This document shows, one piece after another, positions 1-64,000 of a DNA stretch of 64,000 nt. Under the pieces are notes generated by a model. It did not search any database. It was given only the letters and a program-made list of their open reading frames with translations, and was not told where the DNA came from. The DNA comes from Lautropia sp. (GTDB lineage: Bacteria > Pseudomonadota > Gammaproteobacteria > Burkholderiales > Burkholderiaceae_E). The first letter of the stretch is position 1; the number at the start of each line of letters is the position of its first letter. Location: positions 1-64,000 of the forward strand of contig JAUNKF010000015.1 of the NCBI GenBank assembly GCA_030532895.1, in the 5' to 3' direction. The position numbers and the translations under genes were made by a program.

Positions 1-54
<54 letters not shown>

Positions 55-364
55 AAAACCTGACACCAACGGCCGGGGCATTGCCACCACTGAAAACGCC
101 CACCTGAAGACAGGCGCCAGAAACCGTTGATCGATGAATGGGCTATTATGAACCAAGTTTTTTGTATCTGCAAGCCGCCTGACGCATCTTCACCTCTTCC
201 CGCTGTTTGCCCACGCGTTGGCGCCCTTGCCAATGCTGGCATGTGCGCTTCCGGGGATGCGGCGCCCGCGTGGACTTGTTCCGCCTTTCCCTGGCGCGGG
301 TTGGCAACGGCATGCTGCGCGCCCGGTGGGGCTTTCGCGGGGACGAATCAATGCATGACACGCG
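55..364. other. Gene-free spacer between tRNA-Thr and LysR gene
   Basis: I see no convincing coding region. The short open frames here have no ribosome binding site and no family resemblance. The stretch holds the tRNA-Thr promoter (145-173) and, at its right end, a copy of the 30-bp intergenic repeat (336-365). Confidence 0.6.
145..173 (-). promoter_or_regulatory. Sigma-70-type promoter for tRNA-Thr
   Basis: The minus strand carries TTGCAG (168-173), a 17-bp spacer and CATAAT (145-150). This is a near-consensus promoter about 90 bp upstream of the tRNA-Thr 5' end. It would let tRNA-Thr, and whatever follows it, be transcribed independently of the distant tRNA-Tyr/Gly pair. The -10 hexamer is identical to that of the tRNA-Tyr promoter at 38.8 kb. 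Confidence 0.6.
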
Positions 365-365
365 C
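336..365 (+). repeat. 30-bp intergenic repeat, copy A
   Basis: This copy reads CGCGGGGACGAATCAATGCA followed by TGACACGCGC. Close matches occur at 2525-2554 (-), 21126-21155 (+) and 30336-30365 (-), with weaker ones at 24240-24269 (-) and 25622-25649 (-). It lies just beyond the stop codon of the LysR gene. Confidence 0.7.
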
Positions 366-1300
366 TAAGCATTCATCCGCGCCACCAGGAGGTCGATGAA
401 GGCTCTCACCCTGGGCTGGCGATAGCGCGACGACGGAAACACCGCATGGATATCGCCTTTGGGCAACTGCCATTGGGGCAGTAGCCGGCAAAGGCGGCCG
501 GACGCCAGCTCGGCACGCACCACATAATCCGGCAAGACAGCCAGCCCCGCCCCTGCAAGAACCGCTTCTTTCACCGCAAGGGTGGTATCAAAAGCCAGGT
601 CGGCAACCAGTCGTACCGGCAGCGCCTCCCCGTCCGGGTGTCGAAATCGCCACGCCAGCGGATCCCGTAGTGCACGATTGGCCACAAACGGCAGATCCGC
701 AAGGGCCTCGGGGGATCGAATGCGATCGGCCTCACCCGAGTCGGCCCAGCTCCCCGGCGCCACCAATACCTGCTCGAACGCCCCGAGGCGACGGGCAGAC
801 AGATGCTGCTCCGTCAGCCACCCAGCCCGAATGCTCAGCTCGTACTCGCCCGACAAGAGGTCGCGCTTGCTGTCGCTGAAGTCAGCCTCGACCCGGCAGG
901 CGGGGTAACGTGCCCTGAACGTCGCGATGACCGGCACCAGCACTTGCAAGCCGACATCCAGCGGCGCGGTGAGTCTCAAGGTGCCAGTGGGCGTCTCATT
1001 CGACGCACTCAACTCGTCGAAAGCCAGTTCGGCAGCCTTCAGCACATCCACGCAGCGGTGATAAAAACGCCCCCCTTCTTCCGTCAGGCTCAGTCGGCGT
1101 GTGGTGCGCAACAGCAAGGTCGTTCGCAGCGTCTTTTCCAACTGCGCCACCTGCTGGCTGACCACGGCCTTGCCAACCCCCAGGCGTTCTGCCGCCAGCG
1201 TGAAAGAGCCAGCCTCGACGACGGCACAGAAGTAAAGCAGTCGATTGAGGCTCGCGGCGCCTTGTCCACGCTGAAACCGCTCATTGTTCACTAAAACCAT
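365..1300 (-). CDS. LysR-family transcriptional regulator
   Basis: This 311-residue protein has the usual LysR length. A winged helix-turn-helix occupies roughly residues 18-75, with the typical run AAERLGVGKAVVSQQVAQLE, and an effector-binding domain follows from about residue 100. It resembles the CrgA/DsdC-like group of small regulators. The gene is divergent from the metallo-beta-lactamase-fold lipoprotein gene (start 1498), with 197 bp between the start codons. LysR proteins commonly regulate a divergent neighbour, so that gene is the best candidate target. The inducer cannot be read from the sequence. Confidence 0.9.
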   Translation of the reverse strand: MVLVNNERFQRGQGAASLNRLLYFCAVVEAGSFTLAAERLGVGKAVVSQQVAQLEKTLRTTLLLRTTRRLSLTEEGGRFYHRCVDVLKAAELAFDELSASNETPTGTLRLTAPLDVGLQVLVPVIATFRARYPACRVEADFSDSKRDLLSGEYELSIRAGWLTEQHLSARRLGAFEQVLVAPGSWADSGEADRIRSPEALADLPFVANRALRDPLAWRFRHPDGEALPVRLVADLAFDTTLAVKEAVLAGAGLAVLPDYVVRAELASGRLCRLLPQWQLPKGDIHAVFPSSRYRQPRVRAFIDLLVARMNA

Positions 1301-1497
1301 ACGGAGCTTTCCGTTTGTTGGTATTTATCTTTCAATTCGCGCACTCTAACATCGCCGACATGCTTCACCGCTGTCCCTGATCTGTCCGGCCACGTGTCAT
1401 GCACCCTCGCCATCGCGAAAGCGCCGCCAGGCGTGCCGAACACCTGCCAAGTCAGTTGGGCAGCCACTTCTTTCACTCTCTCCGTCGACATCGAACC

Positions 1498-2463
1498 ATG
1501 ACACTGCAACACACTTCCCGTTTCCGCCGACTGGCACTCCCGCTGACCCTGGCCGCCTTGCTCGGTGCCTGCAGCAACCTGTCGTCCCACAGCGCAGCCG
1601 CTCCCAGCGACGCGGGCCGAATGGCAGCCACGGCCGACAAGGCTGCCGACCGGGCCGAATCCCTGACGATCGAAGCCTTCACCCCAGGCCCGGACGCGTT
1701 GTTCTCCGTCGCCTCGGTCATGGTGAAAGGCCAACAGGAGGTGATGCTGATCGATGCCCAGTTCTCGGCAGCCGATGCGCAGAAGCTGGTCGACAGCATC
1801 AAAGCCAGCGGCAAGCGGCTCAGCACGATCTTCATCAGCCACGGCGACCCGGATTTCTACTTCGGGCTGGCCACGCTGAAGGACGCCTTCCCCGATGCAC
1901 GCGTGCTGGCCACCGCCCAGACCGTCGAGCATATCCAAAAGACGAAAGACGGCAAGCTCGCCTACTGGGGACCACAGATGGGCAACAACGCCCCGGCCTA
2001 CCTGGTCGTGCCGGAAGTTCTGCAAGGTGACACGTTGACGCTGGAAGGCCAAAGCTTGAAAGTGGTCGGCCTGGACGGCCCCGCGCCAGAGCGCACGGTG
2101 CTGTGGATTCCCTCGATCAAGACCATCGTCGGTGGTGTACCGGTCGTCGGTCAGGAGCACGTCTGGATGGCTGACACCCAGACTCCGCAGTCCCACGCCG
2201 ACTGGCTGAGCATGCTTGGCCGGATCGAAGCCTTGAATCCGACCGTGGTGATCCCCGGCCACTTCGCCGATGGCGCCCCGCTCGACCTCCGTTCGGTTCG
2301 CTTCACGGCCGACTACATCCGCGCCTTCGATGAGGAAAGCGCCAAGGCCCGTAACTCGGCCGAGCTGATCGAGGCGATGAAACAACGCTATCCGGGGCTG
2401 CCTGGCGAGGAATCCCTGGCCCTGAGCGCCAAGGTGGACAAAGGTGAAATGCAGTGGCCCTGA
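1498..2463 (+). CDS. Metallo-beta-lactamase-fold lipoprotein
   Basis: The protein has about 321 residues when started at 1498, where a lipoprotein signal begins: basic MTLQHTSRFRR, a hydrophobic stretch, then the lipobox LGAC. An upstream in-frame start at 1399 would bury this signal and is unlikely. The body follows the metallo-beta-lactamase fold. However, the usual HxHxDH metal motif reads HGDPDF, so at least one zinc ligand is missing. A later histidine lies in IPGHF. The HGDPD pattern occurs in a family of MBL-fold proteins of unclear substrate (Vmh-like). It probably acts in the periplasm or at the membrane and may be controlled by the divergent LysR gene. Confidence 0.8.
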   Translation: MTLQHTSRFRRLALPLTLAALLGACSNLSSHSAAAPSDAGRMAATADKAADRAESLTIEAFTPGPDALFSVASVMVKGQQEVMLIDAQFSAADAQKLVDSIKASGKRLSTIFISHGDPDFYFGLATLKDAFPDARVLATAQTVEHIQKTKDGKLAYWGPQMGNNAPAYLVVPEVLQGDTLTLEGQSLKVVGLDGPAPERTVLWIPSIKTIVGGVPVVGQEHVWMADTQTPQSHADWLSMLGRIEALNPTVVIPGHFADGAPLDLRSVRFTADYIRAFDEESAKARNSAELIEAMKQRYPGLPGEESLALSAKVDKGEMQWP

Positions 2464-2524
2464 GCCGGCAGACGCCCGGCGCACCTAAGCCACGCGTGAG
2501 CCGGGCCCCCGGTGCCTGAAACCG

Positions 2525-2572
2525 GCGCCTGTCATGCACTGACGCGTCCCCGCGGTACTTTCGCGGGGACGC
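2525..2572 (-). repeat. 30-bp intergenic repeat copy B, joined to a perfect hairpin
   Basis: Bases 2525-2554 are, on the minus strand, a copy of the dispersed repeat (CGCGGGGACGCGTCAGTGCA, then TGACAGGCGC). Its GC-rich end forms one arm of a perfect 11-bp inverted repeat: GCGTCCCCGCG at 2544-2554 pairs with 2562-2572 across a 7-base loop. There is no T-tract, so it is not a classical intrinsic terminator. It could still slow polymerase after the lipoprotein gene. Confidence 0.65.
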
Positions 2573-2732
2573 CATCAGTCAGAACAGTGCCGGCATGACA
2601 AGCACGGCGACAACGAATGCCACTTTCGATGGCCACGTCGCCAAAACAACACTCGCCTTCAGTTTGATCAATGTCGGGCAGCACCAGCCGGGCCGACAAT
2701 AAGGTTTTCAGCCAACCTTGAGAAGGTGCCAC

Positions 2733-3128
2733 ATGGCGAGAACCGATTTGTGCTCCGACGAAGACATTCGGCTGATGGTGCACACTTTTTATACGCGGGT
2801 TCGGGCCGATGAGGTGCTCGGCCCCGTGTTCAACACCCATATCGATGACTGGGATGCTCACCTGAAACTGCTGGAAGATTTCTGGTCGAGCATGCTGTGC
2901 CGCAGCGGACGCTTCTTTGGGGCCCCCATGCCCAAGCACATCGCGCTGCCCAATCTGGATGCCGCCATGTTCCGGCACTGGCTGGCGCTCTTTGCCGACA
3001 CGCTCAGCACGCACCCGAACCAGCCGATGGCACAGGAGGCCATCACGATGGCCACCCGCATTGCCAACCGGCTGTGGCTCGGCTATCAGATGGGCAACTT
3101 CCCTGACCGCGCTGCCACGCCACTCTAG
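2733..3128 (+). CDS. Group III truncated haemoglobin
   Basis: The protein has about 131 residues, as expected for a trHb3 globin. ATG 2733 is preferred because GAGAAGG lies upstream at a good distance; the alternative TTG at 2718 is weaker. Family features include FWSSML, the stretch GAPMPKHIALP with a histidine in the proximal heme-ligand region, and FRHWLALF. Group III truncated globins bind O2 or NO through heme; their physiological role is unsettled, with microaerobic metabolism and NO detoxification both proposed. It is followed within about 75 bp by alkB on the same strand. A palindromic repeat lies between them. Confidence 0.9.
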   Translation: MARTDLCSDEDIRLMVHTFYTRVRADEVLGPVFNTHIDDWDAHLKLLEDFWSSMLCRSGRFFGAPMPKHIALPNLDAAMFRHWLALFADTLSTHPNQPMAQEAITMATRIANRLWLGYQMGNFPDRAATPL

Positions 3129-3190
3129 CGCGTGTCATACATGCCCCGAGAGGCTTGTTCGGGGTGACAGACAAGTGCATCACACGCGCC
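3128..3190. repeat. Palindromic element with repeat-like ends
   Basis: The outer arms GCGCGTGTCAT (3129-3139) and ATCACACGCGC (3179-3189) are near-perfect inverted copies of the conserved end of the dispersed repeat. Between them lies a second hairpin, CCCCGA...TCGGGG. The whole element fills the trHb-alkB gap and resembles a REP/BIME-type intergenic palindrome. Confidence 0.55.
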
Positions 3191-3201
3191 AGCGAACCCG
3201 C

Positions 3202-3852
3202 ATGCAGACACTTCCCCTGTTCGACGATACGCCTGCCGTCTGGCAGGAGCACCTTGGCCCCGCCGCCCGCATTCTCAGAGCTTTTGCACACCCCAAGGTG
3301 AACGGGCTGATGCACGCGCTGGACGCGGTGCTGGCGCAGGCGCCGTTGCGGCACCTCGTCACGCCGGGTGGTTACACGATGTCGGTGGCCACCAGCAGCT
3401 GCGGACACCTCGGCTGGTTCAGCGACCGGCGCGGTTATCGATACACGCCCATCGACCCGGCCAGTGGCCAGCCCTGGCCCGAAATGCCCGCCATTTTCAC
3501 CGAGCTGGCCCAGGTTGCTGCGGCCGAAGCCGGTTTTCCCGACTTCGAGCCGGACGCCTGCCTGATCAACTGCTATCGTGCCGGGGCCAAACTCTCCCTG
3601 CATCAGGACAAGGATGAGCGGGACTTTGCCGCCCCCATCGTCTCGGTATCCCTCGGCATGCCAGCCATCTTCCTGTGGGGCGGTTTGAAGCGTGGTGACA
3701 AGGTGCAGCGCACCCCGTTGCAGCATGGGGATGTGGTCGTCTGGGGCGGTGAAGACCGGCTCCGCTACCACGGCGTGGCGCCGCTGAAAGAGGCGCCTCA
3801 CCCATTACTGGGCAGCCGGCGCATCAATCTGACTTTCAGAAAGGCCGGCTGA
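3202..3852 (+). CDS. alkB: AlkB-type DNA/RNA oxidative demethylase
   Basis: From ATG 3202 the protein has 216 residues, matching the usual AlkB length. The earlier in-frame ATG at 2917 would overlap the globin gene and is rejected. The Fe(II)/2-oxoglutarate dioxygenase motif is visible: HQD in LSLHQDKDE, the second histidine in RYHGV, and the 2-oxoglutarate-binding arginines in RRINLTFR. The enzyme removes alkyl lesions such as 1-methyladenine and 3-methylcytosine in the cytosol. It shares orientation with the upstream globin gene but not clearly a transcript. Confidence 0.93.
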   Translation: MQTLPLFDDTPAVWQEHLGPAARILRAFAHPKVNGLMHALDAVLAQAPLRHLVTPGGYTMSVATSSCGHLGWFSDRRGYRYTPIDPASGQPWPEMPAIFTELAQVAAAEAGFPDFEPDACLINCYRAGAKLSLHQDKDERDFAAPIVSVSLGMPAIFLWGGLKRGDKVQRTPLQHGDVVVWGGEDRLRYHGVAPLKEAPHPLLGSRRINLTFRKAG

Positions 3853-4016
3853 GGCCCTTGTCATCCTGGGTAAGACATGCCGCCGCTCTGAAGGTGAGCA
3901 GCCGCCGTGTCAGGAAACGACGGAGCGCCCGACTTGACCCACTTGATTCAAACGCCCATCCAACACGGGCAGGCAGCAAGCAGGTGAGCAAGCACTCACT
4001 TCAGGACCAAAGCTTC

Positions 4017-5099
4017 TCAACTCCTGGCCGTCTCCAAGGCGCCACGGCGAATCTGGTCCCGCTCCAACGACTCGAAGAGTGCCTTGAAGTTGCCTTCACC
4101 AAAGCCCTCATCCCCCTTGCGCTGGATGAACTCGAAGAAGACCGGCCCCAGCACCGGCTGAGAGAAGATCTGCAACAGCAGCCGCTTGTTGCCATCGGCC
4201 GTGCTGCCATCGATCAGCAGGCCACGCATCTTGAGTGCCCCCACGTCCTCGCCATGCCCTGGCAGCCGCTCTTCGAGCATCTCGTAATAAACATCGTTGG
4301 GCGCCGTCATCAGCGGAACCCCCGCGGCCCGAAGCTTGTCGATCGAGTCGAGAATATCGTCGGTGAGCAAGGCGATGTGCTGGATGCCCTCGCCATTGAA
4401 CTGCATCAGGAACTCTTCGATCTGCCCCCCGCCCTGCTTGGCCTCTTCATTGAGCGGGATACGGATCTTGCCGTCGGGCGCCGTCATCGCCTTGGAGGTG
4501 AGGCCCGTGTATTCGCCCTTGATGTCGAAGTAACGCAGCTCACGGAAGTTGAAGAGCTTTTCGTAAAAATCGGCCCAATAGCCCATCCGCCCCCGATAGA
4601 CGTTGTGCGTCAGGTGATCCACCACCTTGAAGCCGTGGCCCACCGGATGCGGATCGACGCCCGGCAGGAACTCGAAATCGATGTCATAGATCGACTTGCC
4701 GTCTTCATAGCGGTCGATCAGATAGAGCGGCGCACCACCAATGCCGCGGATGGCGGGCAACCGCAACTCCATCGGCCCTGTGGGGATGTCGATGGGCTGG
4801 GCGCCGAGCGACAGCGCCCGCTCATATGCCTTGTGCGCATCCCGAACCCGAAAAGCCAGCCCGCAAGCCGATGGGCCATGCTCGGACGCGAAATAGTGAG
4901 CCAGGCTCTTCGGCTCACGATTGATGATGAAGTTGATGTCTCCCTGCCGATAGAGTGACACATCCTTCGAGCGGTGCCGGGCCACCTCGGTAAAGCCCAA
5001 CTTGTCGAAAAACGGCTCCAGCACCCCGAACTGGGGCGAAGCAAACTCCACGAACTCGAAGCCATCGAGGCCCATCGGGTTGTCGAACAGATCAGCCAT
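4017..5099 (-). CDS. hppD: 4-hydroxyphenylpyruvate dioxygenase
   Basis: The 360-residue length is typical of bacterial HPPD. Two vicinal-oxygen-chelate halves are present. The C-terminal half carries the iron ligands: H in VVDHLTHN, H in [12 protein letters not shown], and E in [11 protein letters not shown]. It converts 4-hydroxyphenylpyruvate to homogentisate in tyrosine degradation. The start at 5099 has AGGAG at good spacing. It lies downstream of the 2-aminobenzoyl-CoA operon on the same strand, with 181 bp and an inverted repeat between, so it may be a separate unit. No homogentisate dioxygenase is in the window. Confidence 0.95.
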
Positions 5100-5148
5100 G
5101 ATTCATCTCCTCTCATTCTTGATCGTGGCGGTGCAGGGCCACCGGACA

Positions 5149-5197
5149 CGTCTTCAGGCATCAGCGGCGAACCGGGTCATCACACAGGCTGAAGACG
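5149..5197. promoter_or_regulatory. Inverted repeat between hppD and the catabolic operon
   Basis: CGTCTTCAG (5149-5157) and CTGAAGACG (5189-5197) are perfect 9-bp inverted copies 31 bases apart. They lie between the thiolase stop and the hppD start. The pair could be a regulator site for hppD or a weak transcript-end structure. Nothing in the sequence decides between these. Confidence 0.35.
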
Positions 5198-5280
5198 CCA
5201 CCGATCATTATCGTCGATCCATCCGCTCCCCGGACGGTTCTGCCCCGCAGCTGGCATGCCGTCCGCTGTCGATCTGCAGA

Positions 5281-6486
5281 TCATACCCGTTCCATCATCA
5301 ATGCGATGCCCTGCCCCACGCCCACACACATCGTGCAGATCGCGTAGCGCCCGCCCGTGCGAACCAGCTGCCGCATGGCGGTCGTCACAAGCCTTGCACC
5401 ACTGGCGCCCAACGGGTGTCCCAACGCGATGGCGCCACCATTCGGGTTGACACGGGGATCATCATCGGCCAGCCCCAACTGCCGCAGGACGGCCAACCCT
5501 TGGGCCGCAAACGCCTCGTTCAACTCGATCACGTCCACCTGCGACAGGCGCAGGCCCGTGCGTGCCAACAGCCGCTCGACGGCCGGTACCGGGCCGATGC
5601 CCATCAGGCGCGGTGCCACACCGACACTGACGGTGGCCAGCACCCGTGCCCAGGGAGTCAGCCCATGACGGCGTACCGCCGCCTCACTTGCCAGCAAGAC
5701 GCAGGCCGCCCCGTCATTGACCCCACTGGCATTGCCGGCCGTGACCGACCCCTCAGGTTGAACCACGCCCTTCAACTTGGCCAACGCATCCAGCGTGGTG
5801 GCTCTCAGATGTTCATCCTGCGCAAACACCAGGGGCGGCCCTTTCTTTTGAAACAGCTCGACCGGCACGATCTCCTCATCGAACACCCCGGCCCGCTGCG
5901 CTTCGGCCGCCTTCATCTGACTGGCCAGCGCGAAACGATCCTGATCGGCCCGGCTGATGCCATACTCACGCGCGACGTGCTCGGCCGTCTCCGGCATCGA
6001 ATCGACCCCGTAAGCCGCGCGCATCCAGGGGTTGATGAAGCGCCAGCCGATCGTCGTGTCATGAATCTCATGCACGCGGGAGAAGGCATGCTCGGCCTTC
6101 GGCATCACGAAAGGGGCACGACTCATGCTCTCCACCCCCCCGGCCAGCATCAGCTCAGCCTCACCACACTTGATGGCCCGTGCCGCCGTCCCCACCGCAT
6201 CCAGGCCCGATCCGCACAGACGGTTGATCGTGGCCCCTGGCACCTGCTCAGGCAAACCGGCCAGCAGGGCTGCCATGCGCGCCACGTTACGGCTGTCCTC
6301 CCCCGCCTGATTGGCACACCCCAGCCAGACATCATCGATGGCCTCCACCGCCAAGGATGGCTGCCTGGCCAGCAATGCCTTGATCGGCATGGCCGCCAGA
6401 TCATCGGTGCGCACACCAGCCAAGGCCCCACCATAACGCCCGAAAGGGGTTCTGATCGCATCACAAATGAAAGCCTCACCCCTCAT
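5281..6486 (-). CDS. Acetyl-CoA acyltransferase (3-oxoadipyl-CoA thiolase-like)
   Basis: The 401-residue length is that of PcaF/PaaJ-type thiolases. The acylated cysteine lies in TINRLCGSGLDAVG near residue 91, and the C-terminal pair is GHPLGASGAR and CMCVGVGQG. It cleaves a 3-oxoacyl-CoA, probably 3-oxoadipyl-CoA or 3-oxopimelyl-CoA, at the end of ring-fragment beta-oxidation. Its ATG overlaps the stop of the upstream hydratase/dehydrogenase gene by 4 bp, so the two are translationally coupled. It is the last gene of the operon. Confidence 0.93.
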   Translation of the reverse strand: MRGEAFICDAIRTPFGRYGGALAGVRTDDLAAMPIKALLARQPSLAVEAIDDVWLGCANQAGEDSRNVARMAALLAGLPEQVPGATINRLCGSGLDAVGTAARAIKCGEAELMLAGGVESMSRAPFVMPKAEHAFSRVHEIHDTTIGWRFINPWMRAAYGVDSMPETAEHVAREYGISRADQDRFALASQMKAAEAQRAGVFDEEIVPVELFQKKGPPLVFAQDEHLRATTLDALAKLKGVVQPEGSVTAGNASGVNDGAACVLLASEAAVRRHGLTPWARVLATVSVGVAPRLMGIGPVPAVERLLARTGLRLSQVDVIELNEAFAAQGLAVLRQLGLADDDPRVNPNGGAIALGHPLGASGARLVTTAMRQLVRTGGRYAICTMCVGVGQGIALMMERV

Positions 6487-8663
6487 GGCCGCTCTCCTTC
6501 ACCCATGCCATGCACGGATCCGTTCTCTCCTCGATTCAGGCTGCCAAACGCCTTGCCCTCGGCCACGAGACGCACAAGCAAAGGTGCCGGCTGCCAAAAA
6601 TGGGGATCGTCTTTGGCAAAACGCTCGATATCGGCAAGCACGGCTGCCAAACCCTGGCTGTCGGCCCACCACATCGGCCCGCCCTGCCAGCGCGGAAAGC
6701 CATAGCCGAAGATCAGCGTCACATCCACATCCAGCGGGCGCAAGGCGATGCCTTCACCCACCACCTTGGCCCCCTCGTTCACGATGGCCACCATGATCCG
6801 ACGCACGATGTCCGCCGCGGTGAAGGTGCGCGCGCCGAGCCCCTTGCTGGCCCGCGCCTCAGCCACGATGGCCAGCACCTCATCATCCGGCAGGCCGCTT
6901 CGAGCACCCGGCTCGTAGCGGTAAAACCCCCGGCCTGTCTTCTGGCCGAACCAACCCCGTTCACACAAGTGATCGGCAATGGCCACATAGCGAGCGGCCG
7001 GATCACGCATCGGCGCCCGGCGCTTGCGCGTGGCCCAGCCAATATCGCCCCCGGCCAGATCGATGACCTGGTATGGCCCCATCGCAAAGCCGAACCCCCG
7101 CATCGCCTCGTCGATCTGATAAGGCGAGGCGCCGTCCTCCATCAGATGATCGGCGGCTTCCTTGTAGACCGCCCAGATCCGGTTGCCGATGAAACCATCG
7201 CAAACACCAGCCCGTACCGGCACCTTCCTCATCCGCCGGGCCAGCGCAAAAGCCGTGTCCACCACCTCGGGCAGCACGGTATCCGTCACGACGATCTCCA
7301 ACAACTTCATCAGATGAGCCGGGCTGAAGAAATGCAGCCCGATCACGGCCTGCGGCCGTGACGTGACGCCAGCAATCGACGGGATGTCGAGGTAAGAGGT
7401 GTTCGTCGCCAGCACCGCCCCCGGCTTGCAGACCCGATCCAGCTCACGGAACACCTGCTGCTTGACCGCCATGTCCTCGAAAACGGCTTCGATGACGAGA
7501 TCGGCCTCAGCCACGGCCTCAAAGCGGGTGGCCAGTTGCAAGCGGCCGAGCTTTTCGGCCAGTTTCACCTCGGGCAGCCGCCCTTTGGCCACCTGCGCCT
7601 CATAGAGCCGACGAACGTTGGCCTCTGCCCGCGATGCCGCCGCCGCATCCTGCTCCAGCATCACGACGCGAAACCCGGCATCCAGCGCCGCCACCGTGAT
7701 GCCTGCGCCCATGATGCCGCCCCCGACGACGGCAAGCTGCTCGAGCGGTCGAGGCGTCACCTCGCCTGACCAAGGCATTTTCTGCACCTCACGCTCGGCA
7801 AAGAAGACATGCACGAGCGCCGCGCGCTGCGGGCTGTCCATGCACGCCAGAAACGCAGCTCGTTCCTGGGCCAGCCCCTCATCAAAGGGCAGTTCGATGG
7901 CGGCCCGCACACAATCGATGATCCGTGCCGGCGCGAACAGAACGGGCTGTTTCTGCCTCGTGCGCTCGGCCAAAGCCGTCAAGGCGGCGAGGGCCTCGGC
8001 AGGTGACGACACCGACCTGTCCCGTGTGCGCCTCACCCCCTGGCCCGCGGCGAGCAGTCCTTGCGCATGCGCCAGCCCCGCAGCGAGCGGCTCATCTGCA
8101 TCGGCACACGCATCCACCAGCCCCGCTTCGTGTGCGGCCTCGGCCGACAAGGGCTTGCCATTCAGCATCAGCTCGGCTGCCGCCAAGGCCCCCATCAGGC
8201 GCGGTGCACGCTGGGTTCCGCCGGCGCCCGGCAACAACCCCAGTCGTGACTCGGGCAAGCCGAAGCGCGCCTTCGGCAAGGCCAGGCGGTAATGCGCCGA
8301 CATCGCCACCTCCAGCCCGCCGCCAAGCGCCACGCCCTGCACGACAGCCACCACGGGCTTCACGCAGGCTTCGATGCGATTGCACACGGTCGCCAACAGC
8401 GGAGGCTGCGGCGCTCGGCCAAACTCCCGAATATCGGCCCCTGCGATGAAGGCCGAACCCTCGCCCAGGATCAGGACGGCACGAACATCAGGCGCCTCAT
8501 CAAAAGCCACGACGGCATCGAGCAGACCACGGCGTACCGCCTGGCTCAAGGCATTCACGGGCGGATGATCGATACACACGACCCCGATACCATCCCGAAC
8601 GAAGGCGTTGACCACCGCCGTGCCATCACCCGGTGCGTCTTTCCTGGCCGCTGGCTGATTCAT
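6483..8663 (-). CDS. Fused enoyl-CoA hydratase / 3-hydroxyacyl-CoA dehydrogenase
   Basis: This 726-residue FadB/FadJ-like fusion has a crotonase domain at about residues 15-200 with the oxyanion-hole segment SAFIAGADIREF. The NAD-binding domain begins near residue 310 with VGGGIMGAGI, and a C-terminal dehydrogenase domain includes GFIGNR. It would hydrate an enoyl-CoA and oxidise the 3-hydroxyacyl-CoA. In this operon the substrate is probably the ring-opened or cyclohexenyl acyl-CoA from 2-aminobenzoyl-CoA, followed by the thiolase it is coupled to. A second crotonase lies upstream (11104-11994), which suggests that one of the two opens or hydrates the ring. Confidence 0.92.
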   Translation of the reverse strand: MNQPAARKDAPGDGTAVVNAFVRDGIGVVCIDHPPVNALSQAVRRGLLDAVVAFDEAPDVRAVLILGEGSAFIAGADIREFGRAPQPPLLATVCNRIEACVKPVVAVVQGVALGGGLEVAMSAHYRLALPKARFGLPESRLGLLPGAGGTQRAPRLMGALAAAELMLNGKPLSAEAAHEAGLVDACADADEPLAAGLAHAQGLLAAGQGVRRTRDRSVSSPAEALAALTALAERTRQKQPVLFAPARIIDCVRAAIELPFDEGLAQERAAFLACMDSPQRAALVHVFFAEREVQKMPWSGEVTPRPLEQLAVVGGGIMGAGITVAALDAGFRVVMLEQDAAAASRAEANVRRLYEAQVAKGRLPEVKLAEKLGRLQLATRFEAVAEADLVIEAVFEDMAVKQQVFRELDRVCKPGAVLATNTSYLDIPSIAGVTSRPQAVIGLHFFSPAHLMKLLEIVVTDTVLPEVVDTAFALARRMRKVPVRAGVCDGFIGNRIWAVYKEAADHLMEDGASPYQIDEAMRGFGFAMGPYQVIDLAGGDIGWATRKRRAPMRDPAARYVAIADHLCERGWFGQKTGRGFYRYEPGARSGLPDDEVLAIVAEARASKGLGARTFTAADIVRRIMVAIVNEGAKVVGEGIALRPLDVDVTLIFGYGFPRWQGGPMWWADSQGLAAVLADIERFAKDDPHFWQPAPLLVRLVAEGKAFGSLNRGENGSVHGMGEGERP

Positions 8664-8693
8664 GAGCTATCTCCCTACATAAGCGGGCACCGA

Positions 8694-9086
8694 TCAATCG
8701 GGCACGACCGCTGTCACCTCAATTTCGACCTTGGCGCGGTCTTCGACCAGATCAGCCACCTGCACCGCCGTCATCGCCACATTGAAATTGCCGATCAGCT
8801 CGCGATAAGCCTGACCGATTTCCCGATAAGCCCCCACATATGCCTGTTTGTCCTTCACATACCAGGTCATCCGCACGATATGCTCCGGCCCGGCATGCCC
8901 TTCGGCCAGCACCGCCACGATGTTCGCCAATGCCTGGCGCACCTGCCCCGCCAGATCATCGGTATGAAACACGCCTTGCGCATCCCAACCGATCATGCCG
9001 GCCACATAAATCTGCCGCCCACGCACCGACACGCCATTGGCATAGCCTTTGGGGCGAGGCCAGCCCTGGGGAAGAAGAACCTGCAT
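8694..9086 (-). CDS. RidA-family imine/enamine deaminase
   Basis: The protein has about 130 residues from ATG 9086, which has AAGGAG 8 bases upstream. A GTG at 9095 would add three residues but is too close to that site. RidA proteins hydrolyse reactive enamines and imines to ketones with release of ammonia. The family residues here include GRQIYVAGMIG, DLAGQVRQALANI and a C-terminal KVEIEVTAV. Reduction of 2-aminobenzoyl-CoA leaves an enamine on a non-aromatic ring, so a dedicated RidA that removes the nitrogen fits. RidA-like genes are known in 2-aminobenzoyl-CoA clusters. The exact substrate is inferred. Confidence 0.85.
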   Translation of the reverse strand: MQVLLPQGWPRPKGYANGVSVRGRQIYVAGMIGWDAQGVFHTDDLAGQVRQALANIVAVLAEGHAGPEHIVRMTWYVKDKQAYVGAYREIGQAYRELIGNFNVAMTAVQVADLVEDRAKVEIEVTAVVPD

Positions 9087-9197
9087 CTCATCCACTCCTT
9101 GGAATCAAAAGAACCCGTGCGCGGGCAACCGCGCAGCGCATGAACGCACGCCCAACCGGCCTGCGCCCACGCAGCAAATCAAACGACGGCCAGCCAC

Positions 9198-9671
9198 TCA
9201 TGACACGGGCCCCTGCGAAGCAGTCAGACTGGCATCGATTACCGCCCGAATGTCAGGCGGCATCGGGATGGCCTGATGAGAACGAAGATCGGTAAAGACC
9301 AGCACTTTTCTGGCCTCCACCCGGACATGCTCGGCATCCCGGCATTGCAGTTGAAGCGTCAGCGACTTGCCGCCCACCCGCTCTACCTTCAGACAGAGCA
9401 ACACCTCATCGCCCATCCGGCTGATGCGCCGAAAATCACTCTCCAGCCGAACGATGGGCAAGCCCAGCTTGCGCTCACCGATCATCGCCGCATAAGAAAT
9501 CCCCAACCCTTCGGTAAACCAATCTTCCACGAGCTGGTTGAAGAGCACCAGATACTGCGGAAAAAACACGATGCCAGCCGGATCGCAGTGAGAAAAACGT
9601 ATCCGGACCGGTCTGGTGAAATCCCCGTGGACATTGCTGACAGGTGCATCACTGCTGATGGATGCATTCAT
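9198..9671 (-). CDS. Hotdog-fold acyl-CoA thioesterase
   Basis: The protein has about 157 residues from ATG 9671, chosen because AGGCGG lies upstream at proper spacing. An open frame continues to 9758 without a better site. The segment RIRFSHCDPAGIVFFPQY carries the aspartate of 4-hydroxybenzoyl-CoA-thioesterase-type enzymes. It hydrolyses acyl-CoA thioesters. In an aromatic-CoA operon its probable role is to release CoA from dead-end or misprocessed intermediates such as 2-aminobenzoyl-CoA. Confidence 0.87.
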   Translation of the reverse strand: MNASISSDAPVSNVHGDFTRPVRIRFSHCDPAGIVFFPQYLVLFNQLVEDWFTEGLGISYAAMIGERKLGLPIVRLESDFRRISRMGDEVLLCLKVERVGGKSLTLQLQCRDAEHVRVEARKVLVFTDLRSHQAIPMPPDIRAVIDASLTASQGPVS

Positions 9672-9773
9672 GGGCATACCGCCTGTTTCAACGCAGACCG
9701 CCGTCACTTGCCGATGCTTGAACCCGCAACGTTGGGCACCGGAACCACTGGCGTGCATGACAAAACCTCCTGA

Positions 9774-10943
9774 TCAAGCCACCGACTCGGGCGGTGGCGA
9801 CATCGACTTCAACAGTTCCCGGCCGATGATCAATTGCTGCACTTCCGATGCGCCTTCATAAATGCGCAGTGCCCGAATCTCCCGATACAGTCGTTCGACG
9901 GGCTGCTCACACACCACCCCCAAGCCACCGAACAACTGCACGGCGGCATCGATGACCTGCTGGGCCTGCTCGGTGGCGGTGAGCTTGGCCATCGCAGCCT
10001 CTTTCGTCACCCCTTCACCCCGATCCCGCATCCACGCTGCCCGATACGTCAGCAAGGCTGCACTGTCGATGGCCGTTGCCATTTGCGCGAGCTTCGTCTG
10101 CGTGATCTGAAAATCCGCCAGCACGCCACCGAACATCTGGCGCGTGGTGACCCGATGCAAGGCTGCATCGAGTGCCTGGCGCGCAAAGCCCAGCGCTGCA
10201 GCCGCCACCGACGTACGGAACACATCGAGCGTGCGCATCGCCACCTTGAAGCCCTCACCCGGCTCGCCCACCCGATGGCTGACAGGGACACGACAAGCCT
10301 CGAAGCGCAATCGGGCCAACGGGTGCGGCGCCATCACCTCGATGCGCTCGGCTATCGTCAAGCCGGGCGTGTCGGCATCAACGATGAAAGCGCTGATGCC
10401 CCGCGCGCCCGGCGCCTCGCCGGTGCGTGCAAACACAAGATAAAAATCTGCAATGCCACCGTTCGAGATCCACATCTTCTCGCCATCGAGCACATAGGCG
10501 TCGCCGTCCAGGCGCGCCGCGCACTGCATGGCAGCCACATCCGAACCTGCCGATGTTTCCGACAACGCAAAGGCGGCCACGGCCTCACCTGCCACCACAC
10601 GGGGCAAATAGCGCTCACGCTGCGCCGGTGTGCCATGCAGGCTGATGGCGCCACTGCCCAGCCCTTGCATGGCAAACGCAAAATCGGCCAGCCCCGAATG
10701 CCGGGCCAGCGTTTCACGGATCAGGCAGATGGCGCGTGCATCCATCGCCACGGCCGATGTCCCCACCGCATGCTGCAACCAGCCGGCCTCACCCAACTGA
10801 CGCACCAGCTGCCGGCAATGGGCATCCACATCCCGCCCATGATGGGCCACCAGATGCTGCGATGCCCAGGCATCCAGCGCCAGCGCAAGCTCGGCATGAC
10901 GTGGCTCGAAAAAGGGCCACTGCAAATAGTGTCGATCACGCAT
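9774..10943 (-). CDS. Acyl-CoA dehydrogenase
   Basis: The protein has about 389 residues from ATG 10943, with GGGAGA 7 bases upstream; the overlapping GTG at 10946 is the alternative. The FAD/substrate segment [11 protein letters not shown] and the catalytic glutamate in [11 protein letters not shown] mark a medium/short-chain type enzyme. It would introduce an alpha-beta double bond into an acyl-CoA and pass electrons to ETF, which is not encoded here. In the pathway it would act either on the reduced ring carboxyl-CoA or on the opened chain. Confidence 0.92.
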
Positions 10944-11103
10944 CACCCTGTTCTCCCGTGCAAGGCTGCTCTGCGCGGCGGCCCGCCGCTTCCCACCATG
11001 CCACGACGCGGATGAATGCCAAACCGAAGGCGGGTGTCACACCTTGGATGGCATCCCCACCGCTCATGGACACACAATCCGAAAACGCTGCCATCAAACA
11101 CGC

Positions 11104-11994
11104 TCAATCCCCTTGAAACACCGGCTTTTGCTTGGCCACGAAAGCGTGATAGGCGCGTGAGAAATCTTCGGTCAGCATGCAGATGGCCTGCGCCTGCGCC
11201 TCGGCCTCGATCGCCTGTTCGATCGTCATGCTCCATGCCTGATGCAGCATCGTCTTCGTGATGCCATGGGCAAAGCTTGGGCCAGCAGCCAGCTCGGCTG
11301 CCAGGGTCTGGGCTTCGGGCAACAACACCCCCGGCTCACACAGGCGATTGAAAAAGCCCCAGCGCTCCCCCTCTTCGCCCCCCAGCACACGGCCCGTGTA
11401 CAGCAGCTCGCTGGCACGGCCCTGCCCGATGATCCGGGGCAGCATGGCGCAAGCCCCCATGTCGCAACCGGCCAGGCCCACCCGGTTGAAGAGGAAAGCC
11501 GTCTTGCTGCGCGCCGTGGCAAGCCGCAGATCGGAGGCCATCGCCATGATGGCGCCCGCTCCTGCGCACACACCATCCACCGCCGCAATGATCGGCTGCG
11601 GGCAAGCCCGCATCATTTTCACGAGCTCCCCCGTCATGCGGGTGAACATCAACAGCTCGGGCGCCTTCAAGCCCACGAGTGGCCCGATGATTTCATGGAC
11701 ATCCCCCCCCGAGCAGAAGTTGCCGCCTTCGCCGGTCAGCACCACGGCCTTGATGTCCTCGGCCCATTTGAGCTGATGGAAAAGGTCTCGCAACTCGGCA
11801 TAGCTGTCGAAGGTGAGCGGGTTCTTGCGATCAGGACGATTCAAGGTGATCGTGGCCACCTTGTCCTCAACCGCCCACAGAAAATGCTGGGCCTCGTAGC
11901 CTGCCATCGGCCTAAGATTGCCGGCGGCCAAGGCCGCATCCAGCGCTTTCCGGTCTTGTCCGTTCTGGTTCTGCTCAGTCATTTGCTGGCCCAT
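11104..11994 (-). CDS. Enoyl-CoA hydratase/isomerase family protein
   Basis: The protein has about 296 residues. Several ATGs lie close together (12000, 11997, 11994, 11982); GGGAG just upstream favours 11994-12000. A crotonase core begins near residue 45, with the oxyanion-hole segment [13 protein letters not shown] and [19 protein letters not shown]. The 40-residue N-terminal extension before the core is longer than in standard hydratases. It also fits the crotonase-type enzymes of aerobic aromatic-CoA operons that hydrate or open the ring. It lies between the SDR and acyl-CoA dehydrogenase genes. Confidence 0.9.
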
Positions 11995-12155
11995 CATCAT
12001 GCTCCCAAAAACCTGATTCATCCGACTCGCCGCGCACGGCCAACCCATCCGATCCGTGTCAGCTCAAACGCTCACCAACGGCTGGCCACACAGCCTTCCT
12101 CCTTGGCACACGCCTTCCTGAAGCGTTCAGGCCGTGCCTGGCAAGCACGACCCGC

Positions 12156-12920
12156 TCACGGCATCACCTCGCCCCCCGAGACCGAAATGGCTTGTCCGGT
12201 GATCGCGCCCGTACCCGGCCCACAGAGCCAAGCGACGGTTTCGGCCACTTCGACGGGCTTCACCAGACGTTGCTGCGGGTTCGTCCGCTCGAACTCGGCC
12301 CGTGCCTCCTCGGCTGAGCGGCCGGTTTTCGCCACCACACGCGCGATGCTCTCGTGAACGATATCGGTTTCGGTATAACCGGGGCACACGGCGTTCACCG
12401 TGATGCCCTTGCGCGCCAATTCAAGCGCGAGCGACCGGGTCAGTCCGATCACCCCATGCTTGGCCGCGCAATAAGCACTGACGTAGGCGTAACCGATCTG
12501 CCCGGCCGTACTGGCCACATTCACGATGCGCCCCCAGCCCGCCGCCAGCATGTCGGGCAACACCGCCTGTGTGCAAAGCATCGTGCCCGTGAGGTTCACT
12601 GCCAGCATCCGCTCCCAGAGCGCCAAGTCCGTTTTCATAAAAGGCGCACTCTCGGCCTGCCCAGCGTTGTTGACGAGCATGCCAACCGGCCCCCAGCTGG
12701 CACGTGCGTGGGCCAACGCGACCGCCACGGCAACCGGGTCGGTGACATCGGCTACCACCGCCTGCATCCGTTTCGGATGTCTGGCCACCAGCGCATCGAG
12801 CGCCGCACGGCCGCGGCCAAGCACCGTCACACGGCACCCCGCCTGCACCAGCCGCTCGGCAATGGCCGCACCGATGCCACGTGCGCCTCCCGTCACCAGG
12901 GCATGATGACCTTCTCCCAT
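12156..12920 (-). CDS. SDR-family dehydrogenase (3-hydroxyacyl-CoA type)
   Basis: The protein has about 254 residues from ATG 12920, which has AAGGGG 9 bases upstream. The open frame extends to 13031, but that part has no domain content. The Rossmann motif is TGGARGIG, followed by NNAG, and the active site is S in NVASTAGQ with YCAAK. It resembles 3-oxoacyl/acetoacetyl-CoA reductases. In this operon it probably oxidises an alicyclic hydroxyacyl-CoA or ring alcohol formed after the monooxygenase/reductase step. Confidence 0.88.
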   Translation of the reverse strand: MGEGHHALVTGGARGIGAAIAERLVQAGCRVTVLGRGRAALDALVARHPKRMQAVVADVTDPVAVAVALAHARASWGPVGMLVNNAGQAESAPFMKTDLALWERMLAVNLTGTMLCTQAVLPDMLAAGWGRIVNVASTAGQIGYAYVSAYCAAKHGVIGLTRSLALELARKGITVNAVCPGYTETDIVHESIARVVAKTGRSAEEARAEFERTNPQQRLVKPVEVAETVAWLCGPGTGAITGQAISVSGGEVMP

Positions 12921-13006
12921 TGAATTCGCCCCTTGACAGGAGGCCGAAGCATCATGCCCAGGCGACGACGCCTCGCATCTCGACATGCTTGTCATCCCAG
13001 CCCCCG

Positions 13007-15349
13007 TCATCCCTGACGCCTTCCTTGCCATGCCTGCAAAGCGGCCTTTTCACGGGCAAAATTCGCTTCCATCTGCGGCTTGCCCGAACGATAGGGCGCG
13101 GGCCACTCGATCGGCGTGTAGCCGATCCGGGCCGCTTCGGTGAGCGTCCAGGCAGGGTTGGCCAGATGAGGGCGTGCCACCGCGCACAGATCGGCACGAC
13201 CGGCCGCCAGAATGCTGTTGGCATGATCCGCTTCACTGATGGCACCAACCGCAATGGTCGGCACGCCCGCCTCCTGCCGGATCTGGTCGGCAAAAGGGGT
13301 CTGGAACATCCGTCCATAGACGGGCTTTTCCTGCTTGCTGACCTGCCCGGAGGAGCAATCGATCATGTCGGCGCCTGCCGCCTTGAAGGCTTTGGCGATC
13401 TCGACCGCATCAGCCGGCGTCGTGCCACCTTCCACCCAGTCATGCGCCGAAATCCTCACCGACATGGGTTTGTGCGCAGGCCACACGGCGCGCACCGCCT
13501 CGAACACGGCCAGCGGAAAGCGCAGGCGATTGGCCAGGCTGCCCCCATATTCATCCGAACGCTGGTTGGTGAGCGGCGAAATGAAGCTCGACAGCAGGTA
13601 ACCATGCGCACAATGCAGCTCCAGCCAGTCGGCTCCCGCGTCATCGGCCGCCCGTGCGGCCGCCACGAACTGCGCCTTCACCGTCTGCATCTCGTCCGGC
13701 GAGATCTCCGAGGCCCATTGGCTGATGCCCGGCAAATACTGTTGGGGCGAAGCCGACACGATCGGCCAATTGCCATCCGGCAATGGTTGATCGATACCTT
13801 CCCAGGCACGCCGCGTGGAGGCTTTGGCCCCGGCATGACCCAGCTGGATGCCAAACTTCGCATCGGTGTGCTGATGAATCCAGTCGGCAATCCGCTTGAA
13901 AGCGGCCACATGGGCCGGTTTGTACAGACCGGGGCAGCCCGGCGTGATCCGTCCCTCAGGACTGACGCAGGTCATTTCGGCAAACACCAGACCAGCCCCA
14001 CCCATCGCCCTTGCCCCCAGATGCACGAGGTGATAATCGCCCACCAGGCCGTCCTCTGCAGAATATTGCGCCATCGGCGAGACGACGATGCGATTCTTGA
14101 GCCGAAGCCCCCGCACCGTGTAAGGGGTGAACATCGGCGGTGGTACGGGCCCGTCCTTCACGTCGACGCCAGCCTTCGCGGCAAACCAGCGCTCATAACC
14201 TTCCAGCCAGCCAGCATCCCGCAGACGCAGGTTTTCATGGCTGATACGCTGGCTGCGCGTCAGCATCGAGTACATGAACTGTTCAGGTTCGAGCTGATCG
14301 CAGTAGCGTTGCCCGCACACCTCGAACCACGTCATCGCATTCCAGGCCGCATTCTGCAGCCGCAAGGTCTCGATCCGACGCGCCTCCTGATACGCCGCCA
14401 ACACGTCCGGCAGGTGCTCGGGCGAGTCGCCCAGGCGCTCGAATTGCCGTGTCAGCTCGATGGCATCCTCGATGGCCAGCTTCGTGCCCGAACCAATGGC
14501 AAAGTGCGCGGTATGCACCGCATCCCCCATCAGCACCACATGGCTGCCCTGGGCATTTTTCAGCCACCACTGCTCACAGACCACCCGCTGAAAATTGATC
14601 CAGGCCGAGCCGCGCAGATGACGCGCATTGGTCATCAGCTTCGCGCCCTCCAGATTGTCGGCAAACAGCTGCTCGCAGAAGTCGATCGATGCCTGCTGGT
14701 CGGCCTGATCCAGACCGTGCGCCAGCCAGGTATCCTCCGTCGTCTCCACGATGAAGGTGGAGGTTTGGTCATCGAATTTGTAGATGTGCGCCTGAAACCA
14801 GCCCTGTTCGGTGCGCCGGAAATCAAAGGTGAAGGCGTCATACACCTTGTTCGTGCCCAACCAGATGTAGCGGTTGGGGCGCGTGACGATGTCCGGTTTG
14901 AAGACCGCCTCGTACTTCTTTCGAATGAGCGAATTGATGCCATCAGCCGCCACGATCAGGTCGGCATCGGCATAATCCTCGTCCGAGGCCACCTCCGTCT
15001 CGAACACCAGCTTCACGCCCAGCGCTTCACATCGTGCCTGCAGGATGTTCAGGAGCTTCTTGCGACCGATGCCCACAAAGCCATGCCCACCGGAACGGAT
15101 GCGCCTGCACTTGAACAGCAGCTCGATGTCGTCCCAATGGTTGAAGGCCAGCTCGATCTGGTCAGCCGATTCGGCATCCCACTGGCGCATGTTGTCCATC
15201 GTGGCGTCGGAAAACACCACGCCCCAGCCAAACGTGTCATACGGCCGGTTTCGCTCGACCACCACCACCTCATGGTCCGAATCGAGTTTTTTCATCAACA
15301 AGCCAAAATACAACCCGGCCGGCCCACCGCCTATGCACACGATCTTCAT
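13007..15349 (-). CDS. abmA: 2-Aminobenzoyl-CoA monooxygenase/reductase-like bifunctional flavoprotein
   Basis: The protein has 780 residues from ATG 15349, which has AGGAG at 6 bases. The N-terminal half is an FAD monooxygenase: GGGPAG near residues 8-13, [18 protein letters not shown] near 295. From about residue 405 it is an old-yellow-enzyme FMN reductase domain starting [19 protein letters not shown], with [13 protein letters not shown]. This fusion is typical of 2-aminobenzoyl-CoA monooxygenase/reductase, and related proteins are annotated as salicylyl-CoA 5-hydroxylase. The known reaction hydroxylates the ring at C5 and reduces it, giving a non-aromatic 2-amino-5-oxocyclohexenyl-CoA. 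The surrounding beta-oxidation genes and RidA support the aminobenzoyl substrate. The symbol follows the Azoarcus evansii usage. Confidence 0.88.
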
Positions 15350-15396
15350 GCTGGCTCCTGTTCTTTCATCACGTTCCCCCTGATCGGGCAGCTGCT

Positions 15397-17160
15397 TCAA
15401 GCCCGAGCGGCAGCCCCCCGTTCGCCCAAGGCATGAGGCAGCCCGGCCTCGCCAGGATTTGCTGCCTCATCCAGCCCCTGAATGCCGCTGGCCGCCAGGG
15501 CGCGCTTCAATTGCTCCCCCGCTTCATCGGCCAGCGCTGCCTCGCGCCAGCCTTTGAGCATGGCGGGCGTCAAACGCTCACCCGCTTGCCGCATGGCATC
15601 GAACAACATCCGGTAATGACGCAGCCCCCGCGCATGCGTGTCGCCATACCCCTTCACCAGGCGCTGACAGCGGATGATTTCCAATGCCAATGCCGGATCA
15701 CGCTGTGCAGCGCGCGCCGCCAGATCCAGCCACGCCTCGATCATCGCGTTCTCTCGCTCATAACGCAGCGAATGCAGACGCCAGCGCGCGGCCCACGCCA
15801 CGGCACGCAGCAGCAGATAGCCGTGAATGGAATTGCTGTGAATCACCCGCCCCTGACGTGTGAAACGCTCGACCAGCGTGCGCGCCCAGCCGGGCTGCAT
15901 CAGCCACCGCCCCAGCGAGGCCGGCAGGGTTTCACACACTTCCTGCAAGCGCGGGTGCATGAACTCATGAATGTCGAGCAAATGCTCGCCCGCCTTGGCT
16001 TCTGCCCGGACCCGTTCAAAACGACTGCCTCGGGTTTTGAGGTCGGCCACGCGCGCCGTGTCTTCAAAGGTCATCCACAAGGCCAGATGACGGGCCGTCT
16101 CTCGCAGCAACACCCGTTCGCCCGCGCCCACCCGGTGCTGCATCTGGTCGAGCCTGTCCAGATACAGCGTCGCATAGGCCACATCCTGGTAATCGACGAG
16201 CCGACGCAGGCCGGCCCATAACACCGCATGCATCGCCACCGGGAACTGCTGCCTGACTCGTGCGATCAATGCCTGGATCTCGGGCACCGCGCTTGACGGC
16301 AGCGGCCCGTCCTCCGATGCCGCCAGCGCATCGTCCGACAGTCTTCGCGCATCACCGGTCGGCTCATCAGCCCCTGCTGTCGTCGGCGCCAGCTTCAGAT
16401 GGCTGACAGCAGGACGGCGTGTTTGACGCTGACTCTCGCCGTTTTCCCCTGCGGCCTCGCCTGCCTCCGATACGAAGGCAAGATCGGCACGCGCTTCGGC
16501 CATCGACCCATCATTTGCAGCTGGATGGGCATCCTGTTGCACAGCCTCATACGCCCTGCCAAAAGCGGCAAGACTGGTCTTCACCCCGATCCCACCTCGC
16601 TCGATCGTGGCCTCGAACTGCTCCCGCGAAAAAGGCAGCACCCCACTGCCCGCCAAGGCACCGAAAAGCACGGCGCTGATCACGCTACCGGCCTTCAATG
16701 CAGCCTCCGCCATGTCAAAGCAGATGAAGCGCTCGGCCGCCGTGGCCGCATGGGCAAGCAATTGCTGACTGTCCACCCGGCCATCACCCATCGCGCTTTT
16801 CTCGGTCATCGAATACACGCGATGGCTCGATGCGATCAACGTCGTGCGATCCGGTGTGACGAGGCCGCGCTGCACGGCACGACCCGCTTCCATCAACTCT
16901 GACGCGAGTACCACATCCACATCGCCGGGCAACGGCATCAAGGCAAGCACCGGTGCTTGGCCGGCCTCATCGGCCGCAGCCTTGGGGAACAGCTCGACGT
17001 AGTAGATGGTGGCGCCCGTGCGCTGTGCCACCCCAGGCACCGACGTGGTCTGCGCCAGATACCCGGCCGATTCGCCCAGGCTGACGATCCAGTCGGCCAG
17101 CACCCCGCCGCCTTCGCCGCCCATCGCCAGAATGGCCATCTTGATCGGTTGAACGCTCAT
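15397..17160 (-). CDS. Indolepyruvate oxidoreductase beta-like subunit with C-terminal DUF6537-like domain
   Basis: The protein has 587 residues. Residues 1 to about 200 form a 2-oxoacid:ferredoxin oxidoreductase gamma-type domain, with [14 protein letters not shown] near the N-terminus. A hydrophilic, Ala/Glu/Ser-rich linker spans about residues 205-285. The rest is a helical domain of the kind that trails IOR subunits in aerobic proteobacteria (DUF6537-like). It pairs with the alpha subunit encoded 15 bp upstream. The complex would oxidatively decarboxylate an aryl 2-oxo acid to an acyl-CoA. Annotation tools would call the substrate indolepyruvate. The context suggests isatinate (2-aminophenylglyoxylate) instead, as an inference. 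Confidence 0.85.
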
Positions 17161-17175
17161 GCCCGCCCTCCGTGC

Positions 17176-19518
17176 TCAGAACGCGACTCGCGCCCGACGC
17201 CGGGCCTCGACAGCCTGCAAGCGCCCGATCACCCAATGGCGTACACCAGCCCGCAACCGCTCCCAGAGACCTGGATGTTGAACGACCCGTGCCCGGTAAA
17301 ACGAAGGACACAACACGGCCGCATGCGAGACATCCCCACAATGGCCGCAACCGACACAACTGTCGAGCACCGTCGCCACCGGATCCGTTCGCAGGGGATC
17401 CGGGTGCGTCTTGATCGACAACGACGGACAGCCCGAAAGGCGGATGCAGGAATGATCGCCGGTGCAGGTGTCATGATCGACACCGAACTTCTCGCGCACG
17501 ACCCGTTGGCCCGCCGCCAGCGCCTGACGCACGATCGGCTTCTCTCGCCGCTGGCGATTCAGCATGCACTCGGACTGCGCAATGATCACCTTCGGCCCCT
17601 TTTGGGGCGTGGTCAGCGCCTCCTTCATCGCGTCACGCATGGCGCTCACATCATAGGTTCGCCCGATCGTGCGTACCCATTGCACCCCCACACCCCGCAC
17701 CGCCTGCTCGATGGCATGGCCGGTGCTGCGCGAAGGGTTCTGCGCCTTCGAGGACAGGATATCCTGCCCGCCCGTCGCTGAGGTGTAGCTGTTGTCGACG
17801 ATGATGATCAGGTTGTCGCTGCGGTTGAAGACGGCATTGGCCACGCCGCTCGTCAAGCCGTTGTGCCAGAAACCGCCATCCCCCATCATCGAAATGGCCC
17901 GCTTGCCCCCCGAGACATTCAATGCCGCAGAGCCGGCACTCCCCAGGCCATAGCCCATCGTGGTGTTGCCCAGGTTGAAGGGCGGCAGAATGGAAAACAG
18001 GTGGCAGCCGATGTCGGCACTCACATGCTGCGGGCCGATCTCACGCTCCAGCAACTTCATCGCACTGAAAATCGGACGCTCGGGACAGCCCGTGCAAAAA
18101 CCGGGTGGCCGTGCATGCACACTTTCTGCCAGCGGCCGAAGTGTCTCAGTGGGCAGAATCGGAATGACGCGCGCCGGGGCTTGCCGCTTGCCCTTGGGCC
18201 CCAGAGGCCCAACCGCGTCGTCGCCGATCATCATCCGGGCAGCCTCTGAGGCCACACCTGAGGCCGCATTCGAACGGCCCTCCTCGACAGCGGCCGACAT
18301 CGCACCGACCCCTGCACCGACGCCCGACATGGCCGCGGACAGATTGCCCGACACGCCTTCTGCCGCATTGACCGAACTGGCTGGAACCAGCATCGGATAT
18401 TGTGCAAAAAACCGTTTGAGGCCGGCCATCAGCACCTGCGCCGAATATTCGCCCGCCATCGGCAGCATGTCCTTGCCATGCAGCACGCAGTCCAGTCCGT
18501 GCTGCCGAAGGATGGTGGCAATACCCTGCTCGATGAAATTCGGTTGCCCCTCTTCCACCATCAACACCGCACGCTTGCCACGACAAAAACGCAGCACCTC
18601 ATCATCCACCAACGGATAGGCCACGTTCATCACATAGATCGGCAGCTGAGCATTGCCATAGACATCGGCCAGCCCCAGCCGCTCCAACACCCGCATCAGC
18701 GTGTTGTAGGTGCCGCCCTGCACGACGATGCCGATGTCTGCGGCCTCGTCCGAGAAAAACTCGTTGAGGCCATTTTCCCGGATGTAGGCCAGCGCCGCTG
18801 GCCACCGGTCATGAACCTTTTCCTGCTCGTGCAGGAAACTGGCAGGCGGCAGCACGATACGATTCACATCACGCTGCGGCTTGTCGAGCGCATCGGCCAC
18901 GCTGAAAGCAGGACGCTGGTTGTCAGCCGCGACAAAATGCCCATGCACATGACAGGCCCGGATGCGAAGCTGCAACATCACCGGCGTATGACTGGCCTCG
19001 GACAATGCAAAGCCCTGCTTCACCGCCTTCACGATGCACGGCAGATTGGGACGCGGGTCGAGCAACCAGATTTGCGACTTCATCGCAAAGGCATGGCTTC
19101 GCTCCTGCATGATGGAAGAGCCTTCACCATAGTCTTCACCCACGATGATCAATGCACCACCGGTGACGCCCCCCGAGGCCAGATTGGCCAGCGCATCGGA
19201 GGCCACATTCGTCCCGACCGTGGCCTTGAAGGTGACAGCACCTCGCAACGGATAATTGACCGAAGCGGCCAGCGTGGCAGCCGCCGTGGCTTCGCTCGCG
19301 CTGTTTTCGAAGCGAATGCCATATTCGGCCAGAATGTCCTGCGCATCGGCCAGCACATCCATCAGATGGGAAATGGGCGAGCCCTGATAGCCCGCAACAT
19401 AAGCCACCCCGGATTCGAGCAAGGCTTTCGTGACGGCCAGAATTCCCTCGCCACGGAAGACCTCGCCCTCGGCAAGGCGCAGTTTCTTCACTTCTTCGAC
19501 AAAAGATCGTTCTGCCAT
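17176..19518 (-). CDS. Indolepyruvate:ferredoxin oxidoreductase alpha-like subunit
   Basis: The protein has 780 residues from ATG 19518 (AGGAG at 6 bases; an open frame to 19665 adds only unmatched residues). Pyruvate-oxidoreductase-type N-terminal domains come first, with YQGSPISHLMD. An Ala/Ser/Gly-rich insert lies at about 378-434. The thiamine-diphosphate domain carries FCTGCPERP and GDGGFWHNG near 545, ending in NSYTSATGGQ. The C-terminus has a cysteine-rich iron-sulfur segment, including CTGDHSCIRLSGCP and CVGCGHCG. It is the first gene of the ten-gene operon and faces the AraC gene. It binds TPP and CoA and passes electrons to ferredoxin or another acceptor, not encoded nearby. Confidence 0.88.
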   Translation of the reverse strand: MAERSFVEEVKKLRLAEGEVFRGEGILAVTKALLESGVAYVAGYQGSPISHLMDVLADAQDILAEYGIRFENSASEATAAATLAASVNYPLRGAVTFKATVGTNVASDALANLASGGVTGGALIIVGEDYGEGSSIMQERSHAFAMKSQIWLLDPRPNLPCIVKAVKQGFALSEASHTPVMLQLRIRACHVHGHFVAADNQRPAFSVADALDKPQRDVNRIVLPPASFLHEQEKVHDRWPAALAYIRENGLNEFFSDEAADIGIVVQGGTYNTLMRVLERLGLADVYGNAQLPIYVMNVAYPLVDDEVLRFCRGKRAVLMVEEGQPNFIEQGIATILRQHGLDCVLHGKDMLPMAGEYSAQVLMAGLKRFFAQYPMLVPASSVNAAEGVSGNLSAAMSGVGAGVGAMSAAVEEGRSNAASGVASEAARMMIGDDAVGPLGPKGKRQAPARVIPILPTETLRPLAESVHARPPGFCTGCPERPIFSAMKLLEREIGPQHVSADIGCHLFSILPPFNLGNTTMGYGLGSAGSAALNVSGGKRAISMMGDGGFWHNGLTSGVANAVFNRSDNLIIIVDNSYTSATGGQDILSSKAQNPSRSTGHAIEQAVRGVGVQWVRTIGRTYDVSAMRDAMKEALTTPQKGPKVIIAQSECMLNRQRREKPIVRQALAAGQRVVREKFGVDHDTCTGDHSCIRLSGCPSLSIKTHPDPLRTDPVATVLDSCVGCGHCGDVSHAAVLCPSFYRARVVQHPGLWERLRAGVRHWVIGRLQAVEARRRARVAF

Positions 19519-20068
19519 CGTGGCTCCTGCGTCACGCACCTGCATGCCACGACGGGCACACCCGGCACGGATGTCTCCTTGAGACCCCGTCGTCTCCCAC
19601 GATGCCAGGCGATGACGCCATGCTGCCGACGGATACCCCAGTCCAAGGCGCAGCGCTTCAGGCATGCGCTTCAGAAGGACTGGGGGAAAGCCGCCGTGAG
19701 CACCCGAGGGAAAACGTCCGGTCTCCTATTGTTGAAGCTCAGTTTATTTAAGACTAAAGCTTTCCGGGATTCTGTAAAACCCTATGCTACCGAGCACACA
19801 CGTTTTGAGCGGATTTGTACAAACAGTTCGCAGATTCTTGATATCGGATGCAGAAATTGGACACAGTTTTTCATCACATCGGGTTTTCCTTGAAGATGCG
19901 GCCTCCCCGCAGTAGTAGGATTTCTCACGGAGACACAGGGATGACCGCAAAGCGTCCACGTCAAGACGCTTCCCCCCGAGCAGATGCGGGGCCTTTCAGG
20001 AAACGCGCATCACGCTCGTGGCACGTGCCAAACCAGCCAGAACGGTCAGCCCCAGGGAGATGCCCGTC
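19519..20068. promoter_or_regulatory. Divergent control region between the oxidoreductase operon and araC-type gene
   Basis: This 550-bp region has no convincing gene and a distinctly AT-richer core (about 19735-19900). On the minus strand, short direct repeats TCTGC, TCTGC and TCCGC lie at 19850-19854, 19830-19834 and 19809-19813, spaced 20-21 bp, or two helical turns. Such phasing is typical of AraC-family binding sites. A 10-bp palindrome TTTGTACAAA (19814-19823) lies within the array. The regulator encoded at 20069 is the obvious candidate binder, controlling the operon that starts at 19518. Confidence 0.5.
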
Positions 20069-21097
20069 ATGCCACATGCTCACGCCCTGACAGAGGATCA
20101 TGCGAACAGCGCCCTTCATGCCATCGAGCGCTTTCTCTGTGCGCCCGAATGCCTGCTGTTCGCATCAGGCGACCTCGACGAAGTCCGCTCGATGGTCGGC
20201 CGCGTGATGAAGCCACACCGTTTGCAGCTGTGCGGCCTCACCCATCGGCTGGCCGCCCGGATGCATCACCGCAGCCTGGGCGACCTCTCGATCAGCCGCC
20301 TTCGCTACGGCGCAGCCGTCCGGATCGACCCCGGCCCGCTGGAGGACTTCTTTCTGATCCAGATGCCACTGTCCGGCCGTGCCGCCATCCGCTGCGGCAG
20401 CTGTCAAATCGAATCCGACAGTCACCTCGCCTCGGTGATCAGCCCTGATGACGACACGCAGATGCAATGGCACGACGGCAACGACCAGCTGCTGCTCCGG
20501 CTCTCCCGCTCACTCGTCGAACGCACCCTGATCGGCTACCTGGGCCATCCACTGGATGCCCCCTTGCGCTTCGAGCTGGGCTTTCGGTGGCGCGACAGCG
20601 CCCCCTGGTGCAGCACGCTGGCCTACCTGCTGGCCTGCGTCGTGCAACATGCTGACCCCCATCTCGACACCCACAAGCTGGTGCGCTCACAGATGGAACA
20701 GCTCTGCGCCTCGATCCTGCTCAGCAGCCACCAGCACAACTACAGCCAGTCTCAGCCCTCACGACGCAGCACCGTGCTGCCTCGCCACGTTCGGCGTGCG
20801 CAGGACTACCTGCAGGCCCACGCCCACGAAGCCATCACCGTCGATCAGCTCGCCGCCATCGCCGGCGTCAGTGCACGCAGCCTGTATGCAGGTTTTCAGA
20901 CGTTTCTGCAAACCAGTCCGATGAGTTATCTGCGCGAACTCCGGATGGAACGGGCACGCACCGAATTGCTGAGTGGCGAGGCCTCCAGCGTGGCCGGCGT
21001 GGCCTTGCGCTGGGGCTTTGCCCACATGGGGCGCTTCGGCCTCGACTACAAGAAGCGCTACGGTGAAAGCCCCAGTCAGACCCTCCGCCGTGTTTAG
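20069..21097 (+). CDS. AraC-family transcriptional regulator
   Basis: The protein has about 342 residues from ATG 20069, with AGGGAG 9 bases upstream; the open frame reaches back to 20018. The N-terminal part (to about residue 210) resembles the AraC_binding_2/AraC-binding-like domain of aromatic-acid regulators. The last 100 residues are a double helix-turn-helix: ITVDQLAAIAGVSARSLYAG and the second unit AGVALRWGFAHMGRFGLDYK. It lies between the two catabolic operons and faces both, divergent from one and convergent with the other. It is probably the pathway activator responding to an indolic or aminobenzoate inducer. Confidence 0.9.
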   Translation: MPHAHALTEDHANSALHAIERFLCAPECLLFASGDLDEVRSMVGRVMKPHRLQLCGLTHRLAARMHHRSLGDLSISRLRYGAAVRIDPGPLEDFFLIQMPLSGRAAIRCGSCQIESDSHLASVISPDDDTQMQWHDGNDQLLLRLSRSLVERTLIGYLGHPLDAPLRFELGFRWRDSAPWCSTLAYLLACVVQHADPHLDTHKLVRSQMEQLCASILLSSHQHNYSQSQPSRRSTVLPRHVRRAQDYLQAHAHEAITVDQLAAIAGVSARSLYAGFQTFLQTSPMSYLRELRMERARTELLSGEASSVAGVALRWGFAHMGRFGLDYKKRYGESPSQTLRRV

Positions 21098-21125
21098 CGC
21101 CTGCCATGAGGCCCAGAAGGACTGT

Positions 21126-21155
21126 CGCGGGGGCGAATCAGTGCATGACACGCCC
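21126..21155 (+). repeat. 30-bp intergenic repeat, copy C
   Basis: It differs from copy A at only a few positions (CGCGGGGGCGAATCAGTGCA, then TGACACGCCC). It lies between the convergent ends of the AraC gene and the phytoene-desaturase-like gene. An inverted partial copy (GCGCCTGCCATG, from 21099) lies on its left. Confidence 0.7.
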
Positions 21156-21166
21156 GACAGCGGCAC

Positions 21167-22774
21167 TCAGCGCTGGCTGAGCCGATTGGCCACCATCGTG
21201 CCCGAGCCGGCGCCCAAGCCCGGCCCCGGATGCGTCGAGGCGCCAATATGAAAAACATTGGCCACCGGCGTCTGATGCGCCCGCGCACCGCCCGTGGCAG
21301 CAAACGGCCTGAACCAGAAGAATTGATCCGGCGAGCAGATGCCCGAATACGGGTCTCCTCCCACCAGATTGACATTCAGGCGCGCCAGATCGGCTGGCGA
21401 ATAAGCCCGCCGCCCGACGATCCGCTCGGCGAGCCCCGGCATCACGCCTTCCAGGCGCTGCTGCACCCGGTCAGCAAAGGCTTCGCGCACGGCCTCGTTC
21501 CACAGCCCATCTGCCGGCACCTCGATTTGCCCGGCGGCATCGCCCAGCAGTCGGGTTGGCAGCTCCTGCATCTGAATCCACAAGATCCAGCCACCTGCCG
21601 GCGCACGCGACGGGTCGACTGCCACCGGCTGACCAATGCCCAGCGTCGGCCGGGCAGGCAACAATCCATTGCGCGCCTCCGTCACCGACAGGCACACCTG
21701 CGCCATGCTCTCGGTGAGATGCACGAGCGGCACCTTCAGCAGCTCGGGCGAGCGCCACTGGGGCGGCGACTTCAGCGCAAAATGCAATTGCATGCAGCCA
21801 CGTCCATAACGGTAGGCCCTGGCCTTCTCGCGCACCGCCGTCGGCACGTCGGGCAACAACTGCTCGTAGAGCTGCTGGGGCGTCACATTGCACACGACAG
21901 CTTCCGAAGCCGGGTGCTCGGTTCCATCGGCCAGACGCACACCCCGAGCCAAGCGCTTTCTGCCCTGCCCGGCCAGCAGGATGGTGCTGACCTCGGTACC
22001 CGTGCGGCATGCCCCGCCTCTCGATTCGATGATCCGTTGCAAGGCGTCCACCAGCTGGCTTCCACCTCCCTTGATCACCGGCATCCCGCCGCTGACCACC
22101 GCCGCAAAGGTGAGCTTGCCGATCAGTGCCGAGCCGGCATCGTCCGGCCCCAGGCCCGTGTGCAGCGTCCACGGTGCCATCAAGGCCCGCGACAGATCCG
22201 ATCGAAAATGCGTCGATGACCAGCGCCTGAAACTCTCCAGTCCTTCGGCAGCAAAAGCCATCAGCCCATCCAGCCCCTTGGCCCGCCAGGCGCGATAGAG
22301 CACGCCCAACGTCTGGCGGCTGTATGGGTTGTTGCCCAACAACCCGAAAAGCAGTGGCGCATCTTCACCCAAGAGCTTGCGGGCCATCTGCCGCAAGGCA
22401 TCCCCGTCTCCGGGCGCCAGCGCATCCAGCTGTCGGGCCGTGCCTTCCAGATCCTGCGGCAGCGCGATGCCCTGACCATCAGGCAGCACCAGCCCGGTGG
22501 TGTGATCACCGCTCAGAATCACCAGCCCGGCCTCATCCAGTGCCGGCTTCAACTCCGCATAGGCCGGGCTGCCCACGAAGAGCGGATGCCACGAGGAGAA
22601 AACCTCGTGCAGGTAGCCCGGAAAAAGCGCCTCCGTCCGGATGCAACCGCCCAGTCGATCGTTACGCTCCAGCACCAGCACACGCTTGCCACGCACCGCC
22701 AGCAGCGCGGCCCCCACCATCGAGTTGATGCCACTGCCCACGAAAATGACCTCGGCCTCAGCCCCCGCCGTCAT
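21167..22774 (-). CDS. Phytoene-desaturase-like FAD-dependent oxidoreductase
   Basis: The protein has 535 residues. The N-terminal dinucleotide-binding motif FVGSGINSMVGAALLAVRGK is followed by LERNDRLGGCIRTE. A C-terminal FAD segment includes GASTHPGPGLGAGSGT. This is the CrtI/amine-oxidase fold, but no carotenoid genes are present. Its ATG overlaps the cyclase stop by 4 bp, so it belongs to the StyA-like operon as the last gene. The context suggests dehydrogenation of an indoline-type intermediate (for example dioxindole to isatin). No specific substrate residue supports this beyond context. Confidence 0.85.
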   Translation of the reverse strand: MTAGAEAEVIFVGSGINSMVGAALLAVRGKRVLVLERNDRLGGCIRTEALFPGYLHEVFSSWHPLFVGSPAYAELKPALDEAGLVILSGDHTTGLVLPDGQGIALPQDLEGTARQLDALAPGDGDALRQMARKLLGEDAPLLFGLLGNNPYSRQTLGVLYRAWRAKGLDGLMAFAAEGLESFRRWSSTHFRSDLSRALMAPWTLHTGLGPDDAGSALIGKLTFAAVVSGGMPVIKGGGSQLVDALQRIIESRGGACRTGTEVSTILLAGQGRKRLARGVRLADGTEHPASEAVVCNVTPQQLYEQLLPDVPTAVREKARAYRYGRGCMQLHFALKSPPQWRSPELLKVPLVHLTESMAQVCLSVTEARNGLLPARPTLGIGQPVAVDPSRAPAGGWILWIQMQELPTRLLGDAAGQIEVPADGLWNEAVREAFADRVQQRLEGVMPGLAERIVGRRAYSPADLARLNVNLVGGDPYSGICSPDQFFWFRPFAATGGARAHQTPVANVFHIGASTHPGPGLGAGSGTMVANRLSQR

Positions 22775-23571
22775 GCCTGCCCCTCCACCAAGGCCAGCAC
22801 CCGCAAGGGACTGCCCGAGCCTTCCTGAATTTTGAGCGGAGCTGACAGGATCACCGCCCCGGTCGGTGGCAACTGATCAAGGTTTGTCAGGCACTGCAGA
22901 CCATAGCGATTGGCCCCATGCATCAGCGTGTGGCAAGGATAGGCAATCGGCCAGGCATAAGACTGTCCCGCATCGGTATTGATGGTTTCCACCCCAAAGC
23001 CGTGCACCCCACGCTGATGAATCATCCACTCGACCGCCGCCTGCGTGGGGCCGGGTGTATGCGCACCATCCTCCCGCATGCCGACGAAAGCCGCCGGATC
23101 GACCAGACGCTTGGACCAGTCGGTGCGGAACAGCACCCAGGCACCGGCCGGAATCCGGCCATGCCTCTTTTCCCACTGTTCGAGGTAATCGACCGTGAGC
23201 AACCAGTCATCATCGTGCGCCAGTTCGGCACTGGCATCCACCACCACGGCCGGCGCCACGAAGTGTGCCGGCTCGATGGTGTCCACCGTGTTGTTGGGCT
23301 GATCACGCCCGCTGATCCAGTGTGCCGGGGCATCGAAATGCGTGCCCGTATGCTCGCCACAGGAAAAATTGTTCCAGTACCACCCTGGCCCCTTGTCGTC
23401 GTACTTGGAAATCCGCTCGATCGTGAAGGGCTTGACCTGCGCAAATTGCGGCGGCAACTGCAACGTGGGAAATTCGGGCGAGAGTGTCTGCGTGAGATCG
23501 ACCACGCGCACGCGGCCGCTGAGCAACCCCTCGGTCAGCGCATTCAGCACAGGAGCAATCGATGTGTTCAT
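22771..23571 (-). CDS. Cyclase-family metal hydrolase, isatin-hydrolase-like
   Basis: The protein has 266 residues, longer than the approximately 210 of kynurenine formamidases and close to isatin hydrolases. The metal-binding motif HTGTHFDAPAH spans residues 74-84 (H74, H78, D80, H84). In this family it binds Mn or Zn and hydrolyses cyclic or acyl amides, for example isatin to isatinate. The neighbouring StyA-like monooxygenase makes isatin the more likely substrate than N-formylkynurenine. No tryptophan dioxygenase or kynureninase is in the window. Confidence 0.85.
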   Translation of the reverse strand: MNTSIAPVLNALTEGLLSGRVRVVDLTQTLSPEFPTLQLPPQFAQVKPFTIERISKYDDKGPGWYWNNFSCGEHTGTHFDAPAHWISGRDQPNNTVDTIEPAHFVAPAVVVDASAELAHDDDWLLTVDYLEQWEKRHGRIPAGAWVLFRTDWSKRLVDPAAFVGMREDGAHTPGPTQAAVEWMIHQRGVHGFGVETINTDAGQSYAWPIAYPCHTLMHGANRYGLQCLTNLDQLPPTGAVILSAPLKIQEGSGSPLRVLALVEGQA

Positions 23572-23604
23572 GAATGGGTCTCCTCGTTTATAGCGTGTGA
23601 TGCA

Positions 23605-24228
23605 CTAGGTCGGCAAATTGGCCGGATGCGGTGCCGTGATCGACACGAAACGCCCGGCATGAAAGACGAGCGGATCCCCAGGCTGCGTGGCGGCACGGAC
23701 GACCCGCCCCACCATCAGCAGGTGATCACCGACCGTGCGGGCATGATCCAGCGCGCAGACCAACGTGGTCAGCGCGCCGTCGAGCGCTGGCACGCCTTCG
23801 GGCGTTTCCTGCACCGGGACCGACTCGAATTTGTCCACCACGCTCGGGTTCGCAAAGCGACGCGCCAACTCTTCATGCCGGCCAGCCAGGATGTTGATGG
23901 CAAAGTGCCGACAATCCCGGAACACGGCCAGGCTGGGTGAATGATTGACCAGGCTCCACAACACGAGCGGGGGGTCGAGCGAGAGCGAGGCAAAGGAATT
24001 GATCGTCAGCCCCACCTTCCGACCTTCGACCGAACGGCTGGTGACGATGGCCACACCCGTTGGGTAGGCGCCGAACAGCTTTCTCAAGGTGGCCGGCGCC
24101 ACATCCTCACTGCCCCAGGCCGCCGGGCACACGGCGGCGGCTGCCTCCGTGGCTGCAACGGCCACGGTGGCCGCGCCGTGACCGGCATGACCTGTGGCTG
24201 ACATCGATGAAACCGCCTGCTCGCCCAT
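23605..24228 (-). CDS. Flavin reductase (StyB/HpaC-like)
   Basis: The protein has about 207 residues from ATG 24228, preceded by AAGGGGGG; the open frame extends to 24327 without supporting features. An unusual Ala-rich N-terminal tail of about 40 residues precedes the flavin-reductase domain (LRKLFGAYPTGVAIVTSR, then GLTINSFASLSLDPPLVLW). It would supply reduced FAD to the StyA-like monooxygenase encoded immediately upstream, as in two-component styrene and indole monooxygenases. Confidence 0.9.
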   Translation of the reverse strand: MGEQAVSSMSATGHAGHGAATVAVAATEAAAAVCPAAWGSEDVAPATLRKLFGAYPTGVAIVTSRSVEGRKVGLTINSFASLSLDPPLVLWSLVNHSPSLAVFRDCRHFAINILAGRHEELARRFANPSVVDKFESVPVQETPEGVPALDGALTTLVCALDHARTVGDHLLMVGRVVRAATQPGDPLVFHAGRFVSITAPHPANLPT

Positions 24229-24239
24229 GTTCCCCCCTT

Positions 24240-24269
24240 GGCGCGTGTCATGCACGCCTTCGTTCCTGC
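24240..24269 (-). repeat. 30-bp intergenic repeat, diverged copy
   Basis: On the minus strand the conserved end TGCATGACACGCGCC is intact and the GC-rich end is degraded (GGAACGAA in place of GGGGACGAA). It occupies the gap between the monooxygenase and flavin reductase genes. Confidence 0.5.
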
Positions 24270-24323
24270 AACGCTTTGGCTGATGAAGGCCGCGCACCTC
24301 AGCGACAGATGCGCCCCTGCTCG

Positions 24324-25565
24324 TCATGCAGCCCGTGCCTGCTGTTCATACTGGCCCAACAAATCGTCAGCAGCCTTTTCATCTTCCCACCAGGGGAAAT
24401 ACACCGAAGGCGTGTTGAAACCATTGGCCATCAGGCTCGCCAGCGCCGGATATCGCTGCGCGGCCGCCAGTACCTTCGGCAGATGCGCCGCCGGTGACAG
24501 CATGCCATTCGTCCAGCGCACGACCTCACCCGCATAAGCCCAGTAACGCGCGAAGGTCTCCTCCATCCAGTCACGCGTGAAAGGCTGATCGGCGCGCGCA
24601 AGAATGGCATCCAGATACACCTTCGCAGCCATCGTGGCGTTGTTCGAGCCTTGGCCCGTGATCGGATCATTCAGCACGACCGCATCGCCCATGCCCAGCA
24701 CCAGCCGGCCCGAAGGCAGCGTCATCACCGGCTTGCGCACCGTGGGCGGGAAAGCCCCCGACAGCACGCCTCCCGCATCCGTCAGCTCGACCTTGGCCGC
24801 CCGCTCGCCTTCCCACGGCAGATAGGTTTCCAGAAAGCGCTTGCTCACCGCCAGATGCGCCTCGGGTGTTTTCACGTCTCGCCAGCAATCCAGCGGCCCA
24901 CCGGGCACGCCCTCAAACACCATGATGTCGCAGGGGCCACTCAAGGTCAGCGCCGGAAAGACGAAATACTCGCCAATGCCCGGCATCAGGTTGAAAGACA
25001 CGCGCGAATACTCGGGCGTGGGCGCCAGCCCATGCACATAGGTGAGCGCCAGTGCCCGTTGAGGTTTATCGAAGGGTGAGCGCGAAGCGTCGCGCTCGAA
25101 GAGGCGGACGACCTCACCCTTGCCTGCCGCCATGATGACCAGATCATGCTGTTGCGTGAGCTGCTCCAACGCCGCCACATCCACATCCTGGATCACGAGC
25201 TTGCCGCCCGCCGCCTCGAAACGTTCCATCCACGCCGGCATTTTCAGGCGCTGATCAACCGATTGCGCCGGCTTGTCGAGACGTGCGTGCCAATCGACCG
25301 CCTTCTGGCCGGGATGGGCCGGGTCAGGTACGGCAAAACCGATGCCTTCCACATTGGGGCAATGATCCTGCCATTCATCGATGCCCAGATCGCGCTCGAC
25401 CTGCAATTTCATGTCGAACATGCACTGACTCGACAGCACCTTGCCGCCCCGAATCTCATCGGGCGTGCGGTTGGTGAAAACACTCACCTCATAGCCCTTT
25501 TGCAACAGGCCGAAAGCCACCGGAAAGCCCGATTGCCCACCGCCCACGATGGCAATTTTTCGCAT
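24324..25565 (-). CDS. StyA-like FAD monooxygenase (styrene/indole epoxidase)
   Basis: The protein has 413 residues from ATG 25565, which has a strong AAGGAGG; this is the StyA length. FAD binding is marked by IVGGGQSG near the N-terminus and GMGDAVVLNDPITGQGSNNA around 290-305. Segments such as FTNRTPDEIRGGKVLSSQCM resemble the styrene-monooxygenase oxygenase component. Proteins of this family oxidise indole to its 2,3-epoxide (IndA of Cupriavidus, IifC of Acinetobacter). It depends on a separate reductase, encoded next in the operon. Styrene itself is less likely because no styrene-oxide isomerase or phenylacetaldehyde dehydrogenase is present. Confidence 0.9.
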   Translation of the reverse strand: MRKIAIVGGGQSGFPVAFGLLQKGYEVSVFTNRTPDEIRGGKVLSSQCMFDMKLQVERDLGIDEWQDHCPNVEGIGFAVPDPAHPGQKAVDWHARLDKPAQSVDQRLKMPAWMERFEAAGGKLVIQDVDVAALEQLTQQHDLVIMAAGKGEVVRLFERDASRSPFDKPQRALALTYVHGLAPTPEYSRVSFNLMPGIGEYFVFPALTLSGPCDIMVFEGVPGGPLDCWRDVKTPEAHLAVSKRFLETYLPWEGERAAKVELTDAGGVLSGAFPPTVRKPVMTLPSGRLVLGMGDAVVLNDPITGQGSNNATMAAKVYLDAILARADQPFTRDWMEETFARYWAYAGEVVRWTNGMLSPAAHLPKVLAAAQRYPALASLMANGFNTPSVYFPWWEDEKAADDLLGQYEQQARAA

Positions 25566-25621
25566 GGTTCTCCTCCTTGGTGCGTGGCCTGCACGTCGTG
25601 CCACGCGCATCCTTCATGCAA

Positions 25622-25649
25622 TGCGTATCCGGCATGGCTTCGTCCCCAC
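25622..25649 (-). repeat. Intergenic repeat, weak copy
   Basis: The minus strand begins GTGGGGACGAAG and keeps an ATGC core and ACGCA end of the dispersed repeat. It lies between the SDR and the StyA-like gene, with a small hairpin CTTCGTCCCCACGAAG at its right end. Confidence 0.4.
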
Positions 25650-25728
25650 GAAGCGACTTGCGACATCTGGCGTGTGTGCCATACGCTCAGCAGCGCGTTG
25701 GCAGGGGAAAACCATGCTTGCGTCTTGG

Positions 25729-26517
25729 TCAATCAGCCAGACGTGGAATGGCCGGCACCGCCTGCTCCGGCCCCATCGCCGAATAGCCGCCATCGACGGC
25801 ATAATCGGCCCCCGTCACGAAACTCGCCTCATCCGAGAGCAGAAAAGCCACCACCGCGCCCACCTCGGCGGGGTTGCCCACCCGACGGATCAGGTGATAA
25901 TCGGCCGCCACCTGATCGGTTTTTTGCCGGTTGCCCCCCGTGATCTCGTCCATCACGCGCGACCATGTCCAGCCAGGCGACACCGAATTGACCCGGATGT
26001 GGTCGGGCGCAAAATCCATCGCCATGTTCCGGGTGAGTTGCATCAGCCCAGCCTTCGAGACCGGATACAACCACCGGGCCGTTTGCGCGACCTTGGCCGA
26101 GATGCTGGTGACATTGACGATGGCGCCACCCCCCTGGCGAACCAGATACGGCCGCACGGCACGGGCCATCATCACGGCACTGACCAGATTGACATCCAGA
26201 GCCGTCAACCAGTCCTGGCGTCCCGAGGCGGCGCCGTCATCCAGATAGGTGGCGGCCAGATTCACCAGACAATCGATGCGTCCAAAGTGAGACGCCACCA
26301 AATCAATTGCCTCGGTAATCGCTTCATCGTTGGTGATGTCCACCGACCAGAAGCGACAGCTGGCCGGATCATCTCCCGCCACGCGCGCGCCCCCCACGTC
26401 ATCCACATCGAAAATCGCGACCCGAACGCCCGCCTCGCGCAGCCGTTCGATGACGCCCGCACCGATCAACGTGGCGCCACCGGTCACGATGGCAACCTTG
26501 CCATTCAGACCCTTCAT
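25729..26517 (-). CDS. SDR-family oxidoreductase of the indole-type operon
   Basis: The protein has about 262 residues from ATG 26517 (GGAG 6 bases upstream). It carries TGGATLIGAG, NLAAT, S in NVTSISAK and the YPVSK catalytic pair. It is the first gene of the minus-strand operon that continues with the StyA-like monooxygenase. In Acinetobacter the comparable SDR (IifB) oxidises the indole dihydrodiol to 3-hydroxyindolin-2-one, and a similar role is plausible here. It is distinct from the acyl-CoA-type SDR at 12.2 kb. Confidence 0.87.
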   Translation of the reverse strand: MKGLNGKVAIVTGGATLIGAGVIERLREAGVRVAIFDVDDVGGARVAGDDPASCRFWSVDITNDEAITEAIDLVASHFGRIDCLVNLAATYLDDGAASGRQDWLTALDVNLVSAVMMARAVRPYLVRQGGGAIVNVTSISAKVAQTARWLYPVSKAGLMQLTRNMAMDFAPDHIRVNSVSPGWTWSRVMDEITGGNRQKTDQVAADYHLIRRVGNPAEVGAVVAFLLSDEASFVTGADYAVDGGYSAMGPEQAVPAIPRLAD

Positions 26518-26786
26518 GCGTGTCTCCGTCCATTCTGCTGATGATCGACGCACGGGCCTCAGGCCCGGCATCCTGTCCGGACGGGTGGATCATCTGAACC
26601 GCTGTCGTCCGGCGTCGTTGCGGACATGGTGAAGCCAGCAGCCCACCGGCCGGTAGCCGGACGCCGCACACATTAGCCACTGGATGCAGGTATTGCACCT
26701 GCCCGCTCACCCTGGCGGCAAAAAAACGCCCCCATCGCAACGCCTGCCATCAGCAGACGGATGCGTCTGCCGGCTTCGAGCACCCA

Positions 26787-27968
26787 TCACTCCGCCACAG
26801 GCGGCTCGGCGAGAAGGGCGTTGGCGTCGCTGCGAAAGACGAGCTGGCCGGCCTGGCGGGCGCCGGGCACGAAATGGATCGGCACCGCCGGCGCGGACGA
26901 AGGTGTGCCGGCACTGGCCACGATCGCCTCAACCTCGGCATGGTGCGGACTGCTCGGACACACGGGGTCGGTGGCGCTGGCATCGCCCGTCATGAGGAAC
27001 GCCTGGCATCGGCAGCCCCCATGATCCTCGTCGCGCTTGTCGCACTGGCGGCAGGTATCGTGCATCCAGGCCGTGCCCCGATAGGCATTGAAGGCAGCGC
27101 TGTGATACCAGATGTCCTGGATCGACTGCGCCCGCACATCGGGAAAGGACAGCCCCGGCAGCATGCGTGCACTGTGACAGGGCAGGGCCACCCCGTCGGG
27201 CGCCACCACCAGAAAGATGCTGCCCCAACCCGCCATGCAGGGTTTGGGTTTGTTCTCGGCGTAATCGGGCACCACCCACAGGATGCGCATGCGCGAGGCA
27301 AGCCGTGCGCGGTGCTCGTTCACGACGGACTCGGCTGCCAGCAACGCTTCACGCGAAGGCATCAACCATTCGCGGTTTCGCCAGGCCCAGCCGTAATACT
27401 GCACATTGGCCAGTTCCAGGAAGTCTGCCGCCATCGCCTCGGCCATCTCGATGATGCGACCCACGTGTGGCAGGTTGTAGCGGTGCATGACACAGTTCAG
27501 CACCATCGGGTAGCCCAGCGACTTGATCGTTTTGGCCACGCGCTGCTTCAGGTCGAAGGTGCGGGTGGAGCTGAGAAAATCGTTCAGCGCCCGGCTGGAA
27601 TCCTGAAAGGACAGCTGCACATGGTCGAGGCCCACCCGTCGCAATGCCTCGGCCCGCTTGGGGGTCAACCCCACCCCCGAGGTGATCAGGTTCGTGTAGA
27701 AGCCCAGCTCATGAGCGGCCCGCACCAGCGTTTCCAGGTCATCGCGCAACAGCGGCTCGCCCCCGGAAAAGCCGAGCTGCACGGCCCCCAGAGCACGGGC
27801 CTCTTCAAAGACCCGAATCCAGTGATCGGTGCCCAGCTCATCGCGATAGCGCGTGTAATCGACCGGGTTGGAACAGAAGGCGCAGTGCAGTGGGCAGCGG
27901 TAGGTCAGCTCGGCCAGCAGCCACAGCGGCGGCGAGATGGCCGGCTTATCGGATCCACTGCCGCTCAT
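26787..27968 (-). CDS. pqqE: PQQ biosynthesis radical SAM protein PqqE
   Basis: The protein has 393 residues. The radical-SAM cysteines are C25, C29 and C32 (CPLHCAFC), and the SAM-binding GGEP follows. The SPASM region at the C-terminus holds further cysteines, including CRQCDKRDEDHGGCRC. PqqE cross-links the glutamate and tyrosine side chains of PqqA. It overlaps pqqD by 23 bp. The last 60 residues are Ala/Pro-rich and longer than in many homologues. Confidence 0.96.
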   Translation of the reverse strand: MSGSGSDKPAISPPLWLLAELTYRCPLHCAFCSNPVDYTRYRDELGTDHWIRVFEEARALGAVQLGFSGGEPLLRDDLETLVRAAHELGFYTNLITSGVGLTPKRAEALRRVGLDHVQLSFQDSSRALNDFLSSTRTFDLKQRVAKTIKSLGYPMVLNCVMHRYNLPHVGRIIEMAEAMAADFLELANVQYYGWAWRNREWLMPSREALLAAESVVNEHRARLASRMRILWVVPDYAENKPKPCMAGWGSIFLVVAPDGVALPCHSARMLPGLSFPDVRAQSIQDIWYHSAAFNAYRGTAWMHDTCRQCDKRDEDHGGCRCQAFLMTGDASATDPVCPSSPHHAEVEAIVASAGTPSSAPAVPIHFVPGARQAGQLVFRSDANALLAEPPVAE

Positions 27969-28215
27969 GCGCCTGATCCAGAAACTCGATCACATCGTCG
28001 CGCAGCCCCTGCTCATCAAAGCTTTGCTCCAGGTCTGCCACCAGTTCGGCCACCGTCATGCGACCATCACAACGCCTGAGGATTTCGGCAGCCGGCTGAT
28101 TGAGTTTGACCATCCCCTCGGGAAAGAGCAGAACATGGCTGTCTTGCACAGGCTCCCACTGAAGCCGGTACATCGGTGACAGCACGGGGCGGGCATCATT
28201 CGTCCAGTGACTCAT
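27946..28215 (-). CDS. pqqD: PQQ biosynthesis peptide chaperone PqqD
   Basis: The protein has 89 residues, the normal PqqD size. Typical segments are [35 protein letters not shown], and the C-terminal [10 protein letters not shown]. PqqD binds the PqqA peptide and presents it to PqqE. It overlaps pqqC by 4 bp and pqqE by 23 bp, which implies coupled translation. Confidence 0.95.
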
Positions 28216-28958
28216 GGTCGTTGCTCCGGTGGCAAATCATCGGGGTAGGCGCGCTCGATGGCGTCGAGCATCGACCACAGGATGTCGAGTTTGAATTTGA
28301 GGATCGCCAACGCACGCATCTGGCGCTCGGCCGTGGTGCACCAGGCTTTGGCCACTTCCAGCCCGTGTGCCACATCACGCTCGGCCAACGGAATGCGCTG
28401 ACGGAAATAGGCCAGACCGGCCGGATCGATCCACGGGTAATGCGAGGGCCAGCCGGCCAGCCGATCCTGGTGGATCCTGGGGGCGAACAGCTCGGTCAGT
28501 GACGAGATCACCGCCTCCTGCCACGGCGCCTGACGGGCAAAATTCACATAGGCATCCACCGCAAAACGCACACCGGGCAAGACGAGTGCATGCGAATCGA
28601 GCAGCGCCCGATCCAGCCCCACCGCCTCACCCAGCCGTGCCCAGATCTCGATGCCGCCAGCATTGGCCCCCTGATAATCGCCCTGCCCATCATGATCGAG
28701 CAGACGCACGAGCCAGCGGCGACGCGTGTCTCGATCATCACAATTGGAGAGGATGGCCGCATCCTTGACCGGAATGCGGCACTGATAATAGTAGCGATTG
28801 GCCACCCAGCCCCTTACCTGGAAGGGCTGCAGCTGCCCGGCGTTCAGGCGACGGTTGAAAGGATGGTGGCTGTGGTAATGCGCCTCCATCGCGCGCAGCC
28901 GTGCTTCAAAGACATCCGCAGGCCAGGCGTCGGACGCGATCCGGGTGGTATCGTTCAA
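28212..28958 (-). CDS. pqqC: Pyrroloquinoline-quinone synthase PqqC
   Basis: The 248-residue length is typical. Heme-oxygenase-like fold residues such as [15 protein letters not shown] and [20 protein letters not shown] are present. It catalyses the final oxygen-dependent ring closure and oxidation to PQQ. Translation seems to begin at a TTG that overlaps the pqqB stop (TTGA), so pqqC is coupled to pqqB. Confidence 0.96.
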
Positions 28959-29896
28959 ATCTCCAGCTCCATGCCGTCGAAAGCAACCTCGATGCCGTGC
29001 TTCGTCAGCTCGGCCCGCTCCGGGCCATCCTCATCGAGAATGGGGTTGCTGTTGTTGATATGGATCAGCACCTTGCGCCTCGCTTGCGAAGCGGCCAGCG
29101 CACGAATCATCCCAGGGCCACGTGGGCCATCGCACAGTGGCAGATGGCCCATGTCGGCCGCGCGCTTGTGGCCCAGCCCCTGGGCCGGCATTTCGTCTTC
29201 CGTCCAGAACGTGCCATCGACCAGCACACAGTCACAGGCATCGAACAAGCGCCGCTCAGCCTCACCCACCTGCGCCACACCTGGCGCATATAGGAGCCGT
29301 GCTCCCGTGGCCGGATCATCGATGCGAACCGCCAGATTGAAGCCCTCGACCTGCATCTGGCGGCGTGGCGAATAAGGGGGAGCCTTGCCCGGCACGGCCA
29401 GGGCACGAAGCTTCAAGCCCGCGATCTGCTGTACCGCCCCTTCTGCCCTCGCTGCCCCTGCACACGGGGCAGCAGACATCGGGTGCCAGTCGACACCGGC
29501 ATAGTTGCCCAGGGTTTTCAAAAGCGGCAGGTGTTCGACCAGATCCTGATGCGTCTCGGCCGAACAGTAGAGTTGCAACGGAGTGGCCGACTCGCGCAGG
29601 CTCAGCAGGCCCGTGACGTGGTCGATCTGTGAATCCATCAGCACCACGGCCTCGATGGGCGAATGACGCAGGCCATGACACGGCCAGAGTGCGGGCGCAG
29701 CACGCAACTGCGCACCCAGATCAGGCGAGGCATTGAGCAAAATCCAGCGCTCACCGTCAGCCGACACGGCAATCGAGCTTTGGGTGCGCGGCAGCGCACG
29801 AATCGCCCCTGTGCGCTGGCCCACGCACAAGCGGCAGCGGCAGTTCCATTGCGGAAATCCCCCACCTGCCCCGGAACCCAGCACCAGAATCTTCAT
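28955..29896 (-). CDS. pqqB: PQQ biosynthesis protein PqqB
   Basis: The 313-residue length is normal. It has the metallo-beta-lactamase fold, beginning [17 protein letters not shown], with [15 protein letters not shown]. PqqB is proposed to hydroxylate the PqqE/peptidase product. It is separated from pqqA by an attenuator-like hairpin. Confidence 0.96.
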
Positions 29897-29910
29897 GGTG
29901 TTCTCATGAC

Positions 29911-29937
29911 ATCAGAAAGGCCCGCCTGAAGCGGGCC
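29911..29937 (-). terminator. Attenuator-like hairpin between pqqA and pqqB
   Basis: GGCCCGC (29919-29925) pairs with GCGGGCC (29931-29937) across a 5-base loop, and on the minus strand TTTCT follows. A partial terminator between pqqA and pqqB is a known way to make more PqqA substrate peptide than enzyme. Confidence 0.65.
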
Positions 29938-30027
29938 ATGCACGGATCGGTTCAGCACCGGTGCCGCTGGCAGACAAGGCAGCGCGCGCCGCCAGGGCCG
30001 GCTGCCTTGACGGCACAGGGCACAGCA

Positions 30028-30105
30028 TCACCGTGCCGCAATGTACATGGTGACTTCAAAACCGAAACGCAGCTCTTCAAACCGGGGCTTGCACCATTGC
30101 TTCAT
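30028..30105 (-). CDS. pqqA: PQQ precursor peptide PqqA
   Basis: This 25-residue peptide begins MKQWCKPRFEEL and contains the conserved cross-linked pair E17 and Y21 in EVTMY, ending IAAR. AAGGAG precedes the ATG at 30105. It is too short for ordinary gene callers. It is the ribosomally made substrate converted to PQQ by the products of the four downstream genes. Confidence 0.95.
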   Translation of the reverse strand: MKQWCKPRFEELRFGFEVTMYIAAR

Positions 30106-30477
30106 GTTCGTGTCTCCTTTGAAAACGCGGTATCGACTTCACACCGAGGCACCCGAGCGTGCGCTGTCCGATGGTGTTGGCACAGCGGCAGCGACGCGGG
30201 ATGACCTCCTGCCTCGACGGCGCGCCCGTGGTGCGTGTCATGCGCCAAACAGGGCGGCGCGGGCAGCATACCCGAAGCCCCCCGGTCAAGGCAAATACCC
30301 GCCGACCGCCAAGCGTTCCACCTGCCTGCCGGGTTGGCGCCTGTCATGACCTTGTTCGTCCCCACGCTGGCCCCCCGATGATGGACTCGGCCACGTGGAC
30401 ATGGGGTAAGCACCTGTGCAACGGGCGCATAATGAAACGAGATCTGTGGACATCAGGCGCTCATCCAAACACGACCC
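30106..30477. other. Spacer between divergent pqqA and ABC exporter genes
   Basis: I see no gene in these 372 bp. It must hold the pqqA promoter and the exporter promoter, but no clear -35/-10 pair stands out on either strand. It contains the close repeat copy at 30336-30365 and a partial one (GTGCGTGTCATGCGCC, from 30231). Confidence 0.55.
30336..30365 (-). repeat. 30-bp intergenic repeat, copy D
   Basis: The minus strand reads GTGGGGACGAACAAGGTCAT followed by GACAGGCGCC. It agrees with copies A-C in the GGGGACGAA and ATGACA-GCG blocks. It is the rightmost clear copy in the window. Confidence 0.65.
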
Positions 30478-31245
30478 ATGATCACCATTCCCAATCGCCA
30501 CGCCGCGCCCACCCACGGCACACCTGCCCTGACCCCCTCATCCAGCCCACTCTTTCAGGCCAGCGGTGTCACCAAGGTGTACGGCGACGGCGAGGCAGCC
30601 GTCCACGCACTACGCGGGGTGGATCTGGATCTGTATCGAGGTGAGTTCATCGTCATTCTCGGTCCCTCGGGCTGCGGCAAATCCACGCTGCTCAACATTC
30701 TGGGCGGACTGGACGTGCCCAGTGGTGGGCAGGTTTGGTACGACGGGCAGGATCTGACCCATGCCGATGATGCGCAGCTCACGCGCTTTCGGCGCGATCA
30801 CATCGGTTTTGTCTTTCAGTTCTACAACCTGATCCCAAGCCTCACGGCGCGCGAGAACGTGGCCATCGTGACCGAGATTGCGCCCAACCCGATGGCCCCA
30901 GAAGAAGCACTGGCCCTCGTCGGGCTGAGCGAGCGGCTCGATCATTTTCCGGCGCAGATGTCGGGCGGCGAGCAGCAGCGGGTGGCCATCGCCCGCGCCA
31001 TCGCCAAGCGCCCGGTGGTGTTGCTCTGCGATGAACCAACGGGCGCGCTCGATTCGGCCACCGGCGTGCGCGTGTTGCAGGCTTTGGCACAGGTCAACAC
31101 CACACTGGGCACCACCACCGTGATCATCACCCACAATGCCGACATCGCCCGCATGGCCGACCGGGTGCTGACGATGGGCGACGGCCGCATCCAGCAGGTG
31201 CAGCACAACGCCACCCGCCTGCCGGCCGAGGCGCTGAGATGGTGA
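30478..31245 (+). CDS. ABC transporter ATP-binding protein (MacB/LolD/DevA type)
   Basis: The protein has 255 residues. The Walker A is GPSGCGKST, the signature MSGGEQQRV, the Walker [14 protein letters not shown], and the H-loop IITHNAD. A 25-residue Pro/Ser-rich N-terminal tail precedes the domain. It forms an operon with the FtsX-type permease (15 bp) and the HlyD-type adaptor. The triad is a DevBCA/MacAB-like exporter without an outer-membrane component in the window. Confidence 0.94.
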
Positions 31246-31260
31246 GATGGTGAGCATGCC

Positions 31261-33654
31261 ATGATGCGCCCTGAGATTCCTCCCCTGCTGCTGAAGGCGC
31301 TGCGCGACCTGTGGCGGATGCGCGGGCAGGCGCTGGCGATTGCACTCGTCGTGGCCTCGGGCATTGCGATGCTCGTGATGTCGCAAGCCACGCTCGAATC
31401 GCTGCGCAGCACGCGCGACCGGATGTATCAGGACTACGCCTATGCCCACATCTGGGCCAGCCTGAAACGGGCGCCCGAACAGGTGGCGTCGCAAATGGCC
31501 GAGCTACCCGGCGTGGCGAGCGTGGATACCGTGGTGCATGCCGGCGCCAAACTGAAACTGCCTCAGTTTGAGGAGCCGATCGAGGCGCTGATGCAGTCGC
31601 TACCCGATGACGGCATGCAACCCCGCCACAACCGCCTGCACCTGCGGGCCGGCCGCTTGCCGCTGCCCCACGCCAGCGACGAGATCGTCATCAGCGACGC
31701 CTTTGCCAACGTGCATCAGCTTCAGCCGGGCGACCGGATTCGGGCCACCGTCCATGGGCGCAGCCAGTGGCTGAGGCTGGTGGGCATTGCGGTCTCGCCC
31801 GAACACCTGAACCAGGGCAAGCCGGACGGGATGTTTCCCGACTACGCCCGCTATGCCATCGTCTGGGCGCCCCGATCCACGCTGGCCGCTGCGCTCGACA
31901 TGGCGGGCGCCTTCAACCAGCTCTCGATCCGGCTCGCCCCCGACCACCAGACCCCCGAAGACGAACAGGCCGTGATCGCCGAGGTGGATAGGCTGCTTAC
32001 CCGCTGGGGCGGGCTGGGCGCCAATGGCCGGATGGAGCAGCCCGCCTTTCGCATGCTCTTTGAAGAGCTGAAGCAGCTCGGCACGATGACGCGGGTCTTT
32101 CCGACGATCTTTCTTGGCGTGGCCGCCTTTCTGCTCAACGTGGTGTTCAGCCGGCTGATCAGCACGCAGCGCCCGCAAATCGCCATTCTCAAAGCCTTTG
32201 GCTACGGCACGGCCCAGGTCGTCTGGCACTACAGCCTCATGGCGATGCTGATCTGTCTGGTGGGCAGTGCGCTGGGCCTGCTTGCCGGCATCCAGCTCGG
32301 CACGCTGCTGGCCGGGCTGTATCAGCAGAATTTTCATTTTCCATATCTGGTCTTTCGGCTGGATGCGCAGGTGGCGCTGATCGGCCTGATGGTGTCCTTG
32401 CTGGCCGCAACGGCCGGCACCGGCCATGCCGTGCTGAAAGCGGCACGCGAGCCGGTAGCCCAGGCCATGCGCCCCGTGATGCCCGAGCGTTATCGGCGCA
32501 CGCTGATCGAGCGGCTGGGCCTGACGCGCTGGCTTTCACAACCGGCGCGGATGGTACTGCGCCAATTGGAACGCCGGCCGTGGCGCGCCGTGCTCAGCAT
32601 CATCGGGCTGGCGATGGCGGGCGCACTGCTCGTGATGGCCCGCTTTCAGGTGCCCACCCTCACCTATCTGGTGGATGCGCAGTTTCGGCTCTCGGAAGGC
32701 CATGATGTGGCGGTGAACTTCATCGAAGCCGCGCCCCGCAGCGCACTCCATGAGCTGCAAGCGCTGCCCGGGGTTGAGCAGGTGGAAGGGCTGCGCACCG
32801 TGCCGGTGAAGCTCGCTCACGACAGCCACAGCAAGACGCTGGCCATCGAAGGCTTGGCAGCCCTCGGCCAGCTTCGGCAGCCGATCAACGACCGCCTGCA
32901 TCGCATCACGCTGCCGCCGGATGGCCTGGTGATCTCCGCCTATCTGGCCCGGCAGCTCGGCGTCGAAGCGGGTGACACGCTTCAGGTGCAGGTGCTGCAA
33001 GGCCGGCGCGCCCAGCTTCAATTGCCGGTGATGGCCACCCTCGATGATTTCGTGAGCGTGCGCGCCTTCATGGACATCGACGCGCTGAACAGCGCGCTGG
33101 GTGAAGGAGATCTGGTGAGCGGTGCCTTGCTCAACGTGCAACCCGGCTACGAGCTGGCCACGCTGCACCAGCTCGACCGCCGCCCGACGGTGATCTCGGC
33201 CGAAACACGGCTCACGGCCGTGAACGCCTTTTTCGACATGCTCGCGCGCATCAGCGGCCCCTTCACGCTGATCGGCACGCTGATGGGTGCCATCGTCAAC
33301 TTCGGCGTGGTCTACAACTCGGCCCGCATCACGCTGGCCGAACGCGCCCGCGAGCTGGCAAGCCTGCGCGTGCTGGGCTTTTCCACCGAAGACATCTCGC
33401 GCATCCTGCTGGGCGAGATCGGCCTCCTTGTGCTGATCTCGGTGCCACTGTCCTTCGCCTTTGGCTGGGGGCTGAGCTGGCTGCTGCTTCAAGGCTTGCA
33501 AAGCGAGCTATACCGGATGCCCAACCACATCCCGGTGGCCAACTACGCCTTTGCCGCGCTGATCACGCTGCTCTCGACCACCGTGTCGCTCGTGGCCGTG
33601 CTGCGACAGGTTCGCCGCCTCGACATGATCGAAGCCCTCAAATCCCATGAATGA
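31261..33654 (+). CDS. FtsX-type ABC exporter permease
   Basis: The protein has 797 residues. An N-terminal membrane segment (ALAIALVVASGIAMLVMS) is followed by a periplasmic domain. Two FtsX-like membrane blocks lie near residues 275-400 and 670-790, with another helix near 450. This two-block topology matches LolCE/YtrF-like permeases of about 800 residues. It works with the ATPase upstream and the adaptor downstream. Confidence 0.92.
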   Translation: MMRPEIPPLLLKALRDLWRMRGQALAIALVVASGIAMLVMSQATLESLRSTRDRMYQDYAYAHIWASLKRAPEQVASQMAELPGVASVDTVVHAGAKLKLPQFEEPIEALMQSLPDDGMQPRHNRLHLRAGRLPLPHASDEIVISDAFANVHQLQPGDRIRATVHGRSQWLRLVGIAVSPEHLNQGKPDGMFPDYARYAIVWAPRSTLAAALDMAGAFNQLSIRLAPDHQTPEDEQAVIAEVDRLLTRWGGLGANGRMEQPAFRMLFEELKQLGTMTRVFPTIFLGVAAFLLNVVFSRLISTQRPQIAILKAFGYGTAQVVWHYSLMAMLICLVGSALGLLAGIQLGTLLAGLYQQNFHFPYLVFRLDAQVALIGLMVSLLAATAGTGHAVLKAAREPVAQAMRPVMPERYRRTLIERLGLTRWLSQPARMVLRQLERRPWRAVLSIIGLAMAGALLVMARFQVPTLTYLVDAQFRLSEGHDVAVNFIEAAPRSALHELQALPGVEQVEGLRTVPVKLAHDSHSKTLAIEGLAALGQLRQPINDRLHRITLPPDGLVISAYLARQLGVEAGDTLQVQVLQGRRAQLQLPVMATLDDFVSVRAFMDIDALNSALGEGDLVSGALLNVQPGYELATLHQLDRRPTVISAETRLTAVNAFFDMLARISGPFTLIGTLMGAIVNFGVVYNSARITLAERARELASLRVLGFSTEDISRILLGEIGLLVLISVPLSFAFGWGLSWLLLQGLQSELYRMPNHIPVANYAFAALITLLSTTVSLVAVLRQVRRLDMIEALKSHE

Positions 33655-33669
33655 CGCCCGGAAGCTGCC

Positions 33670-34914
33670 ATGAAACTGCCCTCTGCCAAGCGCCTGTTCA
33701 CCGTCATCCTCGCGCTCTTCCTGATCCTCTGGCTGGGTTGGCTCGCCTTTCGGGAACCCGCCCAACTCGCGCGTGTGGCCACCATCGGCGAAGGCCCGCT
33801 CACCGTGAGCCTGTCGGAAGAAGGCAAGACGCGGCTGAAAGCGCGCTATGAGATCAGCGCGCCGGTGGCCGGCAACCTGCGCCGCATCACACTGCAACCC
33901 GGCGACCACGTGACGGCCGGCCAGACCGTGGCCACGCTCGACCCCACCACCAGCGGGCTGCTCGATGCCCGCGCCCGACAGCAAGCCGAGGCCGATCTGA
34001 AAGCAGGCCAAAGCCGCCAGCGTGCCGCGCACGAACGGCTCACGGCCGCCCGCGCCTCGCACCAGCTGGCCACCACCAGCCTGAAGCGTGCGAAGGCATT
34101 GCATGAGGCACGCACCCTCTCGCGTGAGGCGCTGGATCAGGCCGCCACGCGCGCCACCACGACGCTGGCCGAGCTGGCCGCCGCCCGTGCCGATGAACAG
34201 GCAGCCATCCAGCAGGTGCGCTCGGCCAAGGCCGTGCTGGCGCAGGAAGGCCAGGCGGTTGAGCTGAGCGTGCCCCTCTCGCTCATCGCGCCGGTGGATG
34301 GTGTCGTGCTGAAGCGGCCCAAGGAAAGCGCCGGCCCCGTCACGGCCGGACAACTGCTGATGGAAATCGGCAACACGGCCGAGCTGGAGATCGAGGCCGA
34401 GGTCTTGTCCACCCAAGCCGTGCGGCTGCGGCCCGGCATGCCGGTGGAGGTTTCGCGCTGGGGCGGCATGGCGGCCGACGACAGTGATCAGATACTGGCC
34501 GCGCGCGTGAGCCGAATAGAGCCGGGCGGCTTCACGAAGGTGTCGGCGCTGGGGGTGGAAGAACAGCGCACCAGGGTGATCGTTGAGCTGCAAAGCCCTC
34601 GCACCGCCTGGGCCGCGCTGGGCGATGCCTTCCGCGTGGAGCTGCGCTTCATCCTGCACCATGAAGCGGCACTGCTACAAGCGCCTGCGAGCGCACTTTT
34701 CAGAATCGAAGAACGCAATGCCGAAGGCAAAGCCGTGGCAGGCTGGGCCGTCTACCGGCTGGACGACACGAACCACGCCCGCCGCACGCCGGTAAAAACC
34801 GGCTTGAGATCGAGCACCGCCGTGCAGATTCTCGACGGCCTATCGGCTGGCGACCGCCTCGTGATCCAGCCGGATGACCGGATCAGGGACGGGGTGCGGA
34901 TCGAGGGGCATTGA
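33670..34914 (+). CDS. HlyD-family periplasmic adaptor
   Basis: The protein has 414 residues. One N-terminal membrane helix (VILALFLILWLGWLAF) is followed by a biotinyl-lipoyl half (APVAGNLRRITLQPGDHV), a long helical hairpin at about 100-195, and the second lipoyl half (LIAPVDGVVLKRP). A beta-barrel domain completes it. It would link the inner-membrane FtsX permease to an outer-membrane channel. It closes the exporter operon. Confidence 0.92.
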   Translation: MKLPSAKRLFTVILALFLILWLGWLAFREPAQLARVATIGEGPLTVSLSEEGKTRLKARYEISAPVAGNLRRITLQPGDHVTAGQTVATLDPTTSGLLDARARQQAEADLKAGQSRQRAAHERLTAARASHQLATTSLKRAKALHEARTLSREALDQAATRATTTLAELAAARADEQAAIQQVRSAKAVLAQEGQAVELSVPLSLIAPVDGVVLKRPKESAGPVTAGQLLMEIGNTAELEIEAEVLSTQAVRLRPGMPVEVSRWGGMAADDSDQILAARVSRIEPGGFTKVSALGVEEQRTRVIVELQSPRTAWAALGDAFRVELRFILHHEAALLQAPASALFRIEERNAEGKAVAGWAVYRLDDTNHARRTPVKTGLRSSTAVQILDGLSAGDRLVIQPDDRIRDGVRIEGH

Positions 34915-34946
34915 GGCGAGCGGCCACATGACTTAAGCCAGGAGAC

Positions 34947-35243
34947 TCAGCGGGGGTAAGCAAATGCCATCAACCAATCGATCAACGCCTCAAACTCATG
35001 GCCATCGTGTTCACCGATACGGATGCCCACGACATCATTGGCCAGATCCCGTGCGTCCTGCTCGCCAAGCGCATCGCCTGCGGCCAGCACTTGCCTCAAC
35101 GACGCCAGCCGCTCAGGTGACAAGGCTGGGCTGTTTTCAGCCAGATCTTGATCGATCAACTGAATCGGCCAAGCCCTGGCGACATCAGGCGTCATGATCA
35201 GCGCCCCCAGCGGGATCTTTTCGGGAACGAATAGGGGTGTCAT
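34947..35243 (-). CDS. Hypothetical 98-residue protein
   Basis: No family is recognised. It is acidic and soluble, with LSPERLASLRQVLAAGDALG in the middle and a C-terminal FEALIDWLMAFAYPR. It follows the peptidase-like gene on the same strand by 23 bp, so it is probably co-transcribed. The ribosome binding site is weak. Confidence 0.55.
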   Translation of the reverse strand: MTPLFVPEKIPLGALIMTPDVARAWPIQLIDQDLAENSPALSPERLASLRQVLAAGDALGEQDARDLANDVVGIRIGEHDGHEFEALIDWLMAFAYPR

Positions 35244-35266
35244 GCGCGCTCAAGGAAGACACCCAC

Positions 35267-36796
35267 CTATTTTTGAGCCAAACAACTCACATCCAGCGCC
35301 TTCGGATCAGGGCGCTTCAAAAACTGGCCCAACACGGTAGGCATGCAACCGCCCACGATCGGGTTGTGCCCTTGCTGCGGCAGGATCAGATGACGAGCCG
35401 TCGGGAGTTTGGCAGCGATCTCGTCACCAAAAGCCGGCGGAATGATCGGATCGACCCCACCCGATACGATCAGGGTTGGCACCTTGGCCGTCAGCGGCTC
35501 ATGAAACTCCTTCGGCAACGAACGAGCAGGCCAACTTTTGCAGCCAGCCTCCATCACACGCACCAGCGCGTTGATGCGGAGCCAATCTTTCATCATCCCG
35601 CCGGGCAGCGGGCGATGACCGATGTCTTCGGTGCAGGTGGCGGCGTAGTAGCTGCCCATCGGAATCATCTGGCTCATCATCCGATCGATGACCAGACTCA
35701 GGACGGCGGCCATGTCATATTGCTGCTGGCCCATCATCGCAATCATCTCGGGCAGCATGCCGGCCATCTCGGGCGTGTAGGCCATCATCCTGACGGTGGT
35801 GGCCAGCACCTCTTCCGTGAGCTGCCGGGTGATGATGCGCTCGGTGGCCGGGTCTGGCACCTGAACCGACACCGGCTGTTTGCGAAGCGCGGCCAGCGCT
35901 GCCATCAATTGTGCGCGGCTGTCCCCCGCCTGCTCGGCACAGGCCGGATGCTGCTGGCACGCGGCAAAGACCTGATCCAGCACCTCATAAACGCGCGGCG
36001 CCCCTTCGGTGAGCGAGCGGTTGTTGGGCAGTGGCGAATCCAGCGCCATCGAACGCACCCGCTGCGGATAGGCGCGGGCATAGTGCTGCGCCGTGCGCGT
36101 GCCATAGGAAAAGCCCAACAGATTGAGCTTCTCCAGCTTCATCGCCTCGCGCACCTGCTCCAGATCCCGCACGACATCGGGCGTGCCGTAATGACGCACA
36201 TCGGCCGTGTCTTTCAACTGACGCGGGCAGCTCGTGATCAGCGTCTGCATCTGTGCCATGTTCAGATCGATCAGCGCTTTGCCGTCCGGAGATACGCAAT
36301 CCAGCCGGTTCGACTCCCCCGTGCCACGCTGATCAACCAGCAGCACCGGGCGGTTGCCCATCGCCTTCCCCAGCATGGCCGACATCATCGGCCATGCCTC
36401 ACGGGCCGCTTGCCCCGGCCCACCGGCCAGCACCACCACCGGGTCAGCCTCGGCCGGCTGGGCGGCGGCTGGCACCCAGGAAATCTTCAAATTGATCTGC
36501 CGCCCCTTGGGTTGCTCGGGGTTCTCTGGCACGTTCAAGCTGCTGCACAGCGCCGACAACTCGGCGGTTGGCATGCCGGGCATCTCCTGCCCCTTCAGCG
36601 TGCAAGGCGTAAAGCTCACAGGGCCGGGGTGCGCTGCCTTCAACGTCGATGTCTTCAACGCAGACAGCGCTGCGCCGGCCTTCTCCTCAACATCCCCGGA
36701 ACCTGATTGATAAGCCCCCGCCTGCATGCCCCAGCCGCACAACACGCCCAGCACCAGGGACTTTTGAATCAGACGCCACAGCTTTTGATGACGCAT
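35267..36796 (-). CDS. Secreted alpha/beta-hydrolase, S33 peptidase-like (TAP-like)
   Basis: The protein has about 509 residues from ATG 36796, which has AAGGAG 8 bases upstream. The N-terminal signal peptide has a hydrophobic core SLVLGVLCGWGMQAGA. The nucleophile elbow is GFSYGTRTA, the acid lies in VSGGVDPIIPP, and the histidine in QQGHNPIVGG. The oxyanion segment is LAGGPGQ. This is the layout of tripeptidyl-aminopeptidase/proline-iminopeptidase-like exported enzymes. The substrate is unknown. Confidence 0.88.
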   Translation of the reverse strand: MRHQKLWRLIQKSLVLGVLCGWGMQAGAYQSGSGDVEEKAGAALSALKTSTLKAAHPGPVSFTPCTLKGQEMPGMPTAELSALCSSLNVPENPEQPKGRQINLKISWVPAAAQPAEADPVVVLAGGPGQAAREAWPMMSAMLGKAMGNRPVLLVDQRGTGESNRLDCVSPDGKALIDLNMAQMQTLITSCPRQLKDTADVRHYGTPDVVRDLEQVREAMKLEKLNLLGFSYGTRTAQHYARAYPQRVRSMALDSPLPNNRSLTEGAPRVYEVLDQVFAACQQHPACAEQAGDSRAQLMAALAALRKQPVSVQVPDPATERIITRQLTEEVLATTVRMMAYTPEMAGMLPEMIAMMGQQQYDMAAVLSLVIDRMMSQMIPMGSYYAATCTEDIGHRPLPGGMMKDWLRINALVRVMEAGCKSWPARSLPKEFHEPLTAKVPTLIVSGGVDPIIPPAFGDEIAAKLPTARHLILPQQGHNPIVGGCMPTVLGQFLKRPDPKALDVSCLAQK

Positions 36797-36942
36797 TTTT
36801 TCTTCTCCTTGTGATTGATCACGGTTTGCCAACAGGCAACCGACATGCTTCTGGCTTACTCCCCCTTATCCTTCTTCCTTTTCGCCTCCTTCTCCTTTTA
36901 TATATCCCCTTCACACCGTATCGTTCGAGAACACGCCAGCTT

Positions 36943-37704
36943 TCACCGCCGAAAGGTGATCGGCACCGCATCCACGAACACCAGCAACTGATAGCGTAAC
37001 GAAGGCTGCGGCATCAGATCCAGCTCACGCACACTGCCCGCCTGATCCACCAGCATCACCCGCATCGCAGCCCGCTCGCCTGGAATGATCGTGCCGCGAA
37101 CCTCATCTTCTCCCCCCTGCTCCCTCAGCCGAAAGCATTCAGCACCAGCATAAAAGGAAAACTCAAGCGGGATGCCCTCCACCTCAAGCCGCCAGGTTTC
37201 CAATGGCACCTGCCCCTTCAAGGCGCTTGCCATCCTGAGCCAAGATACACGCGACTGCCGGCGATAATGGCTGGGCGATGAAGGCGAGAATGGCCGCGAC
37301 AAGCGCAGCTCATAGCCAGCCGCCACCGCTGATACCCATTCGTCCAATGCCGCCATGTCTTTGGACGACACAGCCTCTCCACGTGATGCGGCGCCGTGTA
37401 CCTGCGCTTTACCTGCCCCTTGTAGCAACGCCCGTCTGGACAGGCTCAAAGCCACAAAACCCATCACGACCAACAGAAACATGACCGGCAACTCTCGGGC
37501 CAGCAGATCTTCCATCCTGTCGCCAGGCTCATGCCCAACCCAAAACCACCAGGCCAAACGCAGCACAGCATAGAGCAGCGCCAGCGCAAACAGACCATAG
37601 GCCACGCGCTTGAAACGGTTGGCCAGCGGAATGGACGACGCGCCTGACATCGCGGACATCAGCTCGGGCAGGAAAATCTCCAGAAGCTCGATGAACAGGT
37701 TCAT
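36943..37704 (-). CDS. Hypothetical membrane protein
   Basis: The protein has 253 residues with no recognised family. Two hydrophobic segments, VAYGLFALALLYAVLRLAWW at about 33-52 and MFLLVVMGFVALSL at about 75-90, suggest an inner-membrane anchor. A soluble C-terminal part of about 160 residues follows. It is 46 bp downstream of another uncharacterised gene on the same strand, and the two may be functionally paired. Confidence 0.65.
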   Translation of the reverse strand: MNLFIELLEIFLPELMSAMSGASSIPLANRFKRVAYGLFALALLYAVLRLAWWFWVGHEPGDRMEDLLARELPVMFLLVVMGFVALSLSRRALLQGAGKAQVHGAASRGEAVSSKDMAALDEWVSAVAAGYELRLSRPFSPSSPSHYRRQSRVSWLRMASALKGQVPLETWRLEVEGIPLEFSFYAGAECFRLREQGGEDEVRGTIIPGERAAMRVMLVDQAGSVRELDLMPQPSLRYQLLVFVDAVPITFRR

Positions 37705-37750
37705 TCATGTCTCCAGCAACACCTCCAGCCCGAACCAGCTAGCGCCAGGT

Positions 37751-38128
37751 TCAAAACAGCCAAGATTTCTTTTTGACGCCACCACCTTCGGACACAACCC
37801 CTCCCTGCCCATCGACGATGATGGCGTAGTGTCCTTTCAACCCACAGGCATCCTCGATGAAGGCAACAACCCGAACAGCCCGCTTGTTCGGGTCATCATA
37901 CATGGCCTCAATTTCCATCTGGTAGTAGCCTGATTCCCCCCAGGTGCCATGCTCCAACGACACCGGCTGCGCCGCTTCATCTGCCTTCGCGAAAAGATCC
38001 GGATTGTCTTGCCAGAACCGATGGACTGCCTCCCTGGCCAGAGACAACAGCTCCTCCTTATTCATCGCCCCTAACTTCGTTATTGGTCTGAAACGGCCTT
38101 CCTCCAGATACTGCGAGTACCTGACCAT
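37751..38128 (-). CDS. Hypothetical small protein
   Basis: It has 125 residues from 38128, or about 104 if translation begins at the internal ATG near 38065 (MNKEELLSLAREA). No family is recognised. It is soluble and acidic with a glycine-rich, lysine-containing C-terminus (SEGGGVKKKSWLF). The small acidic form next to a membrane protein could suggest an immunity-like pair, but nothing proves it. Confidence 0.55.
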   Translation of the reverse strand: MVRYSQYLEEGRFRPITKLGAMNKEELLSLAREAVHRFWQDNPDLFAKADEAAQPVSLEHGTWGESGYYQMEIEAMYDDPNKRAVRVVAFIEDACGLKGHYAIIVDGQGGVVSEGGGVKKKSWLF

Positions 38129-38445
38129 TTATACACAAGGAGCCCATGTACACAGCCCGACAATCAACATGGAAGCAAGCAAAAGAAAAAAGTACGGTAC
38201 CTTCCTCATCCATGCCTCCCGAAGGCAAGCCCACGATCACTCAGCCCCGCCTTCGACCTGGTTTGGACAGCATCCGCCGGCAGCCAATCAACAGTTTATA
38301 CACGCACCCGGCCAAGCGAATCGGGGCAAACCATACTCGCCAAACGGACAAGGCCGCACGCTCATGCTCGCCATCCTGCTGCATGCACACCATGCCAGCA
38401 GCCAAGCGGATAGACCAACAGAGATGACAGGAGATTCAAAGAAGT
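38129..38445. other. Gene-free spacer beside tRNA-Gly
   Basis: I see no gene, repeat or att-like copy of the tRNA-Gly 3' end in these 317 bp. It is the right edge of the block that separates tRNA-Gly from tRNA-Thr. Confidence 0.5.
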
Positions 38446-38518
38446 GGAGCGGGTGAAGGGAATCGAACCCTCGTCGTAAGCTTGGAAGGCTTCTGCTCTA
38501 CCATTGAGCTACACCCGC
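38446..38518 (-). tRNA. tRNA-Gly (TCC)
   Basis: The minus strand runs from GCGGGTG (acceptor) through a D-arm GCTC/GAGC to an anticodon loop CTTCCAA (TCC), then the T-arm GAGGG/TTCGATT, and ends CACCCGCTCCA with encoded CCA. It lies 217 bp downstream of tRNA-Tyr on the same strand. Confidence 0.95.
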
Positions 38519-38735
38519 CTGGGTAGGCGCGTCCGCAGCTGGCAGATCGGCTTGTTGCCGAACGACAAGACTGGGACGGGGATGATCGGTGGCGTTTGAG
38601 ACGGCAGCTGCATGACATGCAGCAGATAGCAGATGCTTTGAAGCGGGCTGCAACAGAACCGTGCTCGATTGGGTCATGCGGGATGACCCGGCTGCCTTTG
38701 GGGCAGCTTCCCCTGCCACATCGACCAGAAGAAGA

Positions 38736-38821
38736 TGGTGGAGAGGGTTGGATTCGAACCAACGTAGGCGTAAGCCAACAGATTTACAGTCTGCCCCCTT
38801 TAGCCACTCGGGCACCTCTCC
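38736..38821 (-). tRNA. tRNA-Tyr (GTA)
   Basis: The gene is 86 bases long including CCA. The acceptor is GGAGAGG/CCTCTCC, the anticodon loop has CTGTAAA (GTA), and a long class II variable arm (TTGGCTTACGCC...) is typical of tRNA-Tyr. It is the first of the tRNA-Tyr/Gly pair. Confidence 0.96.
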
Positions 38822-39133
38822 AGGGAAGGCTGCATTATGTCGCGGCTTTGATCGATTGTCAAACAACAAGCCGTTCATGCCCAATGCGCCAGCTTTGAGC
38901 TTCTCGCCCCCGCTTTTTGGCCAATGGCACCACGGATTGTGGGCTGCCATCATTCAGCCGGCAAAACATCGTCATCCGTCGCCGTCATGATTCGACGTAG
39001 CCGACCGCCGTTTGTCGGGGCAGAGACGCCGGCGGTTCACGTCTGACACAAAGCGGACACGATTTAGCGGTGGCGCCCTGCCCCAGATGGCTGCAAAATG
39101 AAGGGTTGTTGTTCGTCAATGCAGTGTCCCCTC
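38822..39133. other. Divergent spacer between tRNA-Tyr and glgP
   Basis: These 312 bp hold the tRNA-Tyr promoter on the minus strand. Nothing else is clear. No strong promoter for glgP is visible. Confidence 0.5.
38834..38862 (-). promoter_or_regulatory. Sigma-70 promoter of tRNA-Tyr
   Basis: The minus strand has TTGACA (38857-38862), a 17-bp spacer and CATAAT (38834-38839), ending 12 bases before the tRNA-Tyr 5' end. This is a near-consensus strong promoter with a start point a few bases before the tRNA. Confidence 0.8.
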
Positions 39134-41626
39134 ATGTCAAAGAAGTCCTCCGTGCCTCAGAAAAACGCCAAGCCGCTGACCGATGCTTTCGAGCCTCAGC
39201 CGCTGGATCAGAATGACCCCGAGGCGTTGCGCGCCTATGTGGCCAACCGCCTGCTCTACTTCGTGGGCAAGGATCCCCGCACGGCCACCAAGGCCGACTG
39301 GTATGTGGCGCTGGCCCGCCTGGCCCGCGACAAGCTCGTCGAACGCTGGATGGAAACCACGCGCGCGCAGTATGACCAGAACGTGAAGCGCGTCTACTAC
39401 CTCTCGATGGAGTTTTTGATCGGCCGTGCGCTCACCAACAGCCTGATGTCCATCGACATCTACGATCAGCTGGCCGAAGCGATGGTGCAGGGCGGGCTGG
39501 ATTTCGAGGCTGCCCGCGAGGAAGAACCCGATCCGGGCCTGGGCAATGGTGGTCTGGGCCGTCTGGCGGCCTGCTTCCTTGACTCGATGGCGACCGTCGG
39601 CGTGCCCAGCTTCGGCTACGGCATCCGCTACGACTATGGCATGTTTGCCCAGTCGATACATGATGGCTACCAGGTGGAGCAGCCGGACGACTGGCTGAGG
39701 CTCGGCAACCCGTGGGAATTCCCGCGCCCGCAAGTGACCTTCCCGATCCACTTCGGTGGCTGGGTGGAACACACGCCCGAGGGCGGTGCCGTCTGGCGCG
39801 ACACCGAAGACGTGCAGGCGATGGCGCACGACATGATCGTGCCCGGCTATCAGACCAAAACCATCAACACGCTGCGCCTGTGGCATGCGCGGGCGGCCGA
39901 AAGCCTCGATCTGACGCTCTTCAACCAGGGCGACTACATGCAGGCCGTGTCGCAGAAGAACCAGTCGGAAAACGTCACGCGCGTGCTGTACCCGGATGAC
40001 TCCAGCTACCAGGGCCGGGAGCTGCGCCTGCGTCAGGAGTATTTCTTCGTGAGCGCCTCGCTGCAGGACATCCTTCGCCGCTTCCTGCACAACAATGACG
40101 ATTTCACGAAGCTCTCGGAGAAGGTGGCCATCCACCTGAACGACACGCACCCGGCCATTGCGGTGCCCGAGCTGATGCGCCTTCTGGTGGACGAGCACAA
40201 GCTGCCCTGGAACACGGCCTGGGCACAGTGCTGCCAGGTGTTCTCGTACACCAACCACACGCTGATGCCCGAGGCGCTGGAGACTTGGCCGGTGGCGATG
40301 ATGCGCAGCGTGCTGCCACGTCATCTGGAAATCATCTTCGAGATCAACAAGCGCTTCCTCGACTGGGTGCGCTCGCACCACGGGGATGACCCCGACCTGA
40401 TCCGTCGCGTCTCGCTGATCGACGAAACGGGCGAGCGCCGCGTGCGCATGGCTTACATGTGCGTGCTGGCCAGCCACAAGGTCAATGGCGTGTCGCAGCT
40501 GCACAGTCAGCTGCTGGTGGACACGATCTTTTCAGACTTTGCCAAGCTCTTCCCCGGCCGCTTCATCAACGTCACCAACGGCATCACGCCGCGCCGGTGG
40601 CTGGCCAACGCCAACCGGCCGCTCTCAGCCCTCATCGACAAGACGATCGGCACCGACTGGCGGGGCGACCTCGACAAGCTCGTCGAGCTGCGCCAGCACG
40701 TCGACAAGGCGCCGTTCATCAAAGCCTTTGCGGCCGCCAAACTCACGAACAAGGAACGGCTGGCCAACTGGGTGAAGGCCCACGGTGGCGTGAGCTTCGA
40801 TCCGGCCGCGATGCTGGACGTGCAGGTCAAGCGCTTTCATGAGTACAAGCGTCAGCTGCTCAACGTGCTGCACATCATCCACCGCTACAACGCGATGGTG
40901 GCCAACCCCGATGCCGACTGGGTGCCGCGCACCTTCCTCTTCTCGGGCAAGGCGGCCTCGGCCTATCGTCAGGCCAAGCTGATCATCAAGCTGATCAACG
41001 ATGTGGCCAGGAAGGTGAACAACGATCCGGTGTTGCGTGACCGGATGAAGGTCGTGTTCGTGCCCAACTACAGCGTGTCGGCAGCCGAGATGATCATGCC
41101 GGCGGCCAACCTGTCGGAGCAGATTTCGACGGCCGGCACGGAGGCTTCCGGCACCGGCAACATGAAGCTCGCGCTCAATGGCGCGCTCACGATCGGCACG
41201 ATGGATGGCGCCAACGTCGAGATCTACGACAACGTGGGCGAGGACAACATCTTCATCTTCGGCCTGCGCACCCCCGAGGTGGCCAGCCTGAAGGCTGCCG
41301 GCTATGACCCGGCCCGCTACTATGAAGAGAATCCGGCCCTGCGTCAGGTGATCGACCAGATCGCCGGCGGTTTCTGGTCACCGGATGACCAGGGCCGCTT
41401 CCGCCCGATCACCGAGTCGCTCTTGCGTCATGACGAGTATCTGCTGCTGGCGGACTTTGCCGACTACGTGGCCACGCAGGAGAAAGTGGACACGCTGTTC
41501 CGCGATCAGAAAGACTGGAACCGCCGTGCGGCCCTCAACGTGGCCGGCATGGGCGTGTTCTCCAGCGACCGGACGATCCGCGAGTACGCCGAGAAGATCT
41601 GGCAGGCCAAGCCGCTGAAGATCTGA
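39134..41626 (+). CDS. glgP: Glycogen phosphorylase
   Basis: The protein has about 830 residues from ATG 39134 (MSKKSSVPQ); an upstream ATG at 39098 lacks family support. The pyridoxal-phosphate lysine lies in GTGNMKLALNGA. N-terminal YYLSMEFLIGRAL and GNGGLGRLAACFLDS are classic phosphorylase segments. It releases glucose 1-phosphate from glycogen. It begins a run glgP-glgX-malQ on the plus strand. Confidence 0.97.
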   Translation: MSKKSSVPQKNAKPLTDAFEPQPLDQNDPEALRAYVANRLLYFVGKDPRTATKADWYVALARLARDKLVERWMETTRAQYDQNVKRVYYLSMEFLIGRALTNSLMSIDIYDQLAEAMVQGGLDFEAAREEEPDPGLGNGGLGRLAACFLDSMATVGVPSFGYGIRYDYGMFAQSIHDGYQVEQPDDWLRLGNPWEFPRPQVTFPIHFGGWVEHTPEGGAVWRDTEDVQAMAHDMIVPGYQTKTINTLRLWHARAAESLDLTLFNQGDYMQAVSQKNQSENVTRVLYPDDSSYQGRELRLRQEYFFVSASLQDILRRFLHNNDDFTKLSEKVAIHLNDTHPAIAVPELMRLLVDEHKLPWNTAWAQCCQVFSYTNHTLMPEALETWPVAMMRSVLPRHLEIIFEINKRFLDWVRSHHGDDPDLIRRVSLIDETGERRVRMAYMCVLASHKVNGVSQLHSQLLVDTIFSDFAKLFPGRFINVTNGITPRRWLANANRPLSALIDKTIGTDWRGDLDKLVELRQHVDKAPFIKAFAAAKLTNKERLANWVKAHGGVSFDPAAMLDVQVKRFHEYKRQLLNVLHIIHRYNAMVANPDADWVPRTFLFSGKAASAYRQAKLIIKLINDVARKVNNDPVLRDRMKVVFVPNYSVSAAEMIMPAANLSEQISTAGTEASGTGNMKLALNGALTIGTMDGANVEIYDNVGEDNIFIFGLRTPEVASLKAAGYDPARYYEENPALRQVIDQIAGGFWSPDDQGRFRPITESLLRHDEYLLLADFADYVATQEKVDTLFRDQKDWNRRAALNVAGMGVFSSDRTIREYAEKIWQAKPLKI

Positions 41627-41639
41627 GTCCTTCTCCCCC

Positions 41640-41666
41640 CATCGCCCGTGCGTCGCACGGGCGATG
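41640..41666. repeat. 27-bp near-perfect palindrome between glgP and glgX
   Basis: CATCGCCCGTGCG and CGCACGGGCGATG are inverted 13-bp copies with one base between them. No T-tract follows. It may slow transcription or stabilise the glgP message rather than terminate it. Confidence 0.55.
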
Positions 41667-41758
41667 CGCCCCGAGCCATCTGCCCGCATGCTGCGGGTAT
41701 CGATTCACGATCCCTCGGGGCGCAGGCATCCAGCCGTCGATCCATGAAAGAAGAAAAC

Positions 41759-43912
41759 ATGCGTCCGGGGCAAACCTTTCCCCTGGGCGCCACCTGCCGG
41801 GAAGGTGGCGTCAACTTTGCCGTGTTCAGCGGTGGTGCCCGGCGTGTCACGCTCTGTCTGTTCGATGAAAACGGGCAGGCCAGTCATCATTACCGCATGC
41901 ATGGTCCCGTCAACGGGGTGTGGCATGGGTTTTTACCAGACGCCAAGCCGGGCCTGATCTATGGTTACCGGGTGGATGGCCCCTATGACCCGGCCCGCGG
42001 CTTGCGTTACAACCCGCACCGACTGCTGCTCGACCCCTACGCCCGGCAGCTGCACGGTGCCTTCCAGTGGCACCAGTCTCACCTCGACAGGCCCGATACC
42101 TACCACCTCGACAATGCGGCCTTCATGCCGAAAGCGGTCGTCTGTGCGGATGATGCCTTCGATTGGGCGGGCGACTCGCCCCCCAACACGCCGATGGCCG
42201 ACAGCATCATCTACGAGGTGCATGTGAAGGGCTTCAGCCAGCAGAATCCGGCGGTGCCCGCCGAACTGCGAGGCACCTATGAAGGGCTGGCCAGCCCGGC
42301 CAGCATCCAGTACCTGAAACGGCTCGGCATCACGGCCGTGGAGCTGCTGCCCATTCAGGAATCGGTCAGCGAGGGGACGCTGGCCGAGATGGGGTTATCC
42401 AATTACTGGGGCTACAACACGCTGGCCTTCTTCGCCCCCGACCGCCGCTTTGCCCGTGACAACCCGGTACGCGAATTCAAGACGATGGTGAAGGCACTGC
42501 ACCAGGCCGGCATCGAGGTGATTCTGGATGTGGTCTACAACCACACGCCAGAGGGTGATCAGCGCGGGCCGACGCTCTCGTGGCGTGGCTTCGACAATCA
42601 GGCGTATTACCACCTGAGCCGCCAGGATCCGGCCTACTACAACAACTACACGGGCACGGGCAACAGCCTGAACCTCAGCCATCCGCATTGCCTGAAGATG
42701 GTGATGGATTCGCTGCGTTTCTGGGTGGCCGAGATGCATGTGGACGGTTTCCGATTCGACCTGGCCTCGGTACTGGGCCGGGTGGCCTATCCGGGCGATG
42801 AGCACGCAGGCGGGTTCAGCCGTTATGCACCCTTCTTTCATGCGGTGGCCCAAGACCCCATCCTCGCCCGCGCCAAGTGGATTGCGGAGCCCTGGGATGC
42901 GGCCGGCGGCGGCTATCAGTTGGGCGCCTATCTGCCGGGCTGGAGCGAATGGAATGACCGTTTCCGCGACACGGTGCGCCGCTTCTGGTTGCAACCGGGC
43001 AAGAACCGGGGCGCCTTCGCCAGCCAGCTGTCAGGGGCAAGCGAACAGTTTCACCACGATGGCCGCAGCCCACAGGCCAGCATCAACTTCATCACCTCGC
43101 ACGACGGCTTCACGCTGAACGACCTCGTCTGCTACAACGAGAAACACAACGAGGCCAACGGTGAGGACAACCGCGATGGGCACAACGAAAACCTGAGCTG
43201 GAATGCTGGCGTGGAAGGCCCGAGCGACGACCCCGCCATCCAGTCGCTGCGAGCACGGCTCAAGCGCGCGATGATGGCCTCTTTGCTGCTTGCGCAGGGC
43301 ACGCCGATGATCACGGCCGGTGACGAGATCAGCCGCACGCAGCAAGGCAACAACAATGCCTACAACCAGGACAATCCGATCAGCTGGTTGAACTGGCAGG
43401 CCCAGGATGAGGCGATGTTCGCCTTCACGGCCCATCTGATCAGCCTGCGCCGGCAATACCCCCAACTTCGGCTGCCCGTCTGGCTACTGGGCACCCCCAC
43501 GGCCTTGGGCGCCCTCGATGTGCGCTGGCTCAATGCGCAGGGCGAGCAGATGCAGGCCGAAGACTGGTCGGCCTCGGGCCACGACGGGGTGTTCGGCCAG
43601 CTGCTCGGGGCGCACGACGCGCACGAAGTGGATCTGTTGATCCTCTTCAACCCGGATCGCGTCGAGCATGCCTTCCGCCTGCCGGCAGGCGAGTGGCAGC
43701 TCGTGCTGGACGCCACCCAGGCTGATGGGCGCCCGCAACGCTTAGCCCCTCAACCGGTTCCTGTCTGCCGGCAACTGGCAGCGCCTGCAGCTACACTGTC
43801 CGCTGCGGCAACCGTCATGAAGCAGGCCACCATGCCAGCGGCCCGGCCCACCTTCATGCTGCAGCCGCATGGCCTGTATCTGTTTATCGCCAGCCCCCAT
43901 AACAATCCATGA
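41759..43912 (+). CDS. glgX: Glycogen debranching enzyme GlgX
   Basis: The protein has about 717 residues from ATG 41759, chosen for the GAAAGAAG upstream; an ATG at 41744 is possible. An isoamylase N-terminal CBM48-like domain (PLGATCREGGVNFAVFSGGA) precedes a GH13 barrel. The nucleophile lies in DGFRFDLASVLGR, the acid/base in KWIAEPWDAAGGGYQ, and the third acid in TSHDGFTLNDL. It cleaves alpha-1,6 branches of phosphorylase-limited glycogen. Its stop overlaps the malQ start by 4 bp. Confidence 0.95.
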   Translation: MRPGQTFPLGATCREGGVNFAVFSGGARRVTLCLFDENGQASHHYRMHGPVNGVWHGFLPDAKPGLIYGYRVDGPYDPARGLRYNPHRLLLDPYARQLHGAFQWHQSHLDRPDTYHLDNAAFMPKAVVCADDAFDWAGDSPPNTPMADSIIYEVHVKGFSQQNPAVPAELRGTYEGLASPASIQYLKRLGITAVELLPIQESVSEGTLAEMGLSNYWGYNTLAFFAPDRRFARDNPVREFKTMVKALHQAGIEVILDVVYNHTPEGDQRGPTLSWRGFDNQAYYHLSRQDPAYYNNYTGTGNSLNLSHPHCLKMVMDSLRFWVAEMHVDGFRFDLASVLGRVAYPGDEHAGGFSRYAPFFHAVAQDPILARAKWIAEPWDAAGGGYQLGAYLPGWSEWNDRFRDTVRRFWLQPGKNRGAFASQLSGASEQFHHDGRSPQASINFITSHDGFTLNDLVCYNEKHNEANGEDNRDGHNENLSWNAGVEGPSDDPAIQSLRARLKRAMMASLLLAQGTPMITAGDEISRTQQGNNNAYNQDNPISWLNWQAQDEAMFAFTAHLISLRRQYPQLRLPVWLLGTPTALGALDVRWLNAQGEQMQAEDWSASGHDGVFGQLLGAHDAHEVDLLILFNPDRVEHAFRLPAGEWQLVLDATQADGRPQRLAPQPVPVCRQLAAPAATLSAAATVMKQATMPAARPTFMLQPHGLYLFIASPHNNP

Positions 43913-45504
43913 AAACCTCTGACTTCTCCCGTGCCAGCGGCATCCTGCTGCACATCACCTCCTTGCCCGATCCGGCCGGCCCCGTGGCGGCCGGCCACCG
44001 GCTTTCCGTCTCACACCCCGGCTCCGGTGATTTCGGCGCCAGCACGCTGCACTTCATCGACTGGCTGGAACACAGCGAGCAGCACCTGTGGCAGGTGTTG
44101 CCACTGGTGCCCGCCGGGCCGGGGCATTCGCCCTACATGAGTCCTTCAAGTCTGGCCTTCAACCCGATGCTGGTCGATCTGCAGGCGCTGGTCGACGCGG
44201 GCTGGCTGGCGCAGGATTTCAGCGAAAGTGATGAGGCGTTTGCACTGGCCGACCCCGCTCAGGCCCGTATCGATTTCAACCGCACCGATCAGTTCCGGCT
44301 GAGCGCGCTGGCCGCCGCAGCCGAGCGCTTCCTCGCCACCCCGGATGACCCGCAGCAGCCGGATTTTGCGGCTTACTGCAAGGCACAGAAACACTGGCTC
44401 GACGACTATGCCCTCTTCATGGTGCTCAACGAGCTGCACCACGGTGAAACCTGGCAGAACTGGGCACCCGATCTGGCCAATCGCAAAAGTACGGCACTCA
44501 ACAAGATCCGCAAGGCCCACAAGACGCGACACGATTTCTGGTGCTTCGTGCAGTGGCAAGCCGAACGTCAGTGGGAGAAGGTGCGCGACTACGCCAAGGC
44601 GCGCGGCATCCGCATCGTGGGTGATCTGCCCATTTTTGTGGCGCTCAACAGTGCCGATACCTGGGCCAACCCGAAGCTCTTCGACCTCGACAAGCAGAAC
44701 TGGCCCACGGCCGTGGCAGGTGTACCGCCGGATTACTTCAGCGAAGATGGGCAGCTCTGGGGCAACCCGCTCTACCACTGGGCGGCCCACGCCAAGGAAA
44801 ACTATGCGTGGTGGGTGACGCGCATGAAGCGCGCCCTGGTGATGGCCGACACGGTGCGCATCGATCACTTCCGGGGTTTCTCCGCCAACTGGGCGGTGCC
44901 CGCCGGCATGCCGAACGCCCGCATCGGTGAATGGCGTAAAGGGCCGGGTGCCAAGCTTTTCATGGCACTGACCAACGCCTTGGGCACCCTGCCGCTGATC
45001 GCCGAAGACCTGGGCGTGGTGGACGAGGGCGTGATCCGGCTGCTGTACGAGACGGGACTGCCCGGCATGGCCATCCTGCAATTTGCCTTCGACAGCGATG
45101 CCAGCAATGTCTTCCTGCCGCACAACCTGAAACGTCATCAGGTTGTCTACACCGGCACGCACGACAACGACACGACGCTGGGCTGGTTTGCGCAGCTGAA
45201 CGAGCGCGAACGGGCACGCGCGCAGATCTACCTCAAAACCGATGGCCGCGAAATGAACTGGGAGCTGATCCACACCGGCTCACAGTCGGTGGCCACCTGG
45301 GCCATCTACCCGATGCAGGACATCCTGGGGCTGGACAGCAGCGCGCGGATGAACCGGCCGGGCGATGCGGAAGGGTGCTGGGGCTGGCGCTTCGACTGGC
45401 ACCAGCTGCACGACTGGCAGAGCCGCCGGTTACGGACGATCACGCAGGTTCATGGCCGCGACGCGCCTGCATGGGCAGAATCGACGCCACCGGCTGACCA
45501 TTGA
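43909..45504 (+). CDS. malQ: 4-Alpha-glucanotransferase (amylomaltase)
   Basis: The protein has 531 residues, GH77. Catalytic segments are TVRIDHFRGF, LIAEDLGVV and GTHDNDTT. It disproportionates short maltodextrins so that GlgP can use them. It is translationally coupled to glgX. The last 65 bp overlap the convergent LysR gene, so the two 3' ends are antisense to each other. Confidence 0.95.
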   Translation: MKTSDFSRASGILLHITSLPDPAGPVAAGHRLSVSHPGSGDFGASTLHFIDWLEHSEQHLWQVLPLVPAGPGHSPYMSPSSLAFNPMLVDLQALVDAGWLAQDFSESDEAFALADPAQARIDFNRTDQFRLSALAAAAERFLATPDDPQQPDFAAYCKAQKHWLDDYALFMVLNELHHGETWQNWAPDLANRKSTALNKIRKAHKTRHDFWCFVQWQAERQWEKVRDYAKARGIRIVGDLPIFVALNSADTWANPKLFDLDKQNWPTAVAGVPPDYFSEDGQLWGNPLYHWAAHAKENYAWWVTRMKRALVMADTVRIDHFRGFSANWAVPAGMPNARIGEWRKGPGAKLFMALTNALGTLPLIAEDLGVVDEGVIRLLYETGLPGMAILQFAFDSDASNVFLPHNLKRHQVVYTGTHDNDTTLGWFAQLNERERARAQIYLKTDGREMNWELIHTGSQSVATWAIYPMQDILGLDSSARMNRPGDAEGCWGWRFDWHQLHDWQSRRLRTITQVHGRDAPAWAESTPPADH

Positions 45505-46483
45505 AGCGGCTGGGCGGCACGTTGAGGCGGGCGCGCCATCCCCGGCGCATGGCCACCTCATCGAGCTGCTTGCGCAACCAACGATGAGAGGGCTGCTGCT
45601 CCTGACGCCGGTGCCAGACCATGTCCACCCGCATGGCCGGCACGGCCAACGGCAGGGGCTGCCAGACGAGCCGATCGGCAATGCCGGTGGTGGGGATGAA
45701 GTCCAGTGGCAGCACCGTGAGCAGATCGGACTGGGCCGCCACCTGGGCGGCCGTGAAAAACTGATTGAGCGTCAGCACGATACGGCGCGTGCGCTGGCGA
45801 GAGGCCAGCGCCTCATCGACGAAGCCAAAAGGACGCCCCGAGTAGCTGACGAGCAGGTGCTTGGCGTGGCAGTAGTCATCGAGGCTGATCGGGCCGTCAC
45901 CGAGCGGATGCCCTTCACGCATCACGCACACATACTGGCCTTCATAGATTTGCTGATAGCCGAAGGTGTCGGCCCGATCTTCCTGCATTTCGCGCAGCAC
46001 GATGTCGGCCACCGCCCCCGGAAAATGCCCGACGGCCAGATGCAATTCATCATTTTCAAGCAGGGGCAGCGGGTCTCGGGTGGTGAGCGGCCTAAGCCTG
46101 AGCGTGGCGCTGGGCGCCTCCTGCTGAAGCCGCTCCATCATCGGCGTGACGAGCAGCGCAGCCGTGGCGTCTGCCATCGCGATGACGAAGGTTTCACGCG
46201 TGCGCTGCGGGTCGAAGGATTTGGGGGCGATGACACCACGCAAGGCATTGAGTGCGGTGCGCACATCCGGCCAGATCGACATGGCAAAGGGCGTCGGCTC
46301 GACCCCTCGACCGGCCCTCACGAGCAGTTCATCCCCCAAGGATTCACGCAAGCGCCGCAAGGCGTTGCTTGCGGCCGGTTGCGTCATCGACAGGTTGCGT
46401 GCGGCCCGCGAGATGTTTCGCTCGGCCATGACTTCATCGAAAACCCGCAGCAGGTTCAGGTCGAAGTGCAGAAAATCCACCAT
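45440..46483 (-). CDS. LysR-family transcriptional regulator
   Basis: The protein has 347 residues. The helix-turn-helix at about 6-65 includes NISRAARNLSMTQPAASNAL, followed by the effector-binding domain. The pattern resembles the NodD/PcpR-type branch. It lies between the two halves of the glycogen cluster, convergent with malQ and upstream of nothing obvious on its own strand. Whether it regulates glycogen genes is unknown. Confidence 0.9.
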   Translation of the reverse strand: MVDFLHFDLNLLRVFDEVMAERNISRAARNLSMTQPAASNALRRLRESLGDELLVRAGRGVEPTPFAMSIWPDVRTALNALRGVIAPKSFDPQRTRETFVIAMADATAALLVTPMMERLQQEAPSATLRLRPLTTRDPLPLLENDELHLAVGHFPGAVADIVLREMQEDRADTFGYQQIYEGQYVCVMREGHPLGDGPISLDDYCHAKHLLVSYSGRPFGFVDEALASRQRTRRIVLTLNQFFTAAQVAAQSDLLTVLPLDFIPTTGIADRLVWQPLPLAVPAMRVDMVWHRRQEQQPSHRWLRKQLDEVAMRRGWRARLNVPPSRFNGQPVASILPMQARRGHEPA

Positions 46484-46592
46484 CTCCCCCTAATGACGCC
46501 TCTGGATGCGTCTGGTTGCCCGGACGCCTCGGGCACCAGAACGCCGGGAGCCATTCACGCACAAGCGGCGGTGCCCTCCGCTTTACGGTGCG

Positions 46593-48080
46593 TCAGCCAA
46601 GCAGGGCGCGGTACAAGCCCACATAGGCTTCGGCTGAACGCGACCATCCATTATCGCATCCCATCGCCGTCAGCATGCGCGCATGCCAGGCCGAGCCGTC
46701 CTGCCAGAGGGATGCCGCACGGCTGAGGGCAGCGACGAAATCATCCAGTTCGGCCCGGTTGAACACGAAACCGTTACCGGCCGAGTGCTCCGCCCGCCCG
46801 AATTCGACGACCGTGTCGGACAAGCCGCCCACATTGCGCACCACGGGCAACGTGCCATAACGCAAGCCATACATCTGGGTAAGGCCGCAGGGTTCGAAGC
46901 GGGATGGCACGAGGATGATGTCGCCACCGGCGATCAGGCGGTGCGACATCGGCTCATCGTAGCCGATATGCACGGCCACACGTCCCGGATCCAGCTCGGC
47001 CGCCTGCCGGAAAGCTTCTTCAAAATGGGGATTTCCGCTGCCGATCAACGCCAGCTGCATGCCGAGATTGCGCATGGCAGGCAGTGCGGCAAGCAGGAGA
47101 TCGGCACCTTTCTGGTCGGTGAGCCGGCTCACCATGACGGCCAACGGCACGGCCGGATCCACGTTGAGGCCCATGTCCGCCTGCAAGGCCGCTTTCAACT
47201 TGGCCTTGCCAGCCAGGTCGTAGGCCGTGTAATGGGTATTGAGCCAATGGTCGTGTTCAGGGTTCCAGACCTGCTCATCGATACCATTGAGAATGCCCGA
47301 GAGCGCATCGCGCCGCTCGAAGAGCACGCCTTCGAGCCCCACGCCGAACTCTTTGGTCGTGATCTCATAGGCATAGCGCGGGCTGACCGTCGTCAGCCGG
47401 TCGGCATAGACCAGACCGGCTTTCATGAAGCTGGCCTGACCATAGAACTCGATGCCGTTGCGGCGCGTCATCCACTCGGGCAAGCCAAGTGAAGCGACCT
47501 TGGCCAGCGGGAACAGGCCCTGATAGGCCAGGTTGTGGATCGTGTAGATGGTCCGCACGGTGTTGTAGGGCCGGGCGCGCAGATAGGCAGGCGCCAACGC
47601 CGCATGCCAGTCATGCGCATGCAGGATGTCGGCCTGCCAGTGCTCATCGATGCAACCGGCCGCCAACTGCGCAGCCACCCAGCCGAACAGCGCAAAACGC
47701 TCGGTGTTGTCCGGCCAGTCCTGCTTGTCAGGGCCAAGATAAGGATTGCCGGGGCGTCGATAAAGCCAGGGCGCATCCACGATGTAAACCGGCACGCCGC
47801 TGTCAGGAATCACGCTCTTCAGGAGGCGCACTCGCGCCGCCCCAAAAGCCGAGCCAAGCTCCGCCACCATCTCCGGTGCGGGCACCCCGGCCAGAATGGC
47901 CGGAAAGCCGGGCACCACCAGCCTCGCATCCACGCCCCTGCCCCGCAAGGCGGCGGGCAGGGCCGCGGCCACATCGGCCAGCCCGCCGGTCTTGAGCAGC
48001 GGGAACACCTCCGCTGCCACATGCAGCACCCGTGGGTGCAAGGGTGCGGTCTTGGTCTGACTCGGCTTTTTCTTACTCAT
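46593..48080 (-). CDS. glgA: Glycogen synthase
   Basis: The protein has 495 residues. The ADP-glucose-binding [13 protein letters not shown] lies near residue 31. The C-terminal donor site is [20 protein letters not shown]. It transfers glucose from ADP-glucose to growing alpha-1,4 chains. Its start overlaps the glgC stop by 4 bp. No branching enzyme gene (glgB) lies nearby. Confidence 0.97.
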
Positions 48081-49342
48081 AAGGCATCCAACATCGTACG
48101 AGTGATGAGCGTGACGCCGCCTTCACTACGATGAAAGCGGCGAGCATCTTCCTCGGGACTCTCACCGACGACCAGCCCATCAGGAATGACGCAACCCCGG
48201 TCGACCACGACGCGGCTCAACCGGGCATGACGACCAATGACGACCTCGGGCAGCAGCACACTGCCGTAGACGCGCGAGAAGGAATGCACGCGGCAGTTGG
48301 AGAACAGCAGCGACTTCTCGACATGGCCGGAGATGATGCAACCAGCCGACACGCTCGACTCGATGGCCACCCCCCGACGCCCCTCTTCGTTGTGGACGAA
48401 CTTGGCCGGTGGCAACTGCTCCTGATACGTCCAGATCGGCCAGCGGCTGTCGTAGAGGTTGAGCTCCGGTTCAGTGGCCGTCAGGTCGATGTTGGCCGCC
48501 CAGTAGGCGTCGATGGTACCAACATCACGCCAGTAAGCAGGCGCCCTGTCGCTGTTGTAGACACAGCTGTCGACGAAATTGTGAGCCACGGCCTGGCCTT
48601 CACGCACCGCCTTCGGCAGAATGTCCTTGCCGAAATCATGTTCGGAGCCTTCCGTGTGCATGTCCTCTTCGAGCAGTCGATAGAGGTAATCGGCCGTGAA
48701 GATGTAGATGCCCATCGACGCGAGCGACCGATCCGGGTTGCCCGGCATGGCGGGCGGGTCGGCCGGTTTCTCGACGAAGGAGGTGACACGCTTGTGCTCG
48801 TCGATGGCCATCACGCCGAAAGCAGTGGCTTCATGCCGATCGACCTCGATGCAGCCCACCGTGACCCCTGCGCCCGAGAGCGCATGATCGGCCAACATCC
48901 GGGCATAGTCCTGTTTATAGATATGATCGCCGGCCAACACGACGATGTACTTGGGCGCCACGGCCTTGATGATGTCGAGACTCTGATAAACGGCGTCGGC
49001 CGTGCCCCGATACCAGGTGGTTTCATCGACACGCTGCTGCGCCGGGATCAGGTCGATGAATTCGTTCATGCCGGATTTCATGAAATTCCAGCCACGCTGC
49101 AGGTGCCGAAGCAGACTGTGCGACTTGTACTGCGTGAGCACGGCAATGCGCCGCAGCCCCGAGTTCAGGCAGTTCGACAACACGAAATCGATGATCCGGA
49201 AGTGCCCGCCAAAATACACGGCGGGCTTGGCCCGAACATCCGTCAGCTGCTTCAAGCGACTGCCGCGCCCCCCTGCCAGCACCAACGCCATTGCCTCCTT
49301 GGGCAAGTGTCTTTCCAGACTGCTACGATCAATTTCCGACAT
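48077..49342 (-). CDS. glgC: Glucose-1-phosphate adenylyltransferase
   Basis: The protein has 421 residues. The nucleotide-binding N-terminus is [20 protein letters not shown], followed by a left-handed beta-helix C-terminus with [17 protein letters not shown]. It makes ADP-glucose, the committed step of glycogen synthesis, and is usually allosterically controlled. It is the first gene of the glgC-glgA operon. Confidence 0.97.
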
Positions 49343-49446
49343 GTTTGTCTCCAGGGGTTAAGACAGCAGCCCTCGTGAGGCTGCGTTGTCTCACATTATG
49401 AAGCGTTGAAAACATTTTCGCAGAACAGCCCAGCAAAGCATCGGGC

Positions 49447-49484
49447 GAAAAAAGGCGGTCATTCCGAGAAAGGAGATGACCGCC
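49447..49484 (-). terminator. Intrinsic terminator of the VOC gene
   Basis: GGCGGTCAT (49454-49462) and ATGACCGCC (49476-49484) form a perfect 9-bp stem with a 13-base loop. On the minus strand it is followed by TTTTTT. It lies about 95 bases after the stop of the VOC gene. Confidence 0.8.
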
Positions 49485-49579
49485 ACTTGCGCGCCGACCA
49501 ACGGCGCCTCATCAGTTTTTTCAGCCGCTATCGCGCCGCCTTCGCCAGAGCCAAGACATGCCGCACAGCAGCACGGGCC

Positions 49580-50143
49580 TCAACCGGCCACCGGCTGCGG
49601 CAACGCCACCGGGGCGCGCAGTTTGGCTTTGGCCTCGCGCAACACCTCGTCGATGGTACGACGGTGCATGGCAGCGGCCGGGCGCAGCGTTTGCGCAGGC
49701 CGCTGACGGCCTCGCTGCAGCCCCGGCACGATCTGGGCGGCCGGCGGCTCGGGCGGCAAAAAGGCCGAGCGACTGGGCGAGCAGAACTCGATCAGACTGC
49801 CATCCGGGTCACGCATCAAGAAACGCCGATAACCATGGAACTCGTCACGTGGCGGCTGCACGATCGGCAAGCCCCGCACCACGGCGCGCGCATGGAACTC
49901 GTCGACGTTATCGACCATGAAGCTCAGGTACATGCCAGCCGGGTTGGCCCGCCATTCACTGGGCATCAACGGGTGATCCCGCTGAATGATCCCCAACGCC
50001 AGCTCCGGGTCGGTGGGCGAGACCAGATGCACGAACCAGTCTGTCTCTCGCGCCACCACGAGGCCCAGCAGATCCTGATAGAAATCCTTGCTTTCGGCCA
50101 AACACTCGCTGCTGATGTTGGTAAGCAGACGTTGGATGCTCAT
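49580..50143 (-). CDS. VOC-family (glyoxalase/dioxygenase-fold) protein
   Basis: The protein has 187 residues; AAGGAG precedes ATG 50143. The first 125 residues are one VOC module (LTNISSECLAESKDFYQDLL, then MRDPDGSLIEFCSPS). The remaining 60 are basic and Pro/Ala-rich with no domain. Metal-ligand-like acids are present but the substrate is unknown. It is a single-gene unit with its own terminator and two upstream palindromes. Confidence 0.82.
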   Translation of the reverse strand: MSIQRLLTNISSECLAESKDFYQDLLGLVVARETDWFVHLVSPTDPELALGIIQRDHPLMPSEWRANPAGMYLSFMVDNVDEFHARAVVRGLPIVQPPRDEFHGYRRFLMRDPDGSLIEFCSPSRSAFLPPEPPAAQIVPGLQRGRQRPAQTLRPAAAMHRRTIDEVLREAKAKLRAPVALPQPVAG

Positions 50144-50711
50144 GCGCGTTTCTCCTTATTGGACAGTACTGTCGGTCATCAACCCGGCATGACCTATGGT
50201 CTGATCAGACAAGCACGACAACCGGCGCCGCGATTCCCGCTGGCGGGAAGCGCAGCCCCGGTTGGTCGAGGTTTCCGTTCAACCCGGATATCGCCCCTTG
50301 TCGAATGGCCGGGTGACGGCACGGCTGTTCAGACGAACTTTCAGCACTTGCTTATCTCCACTCATCGTAGTCCCATACGGGCACAGACCCATGTCTGTCC
50401 GGTTGAACGGCATCACAGGGCCGGCCAGCGGCGTTTTCATCAGCCGGCTACGTGGTCGGCCAACATCACATGCCTCGCCACCATCCGGCATCGCCGGCTG
50501 CCCGAAACACCAGGACGATTTCGCCCCTGGTGATTCACGTCTGGAAGACGATGTCGATGTCCATGCCCTGGCCACATGAGATAAGCTCGCCACACACACC
50601 TGCGTCTGCATCGCTGCCCAAGCGCCTCAAGGCATGGCTTTCATTCTGCCCTGCCAACCCGCTTTCGGGTGTTTCAATTCACCCGCATCTCATAGCATTT
50701 GTAAAATTCTT
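50144..50711. other. Gene-free spacer between VOC and DUF1415 genes
   Basis: The 568 bp contain the two palindromes near the VOC gene. Open frames on both strands exist but lack ribosome binding sites and any family resemblance. The AT-rich end (about 50690-50712) could hold the DUF1415 promoter. Confidence 0.5.
50162..50210. promoter_or_regulatory. Two perfect 12-bp palindromes upstream of the VOC gene
   Basis: GACAGTACTGTC (50162-50173) and GTCTGATCAGAC (50199-50210) are each exactly self-complementary. The first lies 19 bp before the VOC start codon. The arrangement suggests operator sites for a dimeric repressor such as a TetR- or MarR-type protein. No such regulator is encoded next to them. 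Confidence 0.5.
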
Positions 50712-51410
50712 ATGAACAGATCGGCTGATTCAGCCCCCACGGGTTGCCCCCTGCACACAGCCCGTCAGCCTGCTGACACCGCACAACGCAGGCAAGCAGA
50801 CGAGACCGGGCAAGACACACGAAACGGACAGACGGAGCGAGCGGGTGCCGAAGAGGCCGAGGTGCTACGCGCCACCCGCACCTGGCTGGAACAGGCCGTG
50901 ATCGGGCTGAACCTTTGTCCCTTTGCCAATGCCACGGTGCGCAAGAACCGGCTACGGATGGTGGTGAGTCAGGCCAAAGACCCGTCCGCGCTGCTGGCAG
51001 AGCTGCGCGAGGCGTTGCAGGATCTGCAGGACACCCCCGAAGACACGCTGGAGACGACGCTCCTGATCTGCCCGCGGCTCTTGTCCGACTTCCTGGACTT
51101 CAACGATTTTCTGGATCGCGCCGACGCGCTGCTCACCCAACTGGGGCTGAACGGCACGTTTCAGATTGCGAGCTTTCACCCGCAGTACCAGTTTGCCGGC
51201 ACCGCGCCCGAGGACATCGGCAACGCCACCAACCGGTCGCCCTACCCCACGCTACACCTGCTGCGCGAAAGCAGCATCGACCGGGCGGTTGCCGCCTGGA
51301 AAGGGGATACCGTCCAGATTTTCGAGAACAACATCGCCCGCCTCGAAGCCTTGGGCGAAGACGGCTGGCGTGAGCTGGCCCGGCAGTGGCAACCGCCCCG
51401 CACCTCATGA
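50712..51410 (+). CDS. DUF1415-family protein
   Basis: The protein has about 232 residues from ATG 50712; the open frame begins at 50634 but earlier residues are unmatched. Residues 1-60 are polar and probably disordered. The conserved domain begins TRTWLEQAVIGLNLCPFA and includes FQIASFHPQYQFAGT and NRSPYPTLHLLRE. The function of this family is not established. No clear ribosome binding site precedes the chosen start. Confidence 0.8.
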   Translation: MNRSADSAPTGCPLHTARQPADTAQRRQADETGQDTRNGQTERAGAEEAEVLRATRTWLEQAVIGLNLCPFANATVRKNRLRMVVSQAKDPSALLAELREALQDLQDTPEDTLETTLLICPRLLSDFLDFNDFLDRADALLTQLGLNGTFQIASFHPQYQFAGTAPEDIGNATNRSPYPTLHLLRESSIDRAVAAWKGDTVQIFENNIARLEALGEDGWRELARQWQPPRTS

Positions 51411-51738
51411 CGCAGGCCCTGTCCTGACCCGCACCACCACCACGAGGCCATCCCGCCCCCACGCCTGGGACGGGCGCGCATCGTCGGCTCACCACGACGA
51501 ACAGGATGGCGCCTGACGCGCGCCGCCCGAACGACGAGATCAGCGCCCAATGGCCGGCAGCGCTCCGCTATTATCATAGAGGGCGTCATGAAGCGCCCGC
51601 AGGCCCGAGGCCGCCGGCGCCATTGGCAACAAGGCATGCCTCATGACACACAAGCGGGATGACCCACACCGGGGGCGGATCATGCCGCGTGGATGTTTGA
51701 TACCCACCATCCCCCACCGACTCAAGGACAACACCCTC
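51411..51738. other. Gene-free spacer upstream of the TRAP operon
   Basis: No gene is visible in these 328 bp. It must hold the TRAP operon promoter. A short stretch near 51494-51523 faintly resembles the dispersed repeat but is too diverged to call. Confidence 0.45.
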
Positions 51739-52839
51739 ATGGATCGACGTTCTGCCCTGAAAGGCGGCGTGGCCGCCAGCGTGGCAGCCGGCGCCAGCAC
51801 ACTGGCTGCCCCTGCCATTTCCCAATCCCGCCGTCAGTGGCGCATGGTCACGAGCTGGCCGAAGAACTTCCCCGGTCTGGGGGTCAGCACCGAAAACCTC
51901 GCCAAACGCATCACGACCATGTCCGGCGGCAAGCTGAGCGTGAAGGTCTATGCTGCCGGCGAGATGGTGCCCGGCCTGCAGGCACTGGATGCGGTGATCG
52001 AAGGCACGGCCGAAATGGCCCACAGCGCCGCCTACTACTGGATGAACAAAAGTCCGGCGCTTGCCTTCTTCACCGGCGTGCCCTATGGCATGACGGCCAG
52101 CGAGATGTCGGCCTGGATCAATGCGATGGGTGGCCAGGCGCTGTGGGACGAGGTCTATGACCAGTTCGGCGTGCAGGGTTTTCTGTCGGGCAACACCAGC
52201 ATCCAGGCAGGCGGTTGGTTCCGCAAGGAGCTGAAATCGGTGGCCGATCTGAAAGGCTTGCGCATGCGTGCCCCCGGCATCGGCGGTCAGGTCTGGCAGA
52301 AGATGGGCGTCTCGACGATGAATCTGGCTGCCGGCGACATCTTCCAGGCCCTGCAAACCGGCACGCTGGATGCGGCCGAGTTCGTCGGCCCCTACAACGA
52401 TCTGGCGCTGGGCCTCTATCAGATCGCCAAAAACTACTACATGCCCAGCTTCACCGAACCGGGTCTGTGTACCGAGCTGGTCGTCAACAAGGAGAAGTTC
52501 CAGGCACTGCCCAAGGAGCTGCAGGAAGTCGTTCGCACGGCCTGCCAGGCCGAGTACGAAAGCATGTTCGCCACCTACATGGCCAACGACCCGCGCGCGC
52601 TCCAGACCCTCGTGAACAAGCACGGCGTGAAGGTTCGCAAGTTCCCCGACGACATCTTCGAGCAGGGCGCCAAATACTCGAAGGAGCTGATCGAGGAGCT
52701 GCGCAACAGCAAGGATTCCCTCACGAAGAAGGTGGCCCAGCACTACATCGAGTCCTTCAACCTGCTTCGCACGAAGACCGATGAGTCCGACCTGCCTTAC
52801 ATCGAAGCGCGGGTCAAGTACTTCAGCTTCGGCAAGTAA
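51739..52839 (+). CDS. TRAP transporter substrate-binding protein, TakP-like
   Basis: The protein has about 366 residues from ATG 51739. The N-terminus MDRRSALKGGVAASVAAGAS has a twin-arginine-type signal. The family body includes GGWFRKELKSVADLKGLRMR, the arginine that usually binds a carboxylate, and GTLDAAEFVGPYND, as in the 2-oxoacid-binding protein TakP. It would deliver a monocarboxylate, probably a 2-oxo acid, to the DctQM membrane subunits encoded next. Confidence 0.88.
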   Translation: MDRRSALKGGVAASVAAGASTLAAPAISQSRRQWRMVTSWPKNFPGLGVSTENLAKRITTMSGGKLSVKVYAAGEMVPGLQALDAVIEGTAEMAHSAAYYWMNKSPALAFFTGVPYGMTASEMSAWINAMGGQALWDEVYDQFGVQGFLSGNTSIQAGGWFRKELKSVADLKGLRMRAPGIGGQVWQKMGVSTMNLAAGDIFQALQTGTLDAAEFVGPYNDLALGLYQIAKNYYMPSFTEPGLCTELVVNKEKFQALPKELQEVVRTACQAEYESMFATYMANDPRALQTLVNKHGVKVRKFPDDIFEQGAKYSKELIEELRNSKDSLTKKVAQHYIESFNLLRTKTDESDLPYIEARVKYFSFGK

Positions 52840-52872
52840 GTACACACTCACCCCAAGACCCGGATACTCTCG

Positions 52873-53427
52873 ATGCAAGCGATTGCAAACTACGTCAAGC
52901 TGATCAGTGCCCTCAACGGGTTGATCGGCCGCACCTTCTCATGGCTGGCGCTCTTCATCGTGCTGGTCTGCTTCACGGTGGTGATGCTGCGCTACCAGTT
53001 CGGCATCTCCTACATCTGGATGCAGGATCTGTACGTCTGGCTGAGCGGTGCCATGTTCATGGCGGTCAGCGCCTTTGCGCTGATGCGGGATGACCATGTT
53101 CGGGTCGACATCTTCTACCGCAAGGTATCGCGCCGGCAGAAAGCCTGGCGCGATCTTTTCGGCGTGCTCCTCTGCCTGTTGCCCTTCTGCGTGCTGGTCT
53201 GGAGCTATGCACTGCCCTATGTGCAACGCGCCTGGCGACTGTGGGAAGGCTCGCCCAACAATGGCGGCATGCCCGGCTTCTTCGTGCTCAAGACCTTCAT
53301 CCTCGTCTTTGTGGTGCTCACGGCCCTGCAGGGGCTGGCCATGCTCGGCCGCAGCCTGCTCGTGCTGGCCAATCAGGAAGAACGCCTGCCCGAACACCTC
53401 CGCTACTCACAACCGGAAGCCCACTGA
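52873..53427 (+). CDS. TRAP transporter small permease (DctQ)
   Basis: The protein has 184 residues with four hydrophobic segments: WLALFIVLVCFTVVMLRYQF, LYVWLSGAMFMAVSAFALM, LFGVLLCLLPFCVLVWSYAL, and ILVFVVLTALQGLAMLG. This is the normal DctQ topology. It sits between the binding protein and the large permease. Confidence 0.9.
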   Translation: MQAIANYVKLISALNGLIGRTFSWLALFIVLVCFTVVMLRYQFGISYIWMQDLYVWLSGAMFMAVSAFALMRDDHVRVDIFYRKVSRRQKAWRDLFGVLLCLLPFCVLVWSYALPYVQRAWRLWEGSPNNGGMPGFFVLKTFILVFVVLTALQGLAMLGRSLLVLANQEERLPEHLRYSQPEAH

Positions 53428-53430
53428 ACG

Positions 53431-54831
53431 ATGGATCCTGTCCTGATCGGCGAAATCCTCGCCGGCTCGCTCTTTTTCGGTGTCATCGGCATCCTGATGC
53501 TGGGTTTTCCGGTGGCCTACTCGCTCGCAGGCGCCTCGCTGCTCGTGGCTTCGATCGGCTGGTACTTCGAGGTGTTCGACTTCTCCAACTTCGGCGCACT
53601 GGCCTCCCGCTACATCGGCTTCATGTCCAACGAGGTGCTGGTGGCCGTGCCGCTCTTCATTTTCATGGGCGTGCTGCTGGAGCGCTCGGGCATTGCCGAA
53701 GCCCTGCTCGGCACGATGGGCCGACTCTTCGGGCGTGTGCGCGGGGGGCTGGGCTTCGCCGTCATCATCGTGGGCGCGCTGCTCGCAGCCTCCACCGGCG
53801 TGGTGGGCGCGACCGTCGTCACGATGGGCCTGATCAGCCTGCCCGCCATGCTGCGCGCCGGCTATGACCCGAAACTGGGCACCGGCGTCATCGCTGCCTC
53901 GGGCACGCTCGGGCAGATCATTCCCCCTTCCACCATCCTGATCTTCATGGGCGACATGCTGGCCGGCACGCACGCCCAGGTTCAGATGTCGAAGGGCAAT
54001 TTCGCCCCCACCCCGGTCTCGGTGGGCGACCTCTTTGCCGGCGCGCTGTTTCCGAGCGTCGTGCTGATCCTGCTCTACATGCTGTACATGGCGGGCAAAG
54101 CCCTCTTCGATCCGAAGTCCTGCCCGGCCATCTCCCCCGAAGAGCACCAGGGCCGCAGCCTCGCACGTGATGTGTTCACCGCGCTGCTGCCACCGCTTTT
54201 GCTGATCATCGCCGTGCTCGGTTCCATTCTGGGCGGCGTGGCCACACCGACGGAAGCGGCCTCGGTCGGCTCGGTGGGCGCGCTGCTGCTGATCATCGCC
54301 AAACGCAAGCTGTCGGTGAAGATGCTGCGCGACGCCTGCCAGAGCACGGCCGTCATCACCTCGATGGTGTTCACGCTGCTCCTCGGCGCCGCCGTGTTCT
54401 CGATCGTCTTCCGGATGCTGGGCGGAGAAGAGCTGGTGCACGAGCTGCTCTCCGATCTGCCCGGCGGCGCGATGGGCGCGCTGATCATCGTCATGTTCGT
54501 GATGTTCCTGCTGGGCTTCATCCTCGACACGTTCGAGGTCATCTTCATCATCATCCCGATCACGGCGCCGGTGCTGCTGGCGCTCGACATCAATCCCGTC
54601 TGGCTCGGCGTGCTGGTCGGCATGAACTTGCAAACCAGCTTCATGACCCCACCCTTCGGCTTTTCACTGATCTACCTGCGCGGCGTCGCACCAGCCAGCG
54701 TCAGCACCGGCACCATTTACCGTGGTGCAGCGCCCTTCGTGTTGCTGCAGCTGATCGGGCTGGCCGCCGTCATCGCCTTCCCCGAGCTGGCCACCTGGCT
54801 GCCGGCCCAGATCTTCGGTAACGGAGAATAA
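53431..54831 (+). CDS. TRAP transporter large permease (DctM)
   Basis: The protein has 466 residues, with many hydrophobic helices. DctM features are LGQIIPPSTILIFMGDML and SFMTPPFGFSLIYLRG. It uses a sodium gradient to import the substrate delivered by the binding protein. It starts 4 bases after the dctQ stop and is followed by gshA after 6 bases, so gshA may be co-transcribed. Confidence 0.94.
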   Translation: MDPVLIGEILAGSLFFGVIGILMLGFPVAYSLAGASLLVASIGWYFEVFDFSNFGALASRYIGFMSNEVLVAVPLFIFMGVLLERSGIAEALLGTMGRLFGRVRGGLGFAVIIVGALLAASTGVVGATVVTMGLISLPAMLRAGYDPKLGTGVIAASGTLGQIIPPSTILIFMGDMLAGTHAQVQMSKGNFAPTPVSVGDLFAGALFPSVVLILLYMLYMAGKALFDPKSCPAISPEEHQGRSLARDVFTALLPPLLLIIAVLGSILGGVATPTEAASVGSVGALLLIIAKRKLSVKMLRDACQSTAVITSMVFTLLLGAAVFSIVFRMLGGEELVHELLSDLPGGAMGALIIVMFVMFLLGFILDTFEVIFIIIPITAPVLLALDINPVWLGVLVGMNLQTSFMTPPFGFSLIYLRGVAPASVSTGTIYRGAAPFVLLQLIGLAAVIAFPELATWLPAQIFGNGE

Positions 54832-54837
54832 ACACCC

Positions 54838-56433
54838 ATGTCCGAACCCCTGCAAACCCGGCTCTCACGCCTAGACCCCGCGCTGCTGCGCGGCTTCATG
54901 CGTGGCCTGGAAAAAGAAAGCCTGCGGGCCACGGCCGATGGCCAACTGGCCATGACCCCGCACCCGAAGGCGCTGGGTGCGGCACTCACCCACCCCAAGA
55001 TCACCACCGACTTCAGCGAGTCTCAACTGGAGCTGATCACCGGTGTGCATGGCAGCGTGGAAGCCTGCCTGCACGAGCTGACCGAAACCCACCAGTTCAC
55101 GCTGGCGCATATCGGCCACGAGCTGATGTGGTGCACCAGCATGCCCTGCGAGCTGCCACCGGACGACCAGATTCCGCTCGGTCAGTACGGCAGCTCCTTC
55201 ATCGGGCGCGCCAAGACGATCTACCGCGAAGGGTTGAAGCACCGCTATGGCAGCCGGATGCAGACGATCTCGGGTCTGCACTACAACTTTTCGGTGCCGG
55301 AGGCCCTATGGGAGCGGATCAAGGCCATTCCGGGCCTGGGTCTGGATGACCTGCGCCCGCTGCGCGCACGCAATCAAGGTTATTTCGGCCTGATCCGCAA
55401 CTTCCGCCGTGATGCCTGGCTGTTGATGCTGCTCTTCGGTGCCTCACCCGTCGTGGCTCGCGGCTTTGGTGAAGACGCCCCCCAGCCCCTGCAACCCTTC
55501 GGGCGCGACGCGCTCGGTCTGCCCTATGCCACCTCACTGCGCATGGGGCCGCTTGGCTACCAGAGCGATGCGCAATCGCACATCGGCGCGAGCTACAACT
55601 GCCTCAAAAGCTATGCCCACTCGCTGCATGATGCACTAACCGATCCTTACCCCCCCTATGAGCAGATCGGCATCTGCGTGGACGGCCACTACCGCCAGCT
55701 CTCGACAGCGCTCTTGCAGATCGAAAACGAGTTCTACGGCACGATCCGGCCCAAACAGACGATCCGCCCACAGGAGCGCCCACTCGTGGCGCTGGCTTCG
55801 CGTGGCGTGGCCTATGTGGAAGTGCGGCTGATGGATCTCGACCCCTTCAGCCCGATCGGCATCACGGCCGACACGATCCGCTTCCTCGACACCTTCCTGC
55901 TCTATTGTCTGCTGCGCAACAGTCCGAAGGACAGCCCCGACATCAGCGCCCGTCAGGCGCGTAATCGCCACAAGGTGGCGCAGCGGGGCCGCGAACCGGG
56001 CCTGATGCTGGAGAGGGACGATGGCACCGAGGTGCCACTGCTCGACTGGGCACATGAGATGCTGGCCGATTGCGAGCAGGTGGCCCGCCGGCTGGATGAA
56101 GCCCACCCCGAAGGGGATGGCGCCTACCATCGGGCCTTTGTCATCGCCCGCGAGCGCGTCGAAGACTTCGACAAGACCCCGTCGGCCCGGCTGATGGCCG
56201 CGCTGGCCGCTCACCCCGACGCCTCACTGACCCAACTCGTGCTGGCCTGCTCGGCCGAACATCGGCAGCGCCTGCTCGCCCAGCCGCTGCCTGAGGCCAT
56301 CCAAGCCGATTTCGTCAGCATGGCGGCAGAATCCTTCGTGAAGCAACAGGCCATCGAGGCTGCCGACACCGGCGACTTCGAGACCTGGCGCCAGCACTAC
56401 ATCACCTCGGTACCCCCGCTGATCAGTGACTGA
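54838..56433 (+). CDS. gshA: Glutamate-cysteine ligase (E. coli GshA type)
   Basis: The protein has 531 residues, close to E. coli GshA. Typical segments are FMRGLEKESLRA, TTDFSESQLELITGVHG, FIGRAKTIYREGLKHRYGSR, and YVEVRLMDLDPFSPIGI. It forms gamma-glutamylcysteine, the first step of glutathione synthesis. The stop overlaps the DUF2868 start by 8 bp. Confidence 0.96.
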   Translation: MSEPLQTRLSRLDPALLRGFMRGLEKESLRATADGQLAMTPHPKALGAALTHPKITTDFSESQLELITGVHGSVEACLHELTETHQFTLAHIGHELMWCTSMPCELPPDDQIPLGQYGSSFIGRAKTIYREGLKHRYGSRMQTISGLHYNFSVPEALWERIKAIPGLGLDDLRPLRARNQGYFGLIRNFRRDAWLLMLLFGASPVVARGFGEDAPQPLQPFGRDALGLPYATSLRMGPLGYQSDAQSHIGASYNCLKSYAHSLHDALTDPYPPYEQIGICVDGHYRQLSTALLQIENEFYGTIRPKQTIRPQERPLVALASRGVAYVEVRLMDLDPFSPIGITADTIRFLDTFLLYCLLRNSPKDSPDISARQARNRHKVAQRGREPGLMLERDDGTEVPLLDWAHEMLADCEQVARRLDEAHPEGDGAYHRAFVIARERVEDFDKTPSARLMAALAAHPDASLTQLVLACSAEHRQRLLAQPLPEAIQADFVSMAAESFVKQQAIEAADTGDFETWRQHYITSVPPLISD

Positions 56434-58069
56434 ACATCAAGCCCGCGAGGCGCTGCTCGTGCGCGCCTTCGACCAACAGCCGCCTTCCGACCTCTGGACG
56501 GAAGACGACCGCCGCCACGCCTCGCAGGAGGCCCGACGACAAGCCGGCCCTGATGCCAGCGCCGAGCGCTTCGTGGCCACCCGTGCCGCCGTGGCGCTCA
56601 GCCGGCTGGACAAGCGCGAGCCCGGCCTCGCCGAGGCCGTGCAGCAGCTGGCCTGGCGGCCGTGGATCGGCCCGGTCGTGATGCTGGCCGCACTGCTGAG
56701 CGGTCTGGCGCTCGATGCCGCCGGCGCGGGCAACCGCATCAACATCCTGAACCCGCCGCTGCTGCTGATCCTTGCCTGGAACCTGCTCACCTACCTGGTG
56801 CTGGCCTTCAATGCCATCTGGCCAGGCAAGGCACAGATCCAGAGCACGGGTCTGGCCCGCCTGCTGGCCCGTGTGGCCACGGGACAGGGCTGGCGCGCCC
56901 GTTCGGGTGCCTGGCAAGCCCCCGTGCATGCCGCCTCCATCGAGGGGGCACCGCGCCCCCGTGACCGCACCGCCTCAGCCCCCATCGGCCCAGGGATGGC
57001 AGGACACGAGGCCCCCCACGGTGAGCGGCACGGCCCGGCAACCCATCAGGCCGACACGGCGCAGCAACGGGCCAGCGTCGTCCAGCAGGCACTCAGCACC
57101 TTCCGCACGAGCTGGTTCAAGCTGGCGGCCCCGCTCTACGGGCAGAAAGCCATCAGCCTGCTGCACGCGGCCGCCATGCTGTTCGCACTGGGCGCCTTGG
57201 GCGGCCTGTACCTGCGCGGTCTGGCCTTCGAGTACCGTGCCGGCTGGGAAAGCACCTTTCTGAACGCCGAACAGGTGTCGGCGCTCCTGCACTGGCTCTG
57301 GGGCGCGGCCAGTTCTGTTACCGGCATCCCGCTGCCCGACGCGACGCAGCTTGAAGCCATGCGCTTCCCCGACCATGCCGGGGCCAATGCCGCACCGTGG
57401 ATTCACCTGCAAACCCTCACCGTGCTGCTCGTCGTCGTGCTGCCCCGGCTGGGGCTGGCGCTGTGGCACCAGCTACGTGCCCGGCGCCTGAGCCGGCACT
57501 TTCCCCTGCCGCTCGATGAGCGCTACTTCAAGGATCTGCTGCGGCAACAGCGGGGCGAGTCGGCCGTGGCCTGGGTGCTGCCCTACAGCTACACGGTGCC
57601 CGAGGCCCAACGCGCCGGCCTGCTGGGCCTGTTGAGCCAGCTTCAGGGGGGGCAGACGCAGCTGCGGCTGCAAATGCCGCTTGCCCTCGGCGAAGAAGAC
57701 GAGCTGCAAGCGCCACTGCCCGAGCTGGCCGGCAGCACGCTCGCAGTGGCCCTCTTCTCGCTCTCGGCCACGCCCGAGGCCGAGAACCATGCCACCTTCC
57801 TCTCACGGCTCAGCGCCTTGCTGCCGCCCGGCATGCCGCTCGTGGCGCTGGTGGATGAAAGCAGTTTCCGTGCCCGCTTCGGAGCCGACACCCACCGGCT
57901 CGACAGCCGCCGCAGCACCTGGCGTCGCATCCTCGCCACCCACAGCGACCTGCCGCCGGTATTCGTCGATTTGGGCGCCGCCACTGACGCCACCGTCCAG
58001 CAGGACGCCCTTCAGACACTGGAAGGGCTGCTCGCGGGCGGCCGGCACGAGGCCCACAGCCTGCACTGA
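56426..58069 (+). CDS. DUF2868 membrane protein
   Basis: The protein has 547 residues, starting at a GTG that overlaps gshA by 8 bp. Hydrophobic segments lie near 75-95 (IGPVVMLAALLSGLALDAAG), 110-130, 240-265 and 330-350. A cytosolic C-terminal domain of about 200 residues follows. DUF2868 proteins are regularly next to a DUF3482 GTPase, which is the case here. The function is unknown. Confidence 0.88.
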   Translation: MTEHQAREALLVRAFDQQPPSDLWTEDDRRHASQEARRQAGPDASAERFVATRAAVALSRLDKREPGLAEAVQQLAWRPWIGPVVMLAALLSGLALDAAGAGNRINILNPPLLLILAWNLLTYLVLAFNAIWPGKAQIQSTGLARLLARVATGQGWRARSGAWQAPVHAASIEGAPRPRDRTASAPIGPGMAGHEAPHGERHGPATHQADTAQQRASVVQQALSTFRTSWFKLAAPLYGQKAISLLHAAAMLFALGALGGLYLRGLAFEYRAGWESTFLNAEQVSALLHWLWGAASSVTGIPLPDATQLEAMRFPDHAGANAAPWIHLQTLTVLLVVVLPRLGLALWHQLRARRLSRHFPLPLDERYFKDLLRQQRGESAVAWVLPYSYTVPEAQRAGLLGLLSQLQGGQTQLRLQMPLALGEEDELQAPLPELAGSTLAVALFSLSATPEAENHATFLSRLSALLPPGMPLVALVDESSFRARFGADTHRLDSRRSTWRRILATHSDLPPVFVDLGAATDATVQQDALQTLEGLLAGGRHEAHSLH

Positions 58070-58078
58070 TCGGTGCCC

Positions 58079-58108
58079 GCAGGCGCTGCTCCAGCGCCTG
58101 CCCTTTTC
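58079..58108 (+). terminator. Intrinsic terminator after DUF2868 gene
   Basis: GCAGGCGCTG (58079-58088) and CAGCGCCTGC (58092-58101) form a perfect 10-bp stem with a 3-base loop, followed by CCTTTTC. It closes the gshA-DUF2868 transcript, which may begin at the TRAP genes. Confidence 0.75.
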
Positions 58109-58226
58109 ATTTGGCTGAACACCTGTCGGCATTGCAACGGATGGTGCGCCGTCATCAACGGCGCACCGAAGCTGATGCACAATCAGGAAAATGCCCTATC
58201 ATGGGTCAGCGTCTGATCCTTAGCTC

Positions 58227-59984
58227 GTGCCCGTGCCCAACGACACCGCCTCCACCATCTCCCTCAGCCTGGTCTCTCACACCAACGTGGGCAAGACCAC
58301 GCTCGCCCGCACCCTGCTCTCACAGAACGTGGGCGAGATCCGCGACGAACCGCACGTCACCGACACGGCCGACCGCTTCGAGCTGGCCCAGACGCCCGAA
58401 GGCGACCAGCTGCTGCTGTGGGACACGCCCGGCTTCGGGGACAGCGCCCGCCTCGCCCGCCGGTTGCTGCAATCCGACAAGCCCATCGGCTGGTTCGTCT
58501 CGCAGGTGTGGGATCGCTTCGCCGATCGGCCACTGTGGTCAAGCCAGCAGGCCGTGCGCAACGTGCGCGAAGAAGCCGACGTGGTGCTCTACCTCGTGAA
58601 CGCCGCCGAAAACCCCGAAGACGCCAGTTACGTCGAACCGGAGATGAAGATCCTCGCCTGGATCGGCAAACCCATCGTGGTGCTGCTGAACCAGATGGGG
58701 CCGCCCGCCGGCCCCAAGGCCGAAGCCGAAGAGATCGAGCGCTGGCGCAGTTATCTGGCGCGCTTTGGCGATGTGCGCCAGGTGCTGGCGCTGGATGCCT
58801 TTGCCCGCTGCTGGGTGCAGGAAGGCGCGCTCTTGCAAGCCGTGGCGCCGCTGCTGCTGCCCGCCAAGCAAGCCGCTTTCGAACGGCTCAACCTGCTGTG
58901 GCAGCACCAGCGCCGCCAGACCTTCGATGCCTCGATGCAGGTGCTCGCCAAGCGACTTGCCGCCACCGCACTCGACCGTGAACAGATCCCCAACAGCAGC
59001 CTGAAAGACCAGCTGCGTGAAGTAGGCAAGGTGCTCGGCATCGCGCGCGATCGCCAGGACGACGCGAAACAGCGCGCCATGAGCCTGCTGGCCGAGCGGC
59101 TGAACAGCGCCATCCGCGAATCAACCGACGAAGTCATCCACCTGAACGGGCTGGAAGGTCACGCCAGCCAGGAAGTGCTGAGCCGGCTCGCCGAGCACTA
59201 CGACGTGAGCGAAAACCTGAACGAAGGCCACGCCGCGATGGTGGGCGGCCTTGTCACCGGCGCGCTGGCCGGCTTGAAGGCCGACGTGCTGGCCGGCGGC
59301 CTGACACTGGGCGGCGGCATGATCGCCGGCGGCGTGCTGGGCGCACTGGGTGGCGCGGGGCTGGCCCGCGGCTACAACATGGTGCGCGGCATCGATGCCG
59401 TCACCGTGACCTGGACGGATGCCGTCATGAACCGGCTCGTGCAGTCGGCCCTGCTCACCTATCTGGCCATTGCCCACTACGGACGCGGCCGTGGCGACTG
59501 GGCCGAGTCCGAACACCCGGCCTATTGGGAAAAAACCGTCGCCGACGTGCTGGCCCAGCAGGCCGAACCTTTCAACCAGTTCTGGCGCAAGCGCCAGAGC
59601 TACGGCCCGGATGCGCTTGCCAAGGACATCCAGACCGAGCTGACGCTCGCGATGGAACGCATCCTGATCCGCCTCTACCCGAACGCCCTCTCGATGGCCG
59701 CCCTCGGCAGCGGCGCCAAGCGCCTGAACATCAGCCTCGGCGCCGAGCTGGATGCGGCCACCCGGCCGATGGGGGATGCGAGGCAAAATGCCGTGGAAAC
59801 AGCATTGGACGCGACAGCATCGCCCCCTGGCTCGGAAGAAGAGCAAGGCGCCGATGCACCCGCTGGAGACAGGGACGATGAACGTCAAACGACTGCGGAC
59901 ACGACGGCTGATGCCGCGGCGCCCAACACCGAAAATACCGGAAACGAATCACCCAAAGCAGCAGAAGCTGCTGGCAAGCCGTAA
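58227..59984 (+). CDS. DUF3482-type GTPase
   Basis: The protein has 585 residues, starting at GTG 58227 (a second GTG is two codons on). The G1 loop is SHTNVGKTT, the G3 DTPGFGD. The expected NKxD (G4) reads NQMG, so base specificity may be altered. Helical regions and two glycine-rich hydrophobic stretches (about 330-385) follow. The last 75 residues are disordered, rich in Ala, Glu and Thr. It accompanies the DUF2868 gene upstream, after a terminator. The role is unknown, probably membrane-related. Confidence 0.88.
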   Translation: MPVPNDTASTISLSLVSHTNVGKTTLARTLLSQNVGEIRDEPHVTDTADRFELAQTPEGDQLLLWDTPGFGDSARLARRLLQSDKPIGWFVSQVWDRFADRPLWSSQQAVRNVREEADVVLYLVNAAENPEDASYVEPEMKILAWIGKPIVVLLNQMGPPAGPKAEAEEIERWRSYLARFGDVRQVLALDAFARCWVQEGALLQAVAPLLLPAKQAAFERLNLLWQHQRRQTFDASMQVLAKRLAATALDREQIPNSSLKDQLREVGKVLGIARDRQDDAKQRAMSLLAERLNSAIRESTDEVIHLNGLEGHASQEVLSRLAEHYDVSENLNEGHAAMVGGLVTGALAGLKADVLAGGLTLGGGMIAGGVLGALGGAGLARGYNMVRGIDAVTVTWTDAVMNRLVQSALLTYLAIAHYGRGRGDWAESEHPAYWEKTVADVLAQQAEPFNQFWRKRQSYGPDALAKDIQTELTLAMERILIRLYPNALSMAALGSGAKRLNISLGAELDAATRPMGDARQNAVETALDATASPPGSEEEQGADAPAGDRDDERQTTADTTADAAAPNTENTGNESPKAAEAAGKP

Positions 59985-60123
59985 CCAGCTGGCAGACCGC
60001 CATCACTTCGTGCTGGATCACGAACAGTGGACGGTTTTTCAAGCCGCATTGAATCGCCCCGCCACGGACAAGCCACGCTTGAAAAAACTGCTGATGGAGC
60101 CAAGCGTCACGGACGGATATTAA
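59968..60123 (+). pseudogene. Remnant of a DUF1778 (TacA-type) antitoxin
   Basis: In the frame ending at 60123, the last 50 residues read LASRNQLADRHHFVLDHEQW, then a VFQAALNRP and LKKLLMEPSV segment. This matches the C-terminal, toxin-binding part of DUF1778 antitoxins. The ribbon-helix-helix N-terminus is absent: upstream sequence is the end of the DUF3482 gene, read in another frame. No GNAT toxin gene follows. It appears to be a truncated fragment. Confidence 0.6.
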
Positions 60124-60155
60124 AAAGCGCCGAGAGATCGTCCACCTCTCGGCGC
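60121..60155 (-). terminator. Intrinsic terminator of the hyuA operon
   Basis: GCGCCGAGAG (60127-60136) and CTCTCGGCGC (60146-60155) form a perfect 10-bp stem with a 9-base loop. On the minus strand it is followed by TTTTTA. It lies about 65 bases after the HyuA-like stop. Confidence 0.85.
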
Positions 60156-60218
60156 AACCGGACTCAGACTGGCTTTCTGGAAGGGGGATCAGCCAGCCTG
60201 AGACACTTCAGTCTGTGA

Positions 60219-62291
60219 TCAATCCTTGCGCGTGATCACGTAAGTACCGCTCACATCCAGGCGCAGCTGCCAGCCCGGATGCACGACGATGGTGGTAGTG
60301 TCTTCTTCCACCACCGCCGGGCCGTCGATCACATTGTCCACACCGAGCTTGTCGCCTTCGTAGATGGGCGTAAGCACCCGCTCGGCATCGGCGCCGAACA
60401 CCATCTCACGACGATCCTTGATGGCATCTTCAGCCTTGGCCCCCTTGGGCAACTGCGTGGGCTGCAAGGTGGCCGTCTTGCCGATGGCAATGCACTCGAT
60501 GTTGATGATCTCGATCAGGCTGTCCGGCTCGTTGTAGGTGAAGAGCTGCTTGTGCAGATCATGGAACTTCTGCTTGATTTCGGGCAGATTGGCCTCATTC
60601 ACCGTGAGCTTGCCGATATCCACCGTGCATTCATGCACCTGCCCCACGTAGCGCATGTCGATGCTGCGGCGAAACTCGATCCGGTCGGTGGGCGTGCCCT
60701 CGGCCTTCAGCGTCTCCTTGGCTTGATCCTGCAACGCTTCGAAGCGCTTCTCGATGCTGGCCAGATCGGCCTCGTCATCCAGACGCATCGGCGTGGCCGC
60801 CATGTAGTTGTAGCGGATGTCGGAAATCACCTGACCAAAGGCGCACAGGCCCGAGGCAAGCTTCGGCACCAGCACCGTGCGGCAACCGATGTCTTGCGCC
60901 AGCGCCGTCAGGTGCAGTCCTGTGGCCCCGCCCGCACCGATCAGCGCAAAATCGCGCGGGTCATAGCCCCGCTCGATCGACACGCGCCGGATGCCGTTGG
61001 CCATGTTGTTGTTGACGATGCTGTAAATACCGTAAGCTGCCTTATCAGCACTGATCTTGAGCGGATCGGCAATGTGCTGCTTGATGGCCTGACGTGCGCC
61101 CTCGGCATCCACCTTCAGGCGGCCGCCCAGGAGGGACACCGGGTTCAGGTAGCCGAGCGTCATGTTCGCATCGCTCACCGTGGGCAGCGTGCCGCCACGC
61201 TGGTAGCAGACCGGGCCGGGGTTGGCACCCGCCGATTGCGGGCCGACGTTCAGAATGCCCATCTGGTCGATCCAGGCGATGGAGCCACCGCCTGCCCCCA
61301 AGGTTTCCACCTGAATCATCGGCGTACCGATCCGATACCGCAGAAAATCCAGATCCTTGTTGATGTTGGTCTTGCCCTGATAGGTGAGCGTGATGTCGAA
61401 GGACGTGCCTCCCATGTCGACCGTGATGTAGTTGTCGATGCCCAGTGGCTTGCAGATGTAAGAGCCCGCCATCGGCGCCGAGGCCGGCCCCGAGTTGATG
61501 GCGTTCACCGCGCGCGACACCATCGCATCCCGCGAGGCCATGCCGCCGTTGGACTGGAAGTAACGCACCGGCACCTGCGTGCCCTGATCCTGGTAGAACT
61601 GGTCGATGCGATCCACATAGGCTTTCAGCACCGGCCCCAGGTAGGCATTGACCACGGTTGTGGACGTGCGCGTGTATTCCCGCATCTGCGGGAAGATTTC
61701 CAGCCCGGCCGACACATAGGCATCAGGCAGCATTTCACGCACGATCTCGACGGCCCGACGCTCGTGCGCATCATTGGCCACCGACCACAGGAAGGAAACC
61801 GCCACGGCCTCCACCCCTTCCCGTCGGAACAGCTCGCACGCCTCGCGCACATCGTCTTCATTGAGCGGCGTGCGAATGGTGCCATCAGCCAGCACCCGCT
61901 CACGCACCGGACGGCGCAGGTGGCGCTCCACCAGAATCTTCGCGGCCGGATATTCGGCATCGTAGCGATAGCCCTCCTCCTTGTGGCCCAGCCGAATTTC
62001 CAGCGAATCCTCATGGCCGGCCGTGCAGATCAGGCCGGTTTTCACGCCCTTGTGCTGGATCAGCGCATTCAGCGCCACCGTCGTGCCGTTCACGCACAGC
62101 TCGGTCTCGGCCAGAATCTCCTTCATCGACTTGCCCAGCTTTTGCTCGATTTGCGCAAAACCATCGGCAATGGCCTTCGTGCCATCTTCCGGCGTCGAGG
62201 TGGCTTTGAACAGATGCACATTGCCCTGATCATCGGCCAGGATGAAATCGGTAAACGTACCGCCGGCATCCACACCCAATCGATAAGTCAT
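60219..62291 (-). CDS. Hydantoinase/oxoprolinase-family HyuA-like subunit
   Basis: The protein has about 690 residues from ATG 62291. The N-terminus MTYRLGVDAGGTFTDFILAD is the ATPase phosphate-binding motif of the family, and VDMGGTSFDITL is the second such motif. It pairs with the HyuB-like gene upstream. Such pairs are N-methylhydantoinases, caprolactamases, or parts of acetone/acetophenone carboxylases; all use ATP to activate a carbonyl. The two-subunit layout and lengths are closest to hydrolase types, but no extra carboxylase subunit can be ruled out beyond the window edge. Confidence 0.88.
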   Translation of the reverse strand: MTYRLGVDAGGTFTDFILADDQGNVHLFKATSTPEDGTKAIADGFAQIEQKLGKSMKEILAETELCVNGTTVALNALIQHKGVKTGLICTAGHEDSLEIRLGHKEEGYRYDAEYPAAKILVERHLRRPVRERVLADGTIRTPLNEDDVREACELFRREGVEAVAVSFLWSVANDAHERRAVEIVREMLPDAYVSAGLEIFPQMREYTRTSTTVVNAYLGPVLKAYVDRIDQFYQDQGTQVPVRYFQSNGGMASRDAMVSRAVNAINSGPASAPMAGSYICKPLGIDNYITVDMGGTSFDITLTYQGKTNINKDLDFLRYRIGTPMIQVETLGAGGGSIAWIDQMGILNVGPQSAGANPGPVCYQRGGTLPTVSDANMTLGYLNPVSLLGGRLKVDAEGARQAIKQHIADPLKISADKAAYGIYSIVNNNMANGIRRVSIERGYDPRDFALIGAGGATGLHLTALAQDIGCRTVLVPKLASGLCAFGQVISDIRYNYMAATPMRLDDEADLASIEKRFEALQDQAKETLKAEGTPTDRIEFRRSIDMRYVGQVHECTVDIGKLTVNEANLPEIKQKFHDLHKQLFTYNEPDSLIEIINIECIAIGKTATLQPTQLPKGAKAEDAIKDRREMVFGADAERVLTPIYEGDKLGVDNVIDGPAVVEEDTTTIVVHPGWQLRLDVSGTYVITRKD

Positions 62292-62457
62292 GATGTCTCG
62301 TCTTCCCTGTTTTTGAGCGGACAGCACACTGAACAGCTCATCCGCCATGAATACTTGTTGAAGGCAGGCAGCATCGGGGCTTGCCCATGCCACACGGGCG
62401 CCTTGGGCACCCCATCCAGGTCATGCCCAGGCGTCCAACTACCCGTGTTCATTGCTG

Positions 62458-64000
62458 TCAGGCGGCAGCTCTTGGGCCGCAGGCTTTACCTGTCCAGTCG
62501 TTTGGATTCACGTCCACACCGTATTCGATACGTGCTGCCTCCAGCGACACATACCCATTGCGCACGTCGTTGACCACGCGCTCGATCTCCCGCTCGAAGG
62601 GCTTGCCCCAACCGCCGCCACCCGGATTGATCGTGCAGACGCGCTCACCTGGCTTGATCGTCATGATCGTGTTCTTGCGACGCACTTCCACGACCTCGTC
62701 GCCCTCTTTCAGCTCCACCCGGCCCAGCGTGCGCTGTGGCTCGGTGCTGGCCGCGCCATTGGCCCCAATCGAGGGGTAGATGCGGCCCTCGCCAAAGCTC
62801 ACGGCTGTCATGTCGTGATCGATCGGCTCCACCTCCCAGGCCGTGGCGCAACCGCCCCGGTTGTAGCCGGCGCCGCCGCTGTCTTCCACCAGGCCGTAGC
62901 GGTGGATCTGGATCGGGTACGAATATTCGAGAATTTCGATATCGCCCGAGCTGAGTGCGCCAAAGCAGCACTGGGGCCCGACCGAGTGCCAGCCGTCCAT
63001 GTTTTCGTTGGCACCGGCGCCGCTGATCAGCGAGGCCAGCACCATCGTCACGTATTCCTCATTGGTGCGCTTGTCGAAGCCGGCAATGTTGATGCCGCTG
63101 GCATGGCCCCAGGTACCCACGGCCCGCTCGGGCGCCGATTGCTCCAGCGCCAGACGCACGGCATCGGCCAGCGTCTCCATCGGCGTGGTGGAGCAGTTGG
63201 CGTGCGGCGCCGGAATTTCGGCATTGAGCAACGTACCCTTTGGCCCCAAATCAACCGAAATGCAGCGGTACAAGCCCTCGTTGTAGGGCGGCGCCACCTT
63301 TGCAAACATCATCAGGCCCAGATACACGCCGGCATAGGTGTTGCCCGCGTAGGAATTGATGAAGTACGGAATCTGCGGCGGGCTTTCCAGCGCGATATGG
63401 CAGTTGTCGCCCTCGATGGTGACGGTGGCGCGCAGCGTGATTTCACCCAGGCCGTGGCCCGCGTCTTCCAGCACCGCCTCGCCCACATATTTGCCGTCCT
63501 TCACGCTCGCGATCAGCGCGCGCATCGAGCGGTCGGCCATGTCCATCAGCTCATCGATGCTGCGACGAACCTCATCCACCCCGTACTTGTCGAGCAGGTT
63601 GATCAGGTTTCGCTCACCAATCGAAACGGCGCCGTACTGCGCGCGCAAATCGCCTTCCCAATCGCGGTGCGAACGCACGTTGGCCAGCAGCAGGTTGATG
63701 ACATCGGTGCGACGCTTGCCCTTTTCCCAGAGCTTGACGGGCGGAATCCGCAAGCCCTCGGCATAGATTTCCTTCGCATCCGGGTTGTAGCCGGCGGGCA
63801 CCGGGCCGCCGATATCGGTCACGTGGCCCTTGCAGACGCTCCAGAACACCAGTTCGCCCTTGTAAAAGACGGGCTTGTACAAGCAGCAGTCCAGCATGTG
63901 GCTGCCCATGATGGCCGGGTCATTGTGGTAGATGACATCACCTTCCGAGATGTCACCATCAAAATACTCGATCACCGCCTTCATGGCCTGCATCAGGCCG
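62458..64000 (-). CDS. Hydantoinase B/oxoprolinase-family HyuB-like subunit (5' end beyond window)
   Basis: At least 511 residues are present up to position 63993, and the frame stays open to the window edge, so the N-terminus is missing. Family segments include YHNDPAIMGSHMLDCCLYKP, GHVTDIGGPVPAGYNPD and NPGGGGWGKPFEREIE at the C-terminus. It forms the second subunit with the HyuA-like protein, about 165 bp downstream. Substrate not determined. Confidence 0.88.
   Translation of the reverse strand, partial: GLMQAMKAVIEYFDGDISEGDVIYHNDPAIMGSHMLDCCLYKPVFYKGELVFWSVCKGHVTDIGGPVPAGYNPDAKEIYAEGLRIPPVKLWEKGKRRTDVINLLLANVRSHRDWEGDLRAQYGAVSIGERNLINLLDKYGVDEVRRSIDELMDMADRSMRALIASVKDGKYVGEAVLEDAGHGLGEITLRATVTIEGDNCHIALESPPQIPYFINSYAGNTYAGVYLGLMMFAKVAPPYNEGLYRCISVDLGPKGTLLNAEIPAPHANCSTTPMETLADAVRLALEQSAPERAVGTWGHASGINIAGFDKRTNEEYVTMVLASLISGAGANENMDGWHSVGPQCCFGALSSGDIEILEYSYPIQIHRYGLVEDSGGAGYNRGGCATAWEVEPIDHDMTAVSFGEGRIYPSIGANGAASTEPQRTLGRVELKEGDEVVEVRRKNTIMTIKPGERVCTINPGGGGWGKPFEREIERVVNDVRNGYVSLEAARIEYGVDVNPNDWTGKACGPRAAA

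Follow-up and report, generated by a model that had tools for sequence, protein, structure and literature searches.

The bacterial breakdown of indole and of the auxin IAA has been described from several kinds of gene cluster. In Acinetobacter and Cupriavidus, the iif/ind clusters encode a StyA-like oxygenase, a flavin reductase, and an SDR (PMC6221969); in the portions of that review available to us, no iif gene is linked to the formation or use of isatin. In the iad loci of Variovorax and Bradyrhizobium, an upstream Rieske oxygenase and the IadF ligase are assigned to the IAA side chain, and the published route passes through isatin and isatinic acid, with anthranilic acid as the end product (PMC9613470, PMC3788728). 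An isatin-hydrolase-like cyclase is found in these loci, as are iadA and iadB, which are iorA and iorB. The accessible parts of these two sources assign iadA/B no role and report that, in B. japonicum on IAA, iorA is 30.7-fold and iorB 7.6-fold up.

Two further systems are close. The Providencia rettgeri GS-2 indole cluster, GS-A to GS-R, combines a cyclase, an SDR, a styrene-monooxygenase-like protein, a flavin reductase, an oxidoreductase, and an AraC regulator, and a catechol route has been proposed for it (PMC9871250); “indolepyruvate” and “CoA” are absent from the paper's main text as available. The 2-aminobenzoyl-CoA pathway of the Azoarcus evansii type pairs the 2-aminobenzoyl-CoA monooxygenase/reductase (ABM) with beta-oxidation-like genes (PMC4539516), in operons that carry an AMP-forming ligase.

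The window, a stretch of 64,000 nucleotides from a Lautropia species, holds a cluster that resembles each of these systems in part. Like the iif/ind clusters, it has a StyA-like oxygenase, a flavin reductase, and an SDR, but it adds an isatin hydrolase and the IorAB pair. It shares the isatin-hydrolase-like cyclase with the iad loci, but the StyA-like oxygenase takes the place of their upstream enzymes, with no IadDE Rieske oxygenase among the Pfam matches of the cluster. Unlike the Azoarcus evansii-type operons, its ABM operon is headed by IorAB and lacks the ligase, and the product proposed here is 2-aminobenzoyl-CoA, in contrast to the anthranilic acid of the published iad route. We put at roughly 70% the probability that IorAB is an isatinate:acceptor oxidoreductase that makes 2-aminobenzoyl-CoA within an aerobic indole catabolic supercluster.

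The chemistry has a precedent. Phenylglyoxylate:acceptor oxidoreductase, from an anaerobic pathway, converts benzoylformate and CoA to benzoyl-CoA and CO2, and isatinate is 2-aminophenylglyoxylate, likewise a 2-oxo acid. The same reaction is thus proposed for IorAB, on an aryl 2-oxo acid that carries an additional 2-amino group. The two enzymes differ in subunit make-up and in the anaerobic setting of the precedent. Enzymes of the 2-oxoacid:acceptor oxidoreductase superfamily are often oxygen-sensitive, which counts against the proposal since the indole pathway needs O2.

Two operons around one regulator

The original prediction placed two operons around a single AraC gene. This layout was confirmed. 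Every gene in that prediction is present as an open frame, in the order given, and Pfam and NCBIfam matches agree with the make-up given for both operons. All genes lie on the minus strand except the AraC-family regulator (20018..21097, plus strand; PF14525 and HTH_18), which diverges from the IorAB operon and has an AndR-like NCBIfam match below the cut-off.

Operon 1 begins with an SDR dehydrogenase (25729..26571; PF13561, E 3.6e-57), for which a dihydrodiol-dehydrogenase-like role may be supposed. Its match to NF006121 starts from codon 19, at position 26517, where the original prediction also ended, and this is the likely start. The flavin oxygenase that follows (24324..25610; PF17885, E 1.4e-45) is 63% identical to a P. 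rettgeri homologue (L102). Since it scores 220 against a cut-off of 550 for the NCBIfam StyA equivalog, it is labeled StyA-like, and it is probably the indole oxygenase. Its flavin reductase (23605..24327; PF01613, E 2.4e-38) is next, and then a cyclase-family protein (22771..23571; PF04199). The original prediction had noted an isatin-hydrolase motif here, and phmmer strengthens this: the protein is clearly homologous to isatin hydrolases of known structure (E 2.7e-145 to 5nmp, 5.4e-80 to 4j0n). The last gene encodes the phytoene-desaturase-like flavoprotein, a CrtI/amine-oxidase-like protein (21167..22774; PF01593, E 3.7e-16).

Operon 2 is headed by IorA (alpha subunit, thiamine-diphosphate/iron-sulfur) and IorB (beta subunit). 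The open frame of IorA runs from 19665, but the gene probably starts at 19518 (17176..19518), because relatives begin there and an AGGAG precedes it. IorB (15397..17160) has a POR domain and a DUF6537 (PF01558, PF20169). ABM (13007..15400) is an FAD monooxygenase fused to an old-yellow-enzyme-like domain (FAD_binding_3, PF01494; Oxidored_FMN, PF00724), matching NF006101 with 1358.8 bits against a cut-off of 1078. NCBIfam names this family salicylyl-CoA 5-hydroxylase, so the substrate of ABM is taken from its context. After it come an SDR (12156..13031; PF00106), found at the same place in four other loci (L132, L133, L184, L264), an enoyl-CoA hydratase (11104..12048; PF00378), an acyl-CoA dehydrogenase (9774..10946; PF00441, PF02770), a 4HBT thioesterase (9198..9758; PF13279), a RidA-family protein that the original prediction had missed (8694..9095; PF01042, E 2.8e-20), an enoyl-CoA hydratase/3-hydroxyacyl-CoA dehydrogenase fusion (6483..8663; PF02737, PF00378), and a thiolase (5281..6486; PF00108, PF02803). 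The order of ABM and the beta-oxidation genes is that of L132 and L133, and it is seen, together with an AMP-forming ligase, on S. meliloti pSmeAK21a and in Pseudochrobactrum.

A route can be proposed from these genes. The StyA-like oxygenase and its reductase would oxidize indole, the SDR of operon 1 would yield dioxindole, the CrtI-like flavoprotein, judged by the place of its gene, may oxidize dioxindole to isatin, and the isatin hydrolase, on strong homology, would give isatinate. IorAB would then carry out the central step, the oxidative decarboxylation of isatinate with CoA to 2-aminobenzoyl-CoA and CO2, a reaction for which no report was found in the literature searched. The electrons would pass to an acceptor (no gene for one was recognized in the IorAB/ABM operon), and ABM and the beta-oxidation enzymes would complete the route. 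In relatives, the ABM operon also encodes a 2-aminobenzoate-CoA ligase, which spends ATP; the cluster has no such gene.

The arrangement is not due to chance, since a genome of the same genus has a nearly collinear cluster (L264) and StyA, cyclase, AraC, and IorAB occur together in 10 of 80 more distant loci. Across seven genes compared with L264, dN/dS is 0.06-0.17 (IorA 0.11, IorB 0.14; dS >1).

The IorAB pair and its relatives

The motif and cysteines of IorA are those of the 2-oxoacid:acceptor oxidoreductase superfamily. In 52 aligned rows, IorA G595-D596-G597 and N625 (GDG...N), which we take to be its TPP motif, are invariant, and so are C524, C527, C554, C700, C734, C740, C746, C770, C773, C776, and C786, presumably iron-sulfur ligands. 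A PDB sequence search gave a single weak match for IorA, to a phenylpyruvate decarboxylase (E 0.0004), and none for IorB.

The automatic names would make the pair a true indolepyruvate (or phenylpyruvate) oxidoreductase, located here by chance or for tryptophan catabolism. IorB does exceed the cut-off of NF006179, the “indolepyruvate oxidoreductase subunit beta family” (684.8 bits against 348), but this is a subfamily model and not an equivalog, and IorA reaches only 281.3 bits on the IOR_alpha equivalog TIGR03336, whose cut-off is 650.9. Neither indole nor IAA catabolism is known to run via indolepyruvate. The roughly 31-fold rise of iorA on IAA, as given in the available iad text, and the pairing of IorAB with isatin hydrolase in indole and auxin (iad) clusters alike are hard to reconcile with this explanation, which we regard as very unlikely.

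Phylogeny points the same way. IorA of the window falls in a clade of 54 rows (SH-aLRT 100, stem 0.47), which includes Variovorax IorA, with 28 rows outside. Isatin, iad, or 2-aminobenzoyl-CoA pathway genes lie near 41 of the 54 clade rows and near none of the 28; for isatin hydrolase (at least 45% identity) the figures are 31 of 54 and 0 of 28 (Fisher 3e-8), or 28 of 46 and 0 of 20 when only rows with both flanks of at least 4 kb are kept. Thirteen clade rows have no such pathway neighbors, and short contigs do not account for nine of these. Among the 17 positions that separate the clade from the outside rows, D624 (K in 27 of 28 outside) adjoins the invariant N625, and G633 (T in 28 of 28 outside) lies eight residues beyond it. 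In a sample of 80 loci, 30 of them titled Variovorax, IorB was found in 79, isatin hydrolase in 63, the iad Rieske oxygenase in 33, an ABM homologue in 29, and StyA in 10.

The missing ligase and the fate of isatinate

The original prediction that the window holds no AMP-forming ligase was borne out. In L264 (3714-5405) and L184 (13599-15242), the ligase gene lies between those for the acyl-CoA dehydrogenase and the thioesterase, where the window has a 15-bp junction (9759..9773). A genome-wide check for a 2-aminobenzoate-CoA ligase had been suggested as well, and its outcome was mixed: none of the genome's 20 AMP-binding matches is orthologous to the ABM-operon ligase (best 33%), but a benzoate-CoA-ligase-family protein is present (G000:C2:89645-91414; TIGR02262, 553 bits).

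Of the 41 genomes with ABM in the sample of the order, 38 have the ABM-type ligase (at least 52%), and two of the three without it, the Lautropia genome itself and G320, have IorAB. Among ABM loci, it occurs in 1 of 33 with IorAB versus 28 of 41 without. These locus counts are not phylogenetically independent: the two sides were sampled by different queries and flanks, the window and L264 were left out, L079 and L204, equal in length, appear to be one contig, and L199 is counted as lacking IorAB though the pair lies 18 kb away. Thirteen of the 41 loci counted without IorAB (L199 among them) also lack an adjacent ABM-type ligase. The lack of the ligase in the operon, with no orthologue found in the genome, favors a bypass by IorAB, but strict mutual exclusivity was rejected: L264 and a Tsukamurella plasmid (L139) keep both, so IorAB does not alone displace the ligase. 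Presence or absence per genome was also too weak to serve as sole evidence, as an ABM-type ligase is encoded at some site in 7 of the 10 additional genomes or records that have IorAB loci.

The absence could be incidental, a recent loss in a strain that degrades indole poorly or via a ligase in trans, and the gene is indeed kept in L264, the one further cluster of the genus that was examined whole. The low dN/dS of the seven genes speaks against this, as do the other genomes with IorAB and ABM but no recognizable ABM-type ligase (G320, Providencia rettgeri G368, Vibrio sp. G369, and Burkholderia anthina G370), and we consider such a loss highly improbable.

It is also conceivable that free anthranilate arises from isatinate, whether spontaneously, through peroxide, or by the action of IorAB without CoA, and that a ligase elsewhere, such as the benzoate-CoA-ligase-family protein, then activates it. 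Since this protein is present and boxB has no match in the genome (in a search without a positive control), anthranilate-CoA ligase activity may exist there. Reports on indole and IAA degraders do mention anthranilate, and in the available iad text (PMC9613470, PMC3788728) the iadC-K2 region of Variovorax restores the levels of anthranilic acid, so anthranilate may form from isatinate without iorAB. However, the ligase gene adjoins purine genes, its product shares only 33% identity with the ligase of the L184 ABM operon, and it looks like a core gene of the genus, because 7 of 8 other members have it and, among these, only G016 and G019 have an IorB match. Free anthranilate would also leave the frequent adjacency of IorAB and isatin hydrolase unexplained, and we judge this route unlikely.

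According to the same partial text (PMC9613470, PMC3788728), Variovorax strains that overexpress iadC-K2 accumulate C8H7NO3 and C7H7NO, which we matched by formula to isatinate and 2-aminobenzaldehyde. The latter would fit an IorAB that decarboxylates isatinate without oxidation, followed by an aldehyde dehydrogenase. Thiamine enzymes can catalyze such a reaction. Yet the construct, judged by its gene names, apparently lacks iadA/B, so the C7H7NO mass would arise without the IorAB pair; moreover, IorA keeps its cysteines of the iron-sulfur type, and the Pfam search of the two operons shows no aldehyde dehydrogenase. Release of the aldehyde by IorAB is therefore quite improbable. Mutants of iadA/iadB in Pseudomonas LY1 (PMC8383072) were dropped as evidence, as the iad names in the accessible part of that paper denote iac-type genes.

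Comparative genomics mostly points toward a CoA-dependent oxidation of isatinate by IorAB, through the identity of the hydrolase, the IorA clade, and the absence of the ligase.

A possible role in indole and auxin degradation

The pair may also have a wider role. With a little more belief than doubt, we think that the IorAB clade is a dedicated isatinate:acceptor oxidoreductase that forms 2-aminobenzoyl-CoA. It would connect two or more upstream modules, among them StyA-type indole oxidation and iad-type auxin oxidation, with two or more downstream ones. The first of these would be ABM with beta-oxidation. The second would be 5-hydroxylation by an ABM-like enzyme, then a cupin dioxygenase, an FAA hydrolase, an amidase, and an Amdase, in a route through 5-hydroxyanthranilate and from maleamate to fumarate. 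In P. rettgeri (L102/L111), an indole operon of the GS-2 kind adjoins IorAB, and in contrast to the window's beta-oxidation genes, an ABM-like enzyme (60-61%), a cupin, an FAA hydrolase, a CN hydrolase, and an Amdase lie 3' of the pair. We do not claim a fourth combination, that of an iad-type module with 5-hydroxylation, as the Caballeronia loci L093/L098 are without a Rieske match. By the same reasoning, the iad auxin pathway would end at 2-aminobenzoyl-CoA, and the anthranilate reported for it would be a leak.

The real job of IorAB seems to have been overlooked in indole and auxin degradation clusters. If the proposal is true, a misnamed pair in such clusters of Proteobacteria and at least one actinobacterial plasmid would gain a function, and the missing link from isatinate to ring cleavage would be filled in, with the ATP of the ligase step saved. 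The iad auxin pathway would end in a product other than the accepted one, and what anthranilate does in the breakdown of indole and IAA could be tested directly.

Gene content and the isatin hydrolase

All the genes named in the original prediction are present as open frames, arranged as two operons around one divergent AraC gene (20018-21097). The upstream operon runs on the minus strand from 26571 downwards and encodes an SDR, the StyA-like oxygenase, a flavin reductase, the cyclase and a CrtI-like flavoprotein. The IorAB operon, also on the minus strand, encodes IorA and IorB (the indolepyruvate-oxidoreductase-like pair), the 2-aminobenzoyl-CoA monooxygenase/reductase (ABM, a fused FAD-monooxygenase/old-yellow-enzyme protein), an SDR, an enoyl-CoA hydratase, an acyl-CoA dehydrogenase, a 4HBT thioesterase, RidA, a hydratase/dehydrogenase fusion and a thiolase. 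The IorA frame (17176-19665) is probably annotated 49 codons too long; the likely start is 19518, since relatives start at residue 50 (consensus MAERSF) and AGGAG precedes the ATG at 19518. Seven cluster genes have a dN/dS of 0.06-0.17, a rough range since dS exceeds 1, against L264, a nearly collinear cluster of the same genus. Adjoining the cluster (26787-28958) are genes for a radical SAM/SPASM protein (PqqE-like) and a TENA/PQQC-family protein, whose families suggest PQQ biosynthesis. A Hydantoinase_A/oxoprolinase-type protein is encoded at 60219-62393.

The cyclase, credited in the original prediction with the isatin-hydrolase motif, is homologous to the solved isatin hydrolase 5nmp (E 2.7e-145). 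It also matches three more isatin hydrolase sequences (weakest E 5.4e-80), so isatinate is the product expected at that step. No other function in the cluster is assigned on firmer ground and, among catalytic steps that are all predicted, isatin hydrolysis is the surest. It would yield isatinate (2-aminophenylglyoxylate), an aryl 2-oxo acid, and in the central step IorAB would convert isatinate and CoA to 2-aminobenzoyl-CoA and CO2.

IorAB as a clade with its own neighbours

IorA scores 281 bits against TIGR03336, far under the cut-off of 650.9, and thus falls outside the curated IOR-alpha equivalog. IorB is above the cut-off of the subfamily model NF006179 and is the sole PF01558 match in the window genome, which has no PF01855 match. 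In a quick-search tree of 82 non-redundant IorA proteins, 54 rows, including the window's, form one clade on a long stem (0.47; SH-aLRT 100). By set identity thresholds, isatin hydrolase, StyA/CrtI, Rieske/IadF of the auxin (IAA) degradation (iad) type, ABM or cupin genes lie near 41 of these 54 and none of the 28 outside. For isatin hydrolase alone (at least 45%), the counts are 31/54 and 0/28, or 28/46 and 0/20 among rows flanked on each side by 4 kb or more. The outside rows have no cyclase match at E 1e-8, whatever the identity, and one ABM match (38%). Thirteen clade rows are without pathway neighbours: four on contigs that are short or cut (L056, L072, L086 and L099) and nine on other contigs (L121, L129, L135, L233-L236, L266 and L267). 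L135, on plasmid pBPS33-2, has IorAB with Rieske, glutamine-synthetase and amidotransferase genes and no isatin genes nearby; the ORF sizes of L232 are the same.

Across 52 aligned IorA rows the characteristic motifs of the 2-oxoacid oxidoreductase superfamily do not vary, among them the TPP motif with N625. Seventeen positions set the clade apart; one of these, D624, adjoins N625, and G633 lies eight residues beyond it.

Upstream and downstream modules

Scanning genome contigs for IorA gave at least 80 loci, and 30 of the 80 listed are titled Variovorax. Among those listed, IorB (at least 40%) occurs in 79, isatin hydrolase (at least 55%) in 63, an iad-type Rieske protein (55%) in 33, StyA (50%) in 10 and an ABM homologue (48%) in 29, of which 27 also have a cupin protein (60%). 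Eight are without cyclase, ABM and Rieske, five of them on short or cut contigs.

Two upstream modules (StyA type and iad type) and two downstream modules surround IorAB. Type 1 downstream, found in the window and L264, comprises ABM, SDR, hydratase and acyl-CoA dehydrogenase; similar ABMs (67-78%) occur in L097 along with SDR and hydratase, in L136 along with SDR at a contig edge that cuts the locus, and in L081, whose locus has no hydratase. Type 2, found in Providencia, Xenorhabdus, Vibrio and Burkholderia, comprises an ABM-like enzyme (56-63%), cupin, FAA hydrolase, CN hydrolase and Amdase, the Pfam names being those of representative loci. From these families, type 2 would carry out 5-hydroxylation, ring cleavage of 5-hydroxyanthranilate and conversion of maleamate via maleate to fumarate; Nocardia is reported to use a 5-hydroxyanthranilate/gentisate route (PMC4539516). 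StyA upstream is joined to type 2 in all 10 StyA loci among those listed, and to type 1 in the window and L264. Genes of the iad type accompany a type-1-like ABM in L136, L081 and genome G320 (L225 and L199, about 18 kb apart). The StyA-to-IorAB-to-type-2 cluster is seen in Providencia and Xenorhabdus (L101-L103, L111, L112, L113 and L120), which are animal- or insect-associated enterobacteria. Plasmids of Ruegeria pomeroyi (L140), Shinella (L141) and Sulfitobacter (L142) have IorAB with thioesterase, cupin, FAA hydrolase, CN hydrolase and Amdase, and no ABM homologue within 10 kb; speculatively, their substrate is perhaps already 5-hydroxylated, e.g., from 5-hydroxyindoles.

In Bradyrhizobium japonicum, 1 mM IAA is reported to raise the genes annotated as iorA (bll3411, alpha) 30.7-fold and iorB (bll3410, beta) 7.6-fold (PMC3788728). 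The annotated reaction fails to explain this induction, as indolepyruvate lies upstream of IAA. The iorA/iorB genes lie within iad loci, for which the published route is isatin to isatinic acid to anthranilic acid (PMC9613470). A preprint (PMC12633357), whose main text uses neither the word iadA nor iadB, reports that anthranilic acid is restored by iadC-K2, a region of nine genes; anthranilate can thus form without iadA/B. There, C8H7NO3, which is not N-formylanthranilate, and C7H7NO build up strongly only when the whole region is overexpressed. By our arithmetic these are the formulas of isatinate and 2-aminobenzaldehyde, and the build-up fits a missing isatinate consumer. For a Providencia operon resembling the window's upstream one, a C8H7NO3 product was named N-formylanthranilic acid (PMC9871250). 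A search of titles and abstract openings that covered few subscription papers found no proposal of IorAB acting on isatinate, which is weak evidence of novelty.

The missing ligase

An AMP-binding protein stands ahead of the same ABM operon in S. meliloti pSmeAK21a and Pseudochrobactrum, whereas the window operon has none. In L184, the closest ABM operon in the order sample (ABM 79%), and in L264, the acyl-CoA dehydrogenase and thioesterase genes have the ligase gene between them; in the window they are separated by a 15-bp gap. L264, the one other cluster in the same-genus comparison, extends from within StyA to within HPPD and matches the window there, except that it has the ligase and lacks the thiolase (486-684, compared to 5281-6486 between the window's hydratase/dehydrogenase and HPPD genes). 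In G016, another member of the genus, a 4.5-kb contig likewise gives an IorB match. Across phylogenetically non-independent ABM loci, the ligase is alongside in 1/33 with IorAB (2/34 with L264 added by hand) compared to 28/41 without IorAB (Fisher 2e-9).

Among 300 genomes of the order, 44 have an ABM match at E 1e-100, full-length in 41, and 38 of the 41 have an ABM-type ligase of at least 52% identity (in G216 over part of its length). The other three are the window's own genome (33% best), G320 (36%) and G127, which gives none at 1e-100 and whose own ABM reaches just 44%; the first two have IorAB. G154, G363 and G335 have clusters with neither IorAB nor ligase, and a ligase elsewhere in the genome. 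IorAB loci led to 10 further genomes or records, seven of which have a ligase somewhere; none was found in Providencia rettgeri, Vibrio sp. S9_S30 or Burkholderia anthina (the last at 34% best).

The original prediction saw no AMP-forming ligase in the window. An ABM-type ligase is absent from the operon and none was found in the genome; a benzoate-CoA-ligase-family gene lies elsewhere in the window genome (G000:C2:89645-91414). Conceivably, it stands in for the missing ligase; it sits beside purine genes and occurs in 7/8 other genus members. A boxB search in which no control genome passed the cut-off gave no match in the window genome. The best-supported reading, at a probability of about 0.7, is still that IorAB converts isatinate to 2-aminobenzoyl-CoA. 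IorAB and the ligase can coexist, so the loss of the ligase in the window would mean that it is dispensable given IorAB, rather than reflect a general rule.
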